Below, piece after piece: positions 1-64,000 of a DNA stretch of 64,000 bases. Origin of the DNA: Alteromonas sp. BL110 (GTDB taxonomy: Bacteria; Pseudomonadota; Gammaproteobacteria; Enterobacterales; Alteromonadaceae); NCBI RefSeq assembly GCF_003443615.1, contig NZ_CP031967.1:248001-312000 (forward strand), in the 5' to 3' direction. The position numbers and the translations under genes are program-made. The stretch's first letter is position 1. Each line of letters starts with the position of its first letter. Below the pieces are notes generated by a model. It did no database searches. It was not told the DNA's origin and saw nothing but the letters and a program-made list of their open reading frames with translations.

Positions 1-1
1 T

Positions 2-256
2 ACAACCATCGAAAAGCACATCAAAACACTAAATGGAGATATTACGCTGTCTGGTTCAACCCATGTTGCGGGTGACATTGTTTATAAAGAAAGTGAAAGC
101 TCCTGGGGAAACAAGTCAGATAACAAACCCACTCTATCAATTAGTGCCTCTGTTACTGTAGATGGCAATATTGTTTTGCATCGCCCTGTAAACTTAGACA
201 TCGAAAGCGACGATTTAAAGCAAAAAGTCGTTGTAAGCTACAGTGGTGCGCAGTAA
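2..256 (+). CDS. C-terminal end of a beta-repeat (bactofilin/DUF4097-like) protein, partial
   Basis: An open frame runs from the left edge to the TAA at 254-256, giving about 84 residues with no start in the window. The visible part alternates short beta-prone segments (GDITLSGSTHVAGDIVY, then TLSISASVTVDGNIVLHRPVNLDIE). That pattern resembles polymer-forming, beta-helical cell-surface proteins in which 'VNGDI / V.G.I' repeats stack. No catalytic motif is visible. The family call is inference from the repeat texture, and the N-terminus, where a signal peptide would be, is missing. Confidence 0.5.
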   Translation, partial: TTIEKHIKTLNGDITLSGSTHVAGDIVYKESESSWGNKSDNKPTLSISASVTVDGNIVLHRPVNLDIESDDLKQKVVVSYSGAQ

Positions 257-297
257 CGTATCGGCTTAAATATCTAAGCCTAACGTTTCGAAAATAC

Positions 298-870
298 ATG
301 ACTGAACAAGAAAAGATGCTTGCTGGCGAGTTATATTACCCGTCAGACAAAACCTTAACGGCATTGCGAAAGCAATGCCGTATTCAATTGGACGAGCTTA
401 ATGCAACTTGCCAAAGTGACCACAAAAAGCGCACTAAATTGCTAAAGCAGTTGTTTGGCAGTACAGGAAAAAGACTGTACATCGAGTCTTCGTTTAAATG
501 CGATTATGGCGAAAACATCCACGTTGGCGAAAACTTTTATGCCAATTTCAATTGTGTCATTTTGGACGCGGCAAAGGTGACAATTGGTGACAACTGTATG
601 ATAGCACCCCAGGTTGGGCTTTACACAGCCACCCACCCCATAGACCCTGTACAAAGAGCAACAGGTATAGAGTTCGCCAAGCCCATTACTTTAGGCAACA
701 ACTGTTGGATTGGTGGGATGGCGGTGATAAACCCTGGTGTGACATTGGGTGATAATGTAGTTGTGGCCTCTGGCGCGGTAGTAACTAAATCATTCGGTGA
801 TAACCTGGTCATAGGTGGTAATCCTGCCAGAGTAATTAAGGAAATAGAGCCAGGCGAGCAAAGCGTATAA
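298..870 (+). CDS. maa: Maltose/galactoside O-acetyltransferase family (LbH hexapeptide)
   Basis: The 190-residue protein matches the NodL/LacA/Maa family, which moves acetyl groups from acetyl-CoA to sugar hydroxyls in the cytoplasm. An N-terminal helical 'Mac' segment (MLAGELYYPSD, about residues 8-17) is followed by left-handed beta-helix hexapeptide repeats (IHVGENF, VTIGDNC, ITLGNNC, VTLGDNV). The likely catalytic histidine is His113 in TATHPID. The C-terminal GGNPARVI motif is typical. Length is normal for the family. The true sugar acceptor cannot be told from sequence. The ribosome site is weak, and the gene stands alone, convergent with rluB. Confidence 0.88.
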   Translation: MTEQEKMLAGELYYPSDKTLTALRKQCRIQLDELNATCQSDHKKRTKLLKQLFGSTGKRLYIESSFKCDYGENIHVGENFYANFNCVILDAAKVTIGDNCMIAPQVGLYTATHPIDPVQRATGIEFAKPITLGNNCWIGGMAVINPGVTLGDNVVVASGAVVTKSFGDNLVIGGNPARVIKEIEPGEQSV

Positions 871-1002
871 CAACTTAGCGCTAATGCTTTTAGTAAGTGA
901 GAGCTATTAAAAAAGTGTAATTTTCTGAAGAGGTTCTTTTTCAGCAAGACATTCAATAGCTTCATTCGCTAAATTACACTTATTCTGTCAAATCAGAAAT
1001 AT

Positions 1003-1036
1003 TAAAAGGCCGCCGATAAAATTATCAAAGCGGCCT
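1003..1036 (-). terminator. Rho-independent terminator of the rluB-side transcript
   Basis: AGGCCGC (1007-1013) pairs with GCGGCCT (1030-1036). Read on the minus strand, the hairpin is followed by a short T-run (plus-strand AAAA at 1004-1007). It lies just after the rluB stop at 1065. Confidence 0.7.
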
Positions 1037-1064
1037 AGAGTATTTACATAGTTATAGTTAGATG

Positions 1065-1961
1065 CTACTTACGCTTACCGGGGCGTCCAGCGCGTTTGTT
1101 CAAGCCTTGCTGCTTGCGCACTTTGTGCTTTTTAACCGAACGACGCATACGACTTAAGCGGGCGTGGTCAAGTTTACCCTGGCGCACATTAACCATCGTC
1201 TGCGTTTCATCCGGTAACTGAACATGGCTACGAAGCGCGTTTACGTCCTCTAATCCTAGCTCTACCCACGCACCTTGTGGTAGACGTTTTTGCAGTTCGA
1301 TTGGGCCATACTTAACGCGAATAAGACGGCTAACTTGAACGCCTTGAGACTCCCAAAGACGACGTACTTCGCGGTTACGCCCCTCTTTTAACGTTACGTT
1401 ATACCAACGGTTCATGCTTTCATCTTCAGCATGCTGTGGCGTAGGCGCTCCTGAAATTGTCAGGAACTTCGCTTCGCCGTCTTCCAGCTCTACACCTTTT
1501 TGAAGGGTATTAAGTGTTTTGCCTGTTACTTCACCGAATACACGCACTGCGTATTCACGCTCTACTTCGCACTTAGGGTGCATTAGGCGGTTAGCTAATT
1601 CACCATCGTTGGTGAATAACAGTAGGCCACTGGTATTCATATCTAGACGACCAACCGTGATCCAGCGCCCTAATCGAATAGCGGGAAGACGGTCAAATAC
1701 TGTATCTCGACCTTCGGGGTCGTGACGGCTGCACAATTCACCTTCAGGCTTATTGTACATCAACACACGGCAGACAGGCTGTTCTGTCTGACGAGATAAC
1801 AAATGACCATCAACACGAATTTGTGCGGTGTGATCGACTCTATCTCCTAATGTTGCTTTGGTGCCACCGACCGATACTCGGCCTTCTTCAATCCAACGTT
1901 CCATTTCTCGTCGCGAGCCTAGCCCTTGGTTAGCCAGTACTTTTTGCAACTTTTCAGTCAT
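1065..1961 (-). CDS. rluB: 23S rRNA pseudouridine(2605) synthase RluB
   Basis: The 298-residue protein has an N-terminal S4 RNA-binding domain (about residues 1-60). The catalytic domain follows, with the signature [11 protein letters not shown]; Asp107 is the expected nucleophile. The C-terminus is a strongly basic tail ending GRPGKRK, typical of RluB and likely to contact rRNA. It isomerises a uridine of 23S rRNA during ribosome maturation. It sits downstream of scpAB, the usual arrangement in gammaproteobacteria. RluE/RluF belong to the same superfamily, but the S4 domain, tail and neighbours favour RluB. Confidence 0.93.
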
Positions 1962-2001
1962 GGGTTTTCACTCTTTAATTGCTTGTTTACGGTCGCACGG
2001 T

Positions 2002-2601
2002 CTATTTTGACGGTGCCTCATTTAACACCTTAAGCGGCGAGTCTGACGCAACGCTTTCAGCCATGTTTTCGAAAGCATCAGCATTGGGCAAATCGCTCAA
2101 CGACGTCATCGAAAAATAGTCTAAGAAGCCTTTGGTAGTTGCGTAAAGCGCTGGTCGCCCAGGCACTTCTTTGTGGCCAACTACCTTCACCCAGTCTCGT
2201 TCTGTGAGTGTCTTTATAATATTACTGCTTACCGCCACGCCCCTAACCTGCTCTATTTCTCCGCGGGTTATAGGTTGGCGATAGGCAATGAGTGCCAAAG
2301 TTTCGAGCATTGCTCTAGAATACTTCGGCGCATTCTCTTGCCACAATTTACTTAACCACGGACTTAATGCATCTAACGACTGAAAGCGATAGCCACTTGC
2401 TACTTCCACCAGTTGAATGCCTCTTGGCTGATAGTCAAGCTTTAGCTCGTTGAGTACCTTACTCAAGGTTCTATCAGCAACGGTAAACTCATTAAGTACC
2501 GTTTCTTTTAAATGCTGCTTTGAAATAGGTTTATCAGCGACAAATATTGCTGCCTCGACCAATTGCTTAAGCTGCGCCGTGTTAATTTTCTTCATGGGCA
2601 C
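2002..2601 (-). CDS. scpB: Segregation and condensation protein B
   Basis: The 199-residue protein has the tandem winged-helix pattern of ScpB, including LKQLVEAAIFVADKPIS near the N-terminus and ETLALIAYRQPITRGEIEQVRG in the centre. ScpB dimers bind ScpA and regulate the bacterial SMC condensin that organises and segregates the chromosome. The start overlaps the end of scpA by 20 bases, so the two are probably translationally coupled. A second in-frame ATG two codons later is also possible. No smc gene is present in the window. Confidence 0.94.
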   Translation of the reverse strand: MPMKKINTAQLKQLVEAAIFVADKPISKQHLKETVLNEFTVADRTLSKVLNELKLDYQPRGIQLVEVASGYRFQSLDALSPWLSKLWQENAPKYSRAMLETLALIAYRQPITRGEIEQVRGVAVSSNIIKTLTERDWVKVVGHKEVPGRPALYATTKGFLDYFSMTSLSDLPNADAFENMAESVASDSPLKVLNEAPSK

Positions 2602-3475
2602 CTAATTTTACATGAATTTTTGCATAAGGACCTGCCTGAATGCATAAAATTAGCTGTTCTTTTACTAATTCTAAAATGGCTAAGAAGCAAACCACCACGC
2701 CAGCTTTTCCTTCTTCAGCGGTAAACAGGCGCTCAAGCGGCGTATATTCTGTAGATGTAAGTAACGACAGAATAAGCGACATGCGCTCTCGCGTGCTTAA
2801 TGCTTCCCGTGCAATAGTATGGTGTTCAAAAGCTTCAGCGCGCTTCATGGCCGCGCTAAACGCTAATACAATTTCGGCCAGAGAGACATCGGGCTCAATA
2901 CGAATTGGCGCCACACTCTCACTTAATTCGACGTGAGTGGTAAAAATGTCTCGCTCAAGCCTTGGCTGTATATCTAAATCTTCCGCCGCTTGCTTTACTA
3001 GTTCGTATTCTTTTAATCGGCGAATAAGCTCTGCCCGAGGGTCTTCTTCCTCATCAGCGTCGTCACTGCGTTTAGGTAATAAAAGCCTAGACTTTATTTC
3101 TGCCAATATGGCTGCCATCAACAAATACTCTGCCGCCAATTCTAATTTCAGCGACATCATGGCATCCACATATTCCATATACTGCTTGGTAACATCGGCA
3201 ATAGGCAGTGTGGTGATATCAAACTTTTGCTTTCTGATGAGGTAAAGCAATAAGTCGAGAGGACCTTCAAAGGTTTCTAGAATAACTTCTAACGCATCGG
3301 GAGGTATGAAGAGATCTTCAGGTTTCTCAATAAGCGCTTCGCCATTAATAAACGCAAGCGGCAACGGTTGTTGAACAGGTGTGGCAAGCTCCTCGTCAAG
3401 AGGGGCTTCATGACTTTTATTATTTTTTTCAACAAGCTCTGACACAGTTCCACAACCGTTTTTACGCGCTAACAA
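2582..3475 (-). CDS. scpA: Segregation and condensation protein A (kleisin)
   Basis: The protein carries the ScpA core from about residue 60, starting with FEGPLDLLLYLIRKQKFDI and continuing ITKQ-like, AAEYLLMAAILAEIKSRLLLP, then a C-terminal winged helix. ScpA is the kleisin that bridges SMC heads. The first ~55 residues are low-complexity and not part of the conserved domain, so the true start may be internal; no better ribosome site decided it. It is followed immediately by scpB in the same direction, with yciO and rnm upstream. Confidence 0.93.
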   Translation of the reverse strand: MLARKNGCGTVSELVEKNNKSHEAPLDEELATPVQQPLPLAFINGEALIEKPEDLFIPPDALEVILETFEGPLDLLLYLIRKQKFDITTLPIADVTKQYMEYVDAMMSLKLELAAEYLLMAAILAEIKSRLLLPKRSDDADEEEDPRAELIRRLKEYELVKQAAEDLDIQPRLERDIFTTHVELSESVAPIRIEPDVSLAEIVLAFSAAMKRAEAFEHHTIAREALSTRERMSLILSLLTSTEYTPLERLFTAEEGKAGVVVCFLAILELVKEQLILCIQAGPYAKIHVKLGAHEEN

Positions 3476-3640
3476 AGCGGCGATTATTGATATTATTATT
3501 TACGCGTTCATACAAGGACCTATTGTGCGTTGCTGTACATCCCCGTACAACAGGCCCCGGAAATTTAGCTTACGGTTTCTTACTATAACTTTCACCTGCA
3601 ACTAGCAAAAAAAGCTATTTAAAAACCAGGCAAACGAAAG

Positions 3641-4261
3641 TTACTCAAATGGAGACGGATCACCCGTACCATGGCGCACTATAGCTGGTGTATCTTCCGA
3701 CAAATCCACTACGGTAGTCGGCTGCTCACCAATGTAACCACCATGGATGATAAGCCCAACTTGCTTTTCCAGATTATCACGGATGACATCAGGGTCTGAC
3801 TCTGCCATGGTATTACCTGGCAAAATCAAAGACGTAGACATCAATGGCTCGCCAAGTTCTTCCAATAATGCCAATGCAATCGCGTTATCCGGTACGCGAA
3901 TACCAATGGTTTTGCGTTTCGGGTTTTGCAAGCGCTTTGGTACTTCGCGTGTCGCTTTCAACACAAACGTGTAACGCCCCGGCGTGTTATTTTTAATTTG
4001 CCTAAATGCCGTGTTATCTACCTTTGCGTAAATTGATAGCTCGGACATATCCCGGCACATTAACGTAAAATTGTGGTCTTTATCAATTTGACGAATACGA
4101 CATAACTGCTCAAGCGCCTTTTTGTCTTCCATTTGACAGCCTATAGCGTAGCCTGAGTCTGTTGGATACACTACTACAGCGCCTTCTCGAATTAACTCGC
4201 ATGCCTGGCTAATTAGGCGTTTTTGCGGGTTGTCTGGGTGAACATAGAAAAATTGACTCAT
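3641..4261 (-). CDS. yciO: YciO family protein (TsaC/Sua5 fold)
   Basis: This is a 206-residue YrdC-like protein. ACELIREGAVVVYPTDSGYAIGCQ and the later GIRVPD and LMSTSLILPG motifs define the threonylcarbamoyl-AMP synthase fold. YciO is a paralogue of TsaC/TsaC2 that lacks strong tRNA t6A synthase activity in E. coli; its physiological role is unclear. I chose the ATG at 4261 because it is preceded by a GGAAG ribosome site and begins with the conserved MSQFFYVHP. The open frame extends 54 codons upstream but that part has no family similarity. It lies between rnm and scpA, close to trp as in enterics. Confidence 0.88.
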   Translation of the reverse strand: MSQFFYVHPDNPQKRLISQACELIREGAVVVYPTDSGYAIGCQMEDKKALEQLCRIRQIDKDHNFTLMCRDMSELSIYAKVDNTAFRQIKNNTPGRYTFVLKATREVPKRLQNPKRKTIGIRVPDNAIALALLEELGEPLMSTSLILPGNTMAESDPDVIRDNLEKQVGLIIHGGYIGEQPTTVVDLSEDTPAIVRHGTGDPSPFE

Positions 4262-4499
4262 AAATACTTCCTTTTCTAAAAAAAGTGTAGGCTGATGAAG
4301 TGCAGGCCAATAGTGCCGTAACGCCGCAAAGGCGACTGACTGTATTTTTACTAGTCTCCACTTACTCGGTTCGTCGCTACACTTTTTGTGAATGCGGTTC
4401 ACGATTATTACACTTGTTGGCAAAAGTGCTTATCAACTGTGAATAACCATTTCCCCTTAATCACTGTTTTATACCACAAACTTGGCCAATTAGATTTTC

Positions 4500-5369
4500 T
4501 TAACCCTCAGCCGTTTGCCCTTCAAACTGCTGCCAATTATGCCACACTGGCGTGAGCTTACTGCTAATGCCCAAGTTCTTACCTAATTCAGTCCAACGAG
4601 AAGGAAAATGAAAATCTGAGCCCGCTGATGCTAACAATTGATGGGTTTGTGCAAGCTCATTAATAAGCTCTTGCTTAGTTTTATTAATGCCTGGAAATGC
4701 GGTTTCAATGGCATCACCACCCGCTTGTTCAAAAAGGGCAACTAAGCGCCTAAGCCATTTTGCCGTCATGTCATAATGGGCTGGGTGAGCCAGTACAGCT
4801 TGACCACCTGCATCGTGGATCCACGCGATAGCCGTTTCAATACTTGGCCATTCAGCTTTCACTGCCGCACGTTTACCTTTACCCAGATACTTTTTAAACG
4901 CGGCATCCATACTCGGTACACCGTAATTGTTAACCAGTACTCTCGCGAAGTGAGCCCGCGTTACCTGACCAACCCCGGCTAATGTTTTCGCCCGCGCCAA
5001 AACACCTTCAAACCCACATTTTTCAAGCTTATTGGCAATTTTTTCAGCCCGAGCTTCGCGCGTTTCCGATTGACCTTGTAGACGTTCAAGAAACGTTGGG
5101 CAGTGTCTGTCCACATTCAATCCAACAATATGGATATCGAAACTATGCCAAGTGGTGGAAATTTCAACACCATCAATAATAGTTAATGCACGTTTTTGCT
5201 TTGATTGAGTAGCATGCGCTTCTTCTAAACCAGCAACGGTATCGTGATCAGTTACGGCAAGCGCATCCACCTGCATGGTGTGCGCGCGAAGGATTAACTC
5301 TTCTGGCGTTAGGTGGCCATCAGAAAATTTTGTGTGGCTATGTAGATCTATTTTCAATGTCTTATGCAA
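4500..5369 (-). CDS. rnm: PHP-domain 5'-3' RNase / nucleotide phosphatase RNase AM (YciV/TrpH)
   Basis: The 289-residue PHP-domain protein shows metal-ligand motifs DLHSHTKFSDG near the N-terminus, AVTDHDT, GVEIST, AHPAHYD and a C-terminal GSDFHFPS. These are the PHP metal sites. E. coli RNase AM matures the 5' ends of rRNAs and degrades short RNAs, and its gene also lies beside trp. One copy of the dispersed repeat is embedded in the coding sequence, translated as VDRHC at about residues 86-90. It is divergent from the trp operon. Confidence 0.9.
   Translation of the reverse strand: MHKTLKIDLHSHTKFSDGHLTPEELILRAHTMQVDALAVTDHDTVAGLEEAHATQSKQKRALTIIDGVEISTTWHSFDIHIVGLNVDRHCPTFLERLQGQSETREARAEKIANKLEKCGFEGVLARAKTLAGVGQVTRAHFARVLVNNYGVPSMDAAFKKYLGKGKRAAVKAEWPSIETAIAWIHDAGGQAVLAHPAHYDMTAKWLRRLVALFEQAGGDAIETAFPGINKTKQELINELAQTHQLLASAGSDFHFPSRWTELGKNLGISSKLTPVWHNWQQFEGQTAEG
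5101..5114 (+). repeat. AAGTGTCTGTCCAC-family repeat, copy inside rnm
   Basis: CAGTGTCTGTCCAC lies within the PHP gene and is read in-frame on the opposite strand as NVDRHC. It is one of only two copies between 1 and 12 kb. Confidence 0.7.
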
Positions 5370-5377
5370 ATTTTAGG

Positions 5378-5431
5378 TTGACACAAAGGGCAATTTGTTT
5401 TCTTCTATATAAACAAAGTATACGTACTAAC
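5378..5431 (+). promoter_or_regulatory. Probable trp operon promoter region
   Basis: This is the rnm/trp intergenic region. TTGACA occurs at 5378-5383 but has no well-spaced -10 on the plus strand. A better-spaced pair is TTGTTT (5395-5400) and TATACG (5419-5424), 18 bases apart, which would start transcription near 5431, shortly before the leader peptide. The AGTA...TACT inverted repeat at 5417-5428 overlaps this -10 and could be a repressor site, but it does not closely match the enteric TrpR operator. Confidence 0.35.
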
Positions 5432-5501
5432 GGCTTCAAATCCTATTGAAGTTTGTAGAAACAACGAGTAATTCATGCATTCATACGACATTTCGACAAC
5501 A

Positions 5502-5540
5502 ATGACAGTTGCAGCTTGGTGGTGGCACTCCCTAACTTAA
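5502..5540 (+). CDS. trpL: trp operon leader peptide TrpL
   Basis: A 12-residue open frame reads MTVAAWWWHSLT and stops at 5538-5540. Three consecutive Trp codons (TGG at 5517-5525) just before an attenuator hairpin and trpE are the hallmark of ribosome-mediated transcription attenuation. When charged tRNA-Trp is scarce, the ribosome would stall on these codons and allow the antiterminator to form. The peptide itself need not have any other role. Confidence 0.88.
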   Translation: MTVAAWWWHSLT

Positions 5541-5608
5541 CGGGCGGTGTGCACTGTAGTGCGTGAATGAAAACACTTAAAGGCCCGTTTATACGGGCCT
5601 TTTTTTTA
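5539..5608 (+). terminator. trp attenuator: antiterminator and terminator hairpins
   Basis: AGGCCCGT (5581-5588) pairs with ACGGGCCT (5593-5600), followed by eight or more Ts: an intrinsic terminator ahead of trpE. AACGGGC (5539-5545), overlapping the trpL stop, can pair instead with GCCCGTT (5583-5589). That gives the mutually exclusive antiterminator. The geometry (leader peptide, strand 2, strand 3, strand 4, T-tract) matches classic enteric trp attenuation. Confidence 0.85.
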
Positions 5609-5635
5609 TCTTTTTGCAGTTGGAGAGTAGCAAAA

Positions 5636-7294
5636 ATGAGTTTAGCGGAACTGGGGACCTCCCCAGGTAAGGTAGAGACAATTGAACAAGTAGGGCACTA
5701 TGTAGATGACCCACTTGCTGCGTTTGCCCACCTTTGCGGAAGCAAAAGCAACGCGCTGCTTTTGGAATCGGCAGAAATCGATTCTAAAGACGATTTACAA
5801 AGCTTATTAATGGTTGATGCAGCCCTGCGCATGGAATGTAGAGGCAACCGAGTAGAAGTAAAAGCACTGACCGGCAACGGCGCTTCAGTATTGCCTTTGT
5901 TTGCCACTCATGCTCCTGACGGCTTGCATGTAAAAGAAAGGACAGACACTTCAATTACGATGGTATGCGATGAAGCTGATGGCGAGCTTGATGAAGACAG
6001 TCGTTTAAAGGCCGCAAGCGTAATGGACGCGCTTCGCATTGTTATCAATAAAATAACGCCTATTCGCCAACACCCGCACGCCATATTTTTAGGCGGCGTT
6101 TTTGCCTACGACATGCTGGCAGGCTTTGAAAAGTTGCCTGACGTAGCAGAAGGTGAAAATGACTGTCCAGACTTTGTGTTTTACTTGGCAGAAACTCTAA
6201 TTACCGTTGACCACCAAACCCGCGAAACCCATTTAATCGGCAGTGTTTTTAGCGGAGAAGACGTTGCCCAGCAATACTTTGCCATTGCACAGCGCTTAGA
6301 AGCAATTCATCAGCAGTTACACGATATGCCTGCCAAGCCCGTGCTAGTAAGCACAGAAGCAGAAAGTGGACAGTCACTTTCTTCTTTTGACCCGGGCGCT
6401 GAAGTTAGCGTTAATTTAAGTGATGAACAATTTTGCAGTCACGTGCTTGACTTAAAGCAGCATATTTTAGCTGGCGACATATTTCAGGTTGTGCCCTCGC
6501 GCACATTCTCTCTCCCCTGCCCGTCACCGCTACTTGCTTACGCTAAACTAAAAGAATCAAACCCAAGCCCTTACATGTTTTACATGCAAGATGCCGCTTT
6601 CAGCATATTTGGCGCCTCTCCAGAGTCAGCACTTAAGTACGAACGGGAAAGTAATCAGGTAGAGATTTACCCGATTGCAGGCACGCGTCCTCGCGGAAAG
6701 CGTCCAGATGGTAGTATTGATATGGATTTGGACAGTCGCATTGAACTAAACCTTCGCGAAGACACCAAAGAAAAGTCTGAGCACATCATGCTGGTTGACC
6801 TTGCCCGAAACGATGTGGCAAAGGTGAGTCGTCCGGGCACGCGCTATGTGAAAGACTTGCTTAAAGTCGACCGTTACTCTCATGTGATGCACTTAGTATC
6901 GCGCGTAGTTGGCCAATTGCGTGACGACTTAGATCCACTGCACGCTTATCAAGCCTGCATGAATATGGGCACCCTAGTTGGCGCACCAAAAGTAAGCGCA
7001 GCGACGTTAATTCGCGAAGTAGAGAAAAAACGCCGCGGCAGTTATGGCGGCGCGGTTGGCTACTTGAATGGTCAAGGCGATATGGACACCTGCATTGTCA
7101 TCCGCTCAGCGTTTGTGAAAAACGGCACGGCTTATATTCAAGCGGGTGCAGGCGTAGTATATGACTCGGTTCCACAAGCTGAAGCTGATGAAACCCGCGC
7201 TAAGGCGCAAGCGGTAATTGGTGCAGTAAAAGCAGCGCTACAAAAAGAAGCTGAAAGTATCAACGTTGCATTAAATGAAGGAGGCAACGCATGA
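5636..7294 (+). CDS. trpE: Anthranilate synthase component I
   Basis: A 552-residue chorismate-utilising enzyme that makes anthranilate with TrpG, the first committed step of tryptophan synthesis. LLES at residues 42-45 is the Trp feedback-binding motif. The C-terminal half carries the chorismate-binding signatures, including [20 protein letters not shown] and GAPKVSA. I chose the ATG at 5636 because TGGAGAG (5621-5627) is a good ribosome site; an upstream in-frame ATG at 5567 falls before the attenuator hairpin and would be unsuitable. The stop overlaps the trpG start (ATGA). Confidence 0.96.
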
Positions 7295-7923
7295 ATCAGC
7301 AAGTGACCACCCTATTTTTGCTCGACAATGTAGACTCATTTACCTACAACCTTGTTGACGAACTGCGCACCTTAAATCTAGACATTAAAGTGTATCGCAA
7401 CACGGTTTCAGCAGATGCTTTGTTTGAAAGAATGCAGGAACAAGCAACGAAAGGCCCTGTGCTTCTTATGTTGTCGCCAGGTCCAGGCGCACCAAGTGAA
7501 GCTGGATGTATGCCTGAGCTACTTAAAAAGGTACACGGGGTGTTCCCCGTAATTGGTATTTGTTTAGGCCATCAAGCTATTGTTGAGCATTACGGCGGCA
7601 CCGTAGGTCGCGCCAGCCAAGTTATGCACGGCAAGTCTTCTGCAATTACCCATTCTGAAGATGCCATGTTCAAAGGCTTACAGCAGCCTTTACACGTAGC
7701 ACGATACCACTCTTTAGTGGCACATACATTGCCTGAAAAGCTTACTGTGTGCGCATCTACAATAAACGATGATGGCAGTGAAGCTGTAATGGCAGTTTAC
7801 AATAGCGAAGATCGCATGTTGGGTTTCCAGTTTCACCCAGAATCTATTTTAACAGCCCACGGTAGTTTGCTGTTAAAACAAAGTATTGATTATTTAACGT
7901 TACAGGGAGCGAACCATGCTTAA
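7291..7923 (+). CDS. trpG: Anthranilate synthase component II (glutamine amidotransferase)
   Basis: The 210-residue class I glutamine amidotransferase has the nucleophile Cys91 in GICLGHQ and the His182/Glu184 pair in FHPES, with the oxyanion segment SPGPGAP. It supplies ammonia to TrpE. It is a stand-alone subunit, not fused to TrpD as in E. coli. The start overlaps the trpE stop by four bases, and its end overlaps trpD by eight, so translation is coupled through the operon. Confidence 0.95.
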
Positions 7924-8947
7924 CGCAGGCCCTCTACTAGAACAAATTATGTTGCGCGAACCGCTGTCGCAAACCGAGGCTTACAGCTTGTTTAACAGCA
8001 TCATGCACGGTGAGCAAAGCGAAGTGATGATTGCTTCAGTGCTGACTGCGCTGAAAATGAAAAAAGAATCTCCCGGTGAAATTGCGGGTGCAGCGAGTGC
8101 CATGGTTGCCAATGCACTGCCCTTCCCAACACCGTCTTATGAGTTTGCAGACATCGTGGGTACAGGTGGCGATGGCCACAACACCATTAATATTTCTAGT
8201 GCAGCTGGGGTGGTTGCCGCATCTTGTGGTGTGAAGGTGGCGAAACACGGTAATCGCAGTGTATCGAGCAAATCTGGATCAGCCGATTTGTTTCGCCAAT
8301 TTGGACTTAACTTAGAGATAAGCCCAGAAACTTCGCGTAAGTGCCTAGATGAAGCAAATTTCACATTTCTTTTTGCGCCGGTATATCACGCAGGTATGCG
8401 CCACGCAGCCCCCGTGCGCGCTGCGATGAAGACCAGAACCTTGTTTAATATACTGGGGCCACTGGCAAACCCGGCGGGTCCAACTCACGGCGTTTTCGGC
8501 GTATACTCCCCCGAACTGCTTGAACCTTACGCAAAAACCCTTATGCTGCTTGGCCAACACCGCGCAATGATAGTGCATGGCGATGGCTTGGATGAACTGG
8601 CGCTTCACGGCGAATCAATGATTTACGACCTTGAGCATGGCGACATCCGCAAGCTTACCGTTACAGCTGAAGACTTCGGTTTACCTCATTATCCTCTTTC
8701 GGCGATTGAAGGTGGCGAGCCTGAAGAAAACCGACAGTTTGTTGAAGCAGCGCTAAACGGCGAAGGCAAAGAGGCGCACCGCGCGGCTATCGCAATGAAT
8801 TGCGGAGCACTGTTGAAAGTAACCGGTAAAGCCTCAACCTTTAAAGAAGGGGCAGAAATGGCAATGAACGCTATGACCGAAGGGTTACCCATGCAGTTAT
8901 TAACGAAAGTTGCCAAAATTACTCAGGAGGTAAGCACGAATGGCTAA
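7916..8947 (+). CDS. trpD: Anthranilate phosphoribosyltransferase
   Basis: The 343-residue enzyme joins anthranilate to [20 protein letters not shown] (about residues 79-94) and [17 protein letters not shown] contain the PRPP/anthranilate-binding GTGGD and KHGNR motifs, and the later [16 protein letters not shown] is also conserved. Length is typical of the monofunctional enzyme. The stop overlaps the start of trpC by eight bases. Confidence 0.96.
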
Positions 8948-10349
8948 TGTGCTTGAGAAAATTGTTGCAGACAAACGAGAAGAAGTGGCCGCACGCAAAG
9001 AAGCACTGCCGCTAGAAAGCTTCAAGGCGAACCTAGTTCCTTCGGAAAAGAGTCTATTTGCGGCGCTTAGTGAGCCAAACGCAGGCTTTATCTTCGAATG
9101 TAAAAAAGCATCGCCTTCAAAAGGCCTTATTCGAGAGCACTTCGATTTAGACGAGATTTTAGCTGCTTACACGCCCTATGCTGCCGGTATTTCTGTGCTG
9201 ACAGACGAGAAGTACTTCCAAGGTAAATTTGAGTACTTAGCTTATGTTACCGAACGCGTAGCTCAGCCTGTGCTTAACAAAGATTTTTTCGTTGATACTT
9301 ATCAAGTCTATTTAGCCCGTCACTACAATGCTGATGCTGTGCTATTGATGCTTAGTGTGCTAAATGACGATGAGTATCGCGAATTGGCAAGCGTTGCTAA
9401 CGAGCTGTCATTAGACATTCTTACCGAGGTAAGTAACGAAGAAGAGATGGAGCGTGCCATTGCCCTTGAAGCCAACATCATTGGCATCAACAATCGCAAC
9501 TTACGCGATCTTTCGACCGATTTAGCGACCACCGAACGCTTGGTGCCCATGCTAGAAAAAGCTACCCACGACTATGTGGTTATTTCTGAGTCGGGCATAT
9601 ACACACATCAAGACGTGCTTCGTTTAGCACCTATATCCCAAGGCTTTTTAGTAGGCAGTGCGTTAATGGCCGAGGCTGACCTACCACGCGCAGTGAAAAC
9701 GTTAGTGAATGGTGCAGTAAAAGTGTGTGGGCTTACCAGCTCCGAACAAGCACAAATGGCGTTTGATAAGGGCGCAAGTTTTGGTGGGCTTATCTTTGCT
9801 GAAAAATCGCCGCGCTGCGTGAGTGAAGCACAGGCTTTGAATATAACTCAAAGCGTTAACGGCGCTTTTGTTGGCGTGTTCGTTAATCACGACGTTGATG
9901 ACGTTGCTTCTCTTGCCACTTCACTCAATTTGTTCGCCGTTCAGCTACACGGTAGCGAAGATGAAACCTACATTTCTGCGCTTGCAGACAAGCTACCAGA
10001 AGGTTGTGAAATTTGGAACGTCGAAGGCGTTAAAGCAGCTTCTTCTGACGCTCTACCAGAAACAGTGGACAGACACTTAAATAACAGCCTTATCAGCCGC
10101 GTTCTTCTGGATTGCCAAGTAGGTAATGCAAAAGGCGGTACAGGCGAAGCATTCGACTGGCAGTTATTAAATGATATCGAAGCGAAGCATAAGTTAGTGC
10201 TTGCTGGCGGTATCAACGCCCAGAACGTTGCAGATGCTATTGCAACCGGCAGCGGTGCTATTGATGTAAATTCAGGTGTAGAAACCGCACCCGGCGAGAA
10301 ATGCGAAGAAAGACTCGACGCGCTTTTTGCCATTTGCCGCCGTTACTAA
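8940..10349 (+). CDS. trpCF: Bifunctional indole-3-glycerol phosphate synthase / phosphoribosylanthranilate isomerase
   Basis: The 469-residue fusion has an N-terminal IGPS barrel (IFECKKASPSKGLIR near residue 51, with EVSNEEE and INNRNL later) and a C-terminal PRAI barrel from about residue 258 (VKVCGLTSSEQA, LAGGINAQNV, IDVNSGVE). It carries out two consecutive steps of Trp synthesis, as in enterics. A dispersed-repeat copy at 10065-10078 is translated as TVDRHLN in the PRAI half. The surrounding loop is roughly a dozen residues longer than I recall for E. coli TrpC. Confidence 0.95.
   Translation: MANVLEKIVADKREEVAARKEALPLESFKANLVPSEKSLFAALSEPNAGFIFECKKASPSKGLIREHFDLDEILAAYTPYAAGISVLTDEKYFQGKFEYLAYVTERVAQPVLNKDFFVDTYQVYLARHYNADAVLLMLSVLNDDEYRELASVANELSLDILTEVSNEEEMERAIALEANIIGINNRNLRDLSTDLATTERLVPMLEKATHDYVVISESGIYTHQDVLRLAPISQGFLVGSALMAEADLPRAVKTLVNGAVKVCGLTSSEQAQMAFDKGASFGGLIFAEKSPRCVSEAQALNITQSVNGAFVGVFVNHDVDDVASLATSLNLFAVQLHGSEDETYISALADKLPEGCEIWNVEGVKAASSDALPETVDRHLNNSLISRVLLDCQVGNAKGGTGEAFDWQLLNDIEAKHKLVLAGGINAQNVADAIATGSGAIDVNSGVETAPGEKCEERLDALFAICRRY
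10065..10078 (-). repeat. AAGTGTCTGTCCAC-family repeat, exact copy inside trpCF
   Basis: GTGGACAGACACTT is an exact 14-base copy on the opposite orientation, read in-frame as VDRHL within the isomerase domain. Confidence 0.8.
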
Positions 10350-10369
10350 TTTAAATACAGGACAACGTA

Positions 10370-11551
10370 ATGAACCAGTTAGATACAAAGTTTGGCGAAT
10401 TTGGTGGCATGTACGTGCCCGAACTACTTATTCCAGCGCTAGACCAGCTGGAAAAAGCATTTTTGGATGCCAAGGACGACCCAGCCTTCAACGAAGAGTT
10501 TTTATCTTTGTTAAAAGACTATGCCGGTCGCCCGACATCAATGACGTTAACTCGCAACCTAGTGAGTAACCCAAAAGTAAAATTATACTTAAAACGTGAA
10601 GACTTACTTCACGGCGGCGCGCACAAAACTAACCAAGTATTAGGCCAAGCGCTACTTACCAAGCGTATGGGTAAAAAAGAAGTTATTGCCGAAACTGGCG
10701 CAGGTCAGCACGGTGTTGCTACTGCTTTAGCATGTGCGTTGCTTGGGCTTAAAGCACGTATTTATATGGGTGCGAAAGACGTTGAACGCCAAGCGCCAAA
10801 CGTGTTCCGTATGAAGCTTATGGGCGCAGAGGTTATCCCTGTAAACGCGGGCTCAGGTACGCTTAAAGATGCCGTAAATGAAGCCATGCGCGACTGGTCA
10901 GCAAACTATGATAAAGCGCACTACTTATTAGGTACCGCTGCGGGCCCTCATCCGTTCCCTACTATTGTTCGTGAATATCACCGAATGATAGGCGAAGAGA
11001 CTCGTGCACAAATTATGGAAAAAGAAGGCCGCCTTCCTGATGCAGTAGTGGCATGTGTGGGCGGAGGCTCAAATGCTATCGGTATGTTCGCAGACTTCAT
11101 TGATGAGCCTTCTGTACGCCTAGTGGGCGTTGAGCCTGCGGGTAAAGGGGTGCATACCAAAGAACACGGTGCAACTATCGTGACGGGAACAAAAGGTATT
11201 CTTCACGGCGCTTACACCTTCATTATGCAAGACAACGAAGGCCAGATTGAAGAGAGCTACTCAGTATCGGCTGGTCTCGACTACCCTGCTGTAGGCCCTC
11301 AGCATGCCTATCTTCACGACATTGGACGAGCGGAATACGTAGCAGCAACCGACGAAGAAGCGCTAAACGCATTCCAATTGCTTGCTAGAAAAGAAGGTAT
11401 TATTCCTGCCCTTGAATCGTCGCATGCTTTAGCGCACGCGCTTAACATGGCAGATGAAGCGGAAGAAGAGACCATCATCGTAGTTAACTTATCAGGTCGT
11501 GGCGACAAAGATTTAGCGCACGTTATCAACATTTTAGGGGACGATTTATAA
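10370..11551 (+). CDS. trpB: Tryptophan synthase beta chain
   Basis: This 393-residue PLP enzyme condenses indole with serine. The PLP-binding lysine is Lys86 in HGGAHKTNQ, the phosphate-binding glycine loop is GGGSNAIG, and GGMYVPELL lies near the N-terminus. It forms the alpha2-beta2 complex with TrpA, whose gene overlaps by one base (TAATG). Family and length are typical. Confidence 0.97.
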
Positions 11552-12360
11552 TGGATAGATATGCACAAATGTTTGCCGGCCTTGATGAAAAGAACCAAGG
11601 CGCATTCGTACCTTTCGTTATGGTAGGCGACCCTGATTTAGAACAATCTGAAGCCGTTATTTGCAAGCTTGTTGAGAGTGGTGCGGATGCTCTTGAGTTA
11701 GGTATTCCTTACTCTGACCCTATCGCTGATGGCCCGACTATTCAAGCCTCAGCCATCCGCGCATTAAGTAACAAGGTAACGGTAGCGGATTGCTTAGGCG
11801 TAATTTCACGGGTTCGCGCAAAATATCCTAACGTTCCGATTGGTTTATTGCTATACAGTAACCTGGTTATGGCTCAAGGTGTTGAGAATTTTTATAGCAA
11901 AGCGCAAGAAGCAGGTGTTGATTCAATTTTGGTTGCCGACGTGCCAATTCGCGAGGCGGCACCTTTCCAGAAGGCTGCGGAAGCAACGGGCATTTCACAA
12001 ATTCTGATTGCACCGCCTAATGCTACTGATGAAACTATGGAAAAAATCGGGGAATACTCGAAAGGTTACACGTATTTGCTGGGTCGTGCGGGCGTTACTG
12101 GCGCAGAAACTGCCGCAAACGTACCTGCGTCAGAGCTTATTGAACGCTTAAACAAACACAAAGCAGCACCAGCCTTGTTAGGTTTTGGTATTTCTACACC
12201 TGAACAGGTTAAATCTGCCATTGACGCTGGAGCCGCGGGTGCGATTTCGGGCTCGGCGACAGTGAATATCATCGCTGCGAATTTATCGGACAGTCACAAA
12301 ATGCTAAGTGAGCTCGGCAGCTTCGTTGAAAACATGAAAGCGGCTACGGCGAAAGGATAA
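11551..12360 (+). CDS. trpA: Tryptophan synthase alpha chain
   Basis: The 269-residue TIM barrel cleaves indole-glycerol phosphate to indole. [18 protein letters not shown] (about residues 49-66) carries the substrate-binding and catalytic acid; PFVMVGDP near the N-terminus and GFGISTPEQ near the C-terminus are also conserved. It is the last biosynthetic gene of the operon and is followed after four bases by yciI. Confidence 0.97.
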
Positions 12361-12364
12361 GCGC

Positions 12365-12664
12365 ATGCTATATATGATTTGTGCAACCGATGTTGCGGAC
12401 AGTCTAGAAAAGCGACTTGCGGCGCGCCCTGCCCACCTTGAGCGTTTGAATACATTAAAAGACGCAGGCCGTTTAGTCATGGCTGGCCCCTTCCCAGCGG
12501 TAGACAGCCCAGATCCAGGTCCAGCTGGTTTCACGGGCTCGCTAGTGGTAGCAGAGTTTGATTCACTAGAGGACGCCCAAGCATGGGCAGACGGCGACCC
12601 GTATATTGAGGCAGGTGTTTACGAAAGTGTTGTAGTTAAGCCTTATAAAAAGGTTTTACCTTAG
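12365..12664 (+). CDS. yciI: YciI family protein
   Basis: This 99-residue YCII-domain protein has a ferredoxin-like fold, with conserved [22 protein letters not shown], an acidic [16 protein letters not shown] and the terminal VKPYKKVLP. The biochemical role is unknown, although a His/Asp pair in the family suggests an enzyme. The gene lies at the end of the trp transcript, only four bases after trpA. yciI also lies near trp in enterics. Confidence 0.9.
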
Positions 12665-12703
12665 GCTTTTAGCTAAACGCTATGTCGTAAGAAACAAATA
12701 GCG

Positions 12704-12748
12704 AAAGCCCCTGAAAACCGGGTTACTCCGATTTTCAGGGGCTTTTTT
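12704..12748 (+). terminator. trp operon terminator
   Basis: AAAGCCCCTGAAAA (12704-12717) pairs with TTTTCAGGGGCTTT (12732-12745), a 14-base stem followed by Ts. It lies about 40 bases after the yciI stop. Confidence 0.88.
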
Positions 12749-12786
12749 ATTTACTTTTATATAGCCAATAGTGGATATAGCCAATA

Positions 12787-12866
12787 GTGGACAGACACTT
12801 ATTTTGTAAGCCAATTTCAGACAGTCACTTGTAACTATACCCACGTTTGATTGTGGACAGACACTT
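12787..12866 (-). repeat. Repeat cluster A, three copies of the AAGTGTCTGTCCAC family
   Basis: Copies lie at 12787-12800 (exact GTGGACAGACACTT), 12817-12830 (degenerate, CAGACAGTCACTT) and 12853-12866 (exact), all in the same orientation between the trp terminator and the pyridoxamine-oxidase-like gene. Spacing is about 30-36 bases. A short duplication (ATAGCCAATAGTGGA) just precedes the first copy. Confidence 0.8.
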
Positions 12867-12931
12867 GTTTGACTGAGCCGCTTTCGTAGCTTTTCAAAAA
12901 TACGTTATGCCATTGACTCTAAACATTGGGT

Positions 12932-13396
12932 TTACAGGTCTACCTTTTCGTGGTCGCCCATCTCTTCTGGCTTCACTGTTTTCCCCGTCATCATTTTGAA
13001 CATGCCTTTAAGTGAAGGGTCTGCATCCCACACCTCTGCATCAGCTAACTCAAAGCGAAGCATTAACAAAGCAGGGTCATCTTTACCTTTCTCGAACCAT
13101 GCTTCTACTGGGTTAGACCAATATTTATCAATCACCTCTTTGCGTGACTCAACGGTGAGATTGCCTCGAATACACGCAAATACATCGTGCCCCTTAGAAG
13201 CAAAGTGAACCATGGCTTTTCCACCTTTAGCAATGCGGTTGTCTCGACTAGTGTAAAACCAAAACTCGCTATCAGCGTCTTTATCAATTTGGGCGTACAT
13301 AGGCTCGGCATGCATATCCTCACCGACCAGACTTACCATTACCTTTGGGCTATCTGACATTGCTTTCCACATAGTTTTCTTAATATCGCTCGACAT
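12932..13396 (-). CDS. Pyridoxamine 5'-phosphate oxidase-like FMN-binding protein (general stress protein 26 type)
   Basis: The 154-residue protein has the split-barrel flavin-binding pattern: LVGEDMHAEPMYAQ, SEFWFYTSRDNRIAKGG, VHFASKGHDVFACIRG and the C-terminal basic/acidic end. Members bind FMN or F420 and are linked to stress, but the substrate is unknown. The AGGAGG-type ribosome site immediately before the ATG supports this start. Repeat copies flank it on both sides (12853 and 13418) in inverted orientation. Confidence 0.82.
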   Translation of the reverse strand: MSSDIKKTMWKAMSDSPKVMVSLVGEDMHAEPMYAQIDKDADSEFWFYTSRDNRIAKGGKAMVHFASKGHDVFACIRGNLTVESRKEVIDKYWSNPVEAWFEKGKDDPALLMLRFELADAEVWDADPSLKGMFKMMTGKTVKPEEMGDHEKVDL

Positions 13397-13417
13397 TGTT
13401 CCTCCTTGTTGAACGTA

Positions 13418-13966
13418 AAGTGTCTGTCCAACGCCTCTACTATTTAAGCGGCTGAACTAAGCACATTACTTTCAAGCTTTTGGTTTATTTGAAGTCTATG
13501 ACTCGCACATGGTATGCCAAAGAAACAAAAGCCAGCCAATTTTCTTGCCAAAAGCTATTGTTAAGAGACATGGTCACTTCCATCTACCCCCTGAGAAGTG
13601 CAGGTTCGGACAGACACTAACTTTGTAATTTCATTTCTAAAAGTTCTAGTGAAAATGGTGGACAGTCACTCAAAAGCACAGTGCCCCCGTTTGCTGTATC
13701 AGAAAACAATATTGTGGACAGACACTTTTTCAAAGCCAGAGTAAAGATTACTCAATACCGTTGCGTTAATAACCTTCTAATTTTTTAGATCAGTAACTCC
13801 TGCAAACCAGACTTTGAATCGAGCTTTAAAACCAAACTTTGTACAGACACTCTACAATTAACCTCGAAACCTATGCCCATCTAAGTGTCTGTCCACACCT
13901 GTACTTTGCTTTAAAATTTTACGCAGCCACTCATATGGCTAACTAATCTTGTCTATGTCTGTCCAC
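13418..13966. repeat. Repeat cluster B, seven copies in the 714-base gap
   Basis: The gap 13397-14110 has no convincing gene. It holds copies at 13418-13430 (plus), 13608-13618, 13658-13670, 13714-13727 (exact), 13841-13851 (minus), 13883-13896 (exact, plus) and 13955-13966 (plus). The last minus copy and first following plus copy form an inverted pair about 30 bases apart. The remainder is AT-rich; only the promoter just before 14111 is recognisable. Confidence 0.8.
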
Positions 13967-14033
13967 TCTTTTGTAAATGCCATTTACTTAAGGCTTATAT
14001 ACAGTTTTTAATCTGCAAGGTAGACTAAAACCT

Positions 14034-14067
14034 AGTTCAGAATGGGTTCAGTTAACCAAGTTATACT
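14034..14067 (+). promoter_or_regulatory. PhoP-type box and -10 upstream of the PepSY/two-component operon
   Basis: AGTTCA (14034-14039) and GGTTCA (14045-14050) form a direct repeat with an exact 11-base period. This matches the PhoP box layout (K-GTTTA, N5, K-GTTTA) with T-to-C changes. TATACT (14062-14067) follows 11 bases later, the distance expected for PhoP-activated promoters. It suggests autoregulation of the operon. Confidence 0.5.
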
Positions 14068-14110
14068 TATCTTTAGTTTGGCCTGAATGGGATAATATTT
14101 GTGAGGTTGT

Positions 14111-14380
14111 ATGACATCATCGCTTCGTGTTGCAGTAGTTTGTTTAATGTTAGCCTCATCTAACATAGCGCCCGCTATGGCGTTGCAAGGCTCTGGGAGC
14201 GATATCTCAAAAAGCGAAGCAGCAGAGCGCGCTCGCGCTGCTGCAAATGGACGCGTTTTAAAAGTTGAAAAAACCTCAAAAAACTACCGTGTTAAAGTCC
14301 TCAAAAAGTCGGGACGAGTAGTATCGGTAGATGTAGACAAACGTTCCGGCAAGGTGAAAACAAGCAAAGATAAGGACTAA
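14111..14380 (+). CDS. Small periplasmic PepSY-domain protein
   Basis: This 89-residue protein has a signal peptide (hydrophobic stretch VAVVCLMLASSNIAPAMA, likely cleaved after AMA) and one PepSY-like domain (SEAAERARAAANGRVLKVEK, then YRVKVLKKSGRVVSVDVDKRSGKV). PepSY proteins are often encoded next to histidine kinases or proteases and may modulate them. It is one base upstream of the response regulator gene and probably co-transcribed with it. GAGG (14103-14106) serves as ribosome site. Confidence 0.8.
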   Translation: MTSSLRVAVVCLMLASSNIAPAMALQGSGSDISKSEAAERARAAANGRVLKVEKTSKNYRVKVLKKSGRVVSVDVDKRSGKVKTSKDKD

Positions 14381-14381
14381 C

Positions 14382-15056
14382 ATGCGCATTCTGGTAGCGG
14401 AAGACGACAGCAGATTATTAACTCAACTTGATGCACTGCTTCAACAAAACGGTTACAGCGTAGATTTAGCTGATAACGGCGAACACGCGCTTTTCCTCAT
14501 TAAAGAATATAGCTATGACTTGGCTATCGTCGACATAGGTATGCCAAAACTTGACGGCTTTGAGGTTATAAGAAAAGCTCGCCAAGCTGACATCGCATGC
14601 CCCATACTTATTCTAACAGCGAGAGATCGTTGGCAAGAAAAGGTAGAAGGACTTGATGCAGGCGCCGATGACTACCTCACTAAGCCTTTTCATAACGAAG
14701 AACTGCTTGCTCGGACGAAAGCTCTCATTCGAAGAGCTTCAGGACAAGCAAACCCTACGATTCAGTTCGGTCCTATTTCGCTGGATACAGTAAGCGAAGA
14801 GCTATCGCTAAACGGTGAGGCTTTAGATTTAACCGCGTATGAATACAAAGTTATGGAGTACCTTATGCTCAATCCGCAAAAGGTCATCTCTAAAACAGAG
14901 CTAACCGAACATATTTACGATCAAGATTTCGATTTAGACAGCAATGTCATTGAAGTTTTTGTAGGAAGACTGCGCAAGAAATTAGACCCGTCAGGTGAAT
15001 TGAAACCAATCGAAACGCTTCGAGGTAGAGGCTACAGGATCAATAGAAGTTTATGA
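14382..15056 (+). CDS. OmpR-family response regulator, PhoP-like
   Basis: The 224-residue protein has a receiver domain with the acidic pair E7-D8-D9, phospho-acceptor Asp51 in AIVDIGMPKLDG, and Lys in LTKPF. A C-terminal winged-helix domain includes YKVMEYLMLNPQKVISKTELTEHIY and the recognition-helix end LRGRGYRI. It pairs with the overlapping downstream kinase gene (four-base overlap). The kinase's similarity to PhoQ and an upstream PhoP-like box suggest a PhoP role, but QseB/PmrA-type regulators look similar. Confidence 0.92.
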   Translation: MRILVAEDDSRLLTQLDALLQQNGYSVDLADNGEHALFLIKEYSYDLAIVDIGMPKLDGFEVIRKARQADIACPILILTARDRWQEKVEGLDAGADDYLTKPFHNEELLARTKALIRRASGQANPTIQFGPISLDTVSEELSLNGEALDLTAYEYKVMEYLMLNPQKVISKTELTEHIYDQDFDLDSNVIEVFVGRLRKKLDPSGELKPIETLRGRGYRINRSL

Positions 15057-16384
15057 GGCAGTTGTCGCTTCGTTTACGAAGTATATTTCTAGCGATAGTT
15101 CTACTTGCACTTTTTGCGCCTTTTACTGTTGTCATTTTGGACGAAGCTTATACCGATAGCCTTACACAAGCCAAGATGAGCGAGCTTAGGTTGATGAACT
15201 TGGGGCTGCTATCTGCTTTCGAGTTAGATGGCGACCTGCCCTATATGCCTGAAATTTTATACGAAGAACAGCTAAACCTACCTGGCTCTGGTTATCTTGG
15301 CGTTATCGTTTTTCGAGATGAAGTGATTTGGCAGTCAGCTTCTGCCCTAGAGTATACTTTTTCTCCACCCGAAATAGACGTGGCAGTAGGTAACGAGTTG
15401 TTCTTGGAATCCTATACTCCCACATTTGAGGAAGCATCCCAATTTTTTGTATATGCCTTTACTGCTGAGTTTGCATCAAGCAGAGATTTCGAACCAGTAA
15501 GGTTTTATATATTTAATAATAAAGCACTTTTTGAAGCTGAGAGAAATACTTTTTTAAGCACAACGTGGCAATGGATAGTCACTCTTTGCATTGCACTTTT
15601 AGTCTTTATCATTATAGGTATAAGCTTAGTTCTTCTACCTGTTAGAAAGCTGATTGACGAAATTTCACAAGCTTCTAGCGGTAACAAACGAGAGTTAGAA
15701 TCTCGATACCCCGTCGAATTTGATTCTTTAAAAGAGTCTATCAACGGATTACTTCAAACTGAAGCTGCCCAAAGAGCTAGGTATAAAAACAGCTTAGGTG
15801 ACCTAGCACATAGTTTGAAAACACCACTTGCAGTAGCTTCGGGGAATAGCAATTTACCAACCGAAGTAAAAGACTCGCTTCAGCAAATTGACAGAATCAT
15901 TAAACGCCAGCTGAAAAGAGCAAGTGCAGGAAAATCTGGTTGGCAACAAGCTATTGATGTTTTGCCCGTATTGCACAAACTTGCCGATGCTATGGACAAA
16001 GTTTATCAAGAGAAAGCCCTAACCATTGAAATCGAAATGGATGATAACCTCCAGTTCAAAGGGGACGAAACAGACTTTATGGAGCTTTGTGGCAACCTCT
16101 TAGATAATGCGTGCAAAGCGGCTCGGGGTAGAATCGTTATCTCTGCAGAAACGAGTGGGGGTTGGCTCACAATCAATGTTGAAGATGACGGACCAGGTAT
16201 ACCGGACGACAAAAAAGTACTTTTACTAGAGCGAGGAACCCGACTTGATACCTACACAGAAGGCCACGGAATTGGAATGGCCCTGGCTACCGACCTAGTT
16301 TCAATCTACGAGGGTAGAATGCTTATCAAAGACAGCGCGCTTGGCGGCGCTCGTATCGTTATTCAATTCCCAAATCACGATTAG
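15053..16384 (+). CDS. Sensor histidine kinase, PhoQ-like
   Basis: The 443-residue inner-membrane kinase has two transmembrane segments (about residues 11-29 and 172-195) that bracket a periplasmic sensor of about 140 residues rich in acidic residues. HAMP and dimerisation segments follow. The phospho-acceptor His253 lies in LGDLAHSLKTPLAV, a form of the H-box typical of PhoQ. The ATPase domain has LLDNACKAA (N-box), DDGPGIP and GHGIGMALA (G-boxes). It overlaps the response regulator stop by four bases. The signal is unknown; Mg2+ or cationic peptides are possible by analogy. Confidence 0.9.
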   Translation: MRQLSLRLRSIFLAIVLLALFAPFTVVILDEAYTDSLTQAKMSELRLMNLGLLSAFELDGDLPYMPEILYEEQLNLPGSGYLGVIVFRDEVIWQSASALEYTFSPPEIDVAVGNELFLESYTPTFEEASQFFVYAFTAEFASSRDFEPVRFYIFNNKALFEAERNTFLSTTWQWIVTLCIALLVFIIIGISLVLLPVRKLIDEISQASSGNKRELESRYPVEFDSLKESINGLLQTEAAQRARYKNSLGDLAHSLKTPLAVASGNSNLPTEVKDSLQQIDRIIKRQLKRASAGKSGWQQAIDVLPVLHKLADAMDKVYQEKALTIEIEMDDNLQFKGDETDFMELCGNLLDNACKAARGRIVISAETSGGWLTINVEDDGPGIPDDKKVLLLERGTRLDTYTEGHGIGMALATDLVSIYEGRMLIKDSALGGARIVIQFPNHD

Positions 16385-16452
16385 TTGTGTAAAAGTCCAC
16401 AGGCTAAGGCATAAAGCAGTGAGCCTTTAACGGTTGAAAGCGAGCCTAAAAA

Positions 16453-16687
16453 GGACACACACTTAATTTTTCTCAAAAAGCCTGATATCGGACAGACACT
16501 TTTTAAATTTACCGTTTAGCTATGCGGCATTAAGGTTGCTAAAAACATTTGAGTGTCTGTCCCTTTTACAACTTTCTCTTTAAAGCTTTATGGACCAGTA
16601 GCTTGTAATGGACAGTCACTTTCTTTAAAAAAGTGCCTGTCCTCTAAAGAAAGTACTTTGCACAAGTCCAAGCAAGTGTCTGTCCAC
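16453..16687. repeat. Repeat cluster C, six copies in the 333-base gap before the perM-like gene
   Basis: The gap 16385-16717 is convergent between genes and holds copies at 16453-16464 (degenerate), 16490-16501, 16551-16563, 16609-16621, 16631-16642 and 16674-16687 (exact). 16490/16551 and 16609/16631 are inverted pairs. The second pair can fold into a tight hairpin with stems GGACAGTCACTTT and AAAGTGCCTGTCC. No gene is supported in this gap. Confidence 0.8.
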
Positions 16688-16717
16688 TATCTATTGATGC
16701 GCTATATTGATCTAGGT

Positions 16718-17758
16718 TTACGAAGTGGATTTTTCGCCTTCACTTGATAACAACACCGCAAGCCACTTACTTTCTTCGCGAGATTCAAGTGCTATTTTTA
16801 CTACCATGGTTAAAGGTACCGATAGCAGCATTCCGACGGTGCCCAATAACCAACCCCAAAATATCAATGATAGGAATACTACAAGTGTAGAGAGCCCCAT
16901 GCCCTTCCCCATTAGTCTAGGCTCGACCATATTACCCATGATGGTATTTACAAGTACAAAACCGAGTGCAGCGAAGCCTGCTGAGGCTGGACCAAGTTGA
17001 ACAAATGCGATTAATACTGCCGGCACTGCCGCAATAATAGAACCTATGTTTGGAATAAAGTTGAGCATGAAGGCCAACACGGCCCATAACATGAAGTGGT
17101 CTACCCCCAGCACGTACAGCCAAACACCAATTATCAAACCAGTACCTAAACTAACTACAGTTTTTATCGCTAAATAACTGTTTACAGAACGTATAAATTT
17201 GTCGATGTGCTTCAGTTTCATCCCAGGATCTGCAAGCGCGATATGAAAACGGCGAGGAATACTATCTGCTTCAAAAAGCATGAAAATGACAGTCAAAAGT
17301 ATTAGGAATAGGTTAGAAAGAACGCCGCCCATTCCGCTAATAAAATTCGTTGCCACAGACATGGCCGTTGCTGGGTCAAGGTGAGAAGCGATCAACTCTC
17401 TATTTATGTGAATGTTGAACTGAGCCAACTTCGCCACAACCCAAGCAAACTCTGTATCAAGCTTACTTCTATACTCCGGCAAGTTTTCTCTAAACTCGGT
17501 CATAGACTGGCCGACTAAGCCAGCTAAAAGAAAACCAAAAACAACAATAAGCAGTATAACAAAGGTGATTGATAGCCATTTGGGGACGCCGAATTTAGAG
17601 GTCCAGCGTATAATTGGACTACACGCGATCGCTATAAAAATAGAGAGAAAAAACGGTACCATGATTGTGCTGGCAGCTTTAATTCCTGCCATCACTATCA
17701 CTAAACACGCTAAAACGATAAGAATCTTTGCTGTTGGCGAGCGTAGTTCCATTGACAT
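16718..17758 (-). CDS. AI-2E family transporter (PerM/TqsA-like)
   Basis: The 346-residue inner-membrane protein has about eight hydrophobic segments and the family motifs: paired N-terminal TMs, a long central soluble stretch (EFRENLPEYRSKLDTEF), then the C-terminal block LNFIPNIGSIIAAVPAV and NMVEPRLMGKGMGLSTLVVFLSLIFWGWLLG. Family members export autoinducer-2, ions or other small solutes, and the substrate here cannot be assigned. It is divergent from folX. Confidence 0.88.
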   Translation of the reverse strand: MSMELRSPTAKILIVLACLVIVMAGIKAASTIMVPFFLSIFIAIACSPIIRWTSKFGVPKWLSITFVILLIVVFGFLLAGLVGQSMTEFRENLPEYRSKLDTEFAWVVAKLAQFNIHINRELIASHLDPATAMSVATNFISGMGGVLSNLFLILLTVIFMLFEADSIPRRFHIALADPGMKLKHIDKFIRSVNSYLAIKTVVSLGTGLIIGVWLYVLGVDHFMLWAVLAFMLNFIPNIGSIIAAVPAVLIAFVQLGPASAGFAALGFVLVNTIMGNMVEPRLMGKGMGLSTLVVFLSLIFWGWLLGTVGMLLSVPLTMVVKIALESREESKWLAVLLSSEGEKSTS

Positions 17759-17831
17759 TATGTGCTACATTCCTAACTGAAACGACAGTACTTTACAACG
17801 ACTTATAAACAACTACAAACAAGAGACTTCA

Positions 17832-18200
17832 ATGAACTTTAATCTTGCCACTATTAAAATTAAAAACTTAAGACTACGCACATACATTGGCATCAATGAA
17901 GATGAGATAAAAAACAAACAGGATGTTGTCGTTAACGTAAAAATTGATTATGACGCTGAAAAGGCGACAAACACCGACGATATGAGTGACGCGCTCAATT
18001 ATAAAACGATTACAAAGGCAATTATCAAACTCGTCGAAGACAACCGTTTCTCCCTTTTAGAAAAGCTTACCGCAGATGTACTAAGTATTGCGTCGGAACA
18101 CTCTTCAGTACGTTACGCCGAGGTTGAAGTTGATAAGCCCCACGCGCTTAGATTTTCTGATTCAGTGTCTCTGACGCTGTCTTGTAATAAATCGGGATAG
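17832..18200 (+). CDS. folX: Dihydroneopterin triphosphate 2'-epimerase
   Basis: The 122-residue protein is close to E. coli Fol[21 protein letters not shown], the [10 protein letters not shown] segment, [13 protein letters not shown], and [20 protein letters not shown]. These fit FolX better than the FolB aldolase. It epimerises dihydroneopterin triphosphate to the monapterin series. It is directly followed by yfcH, the same order as in enterics, suggesting one transcript. Confidence 0.9.
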
Positions 18201-18222
18201 GTTATACCGGAAGGAGCTAATC

Positions 18223-19119
18223 GTGAACATTCTTTTGACTGGTGGTACCGGGCTGATTGGCAGAGAATTTATTCGCCAATATTCAGATAAACACTCATTC
18301 ACTGTGATTTCTCGCGATATTGCAAAGGCAAAGAATAAACTAGGAAATCGAGTTGATATTGTAGAAAGCATTGCTTCGATAAAAAACTTCGAGAACTTCG
18401 ATGCTGTTATAAATTTAGCTGGTGAACCTATCGCTGATAAACGTTGGACAGCCACTCAAAAGAAAAGGATTTGCGATAGCCGTTGGGATATTACTGCTGA
18501 ATTAGTTTCTAAAATAAACAGCTGTGAAACACCGCCGTCAGTTTTCTTATCGGGTTCTGCAATTGGTTATTACGGCAGCCAGGGAGACAGGCTTGTAACT
18601 GAAGAGACCTCTGCTCGCGATGAGTTCACCCATGATTTATGTGCAAAATGGGAAGCTATTGCTCAAGGCGTAGATCAAACGAAAACTCGTGTGGTTACGC
18701 TCCGTACTGGCGTAGTGCTTACCGATAAAGGCGGAGCGCTTGGAAAAATGGCTATGCCCTTTAAGCTAGGTGCCGGAGGTACACTGGGGAGTGGAAATCA
18801 GTACTTAGCTTGGATTCACTTACAGGACATGGTTAGTGCTATCTCTTTTTTGTTAGAAGATAGCGCTTGTACTGGTGCGTTCAATTTAACTGCTCCGGAG
18901 CCTGTTACGAACAAGGTGTTTTCTAAAACGCTTGCGAAAGCGCTGGGTCGCCCTTGCCTTTTTAACGTACCGAGCTTCGTTATGAAGATAGCAATGGGCG
19001 AGTCATCAAAGATGATATTAGAGGGTCAACGAGTCATTCCTCAAAAGCTTATCTCTGCTGGCTTCAAGTTCGGGCTCCCGTCTATCGAAGAAGCGCTGGA
19101 CGAGATATACAGCAGCTAA
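18223..19119 (+). CDS. yfcH: TIGR01777 family NAD-dependent epimerase (YfcH)
   Basis: The 298-residue extended SDR-type protein starts with the Rossmann motif NILLTGGTGLIG and contains INLAGEPIADKRWT, SGSAIGYYGSQG, LRTGVVL and the C-terminal GFKFGLPSIEEALDEI. The start codon is GTG at 18223, supported by AAGGAG at 18211-18216. The substrate is unknown. The C-terminal DUF1731 segment is complete. It follows folX by 22 bases. Confidence 0.9.
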   Translation: MNILLTGGTGLIGREFIRQYSDKHSFTVISRDIAKAKNKLGNRVDIVESIASIKNFENFDAVINLAGEPIADKRWTATQKKRICDSRWDITAELVSKINSCETPPSVFLSGSAIGYYGSQGDRLVTEETSARDEFTHDLCAKWEAIAQGVDQTKTRVVTLRTGVVLTDKGGALGKMAMPFKLGAGGTLGSGNQYLAWIHLQDMVSAISFLLEDSACTGAFNLTAPEPVTNKVFSKTLAKALGRPCLFNVPSFVMKIAMGESSKMILEGQRVIPQKLISAGFKFGLPSIEEALDEIYSS

Positions 19120-19146
19120 TCGAATACCCAGTAACTCCCAAAAATT

Positions 19147-19385
19147 GTGGACAGACACTCAAATTCAAAAGAAAGTGTGTGTCCACATTTGATACTTTTG
19201 ACTGCTGACAAACTCGCTTCGGACAAGGATACTACTTGCTTCCAAAATACATCACAGTGTAAGTGTATTATGAATCGTTGTGTTTGAGTAAGAAGAAATC
19301 CAAGGCGGGCAAAACAAAAATGAACAGACTCTCTCTGCAGACACCTAAAGCGAACAGCCACTCTTTGTAGCTGAGTGACTGTCCA
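19147..19385. repeat. Repeat cluster D, one hairpin pair and a third copy
   Basis: GTGGACAGACACT (19147-19159) and AGTGTGTGTCCAC (19174-19186) are near-perfect inverted repeats with one G:G mismatch and a loop of about 14 bases. A further copy (GAGTGACTGTCCA) lies at 19373-19385. The gap 19120-19401 has no supported gene. Confidence 0.82.
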
Positions 19386-19401
19386 AACCATAAATGTAGA
19401 C

Positions 19402-21924
19402 CTAAACCATATTCCTTAGCATCTGTCCAGTATTCAGCGTAAGCAACCGATAGCAACCAAACGCACCTAGAACGCCTACAACAATGGCACCGACGCTTGG
19501 TGCTATAGCCCAGTACTCAGGATGTAAACTCGCTTCCATTTGAAATACTGTGGTTTGCAGTAAGTACAAACTTAATTCGTTCGCCATTGCAGCCATAAAG
19601 CCTGCGACTACGCCGATGATAACAAATTCAAAAATTACGCTTTTCCTTATTAGACTGCCCTTAGCACCAAGTGTGCGAAGTATGGCTATTTCCTGCTTGC
19701 GCTCATCCATACTCGCCTGTACCTGCGCTATTAATACTAGACTTCCCGACATTAAAACCAGTACCAAAATAAACTCAACGGCGACAGAAACCTGGTCCAC
19801 AATCTCTCGAAGTTGATTTATTCGAGCGTCTACATCAAACATTGTGATTGAAGCAAATGGCTTTAAGAGGTTCGTTAACTCAGCCTTCCTATCGGTGGGC
19901 AGGTAAAAACTAGTGATATACGTTGGGCTGAACGCAGCCATCGCATCTGGATGGATAACGAAAAAGAAATTAGGCTGCATGGTCTGCCAGTTAACGGTTC
20001 GAATACTCGTTACTTTCGTTTCAACGATTTCGCTTCCCACATTAAAAGTAAGCCTATCGCCCATTTCAATATTTAATCTTTTAGCCACACCTTCTTCAAC
20101 AGAGACTGGGAACCATCCTTCGGTGTACTGTGTTTCCACATTTCCATGCCATTTCCCTTCAATAATCTCGTTTTCTTTTTGTAACGAGTTACTCCACGTT
20201 AGGTTCGCTTCTCTACCTAGACCTCTTCGACCTTCACGATTTGGCTCGTCCTCTTTGGAAACTTCAGTATTGACCCCTTCCCCATTTACCGAAACGAATC
20301 GCCCTCGGATAACAGGATAAAACTCTTCGATATTTACCCCATTATCAGCGAAGTGCCTGTCCAATTCTGGCTGAATGTCCGGTGTGATGTTTATCAAGAA
20401 GTAGTTTGGTGTACCTTCGGGTAATTGCGAACGCCATTGCGAAACCATGTCATTTCGCATTACTAGAACCACTAAAAGCAGCATTATAGTGACTGAAAAG
20501 CTAATAAGCTGCACACTGTTGTCCATCGCTCTGCGCTTAATGCGTGCCCAAGCTAATTGCCATGGGCCCATTCTGCCACTACCCAGCTTGCGACCAATCG
20601 CAATTAGGATATAGGTTGCGCCAAGCAGCCCAAGAACAAGCGCGGCACCAGACACAAATAAAATAGCGCTAATTTTGAGATCGCGACTGTACATCCACAT
20701 CAATAAGAATATCGCGCCGCCTGAAGCCACAAACTGAATGCTTCTGGAACGGAGATTCGCCGAGATGTCTTTTCTTAATACGCGAAGCGGGGGCACTGAA
20801 AACAGCTGCAAAAGCGGATACAGGGAAAAGAGCAAAGCACAAGTCGCGCCTGTAGCAACGGCAATTAAGACCGGCCGCCAGTGCCAAACGTCAAGGGATA
20901 CATCCACTCTATCCGCTACCAGAGTAACCACTACTTGTTGTCCGATAAAACCGATAACAAGACCGATGAAAATACCCAGTACGGTAATAAATAAAATCTG
21001 AAACAAGTATACTTTTCGGATTATTTTACTTGTTGCACCTAAGGTCTTCATTATTGCTACGGGGTCAAAGTGGCGCTGGGCATAACGCTGCGCAGCAACA
21101 GCAATCGAGACCGCTGCCAACACTATGGCTAACAAACTCGCTAAAAGAAAATAACGCTCGGCACTTGCCACTGAGCGTCCTATTGCTGACTCATCATCTT
21201 CGACTGTCCGCCACGAATGTAAATCGTCATTCAGTTGAGGCAGTAACCATTTATTGAAACTTTCCAGATCGCCTAAGTCACCCGCAAAAAAGCCAACATA
21301 ACGAGCCCGACTTCCTGGACCAGTAACGGCGGTTTTATCTAAATCGCTCAAATCGATAAGTGCGATTGGGTCGGTGTTAAATACACTAAAACCTGCATCC
21401 GGAATGTCTACTAAAACATGCGTTACCGTAAAAGTGCCATCGCCAATTTCTATGTCATCGCCAATAGTGAGCCCTAAATTCTGAAAAAGCCGAGACTGAA
21501 CCCAGACTTCGCCCGGCTTTGGCAGTTCAGTAGTAGCGCGTTTTTCTCCAAAAGGCTGATTAGTAATATTGACTGTCCCTTTTAGAGGATAAGCGTTGTT
21601 CACCGCTCGCAAATCGACAAGCGACATCTCGTCATCTTTAAATACCATTGAGCGTGTCGCCACTTGCTTTGCAGTCGCGAGCCCTTCTTCTCGCGCTCTA
21701 GCTAACCAATCTTCGTTTATAGGGTCGTCTGAACGAAGCTGAGCATCTGCTGCAATAAACGCAGCTGAGCGAGACTTGAGTGCGCCTTGCAAGCGCTCAC
21801 TAAACAGCGACAGCGACAACACGGCCGCTACAGACAACACTATAGCCAGCAATATAATGGTGAGTTCGCCGCGCCTGGCTTCATGCTTAAAAAGCCGCCA
21901 AGCTAAATTAAAAGACGTCGACAT
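19402..21924 (-). CDS. ybbP: ABC transporter permease, FtsX/MacB type (YbbP-like)
   Basis: The 840-residue inner-membrane protein has an N-terminal TM, a large extracytoplasmic domain, three TMs (about 255-390), another set of central TMs, a second extracytoplasmic domain and C-terminal TMs (DERKQEIAILRTLGAKGSLIRKS is the conserved coupling element). This 10-TM double FtsX layout is YbbP. With YbbA it is thought to extract or move lipids or hydrophobic compounds. It abuts the ybbA stop. A degenerate repeat copy at 20351-20363 encodes ELDRHF. Confidence 0.88.
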   Translation of the reverse strand: MSTSFNLAWRLFKHEARRGELTIILLAIVLSVAAVLSLSLFSERLQGALKSRSAAFIAADAQLRSDDPINEDWLARAREEGLATAKQVATRSMVFKDDEMSLVDLRAVNNAYPLKGTVNITNQPFGEKRATTELPKPGEVWVQSRLFQNLGLTIGDDIEIGDGTFTVTHVLVDIPDAGFSVFNTDPIALIDLSDLDKTAVTGPGSRARYVGFFAGDLGDLESFNKWLLPQLNDDLHSWRTVEDDESAIGRSVASAERYFLLASLLAIVLAAVSIAVAAQRYAQRHFDPVAIMKTLGATSKIIRKVYLFQILFITVLGIFIGLVIGFIGQQVVVTLVADRVDVSLDVWHWRPVLIAVATGATCALLFSLYPLLQLFSVPPLRVLRKDISANLRSRSIQFVASGGAIFLLMWMYSRDLKISAILFVSGAALVLGLLGATYILIAIGRKLGSGRMGPWQLAWARIKRRAMDNSVQLISFSVTIMLLLVVLVMRNDMVSQWRSQLPEGTPNYFLINITPDIQPELDRHFADNGVNIEEFYPVIRGRFVSVNGEGVNTEVSKEDEPNREGRRGLGREANLTWSNSLQKENEIIEGKWHGNVETQYTEGWFPVSVEEGVAKRLNIEMGDRLTFNVGSEIVETKVTSIRTVNWQTMQPNFFFVIHPDAMAAFSPTYITSFYLPTDRKAELTNLLKPFASITMFDVDARINQLREIVDQVSVAVEFILVLVLMSGSLVLIAQVQASMDERKQEIAILRTLGAKGSLIRKSVIFEFVIIGVVAGFMAAMANELSLYLLQTTVFQMEASLHPEYWAIAPSVGAIVVGVLGAFGCYRLLTLNTGQMLRNMV
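20351..20363 (+). repeat. Degenerate repeat copy inside ybbP
   Basis: AAGTGCCTGTCCA lies in the permease gene and is read on the other strand as LDRHF. It differs from the consensus by one base in the core. Confidence 0.45.
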
Positions 21925-22623
21925 CTACACCGCCTCTTTCTTATTTATTGAGTTCGCGCCCGTTGTTTCAATTAACTCTCCCGCATTCATGGTGAGTTGC
22001 CTATCACAATGTTCTGCGAGCTCATTATCGTGGGTAACGAGGACAAGAGTCGTTCCTTTTTCTCTATTCATTTTAAATAGAAGTGCTTCTATCTTTTCAC
22101 TATTTTTGGCGTCGAGGTTGCCGGTAGGCTCATCGGCGAAAAGTATTTTAGGCGAGGTGATAAACGCTCGCGCAATGGCAACGCGTTGCTGCTCGCCCCC
22201 GGATAACTGATTAGGGAAGTGATGCGCGCGATGCTTTAAACCAACCTGCTCAAGAATATCAAGAGCAAGCGCTTTAGGGTTATCAAGCCCTGCAATTTCT
22301 GCTGGCAGCATGACGTTTTCAAGCGCTGTTAAGCTTTGAACTAACATAAAGCTTTGGAAGATAAAGCCCACTTTATTTCCTCTTAAAATAGCGCGCTCTT
22401 CTTCGTTCATGCTGTGAAGTGCTTCGCTATCTAGAAATATTTCTCCTTCTGTAACTTGGTCAAGCCCAGCTAATAACCCCAAAAGGGTTGATTTACCAGA
22501 GCCTGACGCACCAATAATGGCGACGGACTCACCAGACTTGACTTCAAAAGAAATAGGACGAAGGATCTGCAGTGAACCTTCGCTCGTATCCACTACTTTG
22601 GTTACAGCATTAGCTTTTATCAT
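21925..22623 (-). CDS. ybbA: ABC transporter ATP-binding protein (YbbA)
   Basis: The 232-residue ATPase has Walker A GASGSGKSTLLG (about residues 38-49), the Q-loop QSFML, the signature LSGGEQQRVAIARAF, Walker B ILFADEPTGNLD and the H-loop VTHD. It belongs to the MacB/LolD family. It directly adjoins ybbP and lies head-to-head with tesA, the same ybbAP-tesA arrangement as in E. coli. Confidence 0.92.
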   Translation of the reverse strand: MIKANAVTKVVDTSEGSLQILRPISFEVKSGESVAIIGASGSGKSTLLGLLAGLDQVTEGEIFLDSEALHSMNEEERAILRGNKVGFIFQSFMLVQSLTALENVMLPAEIAGLDNPKALALDILEQVGLKHRAHHFPNQLSGGEQQRVAIARAFITSPKILFADEPTGNLDAKNSEKIEALLFKMNREKGTTLVLVTHDNELAEHCDRQLTMNAGELIETTGANSINKKEAV

Positions 22624-22639
22624 AAGAGGTCATCAATTC

Positions 22640-23296
22640 GTGTTTGTTAAATTTCGTTATTTGTTCGCTTTTTTACTTATTCTTTTAATACCCTTTCAAG
22701 CGCTATCAGATCAAGCCAAGAACAGTGACACAAGCGAAAATGCGGTTTTGCTAGTCTTGGGTGACAGTTTATCCGCGGCTTATGGATTACAGCAACATGA
22801 AGGTTGGGTCAGTTTGTTACAAAAAATGTGGCAAGACGATAATATTCCGATTGATATTGTAAACGCTGCGGTAAGCGGAGAAACCACTGATGGCGGCTTA
22901 GCGCGATTTCCCCGTTTATTAGAGCAACACAACCCTACCCATGTACTAATTGAACTGGGAGGCAACGACGGGCTTCAGGGTCATAATATTGGCAAGATTA
23001 GAAACAACTTGAGTTCATTGGTAAAGGTTGCAAAAGAAAATAATGCCGTCGTATTTTTGCAAGAAATGCAAATTCCTTCTAATTATGGAAGGCGTTATAC
23101 CCAAATGTTTACCGAAAACTTCAGTAAGGTAGCCGAGATCCAAAACGTTCAGAAAATTCCTTTTTTTCTCGAAGACATAGCGCTGAATAAAGACTTAATG
23201 CAAAACGATGGAATTCACCCAAATGCTGAGGCACAACCGTTGATCGCTAAACTTATGGACAGACACTTAAGAAGTTTAATCCTTAAAGCTCAATAA
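22640..23296 (+). CDS. tesA: GDSL arylesterase / lysophospholipase (TesA)
   Basis: The 218-residue secreted hydrolase has a signal peptide (hydrophobic residues 7-22, then SDQA). The SGNH blocks are the GDSL serine (Ser43 in GDSLSAAYG), the glycine and asparagine blocks (GGNDGLQG), and the Asp/His block DGIHPNAEA. I chose the GTG at 22640: it follows AAGAGGT and gives a proper signal peptide. A longer open frame would run antisense through the start of ybbA. Near the C-terminus an exact repeat copy is translated as LMDRHLRS. Confidence 0.88.
   Translation: MFVKFRYLFAFLLILLIPFQALSDQAKNSDTSENAVLLVLGDSLSAAYGLQQHEGWVSLLQKMWQDDNIPIDIVNAAVSGETTDGGLARFPRLLEQHNPTHVLIELGGNDGLQGHNIGKIRNNLSSLVKVAKENNAVVFLQEMQIPSNYGRRYTQMFTENFSKVAEIQNVQKIPFFLEDIALNKDLMQNDGIHPNAEAQPLIAKLMDRHLRSLILKAQ
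23255..23268 (-). repeat. Repeat copy inside the tesA C-terminus
   Basis: ATGGACAGACACTT lies about 30 bases before the tesA stop and is read in-frame as MDRHL, so it supplies part of the enzyme's C-terminal tail. Confidence 0.75.
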
Positions 23297-23342
23297 ATGT
23301 GCTACCTTTAATTGATAAGTTGCTTCAACATGAGGTTTGTTT

Positions 23343-23525
23343 ATGGATGTTTCTTCTGTCAATTCGACGCCCGTTTCCACTATTTTAGAATCGCCTCAGC
23401 GACCTGCTCAGCAGGCTGAACCGCGTAATGTGCAGGAAAGTCGCGAGACCCAGCCCCAAGGTACGCAGCAGGCAGCAAGTACCAATGATGGACGAGTGGG
23501 TTCAAGAGTGGATGTATTCGTATAG
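23343..23525 (+). CDS. Small hypothetical protein (60 aa)
   Basis: The frame is preceded by GAGG (23332-23335) with good spacing to the ATG at 23343. The product begins MDVSSVNSTPVST, is rich in Gln/Pro/Ser/Thr in the middle (disordered) and ends GRVGSRVDVFV. I do not recognise it confidently. The start faintly resembles short YjfB-like motility proteins, but that is weak. It is followed by a hairpin built from two repeat copies. Confidence 0.55.
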   Translation: MDVSSVNSTPVSTILESPQRPAQQAEPRNVQESRETQPQGTQQAASTNDGRVGSRVDVFV

Positions 23526-23543
23526 TTTTCTAAAAAAGCGTAT

Positions 23544-23586
23544 AAAGGACAGACACTTGCTAGCCAAAGATTGTCTGTCCTTTTTC
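23544..23586 (+). terminator. Terminator-like hairpin made from two inverted repeat copies
   Basis: AAAGGACAGACA (23544-23555) pairs perfectly with TGTCTGTCCTTT (23572-23583), a 12-base stem with a 16-base loop, followed by a T-rich run. It lies 19 bases after the stop of the 60-residue protein. The arms are copies of the dispersed repeat. Confidence 0.72.
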
Positions 23587-23628
23587 TTATGCATTTTTTA
23601 TTTTTTGACATATGAGTGTTTACCTATT

Positions 23629-23693
23629 CACTATCAAACTTAAGTGTCTATCCATTACTCCTCTCCCACTATCAAACTTGAGTGTCTGTCCAT
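23629..23693 (+). repeat. Two 27-base direct repeats carrying the repeat core
   Basis: CACTATCAAACTTAAGTGTC at 23629 onward and CACTATCAAACTTGAGTGTC at 23667 onward are the first 20 bases of two 27-base units, 38 bases apart, differing at two positions. The similarity extends 12 bases beyond the core on one side, so this is a recent local duplication. Confidence 0.8.
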
Positions 23694-23855
23694 GATTTCC
23701 CTTCTCAACTATTAACTAACTACCGTTCGAAAAGTTAACCAGGAAGTCCTTTTTAGAATCAGCCATTCGCTAACATCAACAAAACTGTTCCAAAGACCAC
23801 TTAAAATTAGCGCTGTAAATCTCATAATACTAATAAATAGCTATGGGATACGGAT

Positions 23856-24830
23856 ATGCCTTTACCTCGTTACAAACAAATTAACACCGATGTCACGCCT
23901 TACTACCATTGTATTTCTCGCTGCGTAAGGCAATCCTATCTGTGTGGTCGTGATTCACGCACGGGCATAAACTACGAACATAGAAGAAAATGGATTCAAG
24001 ATAGGCTTCACAAGCTATCGCAAGCTTTTGCAATTGATTTATGCGCTTACGCTGTAATGCATAACCATATTCATGTTGTACTCCATATAGCGAAGGGGAG
24101 AGCTGATGGCTGGACCATGGATGAAGTATTGCTTAGATGGAGAATGTTTTACAAATGCCCTCCCCTAGTACAGCGATATCTAGAAGACTTTGAATCAGTA
24201 ACAGTAGAAGAGCGAGAAGAATTGAAGTCGCTATCTGTTATATATCGAGAGCGACTTCAAAGCATAAGCTGGTTTATGCGCCTGTTAAATGAATACATAG
24301 CTCGCAAAGCTAATAAAGAAGATGAGTGTAAAGGCTATTTCTGGGAGAGAAGATTTAGATCTCAAGCAATACTGGATGAAAAAGCGCTGGCAAGCGTGAT
24401 GGCATATGTCGATTTGAACCCCATCAGAGCAAAGACAGCGAAAACACTCAACAACTCCCATTACACTAGTATTCAGTACCGCTTAAATGCAAAGCGCTCG
24501 AACAAAGTACCTAAGTTTCTAATGCCCTTTAATGACAGTAAGAAAAAGCTAGCTGAGAGTTTGCCTTTTGCTTTTAAAGATTACTTACAACTTGTTACTG
24601 ATACATTGAACGTAGAGCGGAATAGCAAGACCTGCAGAGTGCCAAAGCTTCCTAACAGATTGCTCGATAAGCTTGGGATGACAAAAGAAAATTGGCACCT
24701 AGTGACCAGTAACTTCGAAACCCTCTTTACCGGTCCTGTCGGGTGTCCAGAGATGATGGAGAATTTTGCTAGATGTTGCCAAAGAGCATGTCGCCCCAAC
24801 GTTTCTAATGCTCAGAAATATTTATCTTGA
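23856..24830 (+). CDS. REP-associated tyrosine transposase-like protein (Y1 HUH family)
   Basis: The 324-residue protein is a Y1 transposase of the IS200-like superfamily. The HUH metal motif is H-N-H-I-H (residues 69-73, after CAYAVM) and the catalytic tyrosine is probably Tyr184 in AYVDLNPIRA, a signature characteristic of RAYTs. The N-terminus PRYKQINTDVTPYYHCISRC is also typical. It is longer than the short enteric form (about 165 residues). RAYTs usually occur once per genome, are not flanked by IS ends, and are tied to dispersed REP repeats. No flanking inverted repeats or target duplications were seen here, while the surrounding 18 kb is rich in one short repeat. Confidence 0.87.
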   Translation: MPLPRYKQINTDVTPYYHCISRCVRQSYLCGRDSRTGINYEHRRKWIQDRLHKLSQAFAIDLCAYAVMHNHIHVVLHIAKGRADGWTMDEVLLRWRMFYKCPPLVQRYLEDFESVTVEEREELKSLSVIYRERLQSISWFMRLLNEYIARKANKEDECKGYFWERRFRSQAILDEKALASVMAYVDLNPIRAKTAKTLNNSHYTSIQYRLNAKRSNKVPKFLMPFNDSKKKLAESLPFAFKDYLQLVTDTLNVERNSKTCRVPKLPNRLLDKLGMTKENWHLVTSNFETLFTGPVGCPEMMENFARCCQRACRPNVSNAQKYLS

Positions 24831-24856
24831 GTCGATAAAGCAACGACATTATTTAG

Positions 24857-25795
24857 CTAAATATCAGCTTGGCGAGCAAGGACGTCGACGATGTCTTGAG
24901 AGTTCGTGAGACGTCTGATGTCATTAAATAGTATTTCAGCTTCTGGGTATTGTCTTTTTAGGTAGCCGCACCACTGTTTTATGCGATTAGGGTAATATTT
25001 TCCTTTATCACCGAAAATTTCGTAGCCAGAATATTGTATTAGTAACGCTGCAAGTTCAGACCAGGGCATAGGGGCGTTACCTTCTTTGATACTCAACGCC
25101 AAATTAGGCATTGCCAAGGCCCCTCGCCCGATCATTAGATTAGTGCATTCCGACTGATTCTGACAACGTATTGCATCTTCAGCATTCCAAATTTCGCCAT
25201 TTGCTACGATTGGAATATCAGTGTGCTGCTTGATCTTCGCTATCCAGTCCCAATAAGCAGGTGGTTTATAACCTTCAGTTTTAGTCCGTGCATGAACAAC
25301 GAGCTCAGATGCGCCGGCTTCAGTGATTGCAATAGCGTTATCGATAGCTAAAGATTTATCATCGAAGCCCAATCTTATTTTGGCTGAAACTGGGATTTCT
25401 GCTGGAACGGCGTCCTTTACAGCTTTCACAATATCGTAAAGGGTTTGGGTCTCCTTTAACAACACCGCGCCTCCCTTACTCTTATTAACTGTTTTGGCAG
25501 GACAACCAAAGTTTAAGTCAACGCCCGGAGAGCCCAACTCTATCGCTGTTTGGGCATTTTCTGCAAGCCACTGTGGATGTTGCCCTAGCAGTTGGACTCT
25601 TACTGGTACGCCTGAGGGTGTCTTGCCGCCGTTGTTTAGCTCCGGACAAAGTCGATAAAACGTTTTCTTAGGCAATTTTTGATCAACAACCCTTACAAAC
25701 TCAGTAACGCACTGGTCGAAACCACCCACACGAGTGAGCATATCCCTCATTAAGTGGTCGACAACGCCCTCCATGGGGGCAAGCATTACTTTCAT
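24857..25795 (-). CDS. dusC: tRNA-dihydrouridine(16) synthase DusC
   Basis: This 312-residue flavoenzyme reduces a uridine in the tRNA D-loop. The N-terminal APMEGVVDHLMR and the active-site LGSPGVDLNFGCPAKTVNKS (catalytic Cys in FGCP) followed by VHARTKTEGYKPP and IPIVANGEIW are diagnostic. The 'SPGVDLNFGCP' form and length match DusC rather than DusA or DusB. It is convergent with the RAYT gene. Confidence 0.92.
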   Translation of the reverse strand: MKVMLAPMEGVVDHLMRDMLTRVGGFDQCVTEFVRVVDQKLPKKTFYRLCPELNNGGKTPSGVPVRVQLLGQHPQWLAENAQTAIELGSPGVDLNFGCPAKTVNKSKGGAVLLKETQTLYDIVKAVKDAVPAEIPVSAKIRLGFDDKSLAIDNAIAITEAGASELVVHARTKTEGYKPPAYWDWIAKIKQHTDIPIVANGEIWNAEDAIRCQNQSECTNLMIGRGALAMPNLALSIKEGNAPMPWSELAALLIQYSGYEIFGDKGKYYPNRIKQWCGYLKRQYPEAEILFNDIRRLTNSQDIVDVLARQADI

Positions 25796-25892
25796 TACAG
25801 ACGTCTCACGTTAATAGAACATAAAATTGGCGCGGGAGTTTAGCAAAAAGCGTTAATTTCAGCCAGACTTTGGTGCTTAGTTTATCAACTTT

Positions 25893-26056
25893 GTGACTGT
25901 CCGTTTCATTGGACTAAGAACACTGCTGAATGGATTGTCCTAATGATGAGTAAGTGCCTGTCTACGAAGCTATCTAAGTCGTACCTGTCCACGGAGCTAA
26001 CTAAGTCGTGTGGCTTTTCGGCTAAGTGCTGAGTTAAAGCTTGAGTGTCTGTCCAC
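25893..26056 (+). repeat. Repeat cluster E, four copies
   Basis: The 333-base gap 25796-26128 between dusC and a DUF1289 gene has no supported gene. Copies are at 25893-25902 (GTGACTGTCC), 25952-25965 (degenerate), 25981-25992 (degenerate) and 26043-26056 (exact core GAGTGTCTGTCCAC). The second and third share flanking sequence (CTAAGTCGT, CGAAGCTA/CGGAGCTA), again pointing to local tandem duplication. Confidence 0.72.
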
Positions 26057-26128
26057 TAAAAAAGGGGCTGTTATAAAGCGGTTTATTATCTTAGTTACAA
26101 CGTCAAATTTTAGCTTATCATTATCACA

Positions 26129-26302
26129 TCATTTGGAAGTAGTATCCTTATCTATACTCTTTAGGCGAGCAAGTACGGCCAGCTTTTGGTTGTCAGTGTA
26201 TGTCCGCCATTTTACGATTTCATCAATAGTACGTTTGCATCCGACGCAAATTTCATCTTCATTCAATCTACACAAGGCGATACACGGTGATGTTGAACTC
26301 AT
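26129..26302 (-). CDS. DUF1289 family small protein (57 aa)
   Basis: The 57-residue frame has the DUF1289 cysteine pattern: PCIALCRLNEDEICVGCKRT followed by IDEIVKW. Four cysteines (C-x3-C-x7-C-x2-C) suggest a metal-binding site. The function is unknown. The ATG at 26300-26302 overlaps the TGA of the upstream gene (ATGA), so the two are probably translationally coupled. A degenerate repeat copy at 26194-26207 lies within the coding sequence, read as RTYTD. Confidence 0.8.
   Translation of the reverse strand: MSSTSPCIALCRLNEDEICVGCKRTIDEIVKWRTYTDNQKLAVLARLKSIDKDTTSK
26194..26207 (+). repeat. Degenerate repeat copy inside the DUF1289 gene
   Basis: CAGTGTATGTCCGC matches the consensus at most positions. 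It is translated on the other strand within WRTYTDN. Confidence 0.45.
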
Positions 26303-26520
26303 AAAGCTTCTGTTTTATCTAAACCTTCATTTTTACTTTTTGCATGCGAAGTAGCTATAGCCGCCATTGTGTTTTCCGACAGTTCTTTATTTGACCATAA
26401 ACAAACATGACAACCAAAACGCGATTCAAGATATGAAGCAAACTCAGTGTCTGTCCGACATTCATACCGCACTAAATTTTGTTTTTTGCCGTCGTAAATA
26501 ACTGCAGAATAAATAAACAC
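26299..26520 (-). CDS. Small hypothetical protein (73 aa)
   Basis: The product begins MFIYSAVIYDGKKQNLVRYE and contains CRTDTEFASYLES and FGCHVCLWSN. I do not recognise the family. Its stop overlaps the start of the DUF1289 gene, so co-expression is likely. GGAGGC-like sequence just before the ATG supports the start. A repeat copy at 26445-26457 encodes CRTDTE, so part of this protein comes from the dispersed repeat. Confidence 0.6.
   Translation of the reverse strand: MFIYSAVIYDGKKQNLVRYECRTDTEFASYLESRFGCHVCLWSNKELSENTMAAIATSHAKSKNEGLDKTEAL
26445..26457 (+). repeat. Repeat copy inside the 73-aa hypothetical gene
   Basis: CAGTGTCTGTCCG is a near-exact copy, read on the minus strand in a third frame as CRTDT. 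Confidence 0.7.
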
Positions 26521-26578
26521 AGAAGCCTCCTATAAAAGAGGCTCAAATATACATCTAGACGTCTAAACGTTCAACCGT

Positions 26579-27484
26579 CTATTTTAAATAATCGAGCGCT
26601 GCACAGATCGCGGCTACCTGAGCGTCGTTACAGTTTTCAGGTGTCGCGTTATCACTATCGGGATAAACTTCCGTTGTTGTAACGTATTTGGCATCTGTCA
26701 TACCTCCACATAGGTACAAAGCCTTTTTGTCATAGCAGATAACACCTTCACTCACTACATTTGCTCCAATAATCTTGCCGTTCTCGTCTGCAGGAGCAAC
26801 ATGCGTTACTTTTTTCACCGCATTAATCACAGCTTTTTGAAACTCTATTTGTGGATTCGACGTGTTTGCAACCATATAGAAACCGTCAGGTATATTCCAG
26901 TTATCATGGCTAACACCATCCCGTGCTGCCAGCGCTGGTCTGAATTCAGTATTATCTGTATCGGTAGTTTCATGTAAATCGATATGAAGCATTAACGACA
27001 ACGCTAGGTCAGACACTAGCTGCATGAGCAGAGCGGATTCTGGTGCCGGAGAGTCGCTGTAAAATGAACGATTTGGATCTACTGCCATTGGATTCCATCG
27101 ATTTATCGTCTCGTAGCCCCAAGGGCTTACACACGGCACGATAACAATATTTATCCGCTCTGCATAATGAGACAACTTTGTATCAATGAACTGAAGCGCG
27201 CCTTGCACGCCACTCGTTTCATAACCGTGAACTCCACCCGTAACGAGCGCTGTAGGCTTTTTAGTATCAAAGTTATTTGGAACTACTGCATATAACGGAT
27301 AGCGCTCAGAATCGTATGGGAGAGAACCATACTGCTTTAGTTCAAAGCCTTCATGAATAATATTGAAAAGTTTATCGAGTACTTCTTCTTGGTAACTTCT
27401 TTTGACAGTCTGTTGAGATTTCCACTGCGATTTCTCTTTCTCGCTCCATGGTTCACCCGGAGTCCCAATTGGATAATTCTGCAT
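26579..27484 (-). CDS. M14-family zinc metallocarboxypeptidase / deacylase-like protein
   Basis: The 301-residue protein has zinc ligands in GGVHGYETSG (His86, Glu89) and HIDLHETTD (His171), substrate-binding DPNRSF, and a late TTEVYP glutamate, consistent with M14 peptidases (AGBL/succinylglutamate-desuccinylase branch). There is no signal peptide, so it is probably cytoplasmic. The substrate is unknown. It is monocistronic, with a spacer full of repeats upstream. Confidence 0.82.
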   Translation of the reverse strand: MQNYPIGTPGEPWSEKEKSQWKSQQTVKRSYQEEVLDKLFNIIHEGFELKQYGSLPYDSERYPLYAVVPNNFDTKKPTALVTGGVHGYETSGVQGALQFIDTKLSHYAERINIVIVPCVSPWGYETINRWNPMAVDPNRSFYSDSPAPESALLMQLVSDLALSLMLHIDLHETTDTDNTEFRPALAARDGVSHDNWNIPDGFYMVANTSNPQIEFQKAVINAVKKVTHVAPADENGKIIGANVVSEGVICYDKKALYLCGGMTDAKYVTTTEVYPDSDNATPENCNDAQVAAICAALDYLK

Positions 27485-27718
27485 ATAACACCTCTTTTTC
27501 TATTTAGAAGATCATAACAGCTCAGTAAGCTTTCGTATCTATTCTAAAAGAGATTAATCGACAGTTGTGACATAAGATCTTTACGCTTCATATCCTAAAA
27601 AGTTAAATGTTCAGCGGTGTGTTGGCGCCTACCCTTGCAAACGATTAGTTCACTCTAGAATAAGAATGAAAGGTTTACTTAGTATTACTTGGATGGCTAT
27701 TTGCTAAGAAAAAAATGT

Positions 27719-27846
27719 GAGTGACTGTCCACTGGCTGCACTTCAATAGTTATTTGCTGAGGAAGAAAATATAAGTGACTGTCCGCTAGCAGCACTGGCA
27801 GTTAAAAGCGGTTAGTGGTTGAGGAAGTATAAAAGTGTCTGTCCAC
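27719..27846 (+). repeat. Three imperfect tandem repeats carrying the dispersed core
   Basis: Cores GTGACTGTCC (27721-27730), GTGACTGTCC (27775-27784) and GTGTCTGTCC (27835-27844) are spaced 54 and 60 bases apart. The preceding 25-30 bases are also similar in each unit (TTTGCTAAGAAAA, TTTGCTGAGGAAGAAAA, GTGGTTGAGGAAGTA). The gap 27485-27901 otherwise shows only a terminator at its end. Confidence 0.75.
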
Positions 27847-27860
27847 AAAGTTTCCGGAGA

Positions 27861-27894
27861 CAAAAACAAAAAAACCAGCCGGATGGCTGGTTTT
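27861..27894 (-). terminator. Terminator of the tRNA-Ala/Glu array
   Basis: AAAACCAGCC (27871-27880), loop GGAT, GGCTGGTTTT (27885-27894). On the minus strand the hairpin is followed by a T-tract (plus-strand A-runs at 27861-27873). It closes the tRNA transcript. Confidence 0.88.
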
Positions 27895-27901
27895 CTCGAT
27901 A

Positions 27902-27977
27902 TGGCGTCCCCTAGGGGATTCGAACCCCTGTTACCGCCGTGAAAGGGCGGTGTCCTAGGCCTCTAGACGAAGGGGAC
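27902..27977 (-). tRNA. tRNA-Glu(UUC), copy 4 of the array
   Basis: This 76-base tRNA starts GTCCCCTTCGTCTAGAGG and ends with an encoded CCA. The anticodon loop CCTTTCAC gives UUC. The acceptor stem GTCCCCT/AGGGGAC is fully paired. Confidence 0.97.
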
Positions 27978-28134
27978 TGAAAATCTTCTTTCGAAAGCTT
28001 TGCCTTCGATATTTTCAGTAAGGAGAAGTGAGCCAGCGAACTGAGCGACCTTACCCTACCGAAACTTTCAGTCAGAAGTTGAATAATCAACTCCAGCCTA
28101 TTTCACAGTTTTAATCGACTGTGACGCGATAAAA

Positions 28135-28210
28135 TGGCGTCCCCTAGGGGATTCGAACCCCTGTTACCGCCGTGAAAGGGCGGTGTCCTAGGCCTCTAGA
28201 CGAAGGGGAC
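28135..28210 (-). tRNA. tRNA-Glu(UUC), copy 3 of the array
   Basis: It is identical to the neighbouring tRNA-Glu copies, with UUC anticodon and encoded CCA, in a roughly 231-base repeated unit. Confidence 0.97.
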
Positions 28211-28365
28211 AGAAATTTTGTTCAGTGAAGCGAAGCTTCACTAAATTTCTGTAAGGAGAGGTGAGCTCTGCGAACCGAGCGACCTTATTCTTACTGAAAT
28301 TTCTATCCGAAGTTTAATCAACTCCAGCCTATTTCACAGTTTTAATCGACTGTGACGCGATAAAA

Positions 28366-28441
28366 TGGCGTCCCCTAGGGGATTCGAACCCCTGTTACCG
28401 CCGTGAAAGGGCGGTGTCCTAGGCCTCTAGACGAAGGGGAC
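28366..28441 (-). tRNA. tRNA-Glu(UUC), copy 2 of the array
   Basis: Identical tRNA body, UUC anticodon and encoded CCA. The spacer up to the next copy is nearly identical to the adjacent spacer, including an AGTGAAGC/GCTTCACT hairpin. Confidence 0.97.
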
Positions 28442-28596
28442 AGAAATTTTGTTCAGTGAAGCAAAGCTTCACTAAATTTCTGTAAGGAGAGGTGAACTCT
28501 GCGAACCGAGCGACCTTATTCTTACTGAAATTTCTATCCGAAGTTTAATCAACTCCAGCCTATTTCACAGTTTTAATCGACTGTGACGCGATAAAA

Positions 28597-28672
28597 TGGC
28601 GTCCCCTAGGGGATTCGAACCCCTGTTACCGCCGTGAAAGGGCGGTGTCCTAGGCCTCTAGACGAAGGGGAC
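28597..28672 (-). tRNA. tRNA-Glu(UUC), copy 1 of the array
   Basis: This is the first tRNA-Glu after tRNA-Ala in transcription order, with the same 76-base body, UUC anticodon and CCA end. Confidence 0.97.
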
Positions 28673-28818
28673 AGAAATTTTGTTCAATGAAGCTAAGCTT
28701 CACTAAATTTCTGTAAGGAGAGGTGAGCTCTGCGAACCGAGCGACCTTATTCTTACTGAAATTTCTATCCGAAGTTTAATAAACTTCAGCCTATATCAAA
28801 CCACAACTCAATGTGACT

Positions 28819-28894
28819 TGGTGGAGCCAGGCGGGATCGAACCGCCGACCTCCTGCATGCCATGCAGGCGCTCTCCCAGCTGAGCTATGGCCCC
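28819..28894 (-). tRNA. tRNA-Ala(GGC)
   Basis: The 76-base tRNA starts GGGGCCATAGCTCAGCTGGG, with anticodon loop GCATGGCATGC giving GGC, and an encoded CCA. It is the first tRNA of the minus-strand array. Confidence 0.96.
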
Positions 28895-28942
28895 ATCATG
28901 GTACCAGTCATTTTGTGTGACTGTTCCGTGACAGCGGGGCGC

Positions 28943-28971
28943 ATTCTAGGCATCCCCTTCTGTCATGTCAA
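28943..28971 (-). promoter_or_regulatory. Promoter of the tRNA-Ala/Glu array
   Basis: On the minus strand TTGACA (28966-28971) and TAGAAT (28943-28948) are spaced 17 bases apart. The -10 is followed by GCGCCCCGC, a GC-rich discriminator typical of stringently controlled stable-RNA promoters. Confidence 0.8.
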
Positions 28972-28979
28972 CGCTTTTT

Positions 28980-30389
28980 TTATGAATTTTCTCTGTTTGC
29001 TATAAAAGTAAGCGCTTTGTCGATTCTCTCGCCAATTTTCTCTTTTGAGATAAGATTCAACGTGATATCTAGAGACGGTGAATTGCCACCACCTGTCACA
29101 GCTACACGCAGCGGCATGCCTACTTTACCCATACCTACTTCCAGTTCTTCAGCCGTACTATTAATAGCAGCTTGGATATTTTCTGGGTTCCACTCTTCAA
29201 TTGCCATTAATTTATCTTTAGCAAGCTCTAATGGGCCTCGAGCGACAGGACGAAGGTGTTTTTTCGCGGCGTTCGCGTCGAAATCTTCATAGTCTTGATA
29301 AAAGTACGTAGAAATCTCTGCTAACTCTTTAAGTGTTTTAACTCTATCCGCTTGAATAGCAATTATCGATTCAAGCGCTGGGCCCGTTGTTAAATCAACG
29401 TTTAACTGTTCGAAATGCCATTTAGCATGTGAGGCAACCTCGCTTGCTGGCAATGACTTTATGTAATGCTGATTTAACCAAATTAGCTTTTCTGTATTAA
29501 ATGCCGATGCAGACTGCCCTATTGCATCCAAACTAAATTTCTCAATCATCTCATCGACAGAGAAAACTTCTTGGTCGCCGTGTGACCATCCCAATCTAAC
29601 AAGGTAATTAAGTACAGCCTGCGGTAGGAAACCATCATCACGATACTGCATGACGCTTACTGCACCATGACGTTTTGACAGTTTCTTACCGTCATCACCC
29701 AAAATCATAGAAACGTGGGCATATTCTGGAACCGGTGCACCAAGGGCTTCAAGAATATTTATTTGACGTGGCGTGTTATTAATGTGGTCTTCACCACGCA
29801 CTACATGCGAAATCCCCATGTCCCAATCATCCACAACTACACAGAAGTTATAGGTAGGCGTGCCATCAGTGCGCTGAATAATAAGATCATCAAGCTCTGT
29901 ATTGCTTATCTCAATTTTTCCACGGACATGGTCGTTAATAACCACTTTGCCTTCTAAAGGGTTTTTAAAGCGAATTACAAACGGCTGACCTTCAGGGTGG
30001 TCAGTTCTGTCTCTCCATGTACCTGGATAACGAGGTTTTTCACCGCGCTCTTTTTGTGCTTCACGAATAGCATCTAGTTCTTCAGAACTCATAAAGCATT
30101 TGTACGCTTTTCCTTCATCCAGAAGCTGCTGGATAAGTTCTTTATATCTATCAAAACGCTCAGTTTGATAGATAGGGCCTGTATCCCAGGTTAAACCTAA
30201 CCATTGCATACCGTCTAGAATAGCCTGCTTAGCCTCTTCTGTTGAACGTTCAATATCTGTATCTTCAATACGAAGAACAAACTCACCGCCTTTGCTTTTC
30301 GCAAGAAGCCAAGAATAAAGCGCAGTTCGTGCGCCACCAACATGAAGATAGCCTGTGGGGCTAGGTGCAAATCGTGTAACAACCGACAT
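28980..30389 (-). CDS. gltX: Glutamyl-tRNA synthetase
   Basis: The 469-residue class I synthetase has the HIGH-type motif in [15 protein letters not shown] near the N-terminus and the KMSKS-type motif [10 protein letters not shown] (about residues 237-246). The C-terminal anticodon-binding domain is complete. I prefer the ATG at 30389 ([11 protein letters not shown]) over a GTG two codons upstream because AGAGAG lies at the right distance. The gene sits directly upstream of an array encoding its own substrate, four tRNA-Glu genes, on the same strand. Confidence 0.95.
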
Positions 30390-30486
30390 GGTCACTCTCT
30401 ATTGTTAATAGTATTTCTAAAGATGGGCGCATTCTACCAGTCTCCGCACGACTTCAAAAGTAGGTTGAGAGTAGAAGGATAATAAA

Positions 30487-30830
30487 GTGGACAGGCACTT
30501 ATTGTCCCTAGTTAATTATCCAACAGCTTTTTCAGCTCAAATGAACTCACCGAATGACAATCTATTGCTCAACGAGCCAAAAAGGGACAGACACTTTTTT
30601 GATTTATAAGTGGGTGTCCGATGATATGAGCTGAAATGCTTTTAGGGTTGGTCGCGTTTAATTCTGCATTAATAAGTGTGTGTCCACTTTAACTTCACTT
30701 TAACCTTTTATAAATAGACATGAATAATCTGAATACTAATTGCAGGCTTGAACTTGGTAAGGGTGCCTTCCCGCACCAACTTGAAGCGAGTGTCTGTCCA
30801 TTTTAAGCATTTCAAATTAGTGTCTGTCCC
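30487..30830. repeat. Repeat cluster F, six copies in the gap before the tRNA-Val array
   Basis: The gap 30396-31030 has no supported protein gene. Copies lie at 30487-30500 and 30585-30596 (minus), then 30608-30619, 30674-30687, 30788-30800 and 30818-30830 (plus). The 30585/30608 pair is inverted with a short loop (GGACAGACACTT...AAGTGGGTGTCC). The last two are in tandem, 30 bases apart. Confidence 0.8.
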
Positions 30831-30965
30831 CTTCCAGCACATTTTAAGCACTTCCTTATATCTAAACATCTCATTTAAAAACGCTGCTCTTTTCATCAAT
30901 TTAGTTAAGATGCAGTCAGAGTGGCTAAATTTCGGGCACACAGTCATTTTTCTTTAATTTTATTG

Positions 30966-30993
30966 TTGACACTAACGGAACCGACTCTATAAT
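30966..30993 (+). promoter_or_regulatory. Promoter of the tRNA-Val array
   Basis: TTGACA (30966-30971) and TATAAT (30988-30993) are both consensus, 16 bases apart, followed by ACCGCCCC, a GC-rich discriminator expected at stringently controlled promoters. The first tRNA begins 38 bases downstream. Confidence 0.88.
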
Positions 30994-31030
30994 ACCGCCC
31001 CACTTGCTTAGGCAAGGTTTTACAAAATAC

Positions 31031-31106
31031 GGACGCTTAGCTCAGTTGGGAGAGCATCGCCCTTACAAGGCGAGGGTCACTGGTTCAAGCCCAGTAGCGT
31101 CCACCA
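31031..31106 (+). tRNA. tRNA-Val(UAC), copy 1
   Basis: A 76-base tRNA with acceptor stem GGACGCT/AGCGTCC, anticodon loop CTTACAA (UAC), T-loop GGTTCAAGCCC and encoded CCA. Confidence 0.97.
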
Positions 31107-31142
31107 CTTCTTCACAGTGGCTAAACAGTGAAATCAAAATAC

Positions 31143-31218
31143 GGACGCTTAGCTCAGTTGGGAGAGCATCGCCCTTACAAGGCGAGGGTCACTGGTTCAA
31201 GCCCAGTAGCGTCCACCA
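31143..31218 (+). tRNA. tRNA-Val(UAC), copy 2
   Basis: Identical to copy 1, 112 bases downstream. Confidence 0.97.
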
Positions 31219-31254
31219 CTTCCTCACAGTGGCTAAACAGTGAAATCAAAATAC

Positions 31255-31330
31255 GGACGCTTAGCTCAGTTGGGAGAGCATCGCCCTTACAAGGCGAGGG
31301 TCACTGGTTCAAGCCCAGTAGCGTCCACCA
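31255..31330 (+). tRNA. tRNA-Val(UAC), copy 3
   Basis: Identical to copies 1 and 2, with the same 36-base spacer. Confidence 0.97.
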
Positions 31331-31366
31331 CTTCCTCACAGTGGCTAAACAGTGAAATCAAAATAC

Positions 31367-31442
31367 GGACGCTTAGCTCAGTTGGGAGAGCATCGCCCTT
31401 ACAAGGCGAGGGTCACTGGTTCAAGCCCAGTAGCGTCCACCA
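31367..31442 (+). tRNA. tRNA-Val(UAC), copy 4
   Basis: The last of four identical copies. The spacer sequence changes completely after its CCA. Confidence 0.97.
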
Positions 31443-31803
31443 TCCTCTTTAAGTATTCCTTAAAATCGTCGTACTTACGCCTTAAAACTAACAGTCTCAG
31501 TTTATCTTCACCTTGATAGTGCAAAATCAATTAACACTTTAAACCAAATCAGTCACTTGTAAAAAAAGCACTAAATCAGCAATGCTGTTGCTTACCACTT
31601 ACCCTTACCGCTTAGCTATGCCAAAGATTGCGCCTCCCAAAATCGAACCAATCACTTAACCACCCTATTTACCACGAAGTTTCTACTGACTATATTCACT
31701 ACGAATTACCTCAACTATGCGATAGTCTCTATGACGAGCTATACTTTAAAAATAATTATCGTGGTATGGTGAGTCCCACAACTGTCCTAAAGGCTACCCT
31801 TTA
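31443..31803 (+). other. Intergenic stretch without recognised gene
   Basis: These 361 bases between the last tRNA-Val and the receiver-TPR gene are AT-rich. I see no convincing gene, RNA, repeat-family copy or strong terminator. A promoter for the downstream gene presumably lies within it. Confidence 0.5.
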
Positions 31804-33426
31804 ATGAAGCTACACTTAGCTAGAAATACTAAGTTGTTAATTGCCGAAGATCAGGTGCTGGCAAAAAGCCATATGCACTATGCCCTTGAGCAGCTAGGTT
31901 TTAGGAATATGGACTATGTTGATAGGCCGTCTCATGCACTGTCAGCGCTACAAGAACACACTTATGACGCCATCATTTGTTCTTATAACTTACGTTCGGA
32001 ACAAGGCGGCTACTTTTTACTTGAGCAACTCAACGACTCTCACTCACTCCCCCTCACCAGCGCATTTATCTTCACTAGCGCAGATACATCGGCAGAAGTC
32101 GTCCACGCAATCATCGAACTGCAGCCAGACGAATTCATTGCCAAGCCATTTTCTGTTAACGAATTAGACCGTCGGCTTTCCCGCGTTCTAGCAAGGAAAA
32201 AGGCTCTTGAAAATGTTTATTCATTCATGGACAAACAGGATTATGAGAAGGCCCTTGCCGAAGTTGAGCATTTCCTGTTACAACCCGAGCATGCCGAACA
32301 TTTTCCTCTAGCGATGAAGATTAAAGGTGATTTATTTATTATCACCGAGAGATTCCAGGAAGCTTTAGCCTTCTTTGAGTCAATAATAAACATCCAAGAT
32401 TTTAGCTGGGCTCAAATGGGGATTGCGAAATGTCTTCTAGCACTAAATGAGCTTGATGATGCAGAAAGAGAAATAATCCAGCTGGCAATGCGCCCTGATT
32501 CTGCATTAGAGGCATACGACTTACTCGCCAAACTACAGATTAAGCAATCATCGTTTGATGATGCGCTAGAGTGTATAGCGCTAGCATGCAACATTTCACC
32601 TCATAATATCCCCAGGCATCAGACAGCGATAAACCTTGCACGTATCACACACGATTACGAAAGCCAGTTTAACAGTGCGAAAAAAGTTGTACGCTATGCA
32701 AAAAACTCTATCTACGATAAACCAGATATTTATCTAACTGCCGCCAGAGCAGGTGTTGATTTTGCGATGACCGCTGAGCCTGAACACGTAAACAGCATTG
32801 TTAAACAAACAAACGACTATTTACGTCAGCTGAAAAGAGCCCACCCCAAAGCGGCTGTAAATGATGAATTAACAGTGATCGACGCCCGACTTCACTACTT
32901 AAAGGATGATACGGCCAAAGCCCAAATGCTGTTGTCAGACTTTCACACAGACCATGCTCAACACCATTCCTCAGAAGCATTACTTGATAGAGCCAAAGCG
33001 CTTCATGAGGTTGGGCTAAAAAAAGAGTCTCTTGCAATCTTAGATGCGATTTATTCAAGGCAGCAAGAGAGTGATGATGAATTAAACCTAATGGCAACCT
33101 ATTTAAAGCAGGAGAAAGAAGAAAAAGAAGCGATTACATTAAGCCCTAAAACACTCAACAACACGGCAGTGGCCCAGTATAAGCGGGGTAATTTGGAGCA
33201 ATCTTATACCACCTTCGCGCAAGCATTTCAGGTTATGCCTAAAAACCCTTCAATTGCACTTAACTACCTTCAAGCCATTATTAGAGCAAGAAAGGCTAAC
33301 GCGCCTATGCTTCCTGACACAGTAGCGGCCATTAACAAATGCAGAAAGACTCTTGAAACAACAGCCCTATCTGAAGATCAGCATGCCCGCTACCAGAATG
33401 TAAAGAACATATTGAAGAACCAATAA
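31804..33426 (+). CDS. Degenerate receiver domain fused to TPR-like repeats
   Basis: The 540-residue protein has an N-terminal CheY-like receiver (about residues 8-132) with the acidic pair Glu15-Asp16, Thr91 in FTSAD, and Lys114 in IAKPF. The phospho-acceptor position holds Ser60 (IICSYNLRSEQGG) where Asp would be expected. From about 140 to the end are helical TPR-type repeats (for example YEKALAEVEHFLL, FQEALAFFESIIN, FDDALECIALACN, LEQSYTTFAQAFQ). No output DNA-binding domain is present. It probably acts by protein interaction; the partner is unknown. Confidence 0.85.
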   Translation: MKLHLARNTKLLIAEDQVLAKSHMHYALEQLGFRNMDYVDRPSHALSALQEHTYDAIICSYNLRSEQGGYFLLEQLNDSHSLPLTSAFIFTSADTSAEVVHAIIELQPDEFIAKPFSVNELDRRLSRVLARKKALENVYSFMDKQDYEKALAEVEHFLLQPEHAEHFPLAMKIKGDLFIITERFQEALAFFESIINIQDFSWAQMGIAKCLLALNELDDAEREIIQLAMRPDSALEAYDLLAKLQIKQSSFDDALECIALACNISPHNIPRHQTAINLARITHDYESQFNSAKKVVRYAKNSIYDKPDIYLTAARAGVDFAMTAEPEHVNSIVKQTNDYLRQLKRAHPKAAVNDELTVIDARLHYLKDDTAKAQMLLSDFHTDHAQHHSSEALLDRAKALHEVGLKKESLAILDAIYSRQQESDDELNLMATYLKQEKEEKEAITLSPKTLNNTAVAQYKRGNLEQSYTTFAQAFQVMPKNPSIALNYLQAIIRARKANAPMLPDTVAAINKCRKTLETTALSEDQHARYQNVKNILKNQ

Positions 33427-33464
33427 TTTCACCAATCCGCTCTTTGGTTTAATAGCGCAATAGA

Positions 33465-33992
33465 CTAGTTTGAATAGACTACCACTGTCTCATGATAGAG
33501 TTTGTCTTTGTATTCAAGCTCATGACTGAATGTCATGCCCAGCTTTTTCATAATATTAATAGACGCACTATTTTCTGGGTTAGCAATTGCCGAAAACTTT
33601 TCTACACCAATGTCATAAAGGGCGCTTTTTATTGCTTGAGCAGCCTCAGTGGCGTACCCCTTGCCCCACGTGTGACTTTTAAACCGCCAGCCTAATTCCA
33701 TATTGTCACTTTCGGGGTGTTGGGTAAAAAAACCAAAAGGGCGAACTAAAATCCAACCGATGCTTTCTTTTTCTGTTAGCGTCTCTACACGCCAAAGCCC
33801 CCACCCCAAAGCAGGGTTGGAATATGCTTGAAAACGAGGAACGAAAATATCACGGATATCTTCTTTTGAGGACTTTTTACCACCGTTTATATACTTCATG
33901 ACTTGCTCGTCTTGGTCGAGCTCCCATAAGAAATCGGCGTCTTTTTCGGTGATATAATGGTAGGAGAGACGCGCACTGTCCTTGATATGCAT
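33465..33992 (-). CDS. GNAT acetyltransferase, RimJ/RimL type
   Basis: The 175-residue protein has ESIGWILVRPFGF, NMELGWRFKSHTWGKGYATEAAQAI (acetyl-CoA loop GKGYATE) and a C-terminal NPENSASINIMKKLGM, the standard GNAT RimJ/L pattern. AAGGAAG just before the ATG supports the start. The substrate, protein N-terminus or small molecule, is unknown. Confidence 0.85.
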   Translation of the reverse strand: MHIKDSARLSYHYITEKDADFLWELDQDEQVMKYINGGKKSSKEDIRDIFVPRFQAYSNPALGWGLWRVETLTEKESIGWILVRPFGFFTQHPESDNMELGWRFKSHTWGKGYATEAAQAIKSALYDIGVEKFSAIANPENSASINIMKKLGMTFSHELEYKDKLYHETVVVYSN

Positions 33993-34121
33993 ATACTTCC
34001 TTTATGATTATTATTTTTAATATACTTACAGCGCTGAATATAGCTTATTTTTACAACAAACCAAACTTATTCGATGCTTTTTATTTCGACCTACATTTAC
34101 CATTGAGGTAGGGGTAAATCA

Positions 34122-35090
34122 CTATCCACCCAGCATGGCTAAATGCTTAGTTGCCCCAGTTTTCCCTTCATGTAGATAATGGGTTTCGTGCTTTTGCCCC
34201 AGCACATCTTTTAGGAAAGCTACCACGTCATCTACATTACCATTTGCAAGTAGATGCCTCATATCGATACCGTTTTCGCTAAACAAGCAAAGGTGTAACT
34301 TGCCTGGTGCGGAAACACGAAGACGGTTACAAGTTTTACAAAAGTCCTTGCTGTATGGCATGATCAAACCAATCTTGCCGGCATAATCCGGGTGATAAAA
34401 CTCCTGCGCTGGTCCCGCATCTTTCCTTCGCAATAAAGGCTGCCATCCCATATCTAACAGGGTAGTTTTTAATGGTGAACCGCTTTGATGCTGCTTATTG
34501 AAAAACTGGTTTAAATCGCCCGTTTCCATCAACTCAATAAATCGGAGTGTCACCGGCATATTTTTAAGCCAAGCAAGGAAACGATGTAGACGGCTATCGG
34601 AAAAGTCGTTAAGTAATACAGAGTTAACTTTTACATCAAGGTCAGCATCAATTGCAGCATCTAAACCTCGCAATACCGCCTTTAGCTTGTCTTGCCCTGT
34701 TATGGCAGCGAATTGCCGTGGGTCTAAACTATCGATACTGACGTTTACTTGATCTAACCCTGCATCTTTCCACTGGTGGGCAAATTTTTCCATTCGCGCG
34801 CCATGTGTTGTCATCGCTACACGCTCTATACCCGGCGTATTACTGGTTAGTTGTAAGATATCAAGGAAGTCCCTTCGCAGGGTTGGCTCACCGCCTGTTA
34901 GACGCACTTTTGAGGTACCTAGCCGAGCAAACGCTTTAAGTAATGTATCAATTTCGCTTAATGTCATAAACTGATCGCTCGTTGGTCCTTCATACCCATC
35001 CGGCAAGCAGTACTGACAGCGAAAGTTACACGCTTCGGTCACTGACAAACGCAAATAGTGAAACTGTCTACCGAAACTATCTTCTAACAA
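34122..35090 (-). CDS. moaA: GTP 3',8-cyclase MoaA
   Basis: The 322-residue radical-SAM enzyme carries out the first step of molybdenum cofactor synthesis. The SAM cluster cysteines are Cys21, Cys25 and Cys28 in CNFRCQYC. The second C-terminal cluster has CKTCNRLRVSAPGKLHLCL. The product ends in Gly-Gly, which is important for GTP activation by MoaA. No other moa genes lie in the window. Confidence 0.94.
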   Translation of the reverse strand: MLEDSFGRQFHYLRLSVTEACNFRCQYCLPDGYEGPTSDQFMTLSEIDTLLKAFARLGTSKVRLTGGEPTLRRDFLDILQLTSNTPGIERVAMTTHGARMEKFAHQWKDAGLDQVNVSIDSLDPRQFAAITGQDKLKAVLRGLDAAIDADLDVKVNSVLLNDFSDSRLHRFLAWLKNMPVTLRFIELMETGDLNQFFNKQHQSGSPLKTTLLDMGWQPLLRRKDAGPAQEFYHPDYAGKIGLIMPYSKDFCKTCNRLRVSAPGKLHLCLFSENGIDMRHLLANGNVDDVVAFLKDVLGQKHETHYLHEGKTGATKHLAMLGG

Positions 35091-35106
35091 ACCAACTCCT
35101 TAATCC

Positions 35107-35161
35107 TTTGCTGCTTTATGAGTCGCTACAGGGATTTTCAGACGCGACAAAACCCAGCAAA
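35107..35161 (-). ncRNA. Possible structured 5' leader of moaA
   Basis: On the minus strand TTTGCTG (35155-35161) pairs with CAGCAAA (35107-35113), enclosing a second helix GTCGC/GCGAC (35144-35148 with 35122-35126). The nested structure ends about 15 bases upstream of the moaA start. Moco-sensing leaders precede moaA in many gammaproteobacteria, but I cannot match the conserved Moco-motif nucleotides. The rest of the 324-base gap 35091-35414 holds no supported gene. Confidence 0.35.
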
Positions 35162-35414
35162 TCATTGAGTAAATAACAAGGTAACTAAATTAAACCACCT
35201 TTAGTGTACGCGGGGTGAAATTAAAATTAAACACATTCGTTGCTATAAATAAGACCATTTTAATCTCTAGCCTATTTCAAAACGTATTACTAAGGGTGAA
35301 AATAATTACATACACACAAACTTGCTCAATTCCTAATAAAGAGGCTACGCCAAATTATTTTCCAAATCTTCCCGCTCTTAGTACAGTACACCAAACAATA
35401 AAGCACACTATAAA

Positions 35415-37232
35415 ATGAGAAAAAACCGTTTCCCCACGAATGCCAATGAACCTGTTAAATGGCATGTTCTTTCGCAGCTTTGGCCTTATCTTCTCGAGTT
35501 TAAGCAGCGCGTATTTTTAGCCTTGCTGTGCCTAGTAGCAGCAAAGCTTGCCAGTATCGGCTTACCCTATGTGCTGAAGTACACAGTCGATAGCTTAAAT
35601 GGCGATTTAACTACGCTAGCTTTGTCGGTTCCTATTAGCTTAATCGTCGCCTACGGAACGCTGCGCTTACTGAATGTTTTACTAGGCGAAGTGCGAGATA
35701 CGCTATTTGGTCGCGTTACTGAGCGCGCCATGCGCCGTCTAGGGCTTAAGGTTTTTAAGCATCTACACAATCTAGACTTAGGTTTTCATCTAAATCGACG
35801 TACAGGCGGATTGTCGCGAGATATCGAGCGCGGCACCAACGGCGTTAGCTTTTTAATGCGCTTTATGGTGTTTAATATCGTCCCTACCCTATTGGAGATC
35901 GCCCTTGTAGTTGGCTTGCTCTTATTCCAGTTCGGCGTATCTTTCGCGCTGATAATTGTGCTTAGCGTAGTGGCCTATATTGGTTTTTCGATGAAGGCTA
36001 CTGACTGGCGCACCCGTTTTGTCACACAAATGAACGAAGCAGACTCAACCACCAACTCAAGAGCGGTAGACAGTCTGCTTAATTTTGAAACTGTAAAATA
36101 TTTCAATAACGAATCATTTGAAGCCAACCGGTACGATACCGACTTAGCTGCCTGGGAAAAGGCGCGAAGGAAGAACCGCTTATCGCTATTTGCACTAAAC
36201 GGTGGTCAAGCCGCTATCATTGCCATTGCCATGACTTCAATGATGGCAAACGCTGCTTTTGGCGTCATGAATGGCGAGATGACCATAGGCGACTTTGTAC
36301 TCATCAACGCCTTCACCATGCAGATTTTTATGCCCTTGAATTTTTTGGGTTTTGTATACCGTGAAATTCGTGGCAGCCTTGCCAATATCGATAAGTTATT
36401 CGACCTTCTATCTCAAAACCCAGCTATTAGCGATGCAGAAGACGCCACCGAATTAACCTGCGTTAACCCAGCACTACGTTTTAATAATGTGCATTTCGCC
36501 TATAACGAAAATAGGCAAATATTAAACGGATTGAGCTTTGATGTACCGCCTGGAGCCAAAGTAGCAGTAGTAGGCGAAAGCGGCGCGGGAAAATCTACGC
36601 TAATGAAGTTACTTTTCCGTTTTTACGACCCTCAACAAGGCAGCATTACCATTGACGGAAACAATATTGCCTCGCTTACGCAACAAAGCCTGCGCTCACA
36701 TATCGGTATTGTTCCCCAAGACACGGTACTGTTTAACACCACATTGCTAGAAAATATTCGCTACGGTAACCCTGATGCCAGCGATGAAGATATTAAACAA
36801 GTAATTAAACTTGCACACCTTGAAACCTTTGTAGAAAGCCTGCCTGATAAGCTAGAAACAACCGTAGGTGAACGAGGACTAAAGCTTTCTGGCGGCGAAA
36901 AGCAGCGTGTATCTATCGCACGAGCCTTGCTTAAAGGTGCGCCTATAATGATTTTCGACGAGGCTACCAGCTCGTTAGACAGCACGTCAGAAAGGGCAAT
37001 TTTGTCTGCCTTGCGCGATGCAGCGAAGGGACATACTAGTTTGGTCATTGCCCATAGACTGTCCACTATTGTTGATGCCGACAAGATCCTCGTACTAAAA
37101 AACGGTACCATAGTAGAGCAAGGGACACACACTTACTTGCTGGAACAAGGCGGTGAATATGCAACCCTATGGCAAGCTCAACAGCGTGAAGATGTAGATA
37201 CAAATACAGATAAAGATGTAAAAGGTAGTTAA
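35415..37232 (+). CDS. ABC transporter, Atm1-type exporter (fused permease and ATPase)
   Basis: The 605-residue half-transporter has six TM segments in residues 30-330, then an ATPase with Walker A GESGAGKSTLM, signature LSGGEKQRVSIARALL, Walker B IMIFDEATSSLDS and HRLST. The intracellular loop TGGLSRDIERGTNGVSFLM and the permease pattern match the Atm1/HMT1 subfamily, which moves glutathione-type sulfur compounds or metal-thiol conjugates. The substrate here is unproven. The ATP-grasp-like neighbours do not help. It is followed closely by a DUF3820 gene. Confidence 0.88.
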   Translation: MRKNRFPTNANEPVKWHVLSQLWPYLLEFKQRVFLALLCLVAAKLASIGLPYVLKYTVDSLNGDLTTLALSVPISLIVAYGTLRLLNVLLGEVRDTLFGRVTERAMRRLGLKVFKHLHNLDLGFHLNRRTGGLSRDIERGTNGVSFLMRFMVFNIVPTLLEIALVVGLLLFQFGVSFALIIVLSVVAYIGFSMKATDWRTRFVTQMNEADSTTNSRAVDSLLNFETVKYFNNESFEANRYDTDLAAWEKARRKNRLSLFALNGGQAAIIAIAMTSMMANAAFGVMNGEMTIGDFVLINAFTMQIFMPLNFLGFVYREIRGSLANIDKLFDLLSQNPAISDAEDATELTCVNPALRFNNVHFAYNENRQILNGLSFDVPPGAKVAVVGESGAGKSTLMKLLFRFYDPQQGSITIDGNNIASLTQQSLRSHIGIVPQDTVLFNTTLLENIRYGNPDASDEDIKQVIKLAHLETFVESLPDKLETTVGERGLKLSGGEKQRVSIARALLKGAPIMIFDEATSSLDSTSERAILSALRDAAKGHTSLVIAHRLSTIVDADKILVLKNGTIVEQGTHTYLLEQGGEYATLWQAQQREDVDTNTDKDVKGS

Positions 37233-37235
37233 TAG

Positions 37236-37451
37236 ATGGACCCGACGCTTATGAAAGCCGCCATTAATCAAGTGATGCCGTTCGGAAAATATGCGGGAAG
37301 ACGCCTCTTCCATTTACCTGAGCCTTACCTGGTTTGGTTTCACAAACAGGGCTTCCCTGAAAACAAGTTAGGTGAACAGCTCGCTTTAATGTATGAAATA
37401 AAGTTAAACGGCTTAGAATCTGTTGTAGAGCCCCTTTTAGATGATGACTAG
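37236..37451 (+). CDS. DUF3820 family protein
   Basis: This 71-residue protein contains the conserved core MPFGKYAGRRLFHLPEPYLVWF and FPENKLGEQLALMYEIKLNGL, typical of DUF3820, a small family described as putative quorum-sensing-regulated virulence factors in Pseudomonas annotation. The function is unknown. It starts four bases after the exporter stop and is probably co-transcribed. Confidence 0.82.
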   Translation: MDPTLMKAAINQVMPFGKYAGRRLFHLPEPYLVWFHKQGFPENKLGEQLALMYEIKLNGLESVVEPLLDDD

Positions 37452-37700
37452 CAAGAGTCTTATGACGACAACTGCTTTATGACGGGCATTACCTTATTTC
37501 CGTAGTTTTTATTGTGGTTGCCAAGTTATATAGGTGGTGATAACAATCTTAAATTCTGTTATTCCCTGACTTTATAGTTGGTTTAACCGCGTGAATAAGG
37601 CAAGGGGCAAGATAAAAAGCGCTATAAACCGATAACTCAACACCGTATTTTCAACGTAAATACGACCCGCGATAGACTCACCAACACAGCAAGAAGATTT

Positions 37701-38018
37701 ATGTTTGCAAGACCCAGAAAGCAACGTCGAAGTGACGTAAACGAACGCATCAAAAAAATTCACAGCGCCATCGCTGACAAGTTGCTGTCTCATCCAGAGC
37801 TTTTTGAACAAGCCGAACACACTTTAGAAACTCGGTATAAAAACAAAATGATGCGTTATGGTAGCTACCTGCTTTGGAAAGGAATCATTGAGGCCCGCAG
37901 TGAACCCGACGTATTCAAAGCGCTATTGTTAGCCGATGATGAGCGCACAGCCAATTTAAGAAGAGAAACCATTTTCACTGGAATTTTAAGTGAAGAAGAA
38001 AGACAGCAAGTGTTATAA
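37701..38018 (+). CDS. Conserved hypothetical protein (105 aa)
   Basis: The protein is highly charged and helical. It begins MFARPRKQRRSDVNERIKKI, has no signal peptide or membrane segment, and ends SEEERQQVL. I do not recognise a characterised family. A strong bidirectional terminator follows three bases after the stop, supporting expression of the frame. Confidence 0.65.
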   Translation: MFARPRKQRRSDVNERIKKIHSAIADKLLSHPELFEQAEHTLETRYKNKMMRYGSYLLWKGIIEARSEPDVFKALLLADDERTANLRRETIFTGILSEEERQQVL

Positions 38019-38020
38019 AA

Positions 38021-38051
38021 AAACGGGCAGCGTTTGTTTCGCTGCCCGTTT
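38021..38051. terminator. Bidirectional terminator between the 105-aa gene and aroG
   Basis: AAACGGGCAGCG (38021-38032) pairs perfectly with CGCTGCCCGTTT (38040-38051), with a 7-base loop and A-rich/T-rich flanks on both sides. It serves the convergent genes on either side. Confidence 0.9.
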
Positions 38052-38068
38052 GTAAGTCTTACTACTAT

Positions 38069-39412
38069 TTACGCATTACGCAGATGATCAGCCACTAAGA
38101 ACGCCATTTCAAGCACTTGGTCCGCATTTAGGCGCGGATCGCATTGTGTCTTATATGCTTGTGCTAAATCATCATCGCTAATTTGATAAGCGCCACCAGT
38201 ACATTCCGTTACGTGCTGGCCAGTCATTTCAAGGTGAATACCACCAGCGTGCGTACCTTCTGATTCATGCGCTTGGAAGAACTGTTTAATTTCTTTCAAG
38301 ATTGCATCGAAGTTACGGGTTTTATAGCCGCTAGATGCCGAGAACGTGTTGCCATGCATTGGGTCAGAACTCCACACGACATGCCTACCTTCCGCTTTTA
38401 CTTTACGCAGTAAGCGTGGCAAGTTGTCAGCTAAGTTATCGGCTCCCATCCGCGTAATAAGCGTTAAACGCCCAGGGTCGTTTAGCGGGTTAAGCGCATC
38501 GATTAAACGAATAAGCTCGTCTTCCTGCATGCTTGGTCCTACTTTCACACCAATTGGGTTGTGAATACCACGGAAGAACTCGACGTGCGCATGATCTAGC
38601 TGACGAGTACGCTCGCCAATCCACACCATATGCGCAGAGCAGTCGTAAGGCTTGCCGGTAAGCGTATCAATACGCGTAAGCGCCTGTTCGTAGTTTAAAA
38701 GCAAGGCTTCGTGCGACGTAAACAGCGAGGTTTCATGAAGCGTAGAGCTAGTTTGTGCGTTAATGCCAATAACATCCATAAACTCAAGCGTATCTTGAAT
38801 ACGGTTGGCCATATCCGAATAACGCTCTTTAAGCGGGCTGTTTTCAACAAACGCCATGTTCCAACGGTTCACTTCGTGAAGGTCGGCCAAACCACCTTGG
38901 GCAAATGCGCGAAGAAGGTTCAACGTTGAAGCACTGCGGTGGTACGCTTCTAACAAGCGATCAGGGTCAGGTCGACGTGCTGCTTCGGTAAACTCAAAGT
39001 TATTAATGATATCGCCGCGATAGCTTGGCAAGGTCACGTCACCACGAGTTTCAAAATCTGATGAACGGGGCTTGGCGTACTGGCCTGCCATGCGTGCAAC
39101 CTTAGTTACCGGGCAGCGACCAGCAAAAGTAAGCACAATCGCCATTTGAAGGATAACTTTAAAGGTATCGCGAATTTTAGGGGCGTTAAACTCGTCAAAC
39201 GACTCTGCGCAGTCACCGCCTTGTAAAAGAAAGCCTTTACCCAAGCTTACTTCACCTAGCTGACGTCTAAGTTCACGGGCTTCTGCGGCGAATACTAATG
39301 GAGGATAAGAACTTAGCGTTTGCTCTACTTCTTTTAAACGTACTTTGTCATCGTACTGTGGTTGCTGAAGAATAGGTTTATTTCTCCAACTGTCTACTTG
39401 CCAATTACTCAA
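38069..39412 (-). CDS. aroG: Class II 3-deoxy-7-phosphoheptulonate synthase (DAHP synthase)
   Basis: The 447-residue plant-type DAHP synthase carries out the first shikimate step. The motifs [48 protein letters not shown] and [18 protein letters not shown] are diagnostic of class II and unrelated to E. coli AroFGH sequences. I chose the TTG at 39412: it lies 7 bases after AGGAGA and gives [10 protein letters not shown]. The longer open frame back to 39484 has no family match. It feeds chorismate to trp and other pathways. Confidence 0.92.
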
Positions 39413-39588
39413 CGGTGTTCTCCTGAATAAAAAACGTAGGGCAAACGTTTTACTGAAAATAGTTATTGAAACGTAATGCTTCAAATAAAAAGACTGTAGC
39501 GCGCTTCACAGTATGCCTGTAGTGCATTTTTATAATCAGCCTAATGTGAAAATATGAATCTAAAAAATGTGGTTGCACTTTACCACAT

Positions 39589-40482
39589 TTATTCTAAGGA
39601 AATAGGTGCGCAAACTTGAATTTCTAGAAAGTTATCGTGCTTGCTTATAGCAAAATGGCATTCGAACACATTCTCAAGGTTTGCCTGGGTCACTACGTCT
39701 TGTGGCTCTCCCAGCGCGACCATACAGCCTTTCTGCATTAACCATAGACTATCGCAATAGTTTGCGCTAAGTGCGATATCGTGAGAAGTCATAAGTATTG
39801 TATTTCCTTTACTACAAAGGAACTTCACCAAGCTAGCCAGTGCGTATTGATGCCTAATATCAAGCCCCTGCAGAGGCTCATCTAAATAGGCAATGCCCTC
39901 TCCACGCTCTAACTGCGGCCAAATTTGCAGTAGCGCTCGACAAATTTCTACCCGTTGGCGCTCGCCACCAGAAAGCTGAGTAAGAATTTTGTTCAAAAAG
40001 CCAGACACTTCAAGGGCTTTTTCTAGAACCCCAGGAATAAACGAGGGTTGTTTAGCTGTTGTATAAAAGCTTAAATATTCCTTTACCGAAAGGTGAAAAC
40101 CACTTTCGCTTTGCTGAGCTAGCAAAGTACGTACGCTGGCAAGTGCGGCAAGAGACCAATTATCCATTGGCTTGCTATGAAGCGACACTTTACCTTCATC
40201 AGCATCAATAAGACCCGCAAGGGTAAGTAGCAGCGTTGTCTTCCCTGCCCCATTTGGCCCTATGATATGAATACATTCGCCCTTTTTCGCGTTTAAGCCT
40301 TCCACCCAAAGTCGCGAACCAACCCTAACGTTTTCTAGGCTTAAAATCACTGCGGTATCCGAAGCGCTTTCGCTAGTGCTCATATTTGTGCTAAAGCTAG
40401 CCGCATGACGTTCATCTTTGCTTGTGTCTCCGATGCCGCAAGAATCAAGTTGTTTTTGTGTAAAAGGATTCGGTGTCGTCAT
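39589..40482 (-). CDS. btuD: ABC transporter ATP-binding protein, BtuD-like
   Basis: The ATPase has Walker A GPNGAGKTTLL, signature LSGGERQRVEICRALL, Walker B IAYLDEPLQGLD and the H-loop TSHD, in the FepC/BtuD class. The short ATP-binding domain and pairing with a FecCD permease fit B12 import. I use the ATG at 40482, which follows AAAGG; the first ~50 residues after it (TTPNPFTQKQ...) are not conserved, so a further internal start is possible. It overlaps btuC only if the longer frame is used. Confidence 0.82.
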   Translation of the reverse strand: MTTPNPFTQKQLDSCGIGDTSKDERHAASFSTNMSTSESASDTAVILSLENVRVGSRLWVEGLNAKKGECIHIIGPNGAGKTTLLLTLAGLIDADEGKVSLHSKPMDNWSLAALASVRTLLAQQSESGFHLSVKEYLSFYTTAKQPSFIPGVLEKALEVSGFLNKILTQLSGGERQRVEICRALLQIWPQLERGEGIAYLDEPLQGLDIRHQYALASLVKFLCSKGNTILMTSHDIALSANYCDSLWLMQKGCMVALGEPQDVVTQANLENVFECHFAISKHDNFLEIQVCAPISLE

Positions 40483-40486
40483 TTTA

Positions 40487-41470
40487 TCAGCCTTTAAGCT
40501 GGCCTTTTGCCAGTGCCCATATAAGCAACGGGCCACCTAACGTTGCTGTAATCATAGAGACAGGAAGTGTAATGGCGCGAGTCATTTCTGAACTTAGCGC
40601 TACCAGCATTAAAAGACTTGCACCACTTAACGCACTTAAGGGCAACAAATAGCGATTATTATGCCCTATGATCAATCGCAAAATATGGGGTATTAATAAG
40701 CCTACAAACGCGATAGACCCAGCCATCGATACCGCCGTACCCACCGCGATAGCACAGACGATAAGAGAACGTTCGGTAACTTTTTCTACGTCCACACCGC
40801 TACTTTTAGCCGCAAGTTCACCGGCATATAGCTTGTTTAAATCGCCAGCGAAAATAAGCTGTAAACCTACAGCTATAACTATCAACGGGCCTCCAACCGA
40901 TAAAATTAACCAGTTAGTTTGGTATAAGCTGCCCATTAGCCAAAAAGTGAGGTTACGAAGGGCATTAGCGTCGCTGAACATATAAAGCCAGGCAATAACA
41001 GCCCCACTAAGAGTCGATATGGCAATACCAGCCAGAATTACCGCAGTGGAGGAGCCCAGCAATTTCCTAGCTAAACGGTAAATAACAAAAGTAGATAACA
41101 ATGCCCCCACAAAGCACCCAAAGGGCAGTAAGTAATGCAGGTACGCTGAAGCCCATTGAGGCGTTAACAGAAGCAATAGTGCGGCAACCAAACTTGCCCC
41201 GCTGGTGATGCCTATGATTCCTGGGTCGGCAAGTGGGTTTCGCAGTACCACCTGCAATGTGGCGCCACTAACGGAAAGTGCCGCCCCTACTAGGCATGCG
41301 GTAAGTATAAGCGGTATTTGAAGCTGAACGATAATGTGCTGCTTTAAGTCAGCAGCAGTGCTAGAAAGCCCTGTCACGCCAATGATACCCACCACGCCAA
41401 CGACTAGCGAACAAAGTAGCGTTAATACAACCAAAGAGACGGCTGTGCGTTTAGTTTCTGAGGTTCTCAA
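40487..41470 (-). CDS. btuC: FecCD-family ABC permease, BtuC-like
   Basis: This 327-residue permease has about 9-10 hydrophobic segments. VSGATLQVVLRNPLADPGIIGITSGAS is the conserved FecCD motif, and FVGLLIPHILRLIIGHNNRYLLPLSALSGA the coupling segment to the ATPase. Length and pairing with the BtuD-like gene suggest cobalamin (or another corrinoid or siderophore) import. No periplasmic binding protein or TonB receptor is in the window, and no cobalamin riboswitch was recognised upstream. Confidence 0.82.
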   Translation of the reverse strand: MRTSETKRTAVSLVVLTLLCSLVVGVVGIIGVTGLSSTAADLKQHIIVQLQIPLILTACLVGAALSVSGATLQVVLRNPLADPGIIGITSGASLVAALLLLLTPQWASAYLHYLLPFGCFVGALLSTFVIYRLARKLLGSSTAVILAGIAISTLSGAVIAWLYMFSDANALRNLTFWLMGSLYQTNWLILSVGGPLIVIAVGLQLIFAGDLNKLYAGELAAKSSGVDVEKVTERSLIVCAIAVGTAVSMAGSIAFVGLLIPHILRLIIGHNNRYLLPLSALSGASLLMLVALSSEMTRAITLPVSMITATLGGPLLIWALAKGQLKG

Positions 41471-41553
41471 AATCGGTTCTCTATTTGTCTCTCAACGTTA
41501 GCGCTAAGTGCGGTTTCTCAATTTTGGCTTAAAAATAAGGCTTCCGCTTATAA

Positions 41554-42024
41554 TTACTGGGCTTGTTTAATATGCGCAATCAAGCCATCCGACGCTTCTT
41601 CAATTAGGTCTAACACCAGCTCAAAGCCGCGCTTTCCTCCGTAGTATGGGTCAGGTACTTCTTTGTCTTCCACATCTGCAAAGTCCAAAAATAGCTTAAT
41701 CTTTTCCTGATACTGGCTAGGCGCCATGCCGAGAAGATTTTTGAAGTTGCTGTTATCCATGGCTAAAATATAGTCGAAGCGCTCAAAGTCACTTTCATCG
41801 ACCCGTCGACATTTAAGCCCCTTAAAACTGTAACCTCGCTCTACCCCAGCCGCCTGTGAACGCTTATCTGCGGGTTTCCCAATGTGGTAGCCATGGGTTC
41901 CGGCAGACTCGATATAAATATTGAGGCCGGCCTCGCTCGCTTTACGTTTAAATACAGCTTCAGCGGTTGGAGAACGGCAAATATTACCCAAACACACGAA
42001 CAACACCGATGTAGATTGTTTCAT
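41554..42024 (-). CDS. Low-molecular-weight protein tyrosine phosphatase
   Basis: The 156-residue phosphatase has the P-loop CLGNICRSP at residues 11-19 (nucleophile Cys11, Arg17) and the general-acid loop DPYYGG. SAGTHGYHIGKPAD is typical of the bacterial LMW-PTPs. Natural substrates are unknown. It is divergent from pepE. Confidence 0.92.
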   Translation of the reverse strand: MKQSTSVLFVCLGNICRSPTAEAVFKRKASEAGLNIYIESAGTHGYHIGKPADKRSQAAGVERGYSFKGLKCRRVDESDFERFDYILAMDNSNFKNLLGMAPSQYQEKIKLFLDFADVEDKEVPDPYYGGKRGFELVLDLIEEASDGLIAHIKQAQ

Positions 42025-42117
42025 TCAAAATCCTATTTAAATGCAGTGACGGAGCGCGACTAAACTTTATGCTCAGTTTCGCGTATGATACGCCGTCAGA
42101 AAAATTGTGGAGTTAGT

Positions 42118-42840
42118 ATGACCGCACATGTACTTATGCTAAGTAGCTCTCGCCAAGGCGACGAAGCTTACCTAGAGCACGCTAGAGCGCTTATTTTTGC
42201 ACACTTAGGCGAAATTCGCGACATTCTATTTGTTCCTTACGCAGCTGTAACTCAATCTTACGACAGTTATGTAGATGCTGTTGCTGCTGCTCTGCCAGAA
42301 TGCAATGTTACTGGGCTACATACCGTTGAAGATCCGGTTGCCGCGGTAAATAACGCAAAGAAAAACGGCCAAGCTATTGTGGTAGGTGGTGGAAATACCT
42401 TTCACCTGCTTTCAACACTTTATGCGAACGCGCTTATTGTACCAATAAAGCATGCCATCGCCGATTGCACACCCTATATAGGCTGGAGTGCAGGCTCTAA
42501 TATATGTGGTCAATCAATTAGAACCACTAATGATATGCCTATTATTGAGCCGCCTAGTTTTGATGCACTAGATATCGTGCCGTTCCAGTTGAACCCGCAC
42601 TACACCGATTATCAGCCTCCTGGCCATAACGGTGAAACCCGGGATCAGCGATTGGAAGAGTTTACTACGCTAAACCCAACCACACCGGTAGTGGCTATCC
42701 GTGAAGGTACGGCGCTGCGTCTTTGTGATAACCAACTTACTTTAGTCGGCGAAAAAGACGGCTTCATCTTCTTAGGTGAAGAAAAAACGCCAATTAATTC
42801 AGGTGATGATTTAACTTATTTGCTTGATAGCGGCGAATAG
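42118..42840 (+). CDS. pepE: Alpha-aspartyl dipeptidase, peptidase E (S51)
   Basis: The product is 240 residues. VVGGGNTFHLL and YIGWSAGSNICGQSIRTTNDMPI, with the nucleophilic serine in WSAGSN, are diagnostic of PepE, which cleaves N-terminal Asp dipeptides; LNPHYTDY is also conserved. I use the ATG at 42118, preceded by GTGGAG (42107-42112) and starting MTAHVLMLSSS. The end overlaps the bioD stop by 30 bases on the other strand. Confidence 0.92.
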   Translation: MTAHVLMLSSSRQGDEAYLEHARALIFAHLGEIRDILFVPYAAVTQSYDSYVDAVAAALPECNVTGLHTVEDPVAAVNNAKKNGQAIVVGGGNTFHLLSTLYANALIVPIKHAIADCTPYIGWSAGSNICGQSIRTTNDMPIIEPPSFDALDIVPFQLNPHYTDYQPPGHNGETRDQRLEEFTTLNPTTPVVAIREGTALRLCDNQLTLVGEKDGFIFLGEEKTPINSGDDLTYLLDSGE

Positions 42841-43581
42841 CGCCTCTTCATCAGGCTCACGCTGGTAGGGAATTTCCGCCAGCAGCGGTTCGGGTAACAT
42901 GGCTTTAAGAGAATGCAGGTTTTCCTGGTATCGCGTCATGTTACCTGTGATGTCGTTGGCCACCCACCCTTTTATAGTCAACCCATCAGCCCGTATTGCT
43001 TCTGCGCTTAATAGCGCATGGTTTAAGCAACCTAGTCGCATACCCACAACTAAAATCACGTCCATGTTGAGCGCTTTCACAACGTCGGAAAGATAATACG
43101 TAGGTTTATACTCATCACCTAGCGTTAAGGGTAATCGCCACCCACCTGCGCCCTCCATTAACAGAAGGTCTGGTTGATAGGCATGCAGCTTATCAAGTCC
43201 TTGCGCAATATTTTCAAAGGTTAACGCCACGCCCTCTTCAAGTGCAGCGATATGTGGCGCAATGGGCGGCCTTAATGCGATAGGATTTATTTGATGTAAA
43301 GGAAGTGTCTGTCCACTTTCTTCGTTTTTCTCCCTCGCGTTTTCTCGCTTCTTATCTCCTACACTACTAACAGCTTTGTTTTCGCGTATTTTGGAACATG
43401 CTTTTTGTATATTTAGCGCATCTTCGTTAACCCACTCACCGTTGACCTGCTCACAACCAGCTGAAATAGGTTTATAGCCGATGCAGGTAAGCGATGCCTG
43501 CTGCGCGGCTTTTAATAATTGGCAGGTGACATAGGTTTTTCCTACCTCTGTGTCGGTACCGGTAATGAAATACTGTTTCAT
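42811..43581 (-). CDS. bioD: Dethiobiotin synthetase with a coding insertion
   Basis: The 256-residue enzyme makes dethiobiotin from DAPA, CO2 and ATP. The P-loop GTDTEVGKTYVTC, IGYKPISAG, MEGAGGW, VVGMRLGCLNHALL and VANDI are conserved. Relative to the E. coli enzyme as I recall it, there are about 27 extra residues between ALNIQKACSK and NPIALRPP. That extra, charged and probably unstructured segment ends with an exact copy of the dispersed repeat, translated SGQTLPL (residues 89-95). The start overlaps the bioC stop by four bases. Confidence 0.92.
   Translation of the reverse strand: MKQYFITGTDTEVGKTYVTCQLLKAAQQASLTCIGYKPISAGCEQVNGEWVNEDALNIQKACSKIRENKAVSSVGDKKRENAREKNEESGQTLPLHQINPIALRPPIAPHIAALEEGVALTFENIAQGLDKLHAYQPDLLLMEGAGGWRLPLTLGDEYKPTYYLSDVVKALNMDVILVVGMRLGCLNHALLSAEAIRADGLTIKGWVANDITGNMTRYQENLHSLKAMLPEPLLAEIPYQREPDEEALFAAIKQIS
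43303..43316 (+). repeat. Exact repeat copy inside bioD
   Basis: AAGTGTCTGTCCAC is an exact 14-base copy, translated in the minus-strand frame as SGQTL within the extra segment of bioD. Confidence 0.85.
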
Positions 43582-44543
43582 CGTTTTTCTAACCTAAAAT
43601 GACTCACGCGGTAGGTAAGCGGTAACTTACTTTCTAAATTACTCATGTTGCTGTAAGCCATGGCTAATTTTTTAATATCTCGGCGGGTGAGCGGAGGTTG
43701 TTTACGTCCAGTTTCACCTGCACCCACACCTTTCACAGAGCGCAATAGCGACATAATATCTTGGTGAGTATCTACATAATCTTTGGTTATAACTCGTTGT
43801 AAGCGAAGTCCGGATTGCTTAAACCCGCTTACCCACTGTGCGGTTGTCGGCATGTAAGTGTCCGCTTGCGGGAGTTGCGCCACTTTACGCGCGGTTTTAA
43901 GCTCATCAAAAGAGCCCGACACCATAATAGCCAGCTCAGCGATACCATCCTGTTTAAGCACTCGCGCGATCTCGCTGCCCACGAGGTTGGTGTCACTCGC
44001 CCATTGTAGCGCCATGGACGAAAACACCGTTGAAAACGTGTTTTCACAGAAGGGCAAGTCAACGGCGCTTCCTTTTACGAAAAAAGGGCCAAAAATGGGG
44101 TCAGAGTACTTTTTTTGTGCCTGCGCCAACATACCCTCAGCAATGTCTACTCCTGTTACAACTGCGCCTTTTTTTGAAAGCGCCAGTGTATGAATACCTG
44201 TGCCACAGCCGATATCGAGCGCCTCGTCTTGCAAAGCGCTAGGCAAGTTTGCCAACGCTTGCTCGGCAATAATACGCTGAATATTCGCAATACTATTGTA
44301 CCGCGCTGCTGCTTTTGAAAATCTATATGCTACGCTCTGCTCACTAACTTTTCGTGTGGTAACCGCGTTTTTAGCTTTGCCGGTACCGTTAGCTGATACA
44401 GCAACAGCGGAATTACAAGACTCTGCTACAAAAGCGTCTTCATTATCAGGAAGCACTCTTGCCGTACCACTTAATGTCTTACCTTCCAAAGGTTTCAATG
44501 ACTCTGTCAATGAAGCTGATTTTGCAGCTGGGCTTGCCAACAT
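43578..44543 (-). CDS. bioC: Malonyl-ACP O-methyltransferase BioC
   Basis: The 321-residue SAM-dependent methyltransferase methylates malonyl-ACP to start pimelate synthesis. The SAM motif is LDIGCGTGIHTLAL (about residues 109-122), followed by VTGVDIAEGML and the MALQWASD motif. The first ~65 residues (Ser/Ala/Thr-rich) precede the conserved VAYRFSKAAARYN and are an unusual extension or reflect a wrong start. KYSDPIF at residues 145-151 comes from AAGTACTCTGACCCC, another short sequence that looks like an inserted repeat. It overlaps bioD. Confidence 0.88.
   Translation of the reverse strand: MLASPAAKSASLTESLKPLEGKTLSGTARVLPDNEDAFVAESCNSAVAVSANGTGKAKNAVTTRKVSEQSVAYRFSKAAARYNSIANIQRIIAEQALANLPSALQDEALDIGCGTGIHTLALSKKGAVVTGVDIAEGMLAQAQKKYSDPIFGPFFVKGSAVDLPFCENTFSTVFSSMALQWASDTNLVGSEIARVLKQDGIAELAIMVSGSFDELKTARKVAQLPQADTYMPTTAQWVSGFKQSGLRLQRVITKDYVDTHQDIMSLLRSVKGVGAGETGRKQPPLTRRDIKKLAMAYSNMSNLESKLPLTYRVSHFRLEKR
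44093..44111 (-). repeat. Possible second dispersed repeat inside bioC
   Basis: AAAATGGGGTCAGAGTACTT lies in bioC, translated KYSDPIF on the minus strand. GGGGTCAGAGTAC-like sequences are, as I recall, repeated in several gammaproteobacterial genomes, but this window holds only one convincing copy, so the repeat status is inference. Confidence 0.4.
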
Positions 44544-44599
44544 CTTTACATCTCATTCTGGTTTACGGATTTTGGGGCGGTTAAGGCACTCATCGTGCT

Positions 44600-45973
44600 T
44601 TATGCTCCCCCTTTAACAGACGGTTCACTTAACCCACCGCACGATAGCTCGTTTAAACCATTTAGTGACAACTCAAGGGCGTCAATTAATACGTCGATAT
44701 CTTGGGCCCTATGATTTGCGGTTAAGGTTATGCGCAGCCTGTCTTGGTTTTTCGGTACTGTAGGTTGCCGGATAGCGGTTGCCCAAATTCCTCGTTGTTT
44801 TAAACCTTCACTTAACGCAACGGCACGCTCGGGGCTGCCGACAATAACGGGCTGAATAGCGCTTTGCGAGGCTCCCAAGGTGATAGTTCCCAAGGTGATA
44901 TGGTCTGAATTATCGCTTTCCTTGTTCGTATTGAGTGTCTGTCCAAAACGTTTTTGGAACGACTCTCTAAAATAGGAAATATTCTTGATAAGCAACTCGC
45001 GACGAGCGGTATCGCTGGCAATATGGGTAAGTGAATATAAGGTTGCGACTGCTTGTGCTGGAGGCATGGCAGTGGAATACACATAGTGTTTAGAAAAATT
45101 CACCAGATAATCAATTAAAGTTTGGCTTCCGGCAATAAATGCTCCTGCTGTGCCTACCGCTTTACCGAACGTTCCCATAACAACTGGAACCTGTTGTTGG
45201 CTTAGGTTGTGTGCTTCAACAGTGCCAAAACCATTATCGCCTAAAATCCCCATGCCATGTGCATCGTCTAACATAAACCATGCATTGTATTTTGAGGCGA
45301 TATCAGCCATGTCTTTGCAAGGCGCAACATCACCGTCCATGCTAAACACGCCTTCGCTGGCAATAAGAATATCTTGTTGGCTTAATTTAAAATTAGCTTC
45401 AGCTTCAATTTCGCTATGCTTATCCGCAGCCAGAATAGGGTTATTGCAAACACTCGAAAGTACGCTATCTAAATGGTTCAGATCATTATGCCTAAAGCGG
45501 CGAAGCTTAGCGCTTTGAGAAACACACTGCGCCCCTTCTAAAAACGACGCGTGCATAAGCTTGTCAGCAATAATATGCCCTGACGCCCCGCTTCTTCCGG
45601 CGTGAGGAATGTGAGGGAAAAGTGCCATACACAAAGCTTGATTGGCGGCAAAGCCGGAGTTAAATAACAGTGCTGCTTCACGGTTTAAACCATCGGCAAT
45701 ATAAGCTTCAACAGCTAAATGAGCCTGCGTATGCCCCGTTACCAAGGGCGATGCACCGCTGCCCCCACCAAATTGCGCCAACCCTTCAACCCAACTTTGC
45801 AATACGCCTTCATGCTGCCGCATTCCTAGATAATCGTTGCTCGAAAAATTAAGGTAGTGCTCACCATTAATACAAATAATGCTGTCTTTCTCGTACTGCT
45901 GGCAGTGACGCTGGCGCAGCAAGCCTTCTTGAGCGCTCGCGCTCAATGAATCGCCTAACCAATTAAAGGCCAT
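44600..45973 (-). CDS. bioF: 8-amino-7-oxononanoate synthase with coding insertions
   Basis: The 457-residue PLP enzyme is about 70 residues longer than E. coli BioF as I recall it. NFSSNDYLGM, GGGSGASPLVTGH, SEGVFSMDGD, DDAHGMGILG and MGTFGKAVGTAGAF (PLP Lys) are conserved. Extra segments lie after LDSVLSSVCNN (about residues 190-205) and around residues 340-365, where QKRFGQTLNTNK encodes a dispersed-repeat copy. The C-terminus is also slightly extended. It condenses pimeloyl-ACP with alanine. Confidence 0.92.
   Translation of the reverse strand: MAFNWLGDSLSASAQEGLLRQRHCQQYEKDSIICINGEHYLNFSSNDYLGMRQHEGVLQSWVEGLAQFGGGSGASPLVTGHTQAHLAVEAYIADGLNREAALLFNSGFAANQALCMALFPHIPHAGRSGASGHIIADKLMHASFLEGAQCVSQSAKLRRFRHNDLNHLDSVLSSVCNNPILAADKHSEIEAEANFKLSQQDILIASEGVFSMDGDVAPCKDMADIASKYNAWFMLDDAHGMGILGDNGFGTVEAHNLSQQQVPVVMGTFGKAVGTAGAFIAGSQTLIDYLVNFSKHYVYSTAMPPAQAVATLYSLTHIASDTARRELLIKNISYFRESFQKRFGQTLNTNKESDNSDHITLGTITLGASQSAIQPVIVGSPERAVALSEGLKQRGIWATAIRQPTVPKNQDRLRITLTANHRAQDIDVLIDALELSLNGLNELSCGGLSEPSVKGGA
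44933..44945 (+). repeat. Repeat copy inside bioF
   Basis: GAGTGTCTGTCCA is read on the minus strand as FGQTLN within an extra segment of the synthase, in the same reading frame as the bioD copy. Confidence 0.8.
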
Positions 45974-47097
45974 TACGCCTCCGTTAATTGCTGTTTCTTT
46001 GCCGCTACCTTAGGCTTGGTTGCATCGATAAACAAGTCGTTGCTGTCGTCAGCCTGCTCTTGTTGCTGTGCGATCTCTTCTTCTAACACTTGTTGATGCG
46101 CTTCATCAGAATAATCTCGCGTACGCTCAGTGTTGATACCAAGCTTTTTGAACAGCATGACATCTTCATGAGTATCAGGATTAGAGGTGGTTAACAGTTT
46201 GCAGCCATAGAATATGGAATTAGCTCCCGCCATAAAGCACAGCGCCTGCATTTGCTCGTTCATGGCCTCACGTCCCGCCGACAGGCGTACGTGTGACTTA
46301 GGCATCATAATGCGGGCAACAGCAATGGTGCGAATGAACTCAAAATAGTCCAGGTCTTCTACACTATCTAGCGGCGTACCTTTAACTTTTACCAACATAT
46401 TAATAGGCACACTCTGCGGCTGTTCGGGAAGGTTAGCTAGCTGCACCAGCATACTGGCGCGGTCGCTCACCGTTTCTCCCATGCCCACAATGCCACCTGA
46501 GCAAACATTCATACCCGCAGCCCGAACATTTTCCAACGTATTTAGGCGGTCTTGATATGTACGGGTGGTAATAATATCGCCGTAGTATTCCGGCGAGGTG
46601 TCTAGGTTGTGGTTATAGTAATCCAAGCCCGCTTGTTTTAACGCAACCGCTTGGTCACGGGTTAACATACCCAGCGTCATACAGGTTTCCAGTCCTAGGC
46701 TTTTTACCTCTTCAACCATTTTCAAAATATAAGGCATATCTCTGTCGCGGGGATTACGCCATGCGGCCCCCATACAAAAACGGGTAGAGCCGACTTGTTT
46801 TGCTTCTTTTGCTCGCTGGATGACCTTCTCAATTTCCAACAGCCGCTCTTTTTCAAGCCCCGTATCATAACGAGCGCTTTGTGGGCAGTACTTGCAGTCT
46901 TCAGGGCATGCACCGGTTTTAATCGACAAAAGCGTGCTAACCTGCACTTCATTAGGATTAAAATACTGTCTATGCACCACTTGAGCATTAAACAGTAAAT
47001 CATTAAATGGCATAGCAAACAAAGCTTCGACTTCGGCTTTGCTCCAATCGTTTCGAATAGTTGTCGTTTGCGCAGAAGGCGCACTAGCCAGCGTCAT
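45973..47097 (-). CDS. bioB: Biotin synthase
   Basis: The 374-residue radical-SAM enzyme inserts sulfur into dethiobiotin. The SAM cluster cysteines are Cys64, Cys68 and Cys71 in [30 protein letters not shown] and [10 protein letters not shown] are conserved. The C-terminal ~40 residues ([16 protein letters not shown]) are acidic and not conserved. The stop overlaps the start of bioF by one base. It is divergent from bioA. Confidence 0.96.
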
Positions 47098-47130
47098 TAA
47101 CTGTCCTTTACTAATTATTATTGCTGGCTT

Positions 47131-47158
47131 AGTCTATGCCCCAATATCAAGTTGTCAA
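47131..47158 (-). promoter_or_regulatory. bioB promoter, possible BirA operator region
   Basis: On the minus strand TTGACA (47153-47158) and TAGACT (47131-47136) are 16 bases apart, about 35 bases before the bioB ATG. AACCATTGGTAAAGG further upstream and GTTGACAA at the -35 loosely resemble the two halves of a BirA site (TTGTAAACC/GGTTTACAA) but with mismatches, so BirA control is only plausible. Confidence 0.5.
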
Positions 47159-48461
47159 CTCTGACCAATTCAAAACCTTTACCAATGGTTATTTTGTGAA
47201 CAATATAGAATTTGATAAACAACACATTTGGCACCCTTATACCTCGGCGGTTAATCCTCTTCCCTGCTATGAAGTAGTTGGCGCAAAAGGCGCTGAGCTT
47301 ACCTTGGCCACTGGTGAAATATTGGTAGACGGTATGTCTAGCTGGTGGGCCGCTATTCACGGTTACAACCATCCCGCGCTCAACGATGCAGCGCATCAGC
47401 AAATCGAAGCGTTTTCTCATGTAATGTTTGGCGGTATTACTCACCAGCCGGCGGTGGATTTATGTAAATCTTTACTTAGCATGGTGCCGGCCGGTTTAGA
47501 GCGAGTGTTTTTAGCTGACTCTGGCTCGGTGTCTGTTGAAGTCGCGATAAAAATGGCAATTCAGTATTGGGCGTGCCAAGGGCGCTCAGAGAAGTCGCGC
47601 ATTGTTGCGCCGCGAAATGGCTACCACGGCGACACGTTCGCTGCAATGAGCGTGTGCGATCCAGTAAACGGTATGCATAGTTTATTTGAGGGTGTACTAA
47701 GTAAGCAGATTTTTGCGCCCGCCCCTCAAACTCGCTTTGGTCAAACTTTCAGTGAAGACGACATTCTTCCGCTAGAAGAGATTTTCGAGAAGCATCATAA
47801 TTCTATGGCGGCGTTAATTTTAGAGCCTATCGTTCAAGGTGCAGGTGGCATGCGTATTTACCATCCTGAATACTTAAAACGCTGTCGTCAACTTTGTGAT
47901 ACCTATAATGTGCTTTTGATTTGCGATGAAATCGCTACTGGTTTCGGTCGTACGGGGAAGCTCTTCGCCTGTGAGCATGCCGGTATTTCGCCTGATATTC
48001 TGTGTTTAGGCAAAGCGATTACTGGCGGCTATATGACGTTAGCCGCTACTTTGTGCACCGAAGATGTCGCGCTAGGGGTTTGCCAAGGTGAACCCGGCGT
48101 CTTCATGCATGGACCAACTTATATGGGTAACCCGTTAGCCTGTGCAGTCGCCAACGCTAGCTTATCGTTAATTAACGAAAATCATTGGCAGCAGCAAGTT
48201 CCCAGTATTGAGAAACAATTACAATCCGAGTTGGCAAAATGTGCAGACTTACCTCGTGTTGCTGATGTAAGAGTGCTAGGCGCTATTGGGGTGGTTGAAA
48301 CGGTAAATCCGGTCACTGTTGCCGAAATTCAACGCCATTTCGTCGAACAAGGGGTATGGATACGGCCATTTGGTAAACTGGTATACATTATGCCTCCCTA
48401 TATCATATCTTCAGAACAACTAAGTAAGCTAACCCATGCGATTTACACAGCCTTGAGATAG
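47136..48461 (+). CDS. bioA: Adenosylmethionine-8-amino-7-oxononanoate aminotransferase
   Basis: This class III PLP aminotransferase of up to 441 residues makes DAPA. It has [12 protein letters not shown] near the N-terminus, [46 protein letters not shown], the PLP lysine in [10 protein letters not shown], and [12 protein letters not shown]. The ATG at 47136 gives about 20 non-conserved residues; a GTG at 47196, right before NNIEFDKQH, would match E. coli BioA better and would widen the gap to bioB for a divergent operator. Neither has a strong ribosome site. Confidence 0.93.
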
Positions 48462-48628
48462 CGTAAGAGGTTGTCACGCTAAACACTTACTTTTTGTCAC
48501 ATGAGATAAATTCAATGTCGGGAGCCCCTAGCGTTAAAAGACTTCTATAAACGAATTTTGGAAGTCAGCGATGAGAAGCGGGTCATTAATGGGTCGACAA
48601 TACTGATTATTTTATAGCGAGTTTTTAA

Positions 48629-49150
48629 ATGGTAGTGCGTGTTCTTGATAAAGTGGTCTTTGCAGTTTTATTCATTATTACACTGCAGGTACCTATTTTA
48701 GCGGATCACTACCGCCAATATTTGAACGGCTACTATGATGCACTAAGAGATGAAGTATCCAGTTCTTCTGTACTTGCTAAAGAGCATGGTTTTTCTTCTG
48801 TGGACGCTATGCTCGACAGCTTACAGAAAAATAGCGAGCCAGTAGTGCGTGAAAATGCATCCATGAAAGCGAGTCGTTTTGCACAGCTCACTACATTAGA
48901 ACAAGGTATGAGAAAACTTGAACATGGCCACTACTTCGAAAAGCTGGTGTTTATGGCCTCGCCTTCTCAATACGGTACGTTAAATCGCGTACTTGATAAT
49001 TTTAGTCCATCAGTACCGCTTACACCGTCGTCAATAGTCTTTAGCCTTGTTACCGCTATTTTGCTTAATTTATTAATTTGGACACCGCACTTTTGCTATT
49101 GTCAGGTCAAGAAAATCAAAGACAAACCCAAACGCTATTCCTATAGGTAG
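48629..49150 (+). CDS. DUF2937 family membrane protein
   Basis: The 173-residue protein has an N-terminal TM (VVFAVLFIITLQVPIL), a central extracytoplasmic helical region (YYDALRDEVSSS, YFEKLVFMA), and a C-terminal TM (SIVFSLVTAILLNLLIWTP). The conserved ending pattern matches DUF2937, which has no known function. It is monocistronic, followed by small unknown genes. Confidence 0.75.
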   Translation: MVVRVLDKVVFAVLFIITLQVPILADHYRQYLNGYYDALRDEVSSSSVLAKEHGFSSVDAMLDSLQKNSEPVVRENASMKASRFAQLTTLEQGMRKLEHGHYFEKLVFMASPSQYGTLNRVLDNFSPSVPLTPSSIVFSLVTAILLNLLIWTPHFCYCQVKKIKDKPKRYSYR

Positions 49151-49202
49151 CGAACCCATTAAAGCTGCGCGTTTTGTATAACGACCAAAGTTGAATAGGC
49201 GC

Positions 49203-49406
49203 ATGGACAAGCTTACTAAAGAAGCCTACTCAGTACTTTCTGAAGCTGATGGCTTTTCACAATTTTTCGACCGTGATGCCAAGGAAACATTCGCCGCAGC
49301 CGTAATGGCGATTATTGATGAGTTTGTGGTTAATGGTGACGTAAATCCCACCAGCTTAAGGTTAGAGCAGGTTCGCAATGAGCATCTGCTCTCTAATTCT
49401 CATTAA
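49203..49406 (+). CDS. Small hypothetical protein (67 aa)
   Basis: The frame begins MDKLTKEAYSVLSEADGFSQ and is helical and acidic. I do not recognise the family. The ATG at 49203 has AGGCG nearby; an in-frame TTG four codons upstream is less likely. It may be conserved in close relatives only. Confidence 0.5.
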   Translation: MDKLTKEAYSVLSEADGFSQFFDRDAKETFAAAVMAIIDEFVVNGDVNPTSLRLEQVRNEHLLSNSH

Positions 49407-49718
49407 AGCTACCGCTTAAACGCATTTTTTATAAATGTGACTATAGATTAAATGAAGTTCCCATAACTTTAAGTCACTATAAACTTCTATCCACTTTGCC
49501 GTTTACTTTCCTAATCCCTTTTGCGCTTTTGCTTCTTCAGTGAGCGCTTTGACGCTGTAGAAAAATCATTTATTTCGCTTTTTATCGAATTTGGCATCGA
49601 TAATGCAAAACTTTATTTAACGGTGAGACGCGAACTATTAACTTATCGTTTTAAAGGAAAAAAGAAACGTTTAATTATTAGCGACTTACCAAGACCAATT
49701 AGCAAAGGAGATACTATT
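49407..49718 (+). other. Intergenic stretch without recognised gene
   Basis: These 312 bases lie between two small unknown genes. An open frame continues through part of it in phase with the downstream gene, but it lacks a ribosome site and family match. I see no repeat copies or strong terminator. Confidence 0.45.
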
Positions 49719-50000
49719 ATGCCAACAGATGCTCAATTATTGATCGGGAAAGTGTTGCAAATAAAAGACAAAATTATTGCAAAGCGTCATTGCATCCCAA
49801 GCGATCTAGAAGCGGAATGGGACAAATTAGATAAGAAAACTGCATGCTTTGAAAGTGAGGCGCTCTATAAAAGTGCAGTGAAAGGCCAAGAAATGAATAA
49901 GCATATCGATTATTCAGGCTCGGTAAAAGAATTGTCTCAACTGGTATCCCAGCTCAAAACTCTTAATAAAAAAGTTAACGTTACTCAAGTACATCACTAA
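49719..50000 (+). CDS. Small hypothetical protein (93 aa)
   Basis: The ATG at 49719 is preceded by AAGGAG (49705-49710), a strong ribosome site. The product, beginning MPTDAQLLIGKVLQIKDKII, is helical and charged, with no membrane segment, and ends KKVNVTQVHH. No family was recognised. It is convergent with the GNAT/C39 gene. Confidence 0.6.
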   Translation: MPTDAQLLIGKVLQIKDKIIAKRHCIPSDLEAEWDKLDKKTACFESEALYKSAVKGQEMNKHIDYSGSVKELSQLVSQLKTLNKKVNVTQVHH

Positions 50001-50061
50001 GGCCTCGGGCACTTCTGCATGCCTAAATTTCTGCATGCCTAAGGCCAAATCGAGACGCGTG

Positions 50062-51330
50062 CTACTTTTTCTTTTTAAGGAGTACCAATGTTCTTACTTT
50101 ACGCGTGCCATAGCTGGCAAGCCTTAGAAAGTCTTCGCGGGCAACCGGAATGTGTTGATATTCAACGGGCTGCCCTTCGCTCGCATCTGGATCGTGCAAA
50201 TAGTAACAGTGAGAGTCGCAGCTAGTCACCGCTACCCAATGGGGCACCTTTTTCTTATCAAATGCGTATGTGCTGATTAAGCACAATACTGCCCCACCAG
50301 TTTTTAGAGTTTGGTCGATAACATCCATACGCCAGTCTGCTATTTCAACAGAAATGCCTTTTTTCCGAGCTTCTGCCATAAACTGCAATTCGACATTTTC
50401 GACTATCGTTTTTTTGCTATCATCTCTTACTCCATCAACAAAAAGTGGAACCTCCTGATTAATAACCACTTTCGCAGCATAGCCTTCGTGTACCGCAGCG
50501 AGTGCTAACCCCACAGGGTGACAGCCTCCGTGTCCTGACATCATGAATATCGTGGTAGCAGTGCGCCACAAAAATAGCTCTTTTTCTTGCGTCATTTCAT
50601 AGCGATTGCTCAACGCACACATTGCCATCATTAATGCCGACGGGCCGCAGGTGAAATCTGTAGTTTGCTGGTACCACGGATAGATCTCTGTCTTAACCGA
50701 TTTACTCGGCACCAATACTTTCTGCATACGCAATGCGTCGGTGTGATCGTCGTAGTAGTCGCTATACATACCGAACTGACTAAACCCTAATTTTTTATAC
50801 AGAGCTATGGCGCCAGCATTACCTACGGCCACTTCCAGGCGCATAAATCGCTTTCCCCGTAACAGCGCCCGCTCCCCCAGGCTATTTATGAGCTTTTCAG
50901 CAACGCCAAGCCCTCGTGCCTCGGGAAGAACCGCAATGGAGTACAGTCTAGTAAGCTGTGTACCGCGTCGTAACAACAATAACCCATAACCCACAATACT
51001 TTTATTACTTGCTTTTGTGAGCGTCGAGTTTGTAGTCAACGGTTCACGTTCAGCTACAATAAGCTCTGCATGCTGTGCATCAATGTAAAATTTGAAACGG
51101 CTTTTACTTAGTCTATCGGTTGTGAAACAGATTTGCTCAATATGCTGAAGAGAAGCAAGATCTTGTAATGTCGCAACACGCAGCACTACATTCGGCTGCA
51201 TTGAAGGCGCACCGGCACCTGTTGTCGACATAGTCTTCGACGCGCCCTCTCCTAGGCCATATGCACGAATTGCGCTTTCCTGTGAACTTGCATTATTCAC
51301 TTCAGTTACTTGCTCAGCCGAGGTAATCAT
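50062..51330 (-). CDS. GNAT acetyltransferase fused to a C39-like cysteine peptidase
   Basis: The 422-residue protein combines two domains. Residues ~48-205 form a GNAT acetyltransferase (LYSIAVLPEARGLGVAEKL holds the acetyl-CoA loop; NAGAIALYKKLGF). Residues ~215-415 form a papain-like C39 peptidase with Cys228 in DFTCGPSAL, His364 in VPHWVAV and Asp380/382 in LHDPDA. There is no ABC transporter part or signal peptide. The start overlaps the upstream ATP-grasp gene by four bases. Such GNAT/C39 plus RimK pairs recur in marine gammaproteobacteria; substrate unknown. Confidence 0.88.
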   Translation of the reverse strand: MITSAEQVTEVNNASSQESAIRAYGLGEGASKTMSTTGAGAPSMQPNVVLRVATLQDLASLQHIEQICFTTDRLSKSRFKFYIDAQHAELIVAEREPLTTNSTLTKASNKSIVGYGLLLLRRGTQLTRLYSIAVLPEARGLGVAEKLINSLGERALLRGKRFMRLEVAVGNAGAIALYKKLGFSQFGMYSDYYDDHTDALRMQKVLVPSKSVKTEIYPWYQQTTDFTCGPSALMMAMCALSNRYEMTQEKELFLWRTATTIFMMSGHGGCHPVGLALAAVHEGYAAKVVINQEVPLFVDGVRDDSKKTIVENVELQFMAEARKKGISVEIADWRMDVIDQTLKTGGAVLCLISTYAFDKKKVPHWVAVTSCDSHCYYLHDPDASEGQPVEYQHIPVAREDFLRLASYGTRKVRTLVLLKKKK

Positions 51331-52814
51331 CGCCCTCTTTGCTCCAACCTATCAGCAAATTCCTGCATAATTAATTCGTACAGTTCTTTGCCTAAATATT
51401 TATCTTCAACGCCCGAGTCAATACTTGGGTTGTCGTTCACTTCAATAACATAAACCGCATTTCCGGTTTGTTTAATGTCTACGCCATATAAGCCATCACC
51501 TACTGCCTTTGCGGCCTTAATGGCAGCTTGTAATACTGGCTTAGGTACTTCAAACGTGGGCATAGTGGTAAATCCACCTGAGGAGAATCTATCACCCTGA
51601 TGGTTATATATCTGCCAATGATTGCGCACCATAAAATACTGGCAAGCATAGATAGGTCTGCCGCCTAACACCCCTATTCGCCAATCGAACTCAGTGAATA
51701 TATATTCTTGAACGAGTACAAGCGCCGATTCAGCCAGCATTTGCTCTAAACGCACTTTTAACACTTCTTTATTTTCCGCTTTATGCACACCCCGGGAAAA
51801 TGAGCTTTCAGGCAGCTTTAATACCATCGGCAAGCCAAAGTCAGCAATGAGCGTATCGCACACTTCGTCAGTGGCACTTGATACAAAGGTTGCTTTCGGC
51901 GCGGGTACTTTTTGGTATGCAAATGCATCTTGCAAGTACACTTTGTTACAACAGCGCAAAATTGACTGCGTGTCGTCCATGACCACGATTCCTTCTCGCT
52001 CAGCAGCGCGGGCTAAACGATAAGTGTGATGGTCAATTGCAGTAGTTTCACGAATAAATAGCGCGTCATAGTGACCTAATTCTTCTGGCGACAACCGGCT
52101 TACTACATCAGCCCGAAAGCCCACTTTTTCTGCCGCTTTTACAAAGTTTCTAATGGCGCGCTCATCACTAGGAGGTGTACTCTCTTCTGGATTAACCAGA
52201 ATAGCCATATCCCAACGTGTACGTTTACTCGTTTTACTTGCCTTCCACTGTATTTTTGTGTGCTTTTTAAGCTGCTCAATAAAGCATGCTTGTTGCACGG
52301 TATCTAGGTCTTTAAACGCTTTAGCCTGCAGTGTTGCAAAGCCCTCAATTTGTGCTTTAGCCGCAGTTTTAGGCAATACACTACCATCGGTAACCATGAG
52401 ACTTAACACTAATACCGGATACGGATACTTCTCAAACGCTTGGCGGGCTAAGCGTTTAAAGCGCTGATCTTTCACTTCACCGAAAAGTACTAATAAAGGC
52501 GCATTTTCAATTTCGGTATTGTCTTGAGATACCGGCAAGGAAAAAGCAATGCGATCGATACTCTTTTCTTCCGCCATACGTAGATCATTGATGGTATTTA
52601 CTGAAGGCAACACAGAGTGATTACGAGCCTGGGCCAGCAGCGAACAGTAATAGCCCTCACTCAAATATCGCGTGGTATCGCAAATATTGATAACCCGTGT
52701 TTTGGGTTCGTTTAACTTTGGGAACTCAGCAAGATAATCTTGAAAAGTAAGTACGGTTAATGAAGAGTTACGAAAAGGGGTAACGTCATCAGTAACAATC
52801 AAGGTTTTGTGCAT
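51327..52814 (-). CDS. RimK-like ATP-grasp ligase
   Basis: The 495-residue protein has an N-terminal RimK-associated domain (about 1-200), then an ATP-grasp fold. LPMVLKLPESSFSRGVHKAEN, LVQEYIFTEFDWRIGVLGGRPIY and the C-terminal metal/ATP motif YVIEVNDNPSIDSGVED are typical of glutamate-adding or peptide-ligating RimK-type enzymes. The final gene overlap (ATGA) with the GNAT/C39 gene suggests a complex or shared pathway. The amino-acid substrate is unknown. Confidence 0.88.
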   Translation of the reverse strand: MHKTLIVTDDVTPFRNSSLTVLTFQDYLAEFPKLNEPKTRVINICDTTRYLSEGYYCSLLAQARNHSVLPSVNTINDLRMAEEKSIDRIAFSLPVSQDNTEIENAPLLVLFGEVKDQRFKRLARQAFEKYPYPVLVLSLMVTDGSVLPKTAAKAQIEGFATLQAKAFKDLDTVQQACFIEQLKKHTKIQWKASKTSKRTRWDMAILVNPEESTPPSDERAIRNFVKAAEKVGFRADVVSRLSPEELGHYDALFIRETTAIDHHTYRLARAAEREGIVVMDDTQSILRCCNKVYLQDAFAYQKVPAPKATFVSSATDEVCDTLIADFGLPMVLKLPESSFSRGVHKAENKEVLKVRLEQMLAESALVLVQEYIFTEFDWRIGVLGGRPIYACQYFMVRNHWQIYNHQGDRFSSGGFTTMPTFEVPKPVLQAAIKAAKAVGDGLYGVDIKQTGNAVYVIEVNDNPSIDSGVEDKYLGKELYELIMQEFADRLEQRGR

Positions 52815-53064
52815 TACTGTCGCTTCTAGATAATAATAGGTTAGTTAACATTTAAACTGCGCCGCTCAAATAGCGTACACAGTTATTAAAGCGCGAAGTT
52901 TACGCCTAACTTCTATTTTGCATAGCACAATCTGTACGGCTTTTTTTCATCGAAATGACAATAAAAACTGATGTACAATTAATTCTATTGATACGGCTTT
53001 TATTTATTAATTTTGTCTATAAATAGAGATAGGCAGAACGACACAAAGGGTTTGAGGAGTAAGT

Positions 53065-54033
53065 ATGTTACTAGCCAGTCTGGCTATTTTGATCGGTTTA
53101 CCGGTACTGCTTTGGAGTGCAGGAAAGTTTGTAGGTGGCGCCGCATCCGTCGCTAATCATTTTGGCGTATCCCCCCTTCTAATAGGCATGCTTATTATCG
53201 GGTTTGGTACGTCCGCTCCTGAAATCATCGTTTCCATTTTCGCCGCGCTTCAGGGTAACTCGGGCATAGCGCTAGGTAATGCGTACGGCTCGAATATCGC
53301 CAACATTTTGTTAATCCTAGGCTTGACGGCTGTTATTAGCCCTATTGCGGTTAGATCGGAAATTATCAAAAAAGAATTACCTGTTTTACTAGGAATCACT
53401 TTTTTTGCCGTATGGCAGGTGTGGGATTTAACGGTTTCTAAAGATGATGCATTTTCTTTATTAGGGCTGTTTGTATTGTTGATATCTTGGAGTATCTATC
53501 ATGGTATGAAAGGCGATAAAGACGCCCTTGCCGAAGAATACGACGAAGAGATCAACAGTAACGAGGGCACGGTCAAAACCCACGTGATATGGTTAATTGC
53601 TGGCTTGTTGTTACTTGTTGCGAGCTCGCGCATGCTAGTTTGGGGCGCGGTGGAATACGCCACCTTTTTTGGTGTAAGCGATACGATAATAGGCCTTACC
53701 GTGATAGCTATTGGTACGTCATTGCCTGAACTCGCATCGTCATTAATAGCAGTTAAAAAAGGCGAGCATGATTTAGCGATTGGTAATGTTATTGGCTCCA
53801 ATATGTTTAATACCCTTACTGTTGTGGGTATTGCAGGGACGATACAACCTATGACCGTAGGGGCTGAGTTCCTTTACCGTGATGCTATGGTGATGTTTGC
53901 CTCTACCGTGGCACTTTTCATTTTCTGTATCGGTATTAAACGTCAAGGTCGCCTTAATCGCCTAGAAGGGGGCGCATTTGTGCTGGCCTATGTTGCTTAT
54001 ACCTATTGGCTAGTTCAAGCAGCGTTTATATAA
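53065..54033 (+). CDS. Calcium/sodium antiporter (YrbG/CaCA family)
   Basis: The 322-residue membrane protein has ten hydrophobic segments in two halves. Each half has an alpha-repeat: GFGTSAPEIIVSIFAAL...NAYGSNIANILLILG and AIGTSLPELASSLIAV...NVIGSNMFNTLTVVG. These GTS-PE and GSN motifs bind cations. It probably extrudes Ca2+ or exchanges it for Na+. A ribosome site (GAGGAG, 53052 region) precedes the ATG. An intrinsic terminator follows. Confidence 0.92.
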   Translation: MLLASLAILIGLPVLLWSAGKFVGGAASVANHFGVSPLLIGMLIIGFGTSAPEIIVSIFAALQGNSGIALGNAYGSNIANILLILGLTAVISPIAVRSEIIKKELPVLLGITFFAVWQVWDLTVSKDDAFSLLGLFVLLISWSIYHGMKGDKDALAEEYDEEINSNEGTVKTHVIWLIAGLLLLVASSRMLVWGAVEYATFFGVSDTIIGLTVIAIGTSLPELASSLIAVKKGEHDLAIGNVIGSNMFNTLTVVGIAGTIQPMTVGAEFLYRDAMVMFASTVALFIFCIGIKRQGRLNRLEGGAFVLAYVAYTYWLVQAAFI

Positions 54034-54078
54034 GCCTTAGTATTGTACAATGTAAGTGAAAATTTATAACTGACAACT

Positions 54079-54121
54079 AAAAGCTTGGCTGCTCTACTGA
54101 CGTAAAGTACCAAGCTTTTTT
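54079..54121 (+). terminator. Terminator of the antiporter gene
   Basis: AAAAGCTTGG (54079-54088) pairs with CCAAGCTTTT (54110-54119), followed by Ts. Confidence 0.82.
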
Positions 54122-54157
54122 TATTTTCTCGCCAATACTCTCGTTCGTTAACTGGCG

Positions 54158-54646
54158 CTATAACCCCAACGTAGTGGCAAGGGTAATTAAACTAATTGCC
54201 GCAATAGCAAACAAAATAATAAGATTAACGCCGAAAGAGTCTGTGCGTCGACGATTGCGTCTTGCACGCATTACAATGCTAACAAGACTTACTATTAAGC
54301 ATATCTGCAGCATAATAGTCATGGCAGACAAATGACCTTCGGACCATGACGAGTCCCCTTCTATCCCCCAATATTGCTGAACGCCACTAATGAAGTCGGG
54401 CCTAGCGTAGTGAAACAATATGAGCACCACCACCATTCCCACCCAACCGAAGACATTAAGGCCAAGCATTACCTTATAAAATGGTGTTTTTGAGCGCGGT
54501 GTCGAACGCCGTTCTGCTAATTGCTCATAGGTCATAGAACGCCTGTCAATATCGCCTGTTGCAGAAGATTGTGACGCACGTTGCGATTCCCCCTGCGTTT
54601 GCTGCTGGTTACCTACCGACGTGCCTGAATCATTTTTATTTCCCAT
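54158..54646 (-). CDS. Hypothetical membrane protein (162 aa)
   Basis: The first ~55 residues are polar and disordered (Gln/Ser-rich, cytoplasmic), followed by three hydrophobic segments ([57 protein letters not shown]). A basic loop ARRNRRRT lies between the second and third. I do not recognise a family. Convergent with the antiporter. Confidence 0.65.
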   Translation of the reverse strand: MGNKNDSGTSVGNQQQTQGESQRASQSSATGDIDRRSMTYEQLAERRSTPRSKTPFYKVMLGLNVFGWVGMVVVLILFHYARPDFISGVQQYWGIEGDSSWSEGHLSAMTIMLQICLIVSLVSIVMRARRNRRRTDSFGVNLIILFAIAAISLITLATTLGL

Positions 54647-54979
54647 TTGTCACTCTGTTCTCTGGCATCCCGCTTTATGTTGGGTATACTAGCGTGCTAT
54701 TGGATTGTATTTCATTGGTTATTTTTACTTCGCCGTAGCGAATTCCGTTCGGTGTATCTCATTATTTATATAATTTGCGATACATAAATGACATAAAGAA
54801 GTTAACTTTAATTTCAAAACGCATTTCACCGGCATTAAAGACTTATCGGCACCGCAATCCAAAACATTGACCATACAGCAAATTTTAGTGCACTTTTTCA
54901 TACATAGTTTAATGCACTGCGTTGATACGCTCGATGGTATTCGAGCACAACATAAGATCAGTAAGACGGAGAAATTAAC
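54647..54979 (+). other. Intergenic region upstream of asnS
   Basis: This 333-base divergent region holds the asnS promoter somewhere, AT-rich stretches and a small inverted repeat (GCTCGA...TCGAGC, 54929-54946). No gene or dispersed-repeat copy is supported. Confidence 0.45.
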
Positions 54980-56377
54980 ATGACGCATGCGCCCGTAGTT
55001 GACGTGCTTAAAGGTAAGTACGCCGTTGGCGAATCGGTAACCGTTAAGGGTTGGGTAAGAACACGCCGCGACTCTAAAGCGGGGTTATCATTCATTGCAC
55101 TACACGATGGTAGTTGCTTCGATCCTGTACAAGTTATTGCGCTAAATTCTCTGTCAAATTACGCCGACATCCAGCGTCTTACTGCTGGTTGTTCATTGTC
55201 GGTAACCGGTACAGTGAAAGAATCGCAAGGCCAAGGGCAAGCACTAGAAATCGATGCGACCGAGGTAGAAATTGTAGGTTTGGTTGAAAACCCAGATACC
55301 TATCCGATGGCAGCGAAGCGCCACAGCATTGAATATCTACGTGAATACGCACACCTACGCCCCCGTACCAATGTTATAGGTGCAGTAACCCGTGTACGTA
55401 ACTGTTTGTCTCAGGCCATTCATCGCTTTTTCCATGGAAAAGGCTACTATTGGATCTCTACCCCTATTCTAACGGCTAGCGATACAGAAGGTGCAGGTGA
55501 GATGTTCCGCGTATCAACCCTTGATATGATGAACCTTCCGCTAGACGACAAAGGCAATGTTGACTACTCAGAAGACTTCTTCGGTAAAGAAACCTACCTA
55601 ACGGTATCAGGTCAGCTTAACGTTGAAACTTACTGTACGGCTATGTCTAAGGTGTACACTTTCGGTCCTACGTTCCGCGCTGAAAACTCAAATACGTCTC
55701 GCCACCTTGCAGAGTTTTGGATGATTGAGCCTGAAGTGGCATTCGCTGAACTTAAAGACGTAGCGCAGCTAGCTGAAGACATGCTGAAGTATGTGTGTAA
55801 AGCAGTGCTAGAAGAGTTACCTGATGATATGGCATTCTTCGCCCAGCGCATTAAGAAAGATGCGGTTGAGCGTTTAGAAAAGCTGGTTAGCTCTGACTTC
55901 GTTCGCATGGATTACACTGACGCTATTGAGATTCTTCAAAACTGTGGCAAGAAATTCGAATTCCCTGTTGAATGGGGTATTGATTTATCTTCTGAACACG
56001 AGCGTTACCTTGCAGAAGAGCATGTTGGCGCACCTATCATCATGCAGAACTATCCAAAAGATATTAAAGCCTTCTACATGCGCATTAACGACGACGGCAA
56101 AACCGTTGCAGCAATGGACGTACTAGCGCCAGGCATCGGTGAAATTATTGGTGGTTCTCAGCGTGAAGAACGATTAGATGTTTTCGATGCTCGTCTTGAA
56201 GAAATGGGACTATCTAAAGAAGACTACGCATGGTATCGCGACCTACGCCGCTACGGCACCGTACCTCACTCAGGTTTCGGTCTAGGTTTCGAACGTCTTG
56301 TTGCATATGTAACCGGCATGCAAAACGTACGTGACGTTATCCCATTCCCACGTACCCCAGGCAACGCTAGCTTCTAA
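54980..56377 (+). CDS. asnS: Asparaginyl-tRNA synthetase
   Basis: The 465-residue class IIb synthetase has an N-terminal OB fold ([24 protein letters not shown]), motif 2 in [26 protein letters not shown], and motif 3 [30 protein letters not shown]. AsnRS rather than AspRS is shown by overall pattern and length. GACGGAG precedes the ATG. A strong intrinsic terminator follows. Confidence 0.96.
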
Positions 56378-56400
56378 GCGGTTGCTCTACTAATAAATAG

Positions 56401-56436
56401 AAAGCTCGCTTCAGCATGCTGTCGCGAGCTTTTTTA
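56401..56436 (+). terminator. asnS terminator
   Basis: AAAGCTCGC (56401-56409) pairs with GCGAGCTTT (56424-56432), followed by Ts. Confidence 0.88.
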
Positions 56437-56484
56437 TATCCCTATCGCTTAACTTCTTTAAGTCACCACCTTATGTTGAGCAAC

Positions 56485-57384
56485 CTATTGCAGCATAGTC
56501 GCGGCCTTCGCCTTATTTTCCTTTTCCCATTGTTTTGGTGATAAGCCATACATTCGCTTAAAGTCGCGGCTAAATTGCGACGAACTCACATAACCAACAT
56601 CCATTGCTGCAACGCTCACGTTTGTACCGTCAGCTATACGTTTTGCTGCGTTGTTTAACCTCATCGACTTAACAAACTGAATAGGCGACATATTAGTGGC
56701 TTGTTTAAATTTACGATGAAATACAGCCTTACTCATTCCAACTTTGCTTGCTATATCGTCAATAGTGACACTTTCATTTACATGGGAAGCTAAGTATTCA
56801 ATAGCGCGCCCTATGGCGTTACCTACCCCAAAACTACCTCTTACTGTGCTGCCAGCTTCTCCTTTTAATACCGAGTAATACAGCTCGCGTAAACGCGTAC
56901 TTGCTAACATAGCAATATCGGTAGCATTATCGGTGAGAAGAAGTAAGCGGTATAAAGCTTCGGTGAAATCAGCATCCCAATGCGCAGAAGCAATACCCGA
57001 GAGTGCAGACGAGGCTGACGATTGTCTGAAATTACCGCCGACACTTTCAAACTCAATAGCTAAATCGGTCATCATTCTGCTATTTAATGAAATATATACC
57101 CCCATTAGAGGACTATCCTCAGAAGCATCGGGAATACCCGCCTCTACCGGCATAGACATAGTGCAGCAGGTGTATTTACTGGGATTAAACGTATGCTTTT
57201 CTCCATTTAAAATGGCTTCCTTTTTACCGTAAACAATAGCGGTTAATGACGGTTCGTACACCACAGGAGTACACTCGATGGGCTGTGTTATCTTAAACAA
57301 TTGAACACCGTCCATCCCGGTTTCGTATAAGCCGCTGCTTTCCACTTTCTCTTCGATTAACTGCTTTATTAATGCTTTGCTCAT
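56485..57384 (-). CDS. AraC-family transcriptional regulator
   Basis: The 299-residue protein has an AraC N-terminal effector domain (about 10-180) and a C-terminal double helix-turn-helix: SVTIDDIASKVGMSKAVFHRKFKQ and VSVAAMDVGYVSSSQFSRDFKRMYGLSPKQW. It is divergent from an SDR gene that it may control, by analogy with AraC/SDR pairs. The inducer is unknown. Confidence 0.88.
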   Translation of the reverse strand: MSKALIKQLIEEKVESSGLYETGMDGVQLFKITQPIECTPVVYEPSLTAIVYGKKEAILNGEKHTFNPSKYTCCTMSMPVEAGIPDASEDSPLMGVYISLNSRMMTDLAIEFESVGGNFRQSSASSALSGIASAHWDADFTEALYRLLLLTDNATDIAMLASTRLRELYYSVLKGEAGSTVRGSFGVGNAIGRAIEYLASHVNESVTIDDIASKVGMSKAVFHRKFKQATNMSPIQFVKSMRLNNAAKRIADGTNVSVAAMDVGYVSSSQFSRDFKRMYGLSPKQWEKENKAKAATMLQ

Positions 57385-57597
57385 AGTGTTTTGTTCATAG
57401 TGTTTTAAACCACTACCTCATCATTTATTTTCGTTACGTGCTTTTCTCTGTTTTTTTGCAATCTAGCAACAAACTTTACTCAAAACAACAAAGTGATACG
57501 AATAGGCAATTTTTAAAGAGCTTATCGCCTACCTAAATAACCCAATAGTCATTATATTGCAAATATACAAATTTTAGTGACAGAAGGTGCGAAGCAA

Positions 57598-58548
57598 ATG
57601 GCAAAGAGTAATCAATTTGGAAAAGGCGGGTGGACGCCTTCACGTATTAAAAACGCAAAAGATAAGACATTTTTGATAACAGGCGCTAATACTGGCGCGG
57701 GGTATGAAGCAACACGTATTTTGCTTACCAAAGGTGCTAAAGTCGTTATGTTGAACCGAAGCCCGAGCAAATCTCATGACGCTATCACTACGCTAAAACA
57801 AGAGTTTGGCGACGATGCGAATGTCAGCTATATACGCCTTGACCTAAGCAGCCTTGATTCTGTAAGGCAATCGGCGAAAGAAATTTTAGCGCAAGTTCCA
57901 GTTATTGATGCACTAATTTGTAATGCAGCTATAGCGCAAATATCAACCCAACAATTCACCGAAGATGGCTTTGAAAGCCAATTAGGCGTTAATCATTATG
58001 GACACTTTTTACTATGTGGATTGTTATTCGATCGCATAAATGAATCGAAAGGACGAATTGTAGTCGTTGCCAGCGAAGGACATAAAATGGGCTTAAGAAC
58101 CATGCAGTTTGACGACATGAACTGGGATAAAAATTACAACCCCAATAAGGTATACAGCCAAAGTAAACTTGCGCAAATGATGTTTGCGTACGAACTACAA
58201 GACAAGGTAAAAGCACACAACAAGCAAGTTAAAGTATTTGTGTGCCACCCTGGAGCGTCGAACACTACTCTTATACGAGAAAGTGCTAGCTTCTTAACCC
58301 GTATCTCTTGGTCTTTTATGGTGAAAATAGGGCTGGCGCAGTCTGCCGAAAAAGGAGCCTACCCTGAAGTTATGTGCGCCACCGAAGAAAATCTTAAACA
58401 ACGTGCCTATTATGGGCCAACAGGTTTAATGAATTTTGGCGGTCCTGTTGGAGAATGTAAGCTAGAAGACTTTGCAGTAGATAAACAGGTATTGACCAAA
58501 CTTTGGGCGCTGTCAGAAGAACAAACGGGCTTTTCTTGGCGATTCTGA
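57598..58548 (+). CDS. Short-chain dehydrogenase/reductase
   Basis: The 316-residue NAD(P)-dependent oxidoreductase has TGANTGAGYEATRIL (cofactor glycines), CNAAIA, the catalytic Ser in VASEGH and YSQSK with Tyr/Lys. The pattern resembles protochlorophyllide-reductase/retinol-dehydrogenase-type SDRs. I chose the ATG at 57598 (MAKSNQFGKGG); an in-frame GTG at 57577 is possible. The substrate is unknown. It is divergent from the AraC-type regulator. Confidence 0.85.
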   Translation: MAKSNQFGKGGWTPSRIKNAKDKTFLITGANTGAGYEATRILLTKGAKVVMLNRSPSKSHDAITTLKQEFGDDANVSYIRLDLSSLDSVRQSAKEILAQVPVIDALICNAAIAQISTQQFTEDGFESQLGVNHYGHFLLCGLLFDRINESKGRIVVVASEGHKMGLRTMQFDDMNWDKNYNPNKVYSQSKLAQMMFAYELQDKVKAHNKQVKVFVCHPGASNTTLIRESASFLTRISWSFMVKIGLAQSAEKGAYPEVMCATEENLKQRAYYGPTGLMNFGGPVGECKLEDFAVDKQVLTKLWALSEEQTGFSWRF

Positions 58549-58582
58549 TTAACTGGTTTGGACGTACCGAGAGTGTAATGAA

Positions 58583-59290
58583 ATGAAGAGTGCTCTTTTT
58601 TTATTAGGAATATTATCAATGTCATCAACGCTCGCGAACACGGCTTCAACAGACAAAATTAGCGCCACAGGTAATATCGTTGGCGCTTTTACAGACGTGG
58701 AAGGTAACCGTTATCAAACTGTTAAGCTCGGTAAGCTTGAATGGTTTGCAGAAAACTTGCGCGCAACGCAGTTTCAAGATAGTAGCCCTGTCGGTTCAGG
58801 TTCTATTCCAAAAGACGACGAGAAGAACCTACTTAAATACGGCAGGCTTTATCACTGGCAAGACGTAAGTGACGAGCGAAAGCTATGCCCTTCAGGATGG
58901 CGAATAGCGACCGATGAAGATTGGCAGGATATGGAGCGCGCCATTGGTATTGCTGAAAGTGAACTTACCAATGAAGGCTGGCGAGGTAAAAACGATATTG
59001 CTATTACCCTTAAAGCTGAACAGCCAGACACCTTATTCAAAAAATTCGACCAAACTCGTGTTAACCAAAACCATTTTGGTGCTACTGCAGCAGGTGTAAA
59101 AATAGGCAATTGGTATATCACGCAAGGCATGTACACCGAGTTTTGGACAAGTACAAGCGCCACTGATAAAGAGGCATACGCCCGTACCCTCGCCTATTCG
59201 TGGTGGAACTCACATAAGGGCGAAATTAGAAGAGCTAAGCTTAACAAAGACTATATGTTTAGCGTTAGGTGTGTAAGAGATATTAAGTAG
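58583..59290 (+). CDS. FISUMP-domain secreted protein
   Basis: The 235-residue protein has a signal peptide (residues 1-18, LFLLGILSMSSTLA) and the Fibrobacter succinogenes major paralogous (FISUMP) pattern: DVEGNRYQTVKLGKLEWFAENLRAT, GRLYHWQDV, LCPSGWRIATDEDW, EFWTSTSA and SVRCVRD at the end. The function is unknown. The family is best known from Bacteroidetes and Fibrobacteres. Confidence 0.82.
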   Translation: MKSALFLLGILSMSSTLANTASTDKISATGNIVGAFTDVEGNRYQTVKLGKLEWFAENLRATQFQDSSPVGSGSIPKDDEKNLLKYGRLYHWQDVSDERKLCPSGWRIATDEDWQDMERAIGIAESELTNEGWRGKNDIAITLKAEQPDTLFKKFDQTRVNQNHFGATAAGVKIGNWYITQGMYTEFWTSTSATDKEAYARTLAYSWWNSHKGEIRRAKLNKDYMFSVRCVRDIK

Positions 59291-59407
59291 CGACAAAAAC
59301 TATAGAAAGTTTGGGTTCGACTTTTGCTACTAAGAGACTTTCTAATAGAATGTCTCTTAGCTTATTAGTATAGGCATTACTAAGCATAACCTTCAGAAGT
59401 CGTCTCT

Positions 59408-60424
59408 TTAATCAAGCCCAATAGCGGCTGAACGACAAGGCTTTACTGTATACGTATAGCCAATTTCATCTTCAGGCGCTTTCGTTATTTGCAGGATCTC
59501 ATAATCATTAAGCTCAATGACACGCGCTCCTTCAGGGTGAGCACAGCGGGAACGAGAATCCGCCTCAAACTCATAAATAAAACTGGCTAACGCTTGGCGT
59601 TGCGCCCTTTTATAGCGGAAACTTTTTTGTTTAGTATCAGTAATAAACGCGGTTAAATCTTCTTCTAGCTCAAAAGTACCTTCCGCTTGTTCCTTAATTA
59701 GTGATGCCTCACCGCCGTCAATTGACGTTTCAATCTCGTTTTCAATTGTGATTAGCTGGCTTGTGTTTTCACCATCAAACTCGGAAAGTAACCCTACTTG
59801 CCCCGCTAACACACTCAGCTGAAGCGCTACGCCTAATGTCCAAACAAATCGCGCCACAGCGGTAGACAGTACATAACGATAGCCCGGCTTATGCCACAGT
59901 CTTTGCACACCAAAAGGCTTGAGTAGCAGTAGAAAAAACAGATAAATGAAGATAATTAGCATTCCGCCAACTAGCGCCATTAGTGTGGTGACAAAAAACC
60001 AACCGGGCACCATCAGGATGAGTGCGAAGTTATGGCTGTAGGGCAGCGCACCTGCGGAAACACCGGTTATACTATTTACTAATCCGCTAGCAGAAGCGAG
60101 AGCAAAATTGGCGATAACGGCATAGACAAACAAAATTGCCGCTTTACCCGGTAAACTATTCCAAAGCGCCATAAATCTTGGCCAAGTTTCACTAACAATG
60201 CCACTAAGGGCAAAGCCAAACATGACCGTTTCAAATAAGCCACTTTTAATATCAAAAAAAAGCTGTAATAAAAGCATTGCCGTGGCCAGAAAGTAGCACC
60301 GCTGAGCAAAAGTGATACTTCCCCAAAAGCGCAAAAAACCTATACGCCTTTTTAGCAATAAGCGATTCCCTTGCTTTTTAACTTTTCTGTAGGTGCCGCG
60401 AATTTCGTTTGTCGTTTCCATCAT
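59408..60424 (-). CDS. Hypothetical membrane protein (338 aa)
   Basis: The N-terminal half has five or so TM segments (about residues 38-220), including FVTTLMALVGGMLIIFIYLFFLLLL. The C-terminal ~110 residues are soluble with a cysteine pair (RCAHPEGARV... VKPCRS). It is possibly a lipid- or envelope-associated protein, but I recognise no family. It is divergent from pqiA. Confidence 0.62.
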   Translation of the reverse strand: MMETTNEIRGTYRKVKKQGNRLLLKRRIGFLRFWGSITFAQRCYFLATAMLLLQLFFDIKSGLFETVMFGFALSGIVSETWPRFMALWNSLPGKAAILFVYAVIANFALASASGLVNSITGVSAGALPYSHNFALILMVPGWFFVTTLMALVGGMLIIFIYLFFLLLLKPFGVQRLWHKPGYRYVLSTAVARFVWTLGVALQLSVLAGQVGLLSEFDGENTSQLITIENEIETSIDGGEASLIKEQAEGTFELEEDLTAFITDTKQKSFRYKRAQRQALASFIYEFEADSRSRCAHPEGARVIELNDYEILQITKAPEDEIGYTYTVKPCRSAAIGLD

Positions 60425-60585
60425 TTACTCGTCAATTATTGTTGTTATGATTCTGAACACGAATGACTTTACTTCCCGATGTGGCCGCAATAGGCTATTC
60501 TGTTGAATTCGAAAACAACGAGTTATTTCTTTTGGCTACTCTCTATCATACATCCAGTGTATGAAAAGTGGCGCACTAAAACTTT

Positions 60586-61728
60586 ATGGCTGAATCTAAT
60601 ACGTTATCTATAGTTTGTGAGCAATGCCATACTAAGGTTCGCATACCGGCGCTAGCGCACAGACAAAGGGCTGTGTGCCCCGTTTGCAGCCACACGTTAG
60701 TCTCACATCGCGTAGGAGCGAGCGAGAAGTTACTCGCTTATGCTTTCAGTGCCCTTGTTTTTTTGTTGCTTTCGTTACCCTTTAACTTTCTGACGTTTAA
60801 AGCGAGCGGGCAAAAGCACAGTATCGACCTGCCAACGGGTATTACCGTACTCATAGAAAACGACTATTTGTCACTAGCGATAATAACCAGTTTAGCCACG
60901 CTTTTACTACCTGGAATGGTCCTCGCTGGCCTGCTACTTCTGTCATTAGCTCAAATACAAAACCGTCGCCCCTTTTACTTGACTAGGCTTTATAAGCTGG
61001 TTAAAGCGCTCTTGCCATGGAGCATGGCTGAAATATTTCTTGTTGGCACCTTGGTAAGCCTTATCAAAATTACCGAGTTAGCCGACGTATCTATAGGGCT
61101 ATCGTTTTATGCATTTGTCGGCTTTTCAGCATTTACTGCCCTTTGTATATATCAATTCGACACAACAAGTTATGCCTTGTGGATGTCACAAGGTCACCCC
61201 CTACAGCCCAAGCCACTATGCGAAAAACAAGCGCAAGCTAGTATTCAGCGCACATGGGCATTATTGTTAACCGCTTGTATTTTATATATTCCTGCTAATG
61301 TACTGCCAATTATGTATACTGAATTCTTTGGCCAAGAAACACCAAATACCATTATTGGCGGTGTTATCTCACTTTGGGAATCTGGCTCGTATCCGGTTGC
61401 GATAATTATCCTAATTGCCAGTGTGGTTGTACCGGTTGCGAAAATCTTAATTCTTGCTTGGCTTAATTTTTCCGTGCAGCGAGAGAAAACCACTTCAAAA
61501 CAATTACGTATACGTTACTACCGCATTACCGAGGCGATAGGTCGCTGGTCGATGATAGACGTTTTTGTAGTAGCAGTATTGGTGTCTCTTATACAGATGG
61601 GAAACACTATGTCTATTTACCCAGGCCAAGCGGCACTCGCCTTTTGCGCCGTAGTATTTGTAACAATGATAGCCGCGATGACATTTGATTCGAGGCTAAT
61701 TTGGCAGCAGTGGAAGCAATTACCATGA
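60586..61728 (+). CDS. pqiA: Paraquat-inducible protein A-like (PqiA family)
   Basis: The 380-residue inner-membrane protein has an N-terminal zinc-ribbon-type CEQC/CPVC pair (about residues 11-35) and two four-TM PqiA modules. IPANVLPIMYTEFFGQ and ESGSYPVAIIILIASVVVPVAKI are the conserved blocks of the second module. The zinc pair normally found at the start of the second module is absent here. Pqi systems move lipids between membranes with PqiB. It overlaps pqiB by four bases. Confidence 0.88.
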   Translation: MAESNTLSIVCEQCHTKVRIPALAHRQRAVCPVCSHTLVSHRVGASEKLLAYAFSALVFLLLSLPFNFLTFKASGQKHSIDLPTGITVLIENDYLSLAIITSLATLLLPGMVLAGLLLLSLAQIQNRRPFYLTRLYKLVKALLPWSMAEIFLVGTLVSLIKITELADVSIGLSFYAFVGFSAFTALCIYQFDTTSYALWMSQGHPLQPKPLCEKQAQASIQRTWALLLTACILYIPANVLPIMYTEFFGQETPNTIIGGVISLWESGSYPVAIIILIASVVVPVAKILILAWLNFSVQREKTTSKQLRIRYYRITEAIGRWSMIDVFVVAVLVSLIQMGNTMSIYPGQAALAFCAVVFVTMIAAMTFDSRLIWQQWKQLP

Positions 61729-63377
61729 GCACAAACGACCCCAATATTAACGAGGCAAAGGTTAAACCCACCTCATCGGTTTCTCGCATTTGGATAATTC
61801 CAATACTTGTGATTGTTATTGGTGGCTGGATGGTCTATTACCAATGGAAAAATCAAGGCCCACTTATAACTATTGAATTGCAGTCAGCAACGGGTATTGA
61901 AGTAAACAAAACCCCAATAAAAGTGCGCGACTTAGACATTGGTCAGGTAAAGAAAATAACACTGAACCCCGATTTAAACGGTGTGCTTGTTACGGCTAGA
62001 ATTGATGCCAGTGCGACTCATCTGCTCAATGAAAATGCAAAATTTTGGGTGGTCGCCCCCCGTATTAGTTTCTCGGAAGTATCTGGGCTCAATACCCTTT
62101 TATCTGGTAGTTACATTGCCATGTCGGCTGACGACAAAGGCAAAGAACAGCTGCACTTCACTGCGCTTGAGCGCCCACCGGTTACGCCGCCCGGCACCCC
62201 AGGTCTTCACGTTATGCTAAAAAGCGACGACGAATTTGCTTATAAACCTGGCGACCCCATCATTTATAAGGGCTTTAAAGTTGGTGAGTTTGAAGATGCC
62301 ACATTTAACATTGAAGAGCGTGTCGTATATTACGATGCCTTTATTGAAGCGCCCTACCACAAGCTAATTACTAACACGACCCGCTTTTGGGACGTTAGTG
62401 GCATAAAACTTCTGCTTGAATCAAATGGGGTCAGTGTAGAAACAGGAAGTTTAGAAACCTTATTAGCCAATGGCATTACCTTTGGCATTCCCGAAGGCGT
62501 TCCAAAGGGAGAGCAAGTACTCGATAACGCCTTCTTCACTATTTATGGTGATAGTGCTTCTGCCTCAGATGCCCGTTATAAAGTCGCTGCTGAATATCTG
62601 TTGCTTATCGATGAAAGTGTTAGGGGGCTGACTGTTGGAGCTCCCGTTGAATATCGGGGGATTGAAATCGGCAATGTCACTGCTATCAACTCCTTCCCTG
62701 CTGTTGAAGGCAGCATTTTAGAAAGAGACTACCCTATTCCAGTGCTTATTAACATCTACCCGGGGAAAGCGCGACAACCCGATACCGAAGAAGGGCTAAA
62801 TGCCATCAAGCAGACCATCCGAAACTGGTTACACCGCGATCTTAGGGCTTCACTTCGCATGGGCAATGTTTTGACCGGCGGTTTGTACGTAGATTTGCAG
62901 CATATTCCTGACGCTGACGCCAGCAACGAAATTGCCGTTATAAACGGTTATGAAGTAATTCCTACTGTCAGTAACGAGTTTACTCAGTTAACGCAAAAAG
63001 CTGATGCGATCCTAGATAAAATTAATCAATTGCCACTTAAACAAATGGTAGAGAATGTACAACTAGCTGTTGAAGATATGCGACTAGCGGCAGAATCAGT
63101 AGAAACAGCCAGTGACGACTTCGATTTGCTTATTGCCGACATCGATGCCAAGGCCCTTAACAGCAACCTTAATCAGGTTCTGGTTAGCCTCGATAGCCTA
63201 CTGAAGAATTACAGTGAGGGCGGATTTAATCAATCTGAAATTAAAGAAACCGTCGATGCCTTACAAGAAACCATGCGAAATATTCAGCCGTTACTGTTGA
63301 AATTAAATCAGTCTCCTAACAGCTTGATATTTTCAAAGGATAGCGAGGCTGATATTCAGCCAAAGGCAAGAAATTGA
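61725..63377 (+). CDS. pqiB: PqiB-like MCE-domain protein
   Basis: The product is 550 residues, with one N-terminal TM (IWIIPILVIVIGGWMVYY) and three MCE domains (GIEVNKTPIKVRDLDIGQVKKI, FAYKPGDPIIYKGFKVGEFEDA, GLTVGAPVEYRGIEIGNVTAI). The C-terminal ~130 residues are helical/coiled-coil, which in E. coli PqiB form a periplasm-spanning needle. The ATG at 61725 overlaps the pqiA stop. It probably works with pqiA and pqiC in envelope lipid transport. Confidence 0.92.
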   Translation: MSTNDPNINEAKVKPTSSVSRIWIIPILVIVIGGWMVYYQWKNQGPLITIELQSATGIEVNKTPIKVRDLDIGQVKKITLNPDLNGVLVTARIDASATHLLNENAKFWVVAPRISFSEVSGLNTLLSGSYIAMSADDKGKEQLHFTALERPPVTPPGTPGLHVMLKSDDEFAYKPGDPIIYKGFKVGEFEDATFNIEERVVYYDAFIEAPYHKLITNTTRFWDVSGIKLLLESNGVSVETGSLETLLANGITFGIPEGVPKGEQVLDNAFFTIYGDSASASDARYKVAAEYLLLIDESVRGLTVGAPVEYRGIEIGNVTAINSFPAVEGSILERDYPIPVLINIYPGKARQPDTEEGLNAIKQTIRNWLHRDLRASLRMGNVLTGGLYVDLQHIPDADASNEIAVINGYEVIPTVSNEFTQLTQKADAILDKINQLPLKQMVENVQLAVEDMRLAAESVETASDDFDLLIADIDAKALNSNLNQVLVSLDSLLKNYSEGGFNQSEIKETVDALQETMRNIQPLLLKLNQSPNSLIFSKDSEADIQPKARN

Positions 63378-63590
63378 TGTATCTACTTAGAATAATCCCC
63401 GACAAGAATTGTATAGAAAATATTCAATCTGGCGCAAATAATGAATAATGAACAAGCTGTAGTTTGACGAGATATGCCTTAATTCGACTAATTAGGCATA
63501 TACCCTAAGCTTTATTTTTGGAAAGATTGTAAAACCTACCCAACATTCAAGGTAGCGTACCCGTAAACAGGGGTGAAAGGATTAAATTAT

Positions 63591-64000
63591 ATGATAATGC
63601 AGGTTAAGACTTTTTCTTTCAATAAGGGGAATGCCCCCCTTAAAATCACTATTTTAGCCGTATTTTTTTCTTTTTTATCTGCGTGCAGTAGCGCGCCTAA
63701 CGCGTTGACCTATTATCTACTTCATTCCACGAGTGATACTTCAGTTTTGCATAGCGAGGCGAAGCAAATAGCGGTTTTAGATAAAGTAACATTACCAGAG
63801 TATTTAAAACATAGAGGTTTGGTGTATCAAACGAGCGACACTAATCTTCACATTTCTACCAGTCATTTATGGGCAGAGCCTGTAGACGAAGGGCTGACTA
63901 AAGCGCTCACTAGTGCTTTGGGTTTAAATAATGTAGCACTTGTTCGTCCCGACCATTATGCTAGTGAAGGGGCGTTGCATATATCGTTATACATTAACGA
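63591..64000 (+). CDS. pqiC: PqiC-like ABC-type transport auxiliary lipoprotein, partial
   Basis: The frame is open to the window's right edge (about 136 residues visible). It has a lipoprotein signal ending in the lipobox LSAC (AVFFSFLSACSSAP), then TYYLLHSTS and VTLPEYLKHRGLVYQTSDTNLH with LWAEPVDEGLTKALTSAL, the typical PqiC/YmbA pattern. It is probably the third gene of the pqi operon, about 210 bases after pqiB. GAAAGG lies upstream of the ATG. Confidence 0.85.
   Translation, partial: MIMQVKTFSFNKGNAPLKITILAVFFSFLSACSSAPNALTYYLLHSTSDTSVLHSEAKQIAVLDKVTLPEYLKHRGLVYQTSDTNLHISTSHLWAEPVDEGLTKALTSALGLNNVALVRPDHYASEGALHISLYIN

Follow-up and report, generated by a model that had tools for sequence, protein, structure and literature searches.

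The short repeats crowded into the window (the whole stretch analysed, 64,000 nt of the forward strand of Alteromonas sp. BL110, NZ_CP031967.1 positions 248,001-312,000, assembly GCF_003443615.1) are best read, with a probability of roughly 0.7, as the putative recognition sites, or end sequences, of a RAYT whose gene lies among them; they would have been copied, moved or rewritten locally and long kept as a field. RAYTs mobilise or maintain REP-type repeats; to our knowledge, their mode of spreading repeats is unsettled and their role for the cell unknown. In the reading we favour, the product would be a single-tyrosine HUH nuclease recognising a short site (GGACAGACACTT in this, the focal, genome and mostly [A/G]GACA[G/C]NCA[C/T] in relatives), which it would copy, move or rewrite chiefly close to its own gene, the field being built and kept up there over long evolutionary times. 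The enzyme would bind and nick the motif, new copies may arise through its single-strand cutting and joining together with tandem duplication, and the confinement could reflect either a preference for DNA near the gene or the decay of distant, unrenewed copies. Taken together, a local field, its absence from the gene-less relatives examined and a motif that differs with the gene suggest an enzyme that writes, or preserves, its recognition sites mainly in the part of the chromosome around its gene. The preliminary description had held this transposase responsible for the local repeats, and the comparisons below support it by correlation: neither of the contrary results it had named, a uniform genome-wide density or an equal abundance in relatives without the gene, was found, and related-motif fields at other RAYT loci and a lineage-specific main motif also back it.

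The repeat and its copies in the window

Copies were counted as exact cores (AGTGTCTGTCC), as cores with at most one mismatch, or as 14-mers with at most three mismatches, and expected numbers in the window were taken from shuffles. The window holds 24 exact cores (0.00 expected) and 43 cores with at most one mismatch (0.50 expected); the interval 12,787-30,831 accounts for 36 of the latter, with both orientations represented (Table 1). The earlier estimate of about 40 copies, some 30 of them at 12.8-30.8 kb and in both orientations, thus holds, the pattern being stronger than first described, and the two copies reported in bio genes at 43-45 kb are real, but the copies before 12 kb, given as two, number four. 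Their placement in gene-free spacers was right as a tendency: in a 124-kb region, 20 of 53 copies fall inside ORFs of at least 90 aa, which by crude ORF calling cover 85% of it, so spacers are enriched and genes are not copy-free. Three 'copies' with three mismatches (28,205, 28,436 and 28,667) were rejected as family members, because each is the 5' end of one of the tandem tRNA-Glu genes.

A profile of 373 distinct copies yields a bare 11-bp core, without the GT[A/G]G tag found at the foot of palindromic repeats. C stands at +11 in 10% and at +12 in 47% of copies, and both are required for GGGGACAG. Two single copies were folded, and neither formed a hairpin better than shuffles; inverted pairs of copies do fold as hairpins. 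Among neighbouring copies less than 150 bp apart in eight related genomes, 138 pairs are direct and 44 and 3 are inverted, and the inverted doublet, the REPIN unit, is not the main unit here.

Table 1. The RAYT gene and repeat copies in the window (window positions)
Feature	Position	Strand	Remarks
Intragenic copy, PHP-domain gene	5101..5114	+	core 5102
Two intragenic copies, trpE-like gene	5938-5951 and 6366-6379	-	cores 5940, 6368
Intragenic exact 14-mer, trpC-F	10065..10078	-	core 10067
Two exact 14-mer copies in spacer	12787..12866	-	
Spacer copies	13418..13966	both	6 (core, <=1 mismatch) or 7 (14-mer, <=3 mismatches)
Spacer, 6 copies	16451..16687		16610(-)/16632(+) a hairpin pair by folding
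One-mismatch copy within epimerase-type gene	18444..18457	-	
Inverted pair	19147..19186		hairpin by folding
One-mismatch copy in spacer	19373..19386	+	
One-mismatch copy within FtsX-type permease gene	20351..20364	+	here GAC AGG CAC
Copy at GDSL-lipase gene 3' end	23255..23268	-	core intact in 5/5 aligned genomes
Four copies closely upstream of RAYT	23545..23693		hairpin pair 23547/23570; two in 38-bp tandem duplication
RAYT / Y1 HUH transposase gene	23856..24830	+	324 aa; HUH = H71-I-H73, Tyr184 in YVDLNP
Three copies past dus gene 5' end	25952..26207	+	14-mer, <=3 mismatches
Copy	26445..26458	+	core exact
Three copies	27719..27846	+	first two within 54-bp tandem duplication
Five copies, gltX to tRNA-Val array interval	30487..30831		
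One-mismatch copy	37,123		
Intragenic exact 14-mer, bioD-like gene	43303..43316	+	core 43,304; core in 6/13 RAYT-bearing genomes
Intragenic copy near class I/II aminotransferase gene 3' end	44933..44946	+	core 44,934; core in 6/13 RAYT-bearing genomes

Confinement around the RAYT gene

Over the whole 4.46-Mb genome there are 31 exact copies, of which 30 lie within 97 kb (C1:221,181-318,370), and the cluster extends beyond the left end of the window. Since 21 of these copies lie to the left and 9 to the right of the RAYT gene, the gene, said at first to sit near the centre of the density, lies inside the dense part and not at its exact middle. The whole-genome check that had been proposed, density against distance from the RAYT, gave no uniform distribution: in eight related genomes the first 2 kb beside the gene carry 1.9 copies/kb on the left and 1.4 on the right, compared with 0.08 copies/kb at 40-49 kb, the fall not being strictly monotonic. 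The median distance is 5-10 kb, and most copies lie within about 50-60 kb; those within about 60 kb make up 34/34 in G022, 36/36 in G024, 19/20 in G034 and 20/21 in G041. Exact copies were not nearer to the gene than one-mismatch copies as a rule (true in only 4 of 8 genomes). Uptake sequences and Chi- and KOPS-like motifs are classes of chromosome-wide motif, and such a genome-wide motif is ruled out by this distribution. In contrast, the focal genome has another RAYT type with two genes, and of the 76 copies of its motif 57 lie far from these.

The confinement is not perfect, as exact copies occur on contigs other than that of the RAYT in G038 (5/21), G001 (4/37), G012 (3/33) and G014 (2/7). 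Hits to the pattern outside the field number 16/44 in G007, 11/32 in G025 and 16/32 in G047, against 12, 9 and 8 control hits.

The RAYT gene and its product

The RAYT gene is a domesticated transposase gene. Its product carries the Y1 HUH hallmarks, i.e., the HUH motif and a single Tyr in Y---NP, and shares its fold with E. coli TnpAREP; H71, H73, Y184, N188 and P189 are invariant in 37/37 sequences, the catalytic assignment following the published signature. It is under purifying selection: dN/dS, computable for 3 of 10 relatives, is 0.03-0.08. A PDB sequence search with the RAYT gave no match up to E 1, and a Pfam-model search of the genome recovered two other genes and missed this one. RAYT matches occur in 51 of 59 Alteromonas genomes, with at most 19 per genome and four in the focal genome.

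Presence and absence among relatives

Among the 59 genomes of the genus, the 18 with an orthologue of at least 68% identity have 7-37 copies each, the 8 with one of 57-61% have 1-10, and the 33 with none above 56% have 0-7. Eight genomes have no RAYT match, and counts at the locus itself cover seven of them (G053, on a short contig, was left out) and exclude the 2.9-4.5 kb between the GDSL and dus genes. All seven have the same neighbouring genes and 0-1 copies, so that abundance in relatives lacking the gene, the second proposed check, does not match that in bearers. Few independent events may lie behind this pattern of presence and absence across the genus.

These genomes bear on the idea that the field grew from a neutral sequence simply by local tandem duplication and slippage, the RAYT playing no role. 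Tandem duplications that include flanks do occur, both in the window (27708/27762 and 23629/23667) and as arrays of 27-bp and 50-bp units in G020, but the copies face either way and are scattered over spacers and genes separated by tens of kilobases, they number 0-1 in seven RAYT-less genomes of the same gene order, and the same motif family recurs around other RAYT loci, and we regard this origin as very improbable.

No more credible is a recent horizontal transfer of the RAYT that left the repeats no time to spread, a reading that would account for the local concentration and that has been given for Marinomonas REPtrons in the available text of PMC8266576 and proposed for other RAYTs (PMC2817692, PMC8266576). 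The RAYT and its field share one syntenic locus in all 13 Alteromonas genomes of the synteny comparison, with RAYT identity down to 57%, and this synteny shows the locus to be old. Synonymous sites of the RAYT are saturated or at a dS of 1.7-2.1 in 9 of 10 comparisons, those of gltX less so (0.4-1.7), and the field has kept its place where its main motif is a different one; on these three grounds recent arrival is disfavoured.

Conservation and change at single sites

A stronger rival to mobilisation by the RAYT is that the copies are binding sites with a local role (regulation, transcription ends or DNA organisation) for the RAYT or a linked factor, which arose by point mutation and were kept by host selection. 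We consider this unlikely, though it deserves weight. Conservation is limited to the 11-bp core, with an identity of 0.90 vs 0.52-0.57 outside it at sites preselected as present in at least 4 genomes, and cores outlast their flanks: of 20 sites exact in G000, four relatives keep 15, 11, 11 and 9 intact, at flank identities of 0.74, 0.56, 0.43 and 0.46 (the aligner may favour motif matches). The low RAYT dN/dS and the hairpins of inverted pairs would also suit such sites. Against them, intragenic copies use all three reading frames of unrelated genes and vary in number, copies occur in tandem arrays and length-variable loops, and 19 of 65 aligned sites are present in a single genome, in several cases opposite gaps in the remaining genomes.

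In trpC-F, the core is intact in 6, one base off in 2 and absent in 5 of the 13 RAYT-bearing genomes, and it is absent from all four RAYT-less genomes in which the gene was found. The FtsX-type gene has a gap-free site, which is GAC AGA CAC in eight of the 13, GAC ACA CAC in three, GAC AGT CAC in one and GAC AGG CAC in the focal genome, where it is one base off the main motif. Agreement with the main field motif is seen in 11 of 13 genomes, the exceptions being the focal genome and G014, and no motif stands there in six RAYT-less genomes. Selection by the host has a claim on this site too, as its codon differs between lineages in much the same way as the motif and lies few base changes from the RAYT-less state. 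Still, the site is the best hint that the RAYT may overwrite some 11-14 bases in place near its gene, even within conserved coding genes, with sites following its changing specificity; we offer this form of the RAYT reading tentatively and doubt it more than we credit it. If true, the field would be a lasting footprint of one enzyme's chromosomal reach from its own gene.

Comparison with known systems

RAYT/TnpAREP REPtrons with GTAG REPs (groups 2 and 3, including REPINs) resemble the present system in their Y1 HUH enzyme with the E. coli TnpAREP fold and in short, spacer-enriched repeats, tied to one RAYT and arranged in tandem and inverted; a local concentration of repeats was noted for two Marinomonas REPtrons (PMC8266576, in part). 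The focal motif differs in that its 11-bp core lacks both the GTAG tag and a single-copy palindrome, its neighbours are mostly direct and not the inverted doublets of REPINs, and it numbers 7-37 exact copies per genome and is confined to the surroundings of the gene, with E. coli having about six hundred REPs by the consulted text of PMC8266576.

The focal RAYT fits TnpAY1 subclass 2.3, an assignment made by features and not by that subclass's sequences. Shared features are a length of about 325 aa (324 here) and occurrence in Alteromonadales, where a genome may carry several divergent copies; additional segments within the protein and an extended C-terminal part are probable further ones. The available portion of the 2018 survey (PMC6006769) places insertions between beta1/alphaA and beta3/alphaC in this subclass and gives it a two-part C-terminal tail; the model of the focal RAYT has possible counterparts in a long segment at 23-42, additional helices within 80-134 and further helices within 205-323. 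That portion of the survey reports no identifiable REP-like sequences for subclasses 2.1 and 2.3, whereas a cognate motif field is found here. In the literature searched, which excluded preprints and most subscription papers, we found no earlier report of subclass 2.3 repeats or of this Alteromonas field.

TIRYTs (TIRtrons), probably subclass 2.1 according to the same survey text (PMC6006769), may be alike in that the terminal inverted repeats beside their genes come from families of moderate abundance, but their TIR consensus as given in PMC3733652, GGGGWSAS, is unlike most focal copies, given the base frequencies at +11 and +12 stated above. The motif of the two shorter 2.1-like genes in the focal genome is the mostly dispersed one described above, whereas the focal motif is confined. 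IS200/IS605 elements differ in that in the focal clade the gene stayed at one locus, where the motif, not the gene, multiplied.

The locus thus supplies a candidate target motif for an orphan subclass, together with naturally matched enzyme-motif lineages and natural gene-less controls, and its long-lived, confined field argues against recent arrival as the sole cause of local clustering. RAYT specificity and reach can be tested directly here, using a single purified protein and short oligonucleotides (such as GGACAGACACTT, TTGGACAGTCA, TTGGACACACACT).

Motif variation and other RAYT loci

At the syntenic locus, the main motif is AGTGTCTGTCC in eight genomes, AGTGACTGTCC in G014, TGACTGTCCAA in G007 and the TGTGTGTCC form in G047 and G025; in G058 that form is level with AGTGACTGTCC. 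Replacement is not total, because most lineages carry AGTGACTGTCC as a minor variant. On a tree of 82 RAYTs, on which long branches are flagged, motif class changes 22 times against a shuffled mean of 41.7 (0/200 shuffles as low); the GGACACCCA, GGACAGTCA and GGACAGGCA groups are not clearly clustered on it, with 40, 110 and 500 of 500 shuffles as low.

The tree draws on a scan of 97 rows (72 of 79 named loci, 7 shorter than 10 kb being left out, plus 20 further loci and 5 regions, L144 recurring among the latter), from which 5 rows were omitted by name and 10 because the frame gave less than 230 aa. The 14 top named loci are all Alteromonas. At a threshold of at least 8 family motifs per RAYT locus, 45 of the 97 have a field and 52 lack a clear one (38 of the 82 in the tree), the latter including all loci scanned in Psychromonas, Colwellia, Oceanisphaera and Marichromatium.

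Polarity was counted at the 45 loci passing this threshold, 33 of them non-focal (32 without the repeated L144). Within 1 kb, a TIR-like arrangement is concordant at 21 non-focal loci and reversed at 2; beside the focal RAYT, orientation is mixed (focal loci: 4 and 1). A long-range mirror polarity, with a raw odds ratio of 6.2 over the 33 non-focal loci, is not claimed, because once runs were collapsed it did not hold firmly past 1 kb (beyond 1 kb, odds ratio 1.9 and p 0.03; beyond 2 kb, p 0.12) and because the focal clade is mixed.

Several paralogous RAYTs, here and in other genomes, have their own local fields of a related motif. Near the focal genome's paralogue at 4.158 Mb, 11 of the 15 copies of its motif lie within 11 kb. 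De novo search at the 500.9-kb paralogue yielded no motif; a single copy of the motif from 4.158 Mb is present 240 bp away from it. In G020, where the test covers 100 of 113 copies, 20 of 29 clusters lie within 30 kb of one of nine RAYTs against 3.8 expected, and 9 lie farther from any; two RAYT units in this genome are near-identical (97% over 1,253 bp).

The repeat field around the RAYT gene

The 11-mer core AGTGTCTGTCC was found 43 times in the window with at most one mismatch, against 0.50 copies expected, and 24 times exactly, against 0.00 expected, i.e., the short-repeat family that the preliminary description had placed around the RAYT gene is real. This genome is one contig of 4,458,618 bases, of which the window spans C1:248,001-312,000, and the core is not uniformly spread over the genome, as 30 of its 31 exact copies lie in a single stretch around the gene (see table). 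When the longer 14-mer form was searched genome-wide with two mismatches, 37 of the 52 matches fell in one stretch, and the remaining 15 are close to background, a reversed control pattern giving 20.

Features and their coordinates (C1, contig of the genome named)
Feature	Sequence	Position	Remark
Stretch holding exact core copies	this genome	C1:221,181-318,370	
Stretch holding 14-mer matches	this genome	237-319 kb	two mismatches
Focal RAYT gene	window	23856-24830 (+)	
tRNA-Glu genes	window	27902-28672	four in tandem, ~231-bp period, near gltX
tRNA-Val genes	window	31031-31442	four in tandem, 112-bp period, near gltX
RAYT paralogue with motif	this genome	4.158 Mb	
RAYT paralogue, no motif found de novo	this genome	500.9 kb	
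Shorter RAYT-type gene L001	this genome	C1:2,346,524 (2.35 Mb)	
Shorter RAYT-type gene L002	this genome	C1:3,036,356 (3.04 Mb)	
Interrupted RAYT reading frame	G043	C1:1,667,211-1,668,068	two stop codons
Regular tandem motif arrays	G020	C1:2,554,743-2,555,023 and 2,585,958-2,586,668	steps of 27 bp and 50 bp or multiples

In four relatives whose genomes are closed or nearly so, 34/34, 36/36, 19/20, and 20/21 copies are no farther than about 60 kb from the RAYT gene. In draft genomes, copies on contigs other than that of the RAYT gene numbered 5 of 21 (G038), 4 of 37 (G001), 3 of 33 (G012), and 2 of 7 (G014). Eight focal-clade regions hold 378 copies with at most one mismatch, whereas 60 shuffled 11-mers averaged 9.7 and reached 35 at most. 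In eight related genomes, whose distance counts are not independent because of that relatedness, density is 1.9 copies per kb on the left and 1.4 on the right within 2 kb of the gene. By 40-49 kb it has fallen to about 0.08 per kb, and on the left side there is a bump between 25 and 30 kb. The 5' ends of three of the window's tRNA-Glu genes resemble the motif at 3 mismatches.

Genomes with and without the RAYT gene

We grouped 59 genomes of the genus by the identity of their best RAYT orthologue. Exact copies numbered 7-37 in each of the 18 genomes, this one included, with an orthologue of at least 68% identity, 1-10 in the eight at 57-61%, and 0-7 in the 33 with none above 56%, most of which carry other RAYT relatives. 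Seven of the eight genomes lacking any RAYT match were searched at the syntenic locus (40 kb each, 20 kb for the last), where all seven keep the order FtsX-ABC-GDSL-Dus-M14-gltX with no RAYT between GDSL and Dus; with up to one mismatch, the motif was found there 0, 0, 0, 1, 0, 0, and 0 times. These counts, which are correlative, support the claim that this RAYT is responsible for the local spread. Motif copies also flank both sides of the interrupted reading frame in G043, which might offer a way of dating how a field decays once the enzyme has been lost.

The gene is syntenic in 13 genomes, with protein identity down to 57%, and the best 14 named loci matching it are all from Alteromonas. 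The main motif at this locus is AGTGTCTGTCC in eight genomes and AGTGACTGTCC in G014 (13 vs 5). G047 and G025 mainly have the TGTGTGTCC form; in G058, that form is on par with AGTGACTGTCC, itself a minor variant in most lineages. In G007 the main motif is TGACTGTCCAA, with 28 copies, and the focal 11-mer is absent. Motif class ("none" included) requires 22 changes on a tree of 82 RAYTs against a shuffled mean of 41.7, with 0 of 200 shuffles as low, a total to which near-copies contribute; the GGACACCCA, GGACAGTCA, and GGACAGGCA groups, each taken alone, show no clear clustering on the tree.

Turnover of sites and proposed mechanism

Of 65 sites over five aligned genomes, 16 are shared by every genome, 8 by four, 10 by three, and 12 by two, and 19 occur in a single genome. 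Of 20 exact sites in this genome, 15, 11, 11, and 9 are intact in four relatives with flank identity of only 43-74%, figures in which the aligner may have drawn motif copies together. Coding sites should be largely free of this doubt. At a gap-free site in the FtsX-type gene, eight genomes read GAC AGA CAC, this genome GAC AGG CAC, G058, G047, and G025 GAC ACA CAC, and G007 GAC AGT CAC. In 11 of these 13 genomes the site agrees with the field's main motif (the exceptions are this genome and G014). The motif is absent from the site in six RAYT-less genomes, and since the encoded L-x-x-H-F is partly retained in RAYT-less genomes, few base changes may have sufficed. In trpC-F the core occupies the place of unrelated codons without a gap, and the copies in bioD and at the second trpE site fall within length-variable loops. 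Because coding copies use all three reading frames, the constraint appears to be on the DNA.

Most likely, the motif would be what the RAYT recognises as an end or a site for nicking, and the enzyme would multiply or renew it by single-strand cutting and joining, assisted by tandem duplication, with a presumed preference for the chromosome stretch near its own gene. The main rival is that the copies are local binding sites maintained by selection; if these bind the RAYT itself, the RAYT would cause the field under both readings.

A profile of 373 distinct copies shows a bare 11-bp core with weak flank preferences (a purine before, A-C after). Predicted hairpins were no better than those of shuffles for single copies (two folded) and better for inverted pairs (four folded). 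Focal-clade neighbours less than 150 bp apart include 138 direct pairs, 44 inverted with GGACA outermost, and 3 the reverse; close neighbours at other loci number 205, 41, and 8, respectively. Within 1 kb of other RAYT genes, 21 loci speak for a TIR-like arrangement and 2 against, and orientation beside the focal gene is mixed. G020 carries a pair of RAYT units, 97% identical over 1,253 bp, whose upstream end lies inside an array of motif copies and whose downstream end, judged by eye, appears to adjoin a degenerate copy. These ends fit a reading in which the motif would have bounded a unit that was formerly mobile.

Fields at other RAYT loci

De novo k-mer counts revealed a [A/G]GACA[G/C]NCA[C/T]-type motif around many other RAYTs and none in eleven control pieces. 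At least 8 copies of the family motif occur at 45 of the 97 RAYT loci scanned, and fewer at 52. For the paralogue at 4.158 Mb in this genome, 15 copies of AAGACAGGCAT were counted, 11 of them no more than 11 kb away. In G020, where 100 of the 113 copies were used, 20 of 29 collapsed clusters have one of the nine RAYTs within 30 kb, against 3.8 expected. Matches to TGWSTGTCCAA around the orthologous RAYT number 28 of 44 in G007, 21 of 32 in G025, and 16 of 32 in G047, where genome-wide control matches number 12, 9, and 8. L001 and L002 share the motif ACTCTGACCCC, with 76 exact copies over the chromosome (control 0), many in tight inverted pairs; 19 are close to one of these genes and the other 57 are not, so strict confinement is a trait of the focal type rather than of every such repeat in this genome.

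Nunvar et al. 2010 proposed that REPs form preferentially near a rayt gene after its transfer (PMC2817692), and REPs found concentrated close to two genes of Marinomonas were read as a sign of recent arrival (PMC8266576). PMC3116915 describes three RAYTs each with an adjoining REPIN cluster, doublets being otherwise randomly distributed in that genome; TIRYTs are described in Di Nocera et al. 2013 (PMC3733652). Subclass 2.3 is defined in PMC6006769, which reports that subclasses 2.1 and 2.3 have no REP-like sequences. As far as our searches show, covering literature other than preprints and most subscription papers, a cognate motif for a gene fitting subclass 2.3, the long-lived confinement of its field, and a motif differing in step with the enzyme are new.

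Very dense fields surround RAYT relatives in Alteromonas indica (L169, 40 copies of AGACACCCA in ~21 kb) and Salinibius halmophilus (L196, 29 copies of GGACACCCA in ~21 kb). Loci L166, L173, and L175 come from a metagenome-assembled genome titled Klebsiella pneumoniae; their RAYTs fall together with RAYTs from an environmental gammaproteobacterium, and the title may be wrong.
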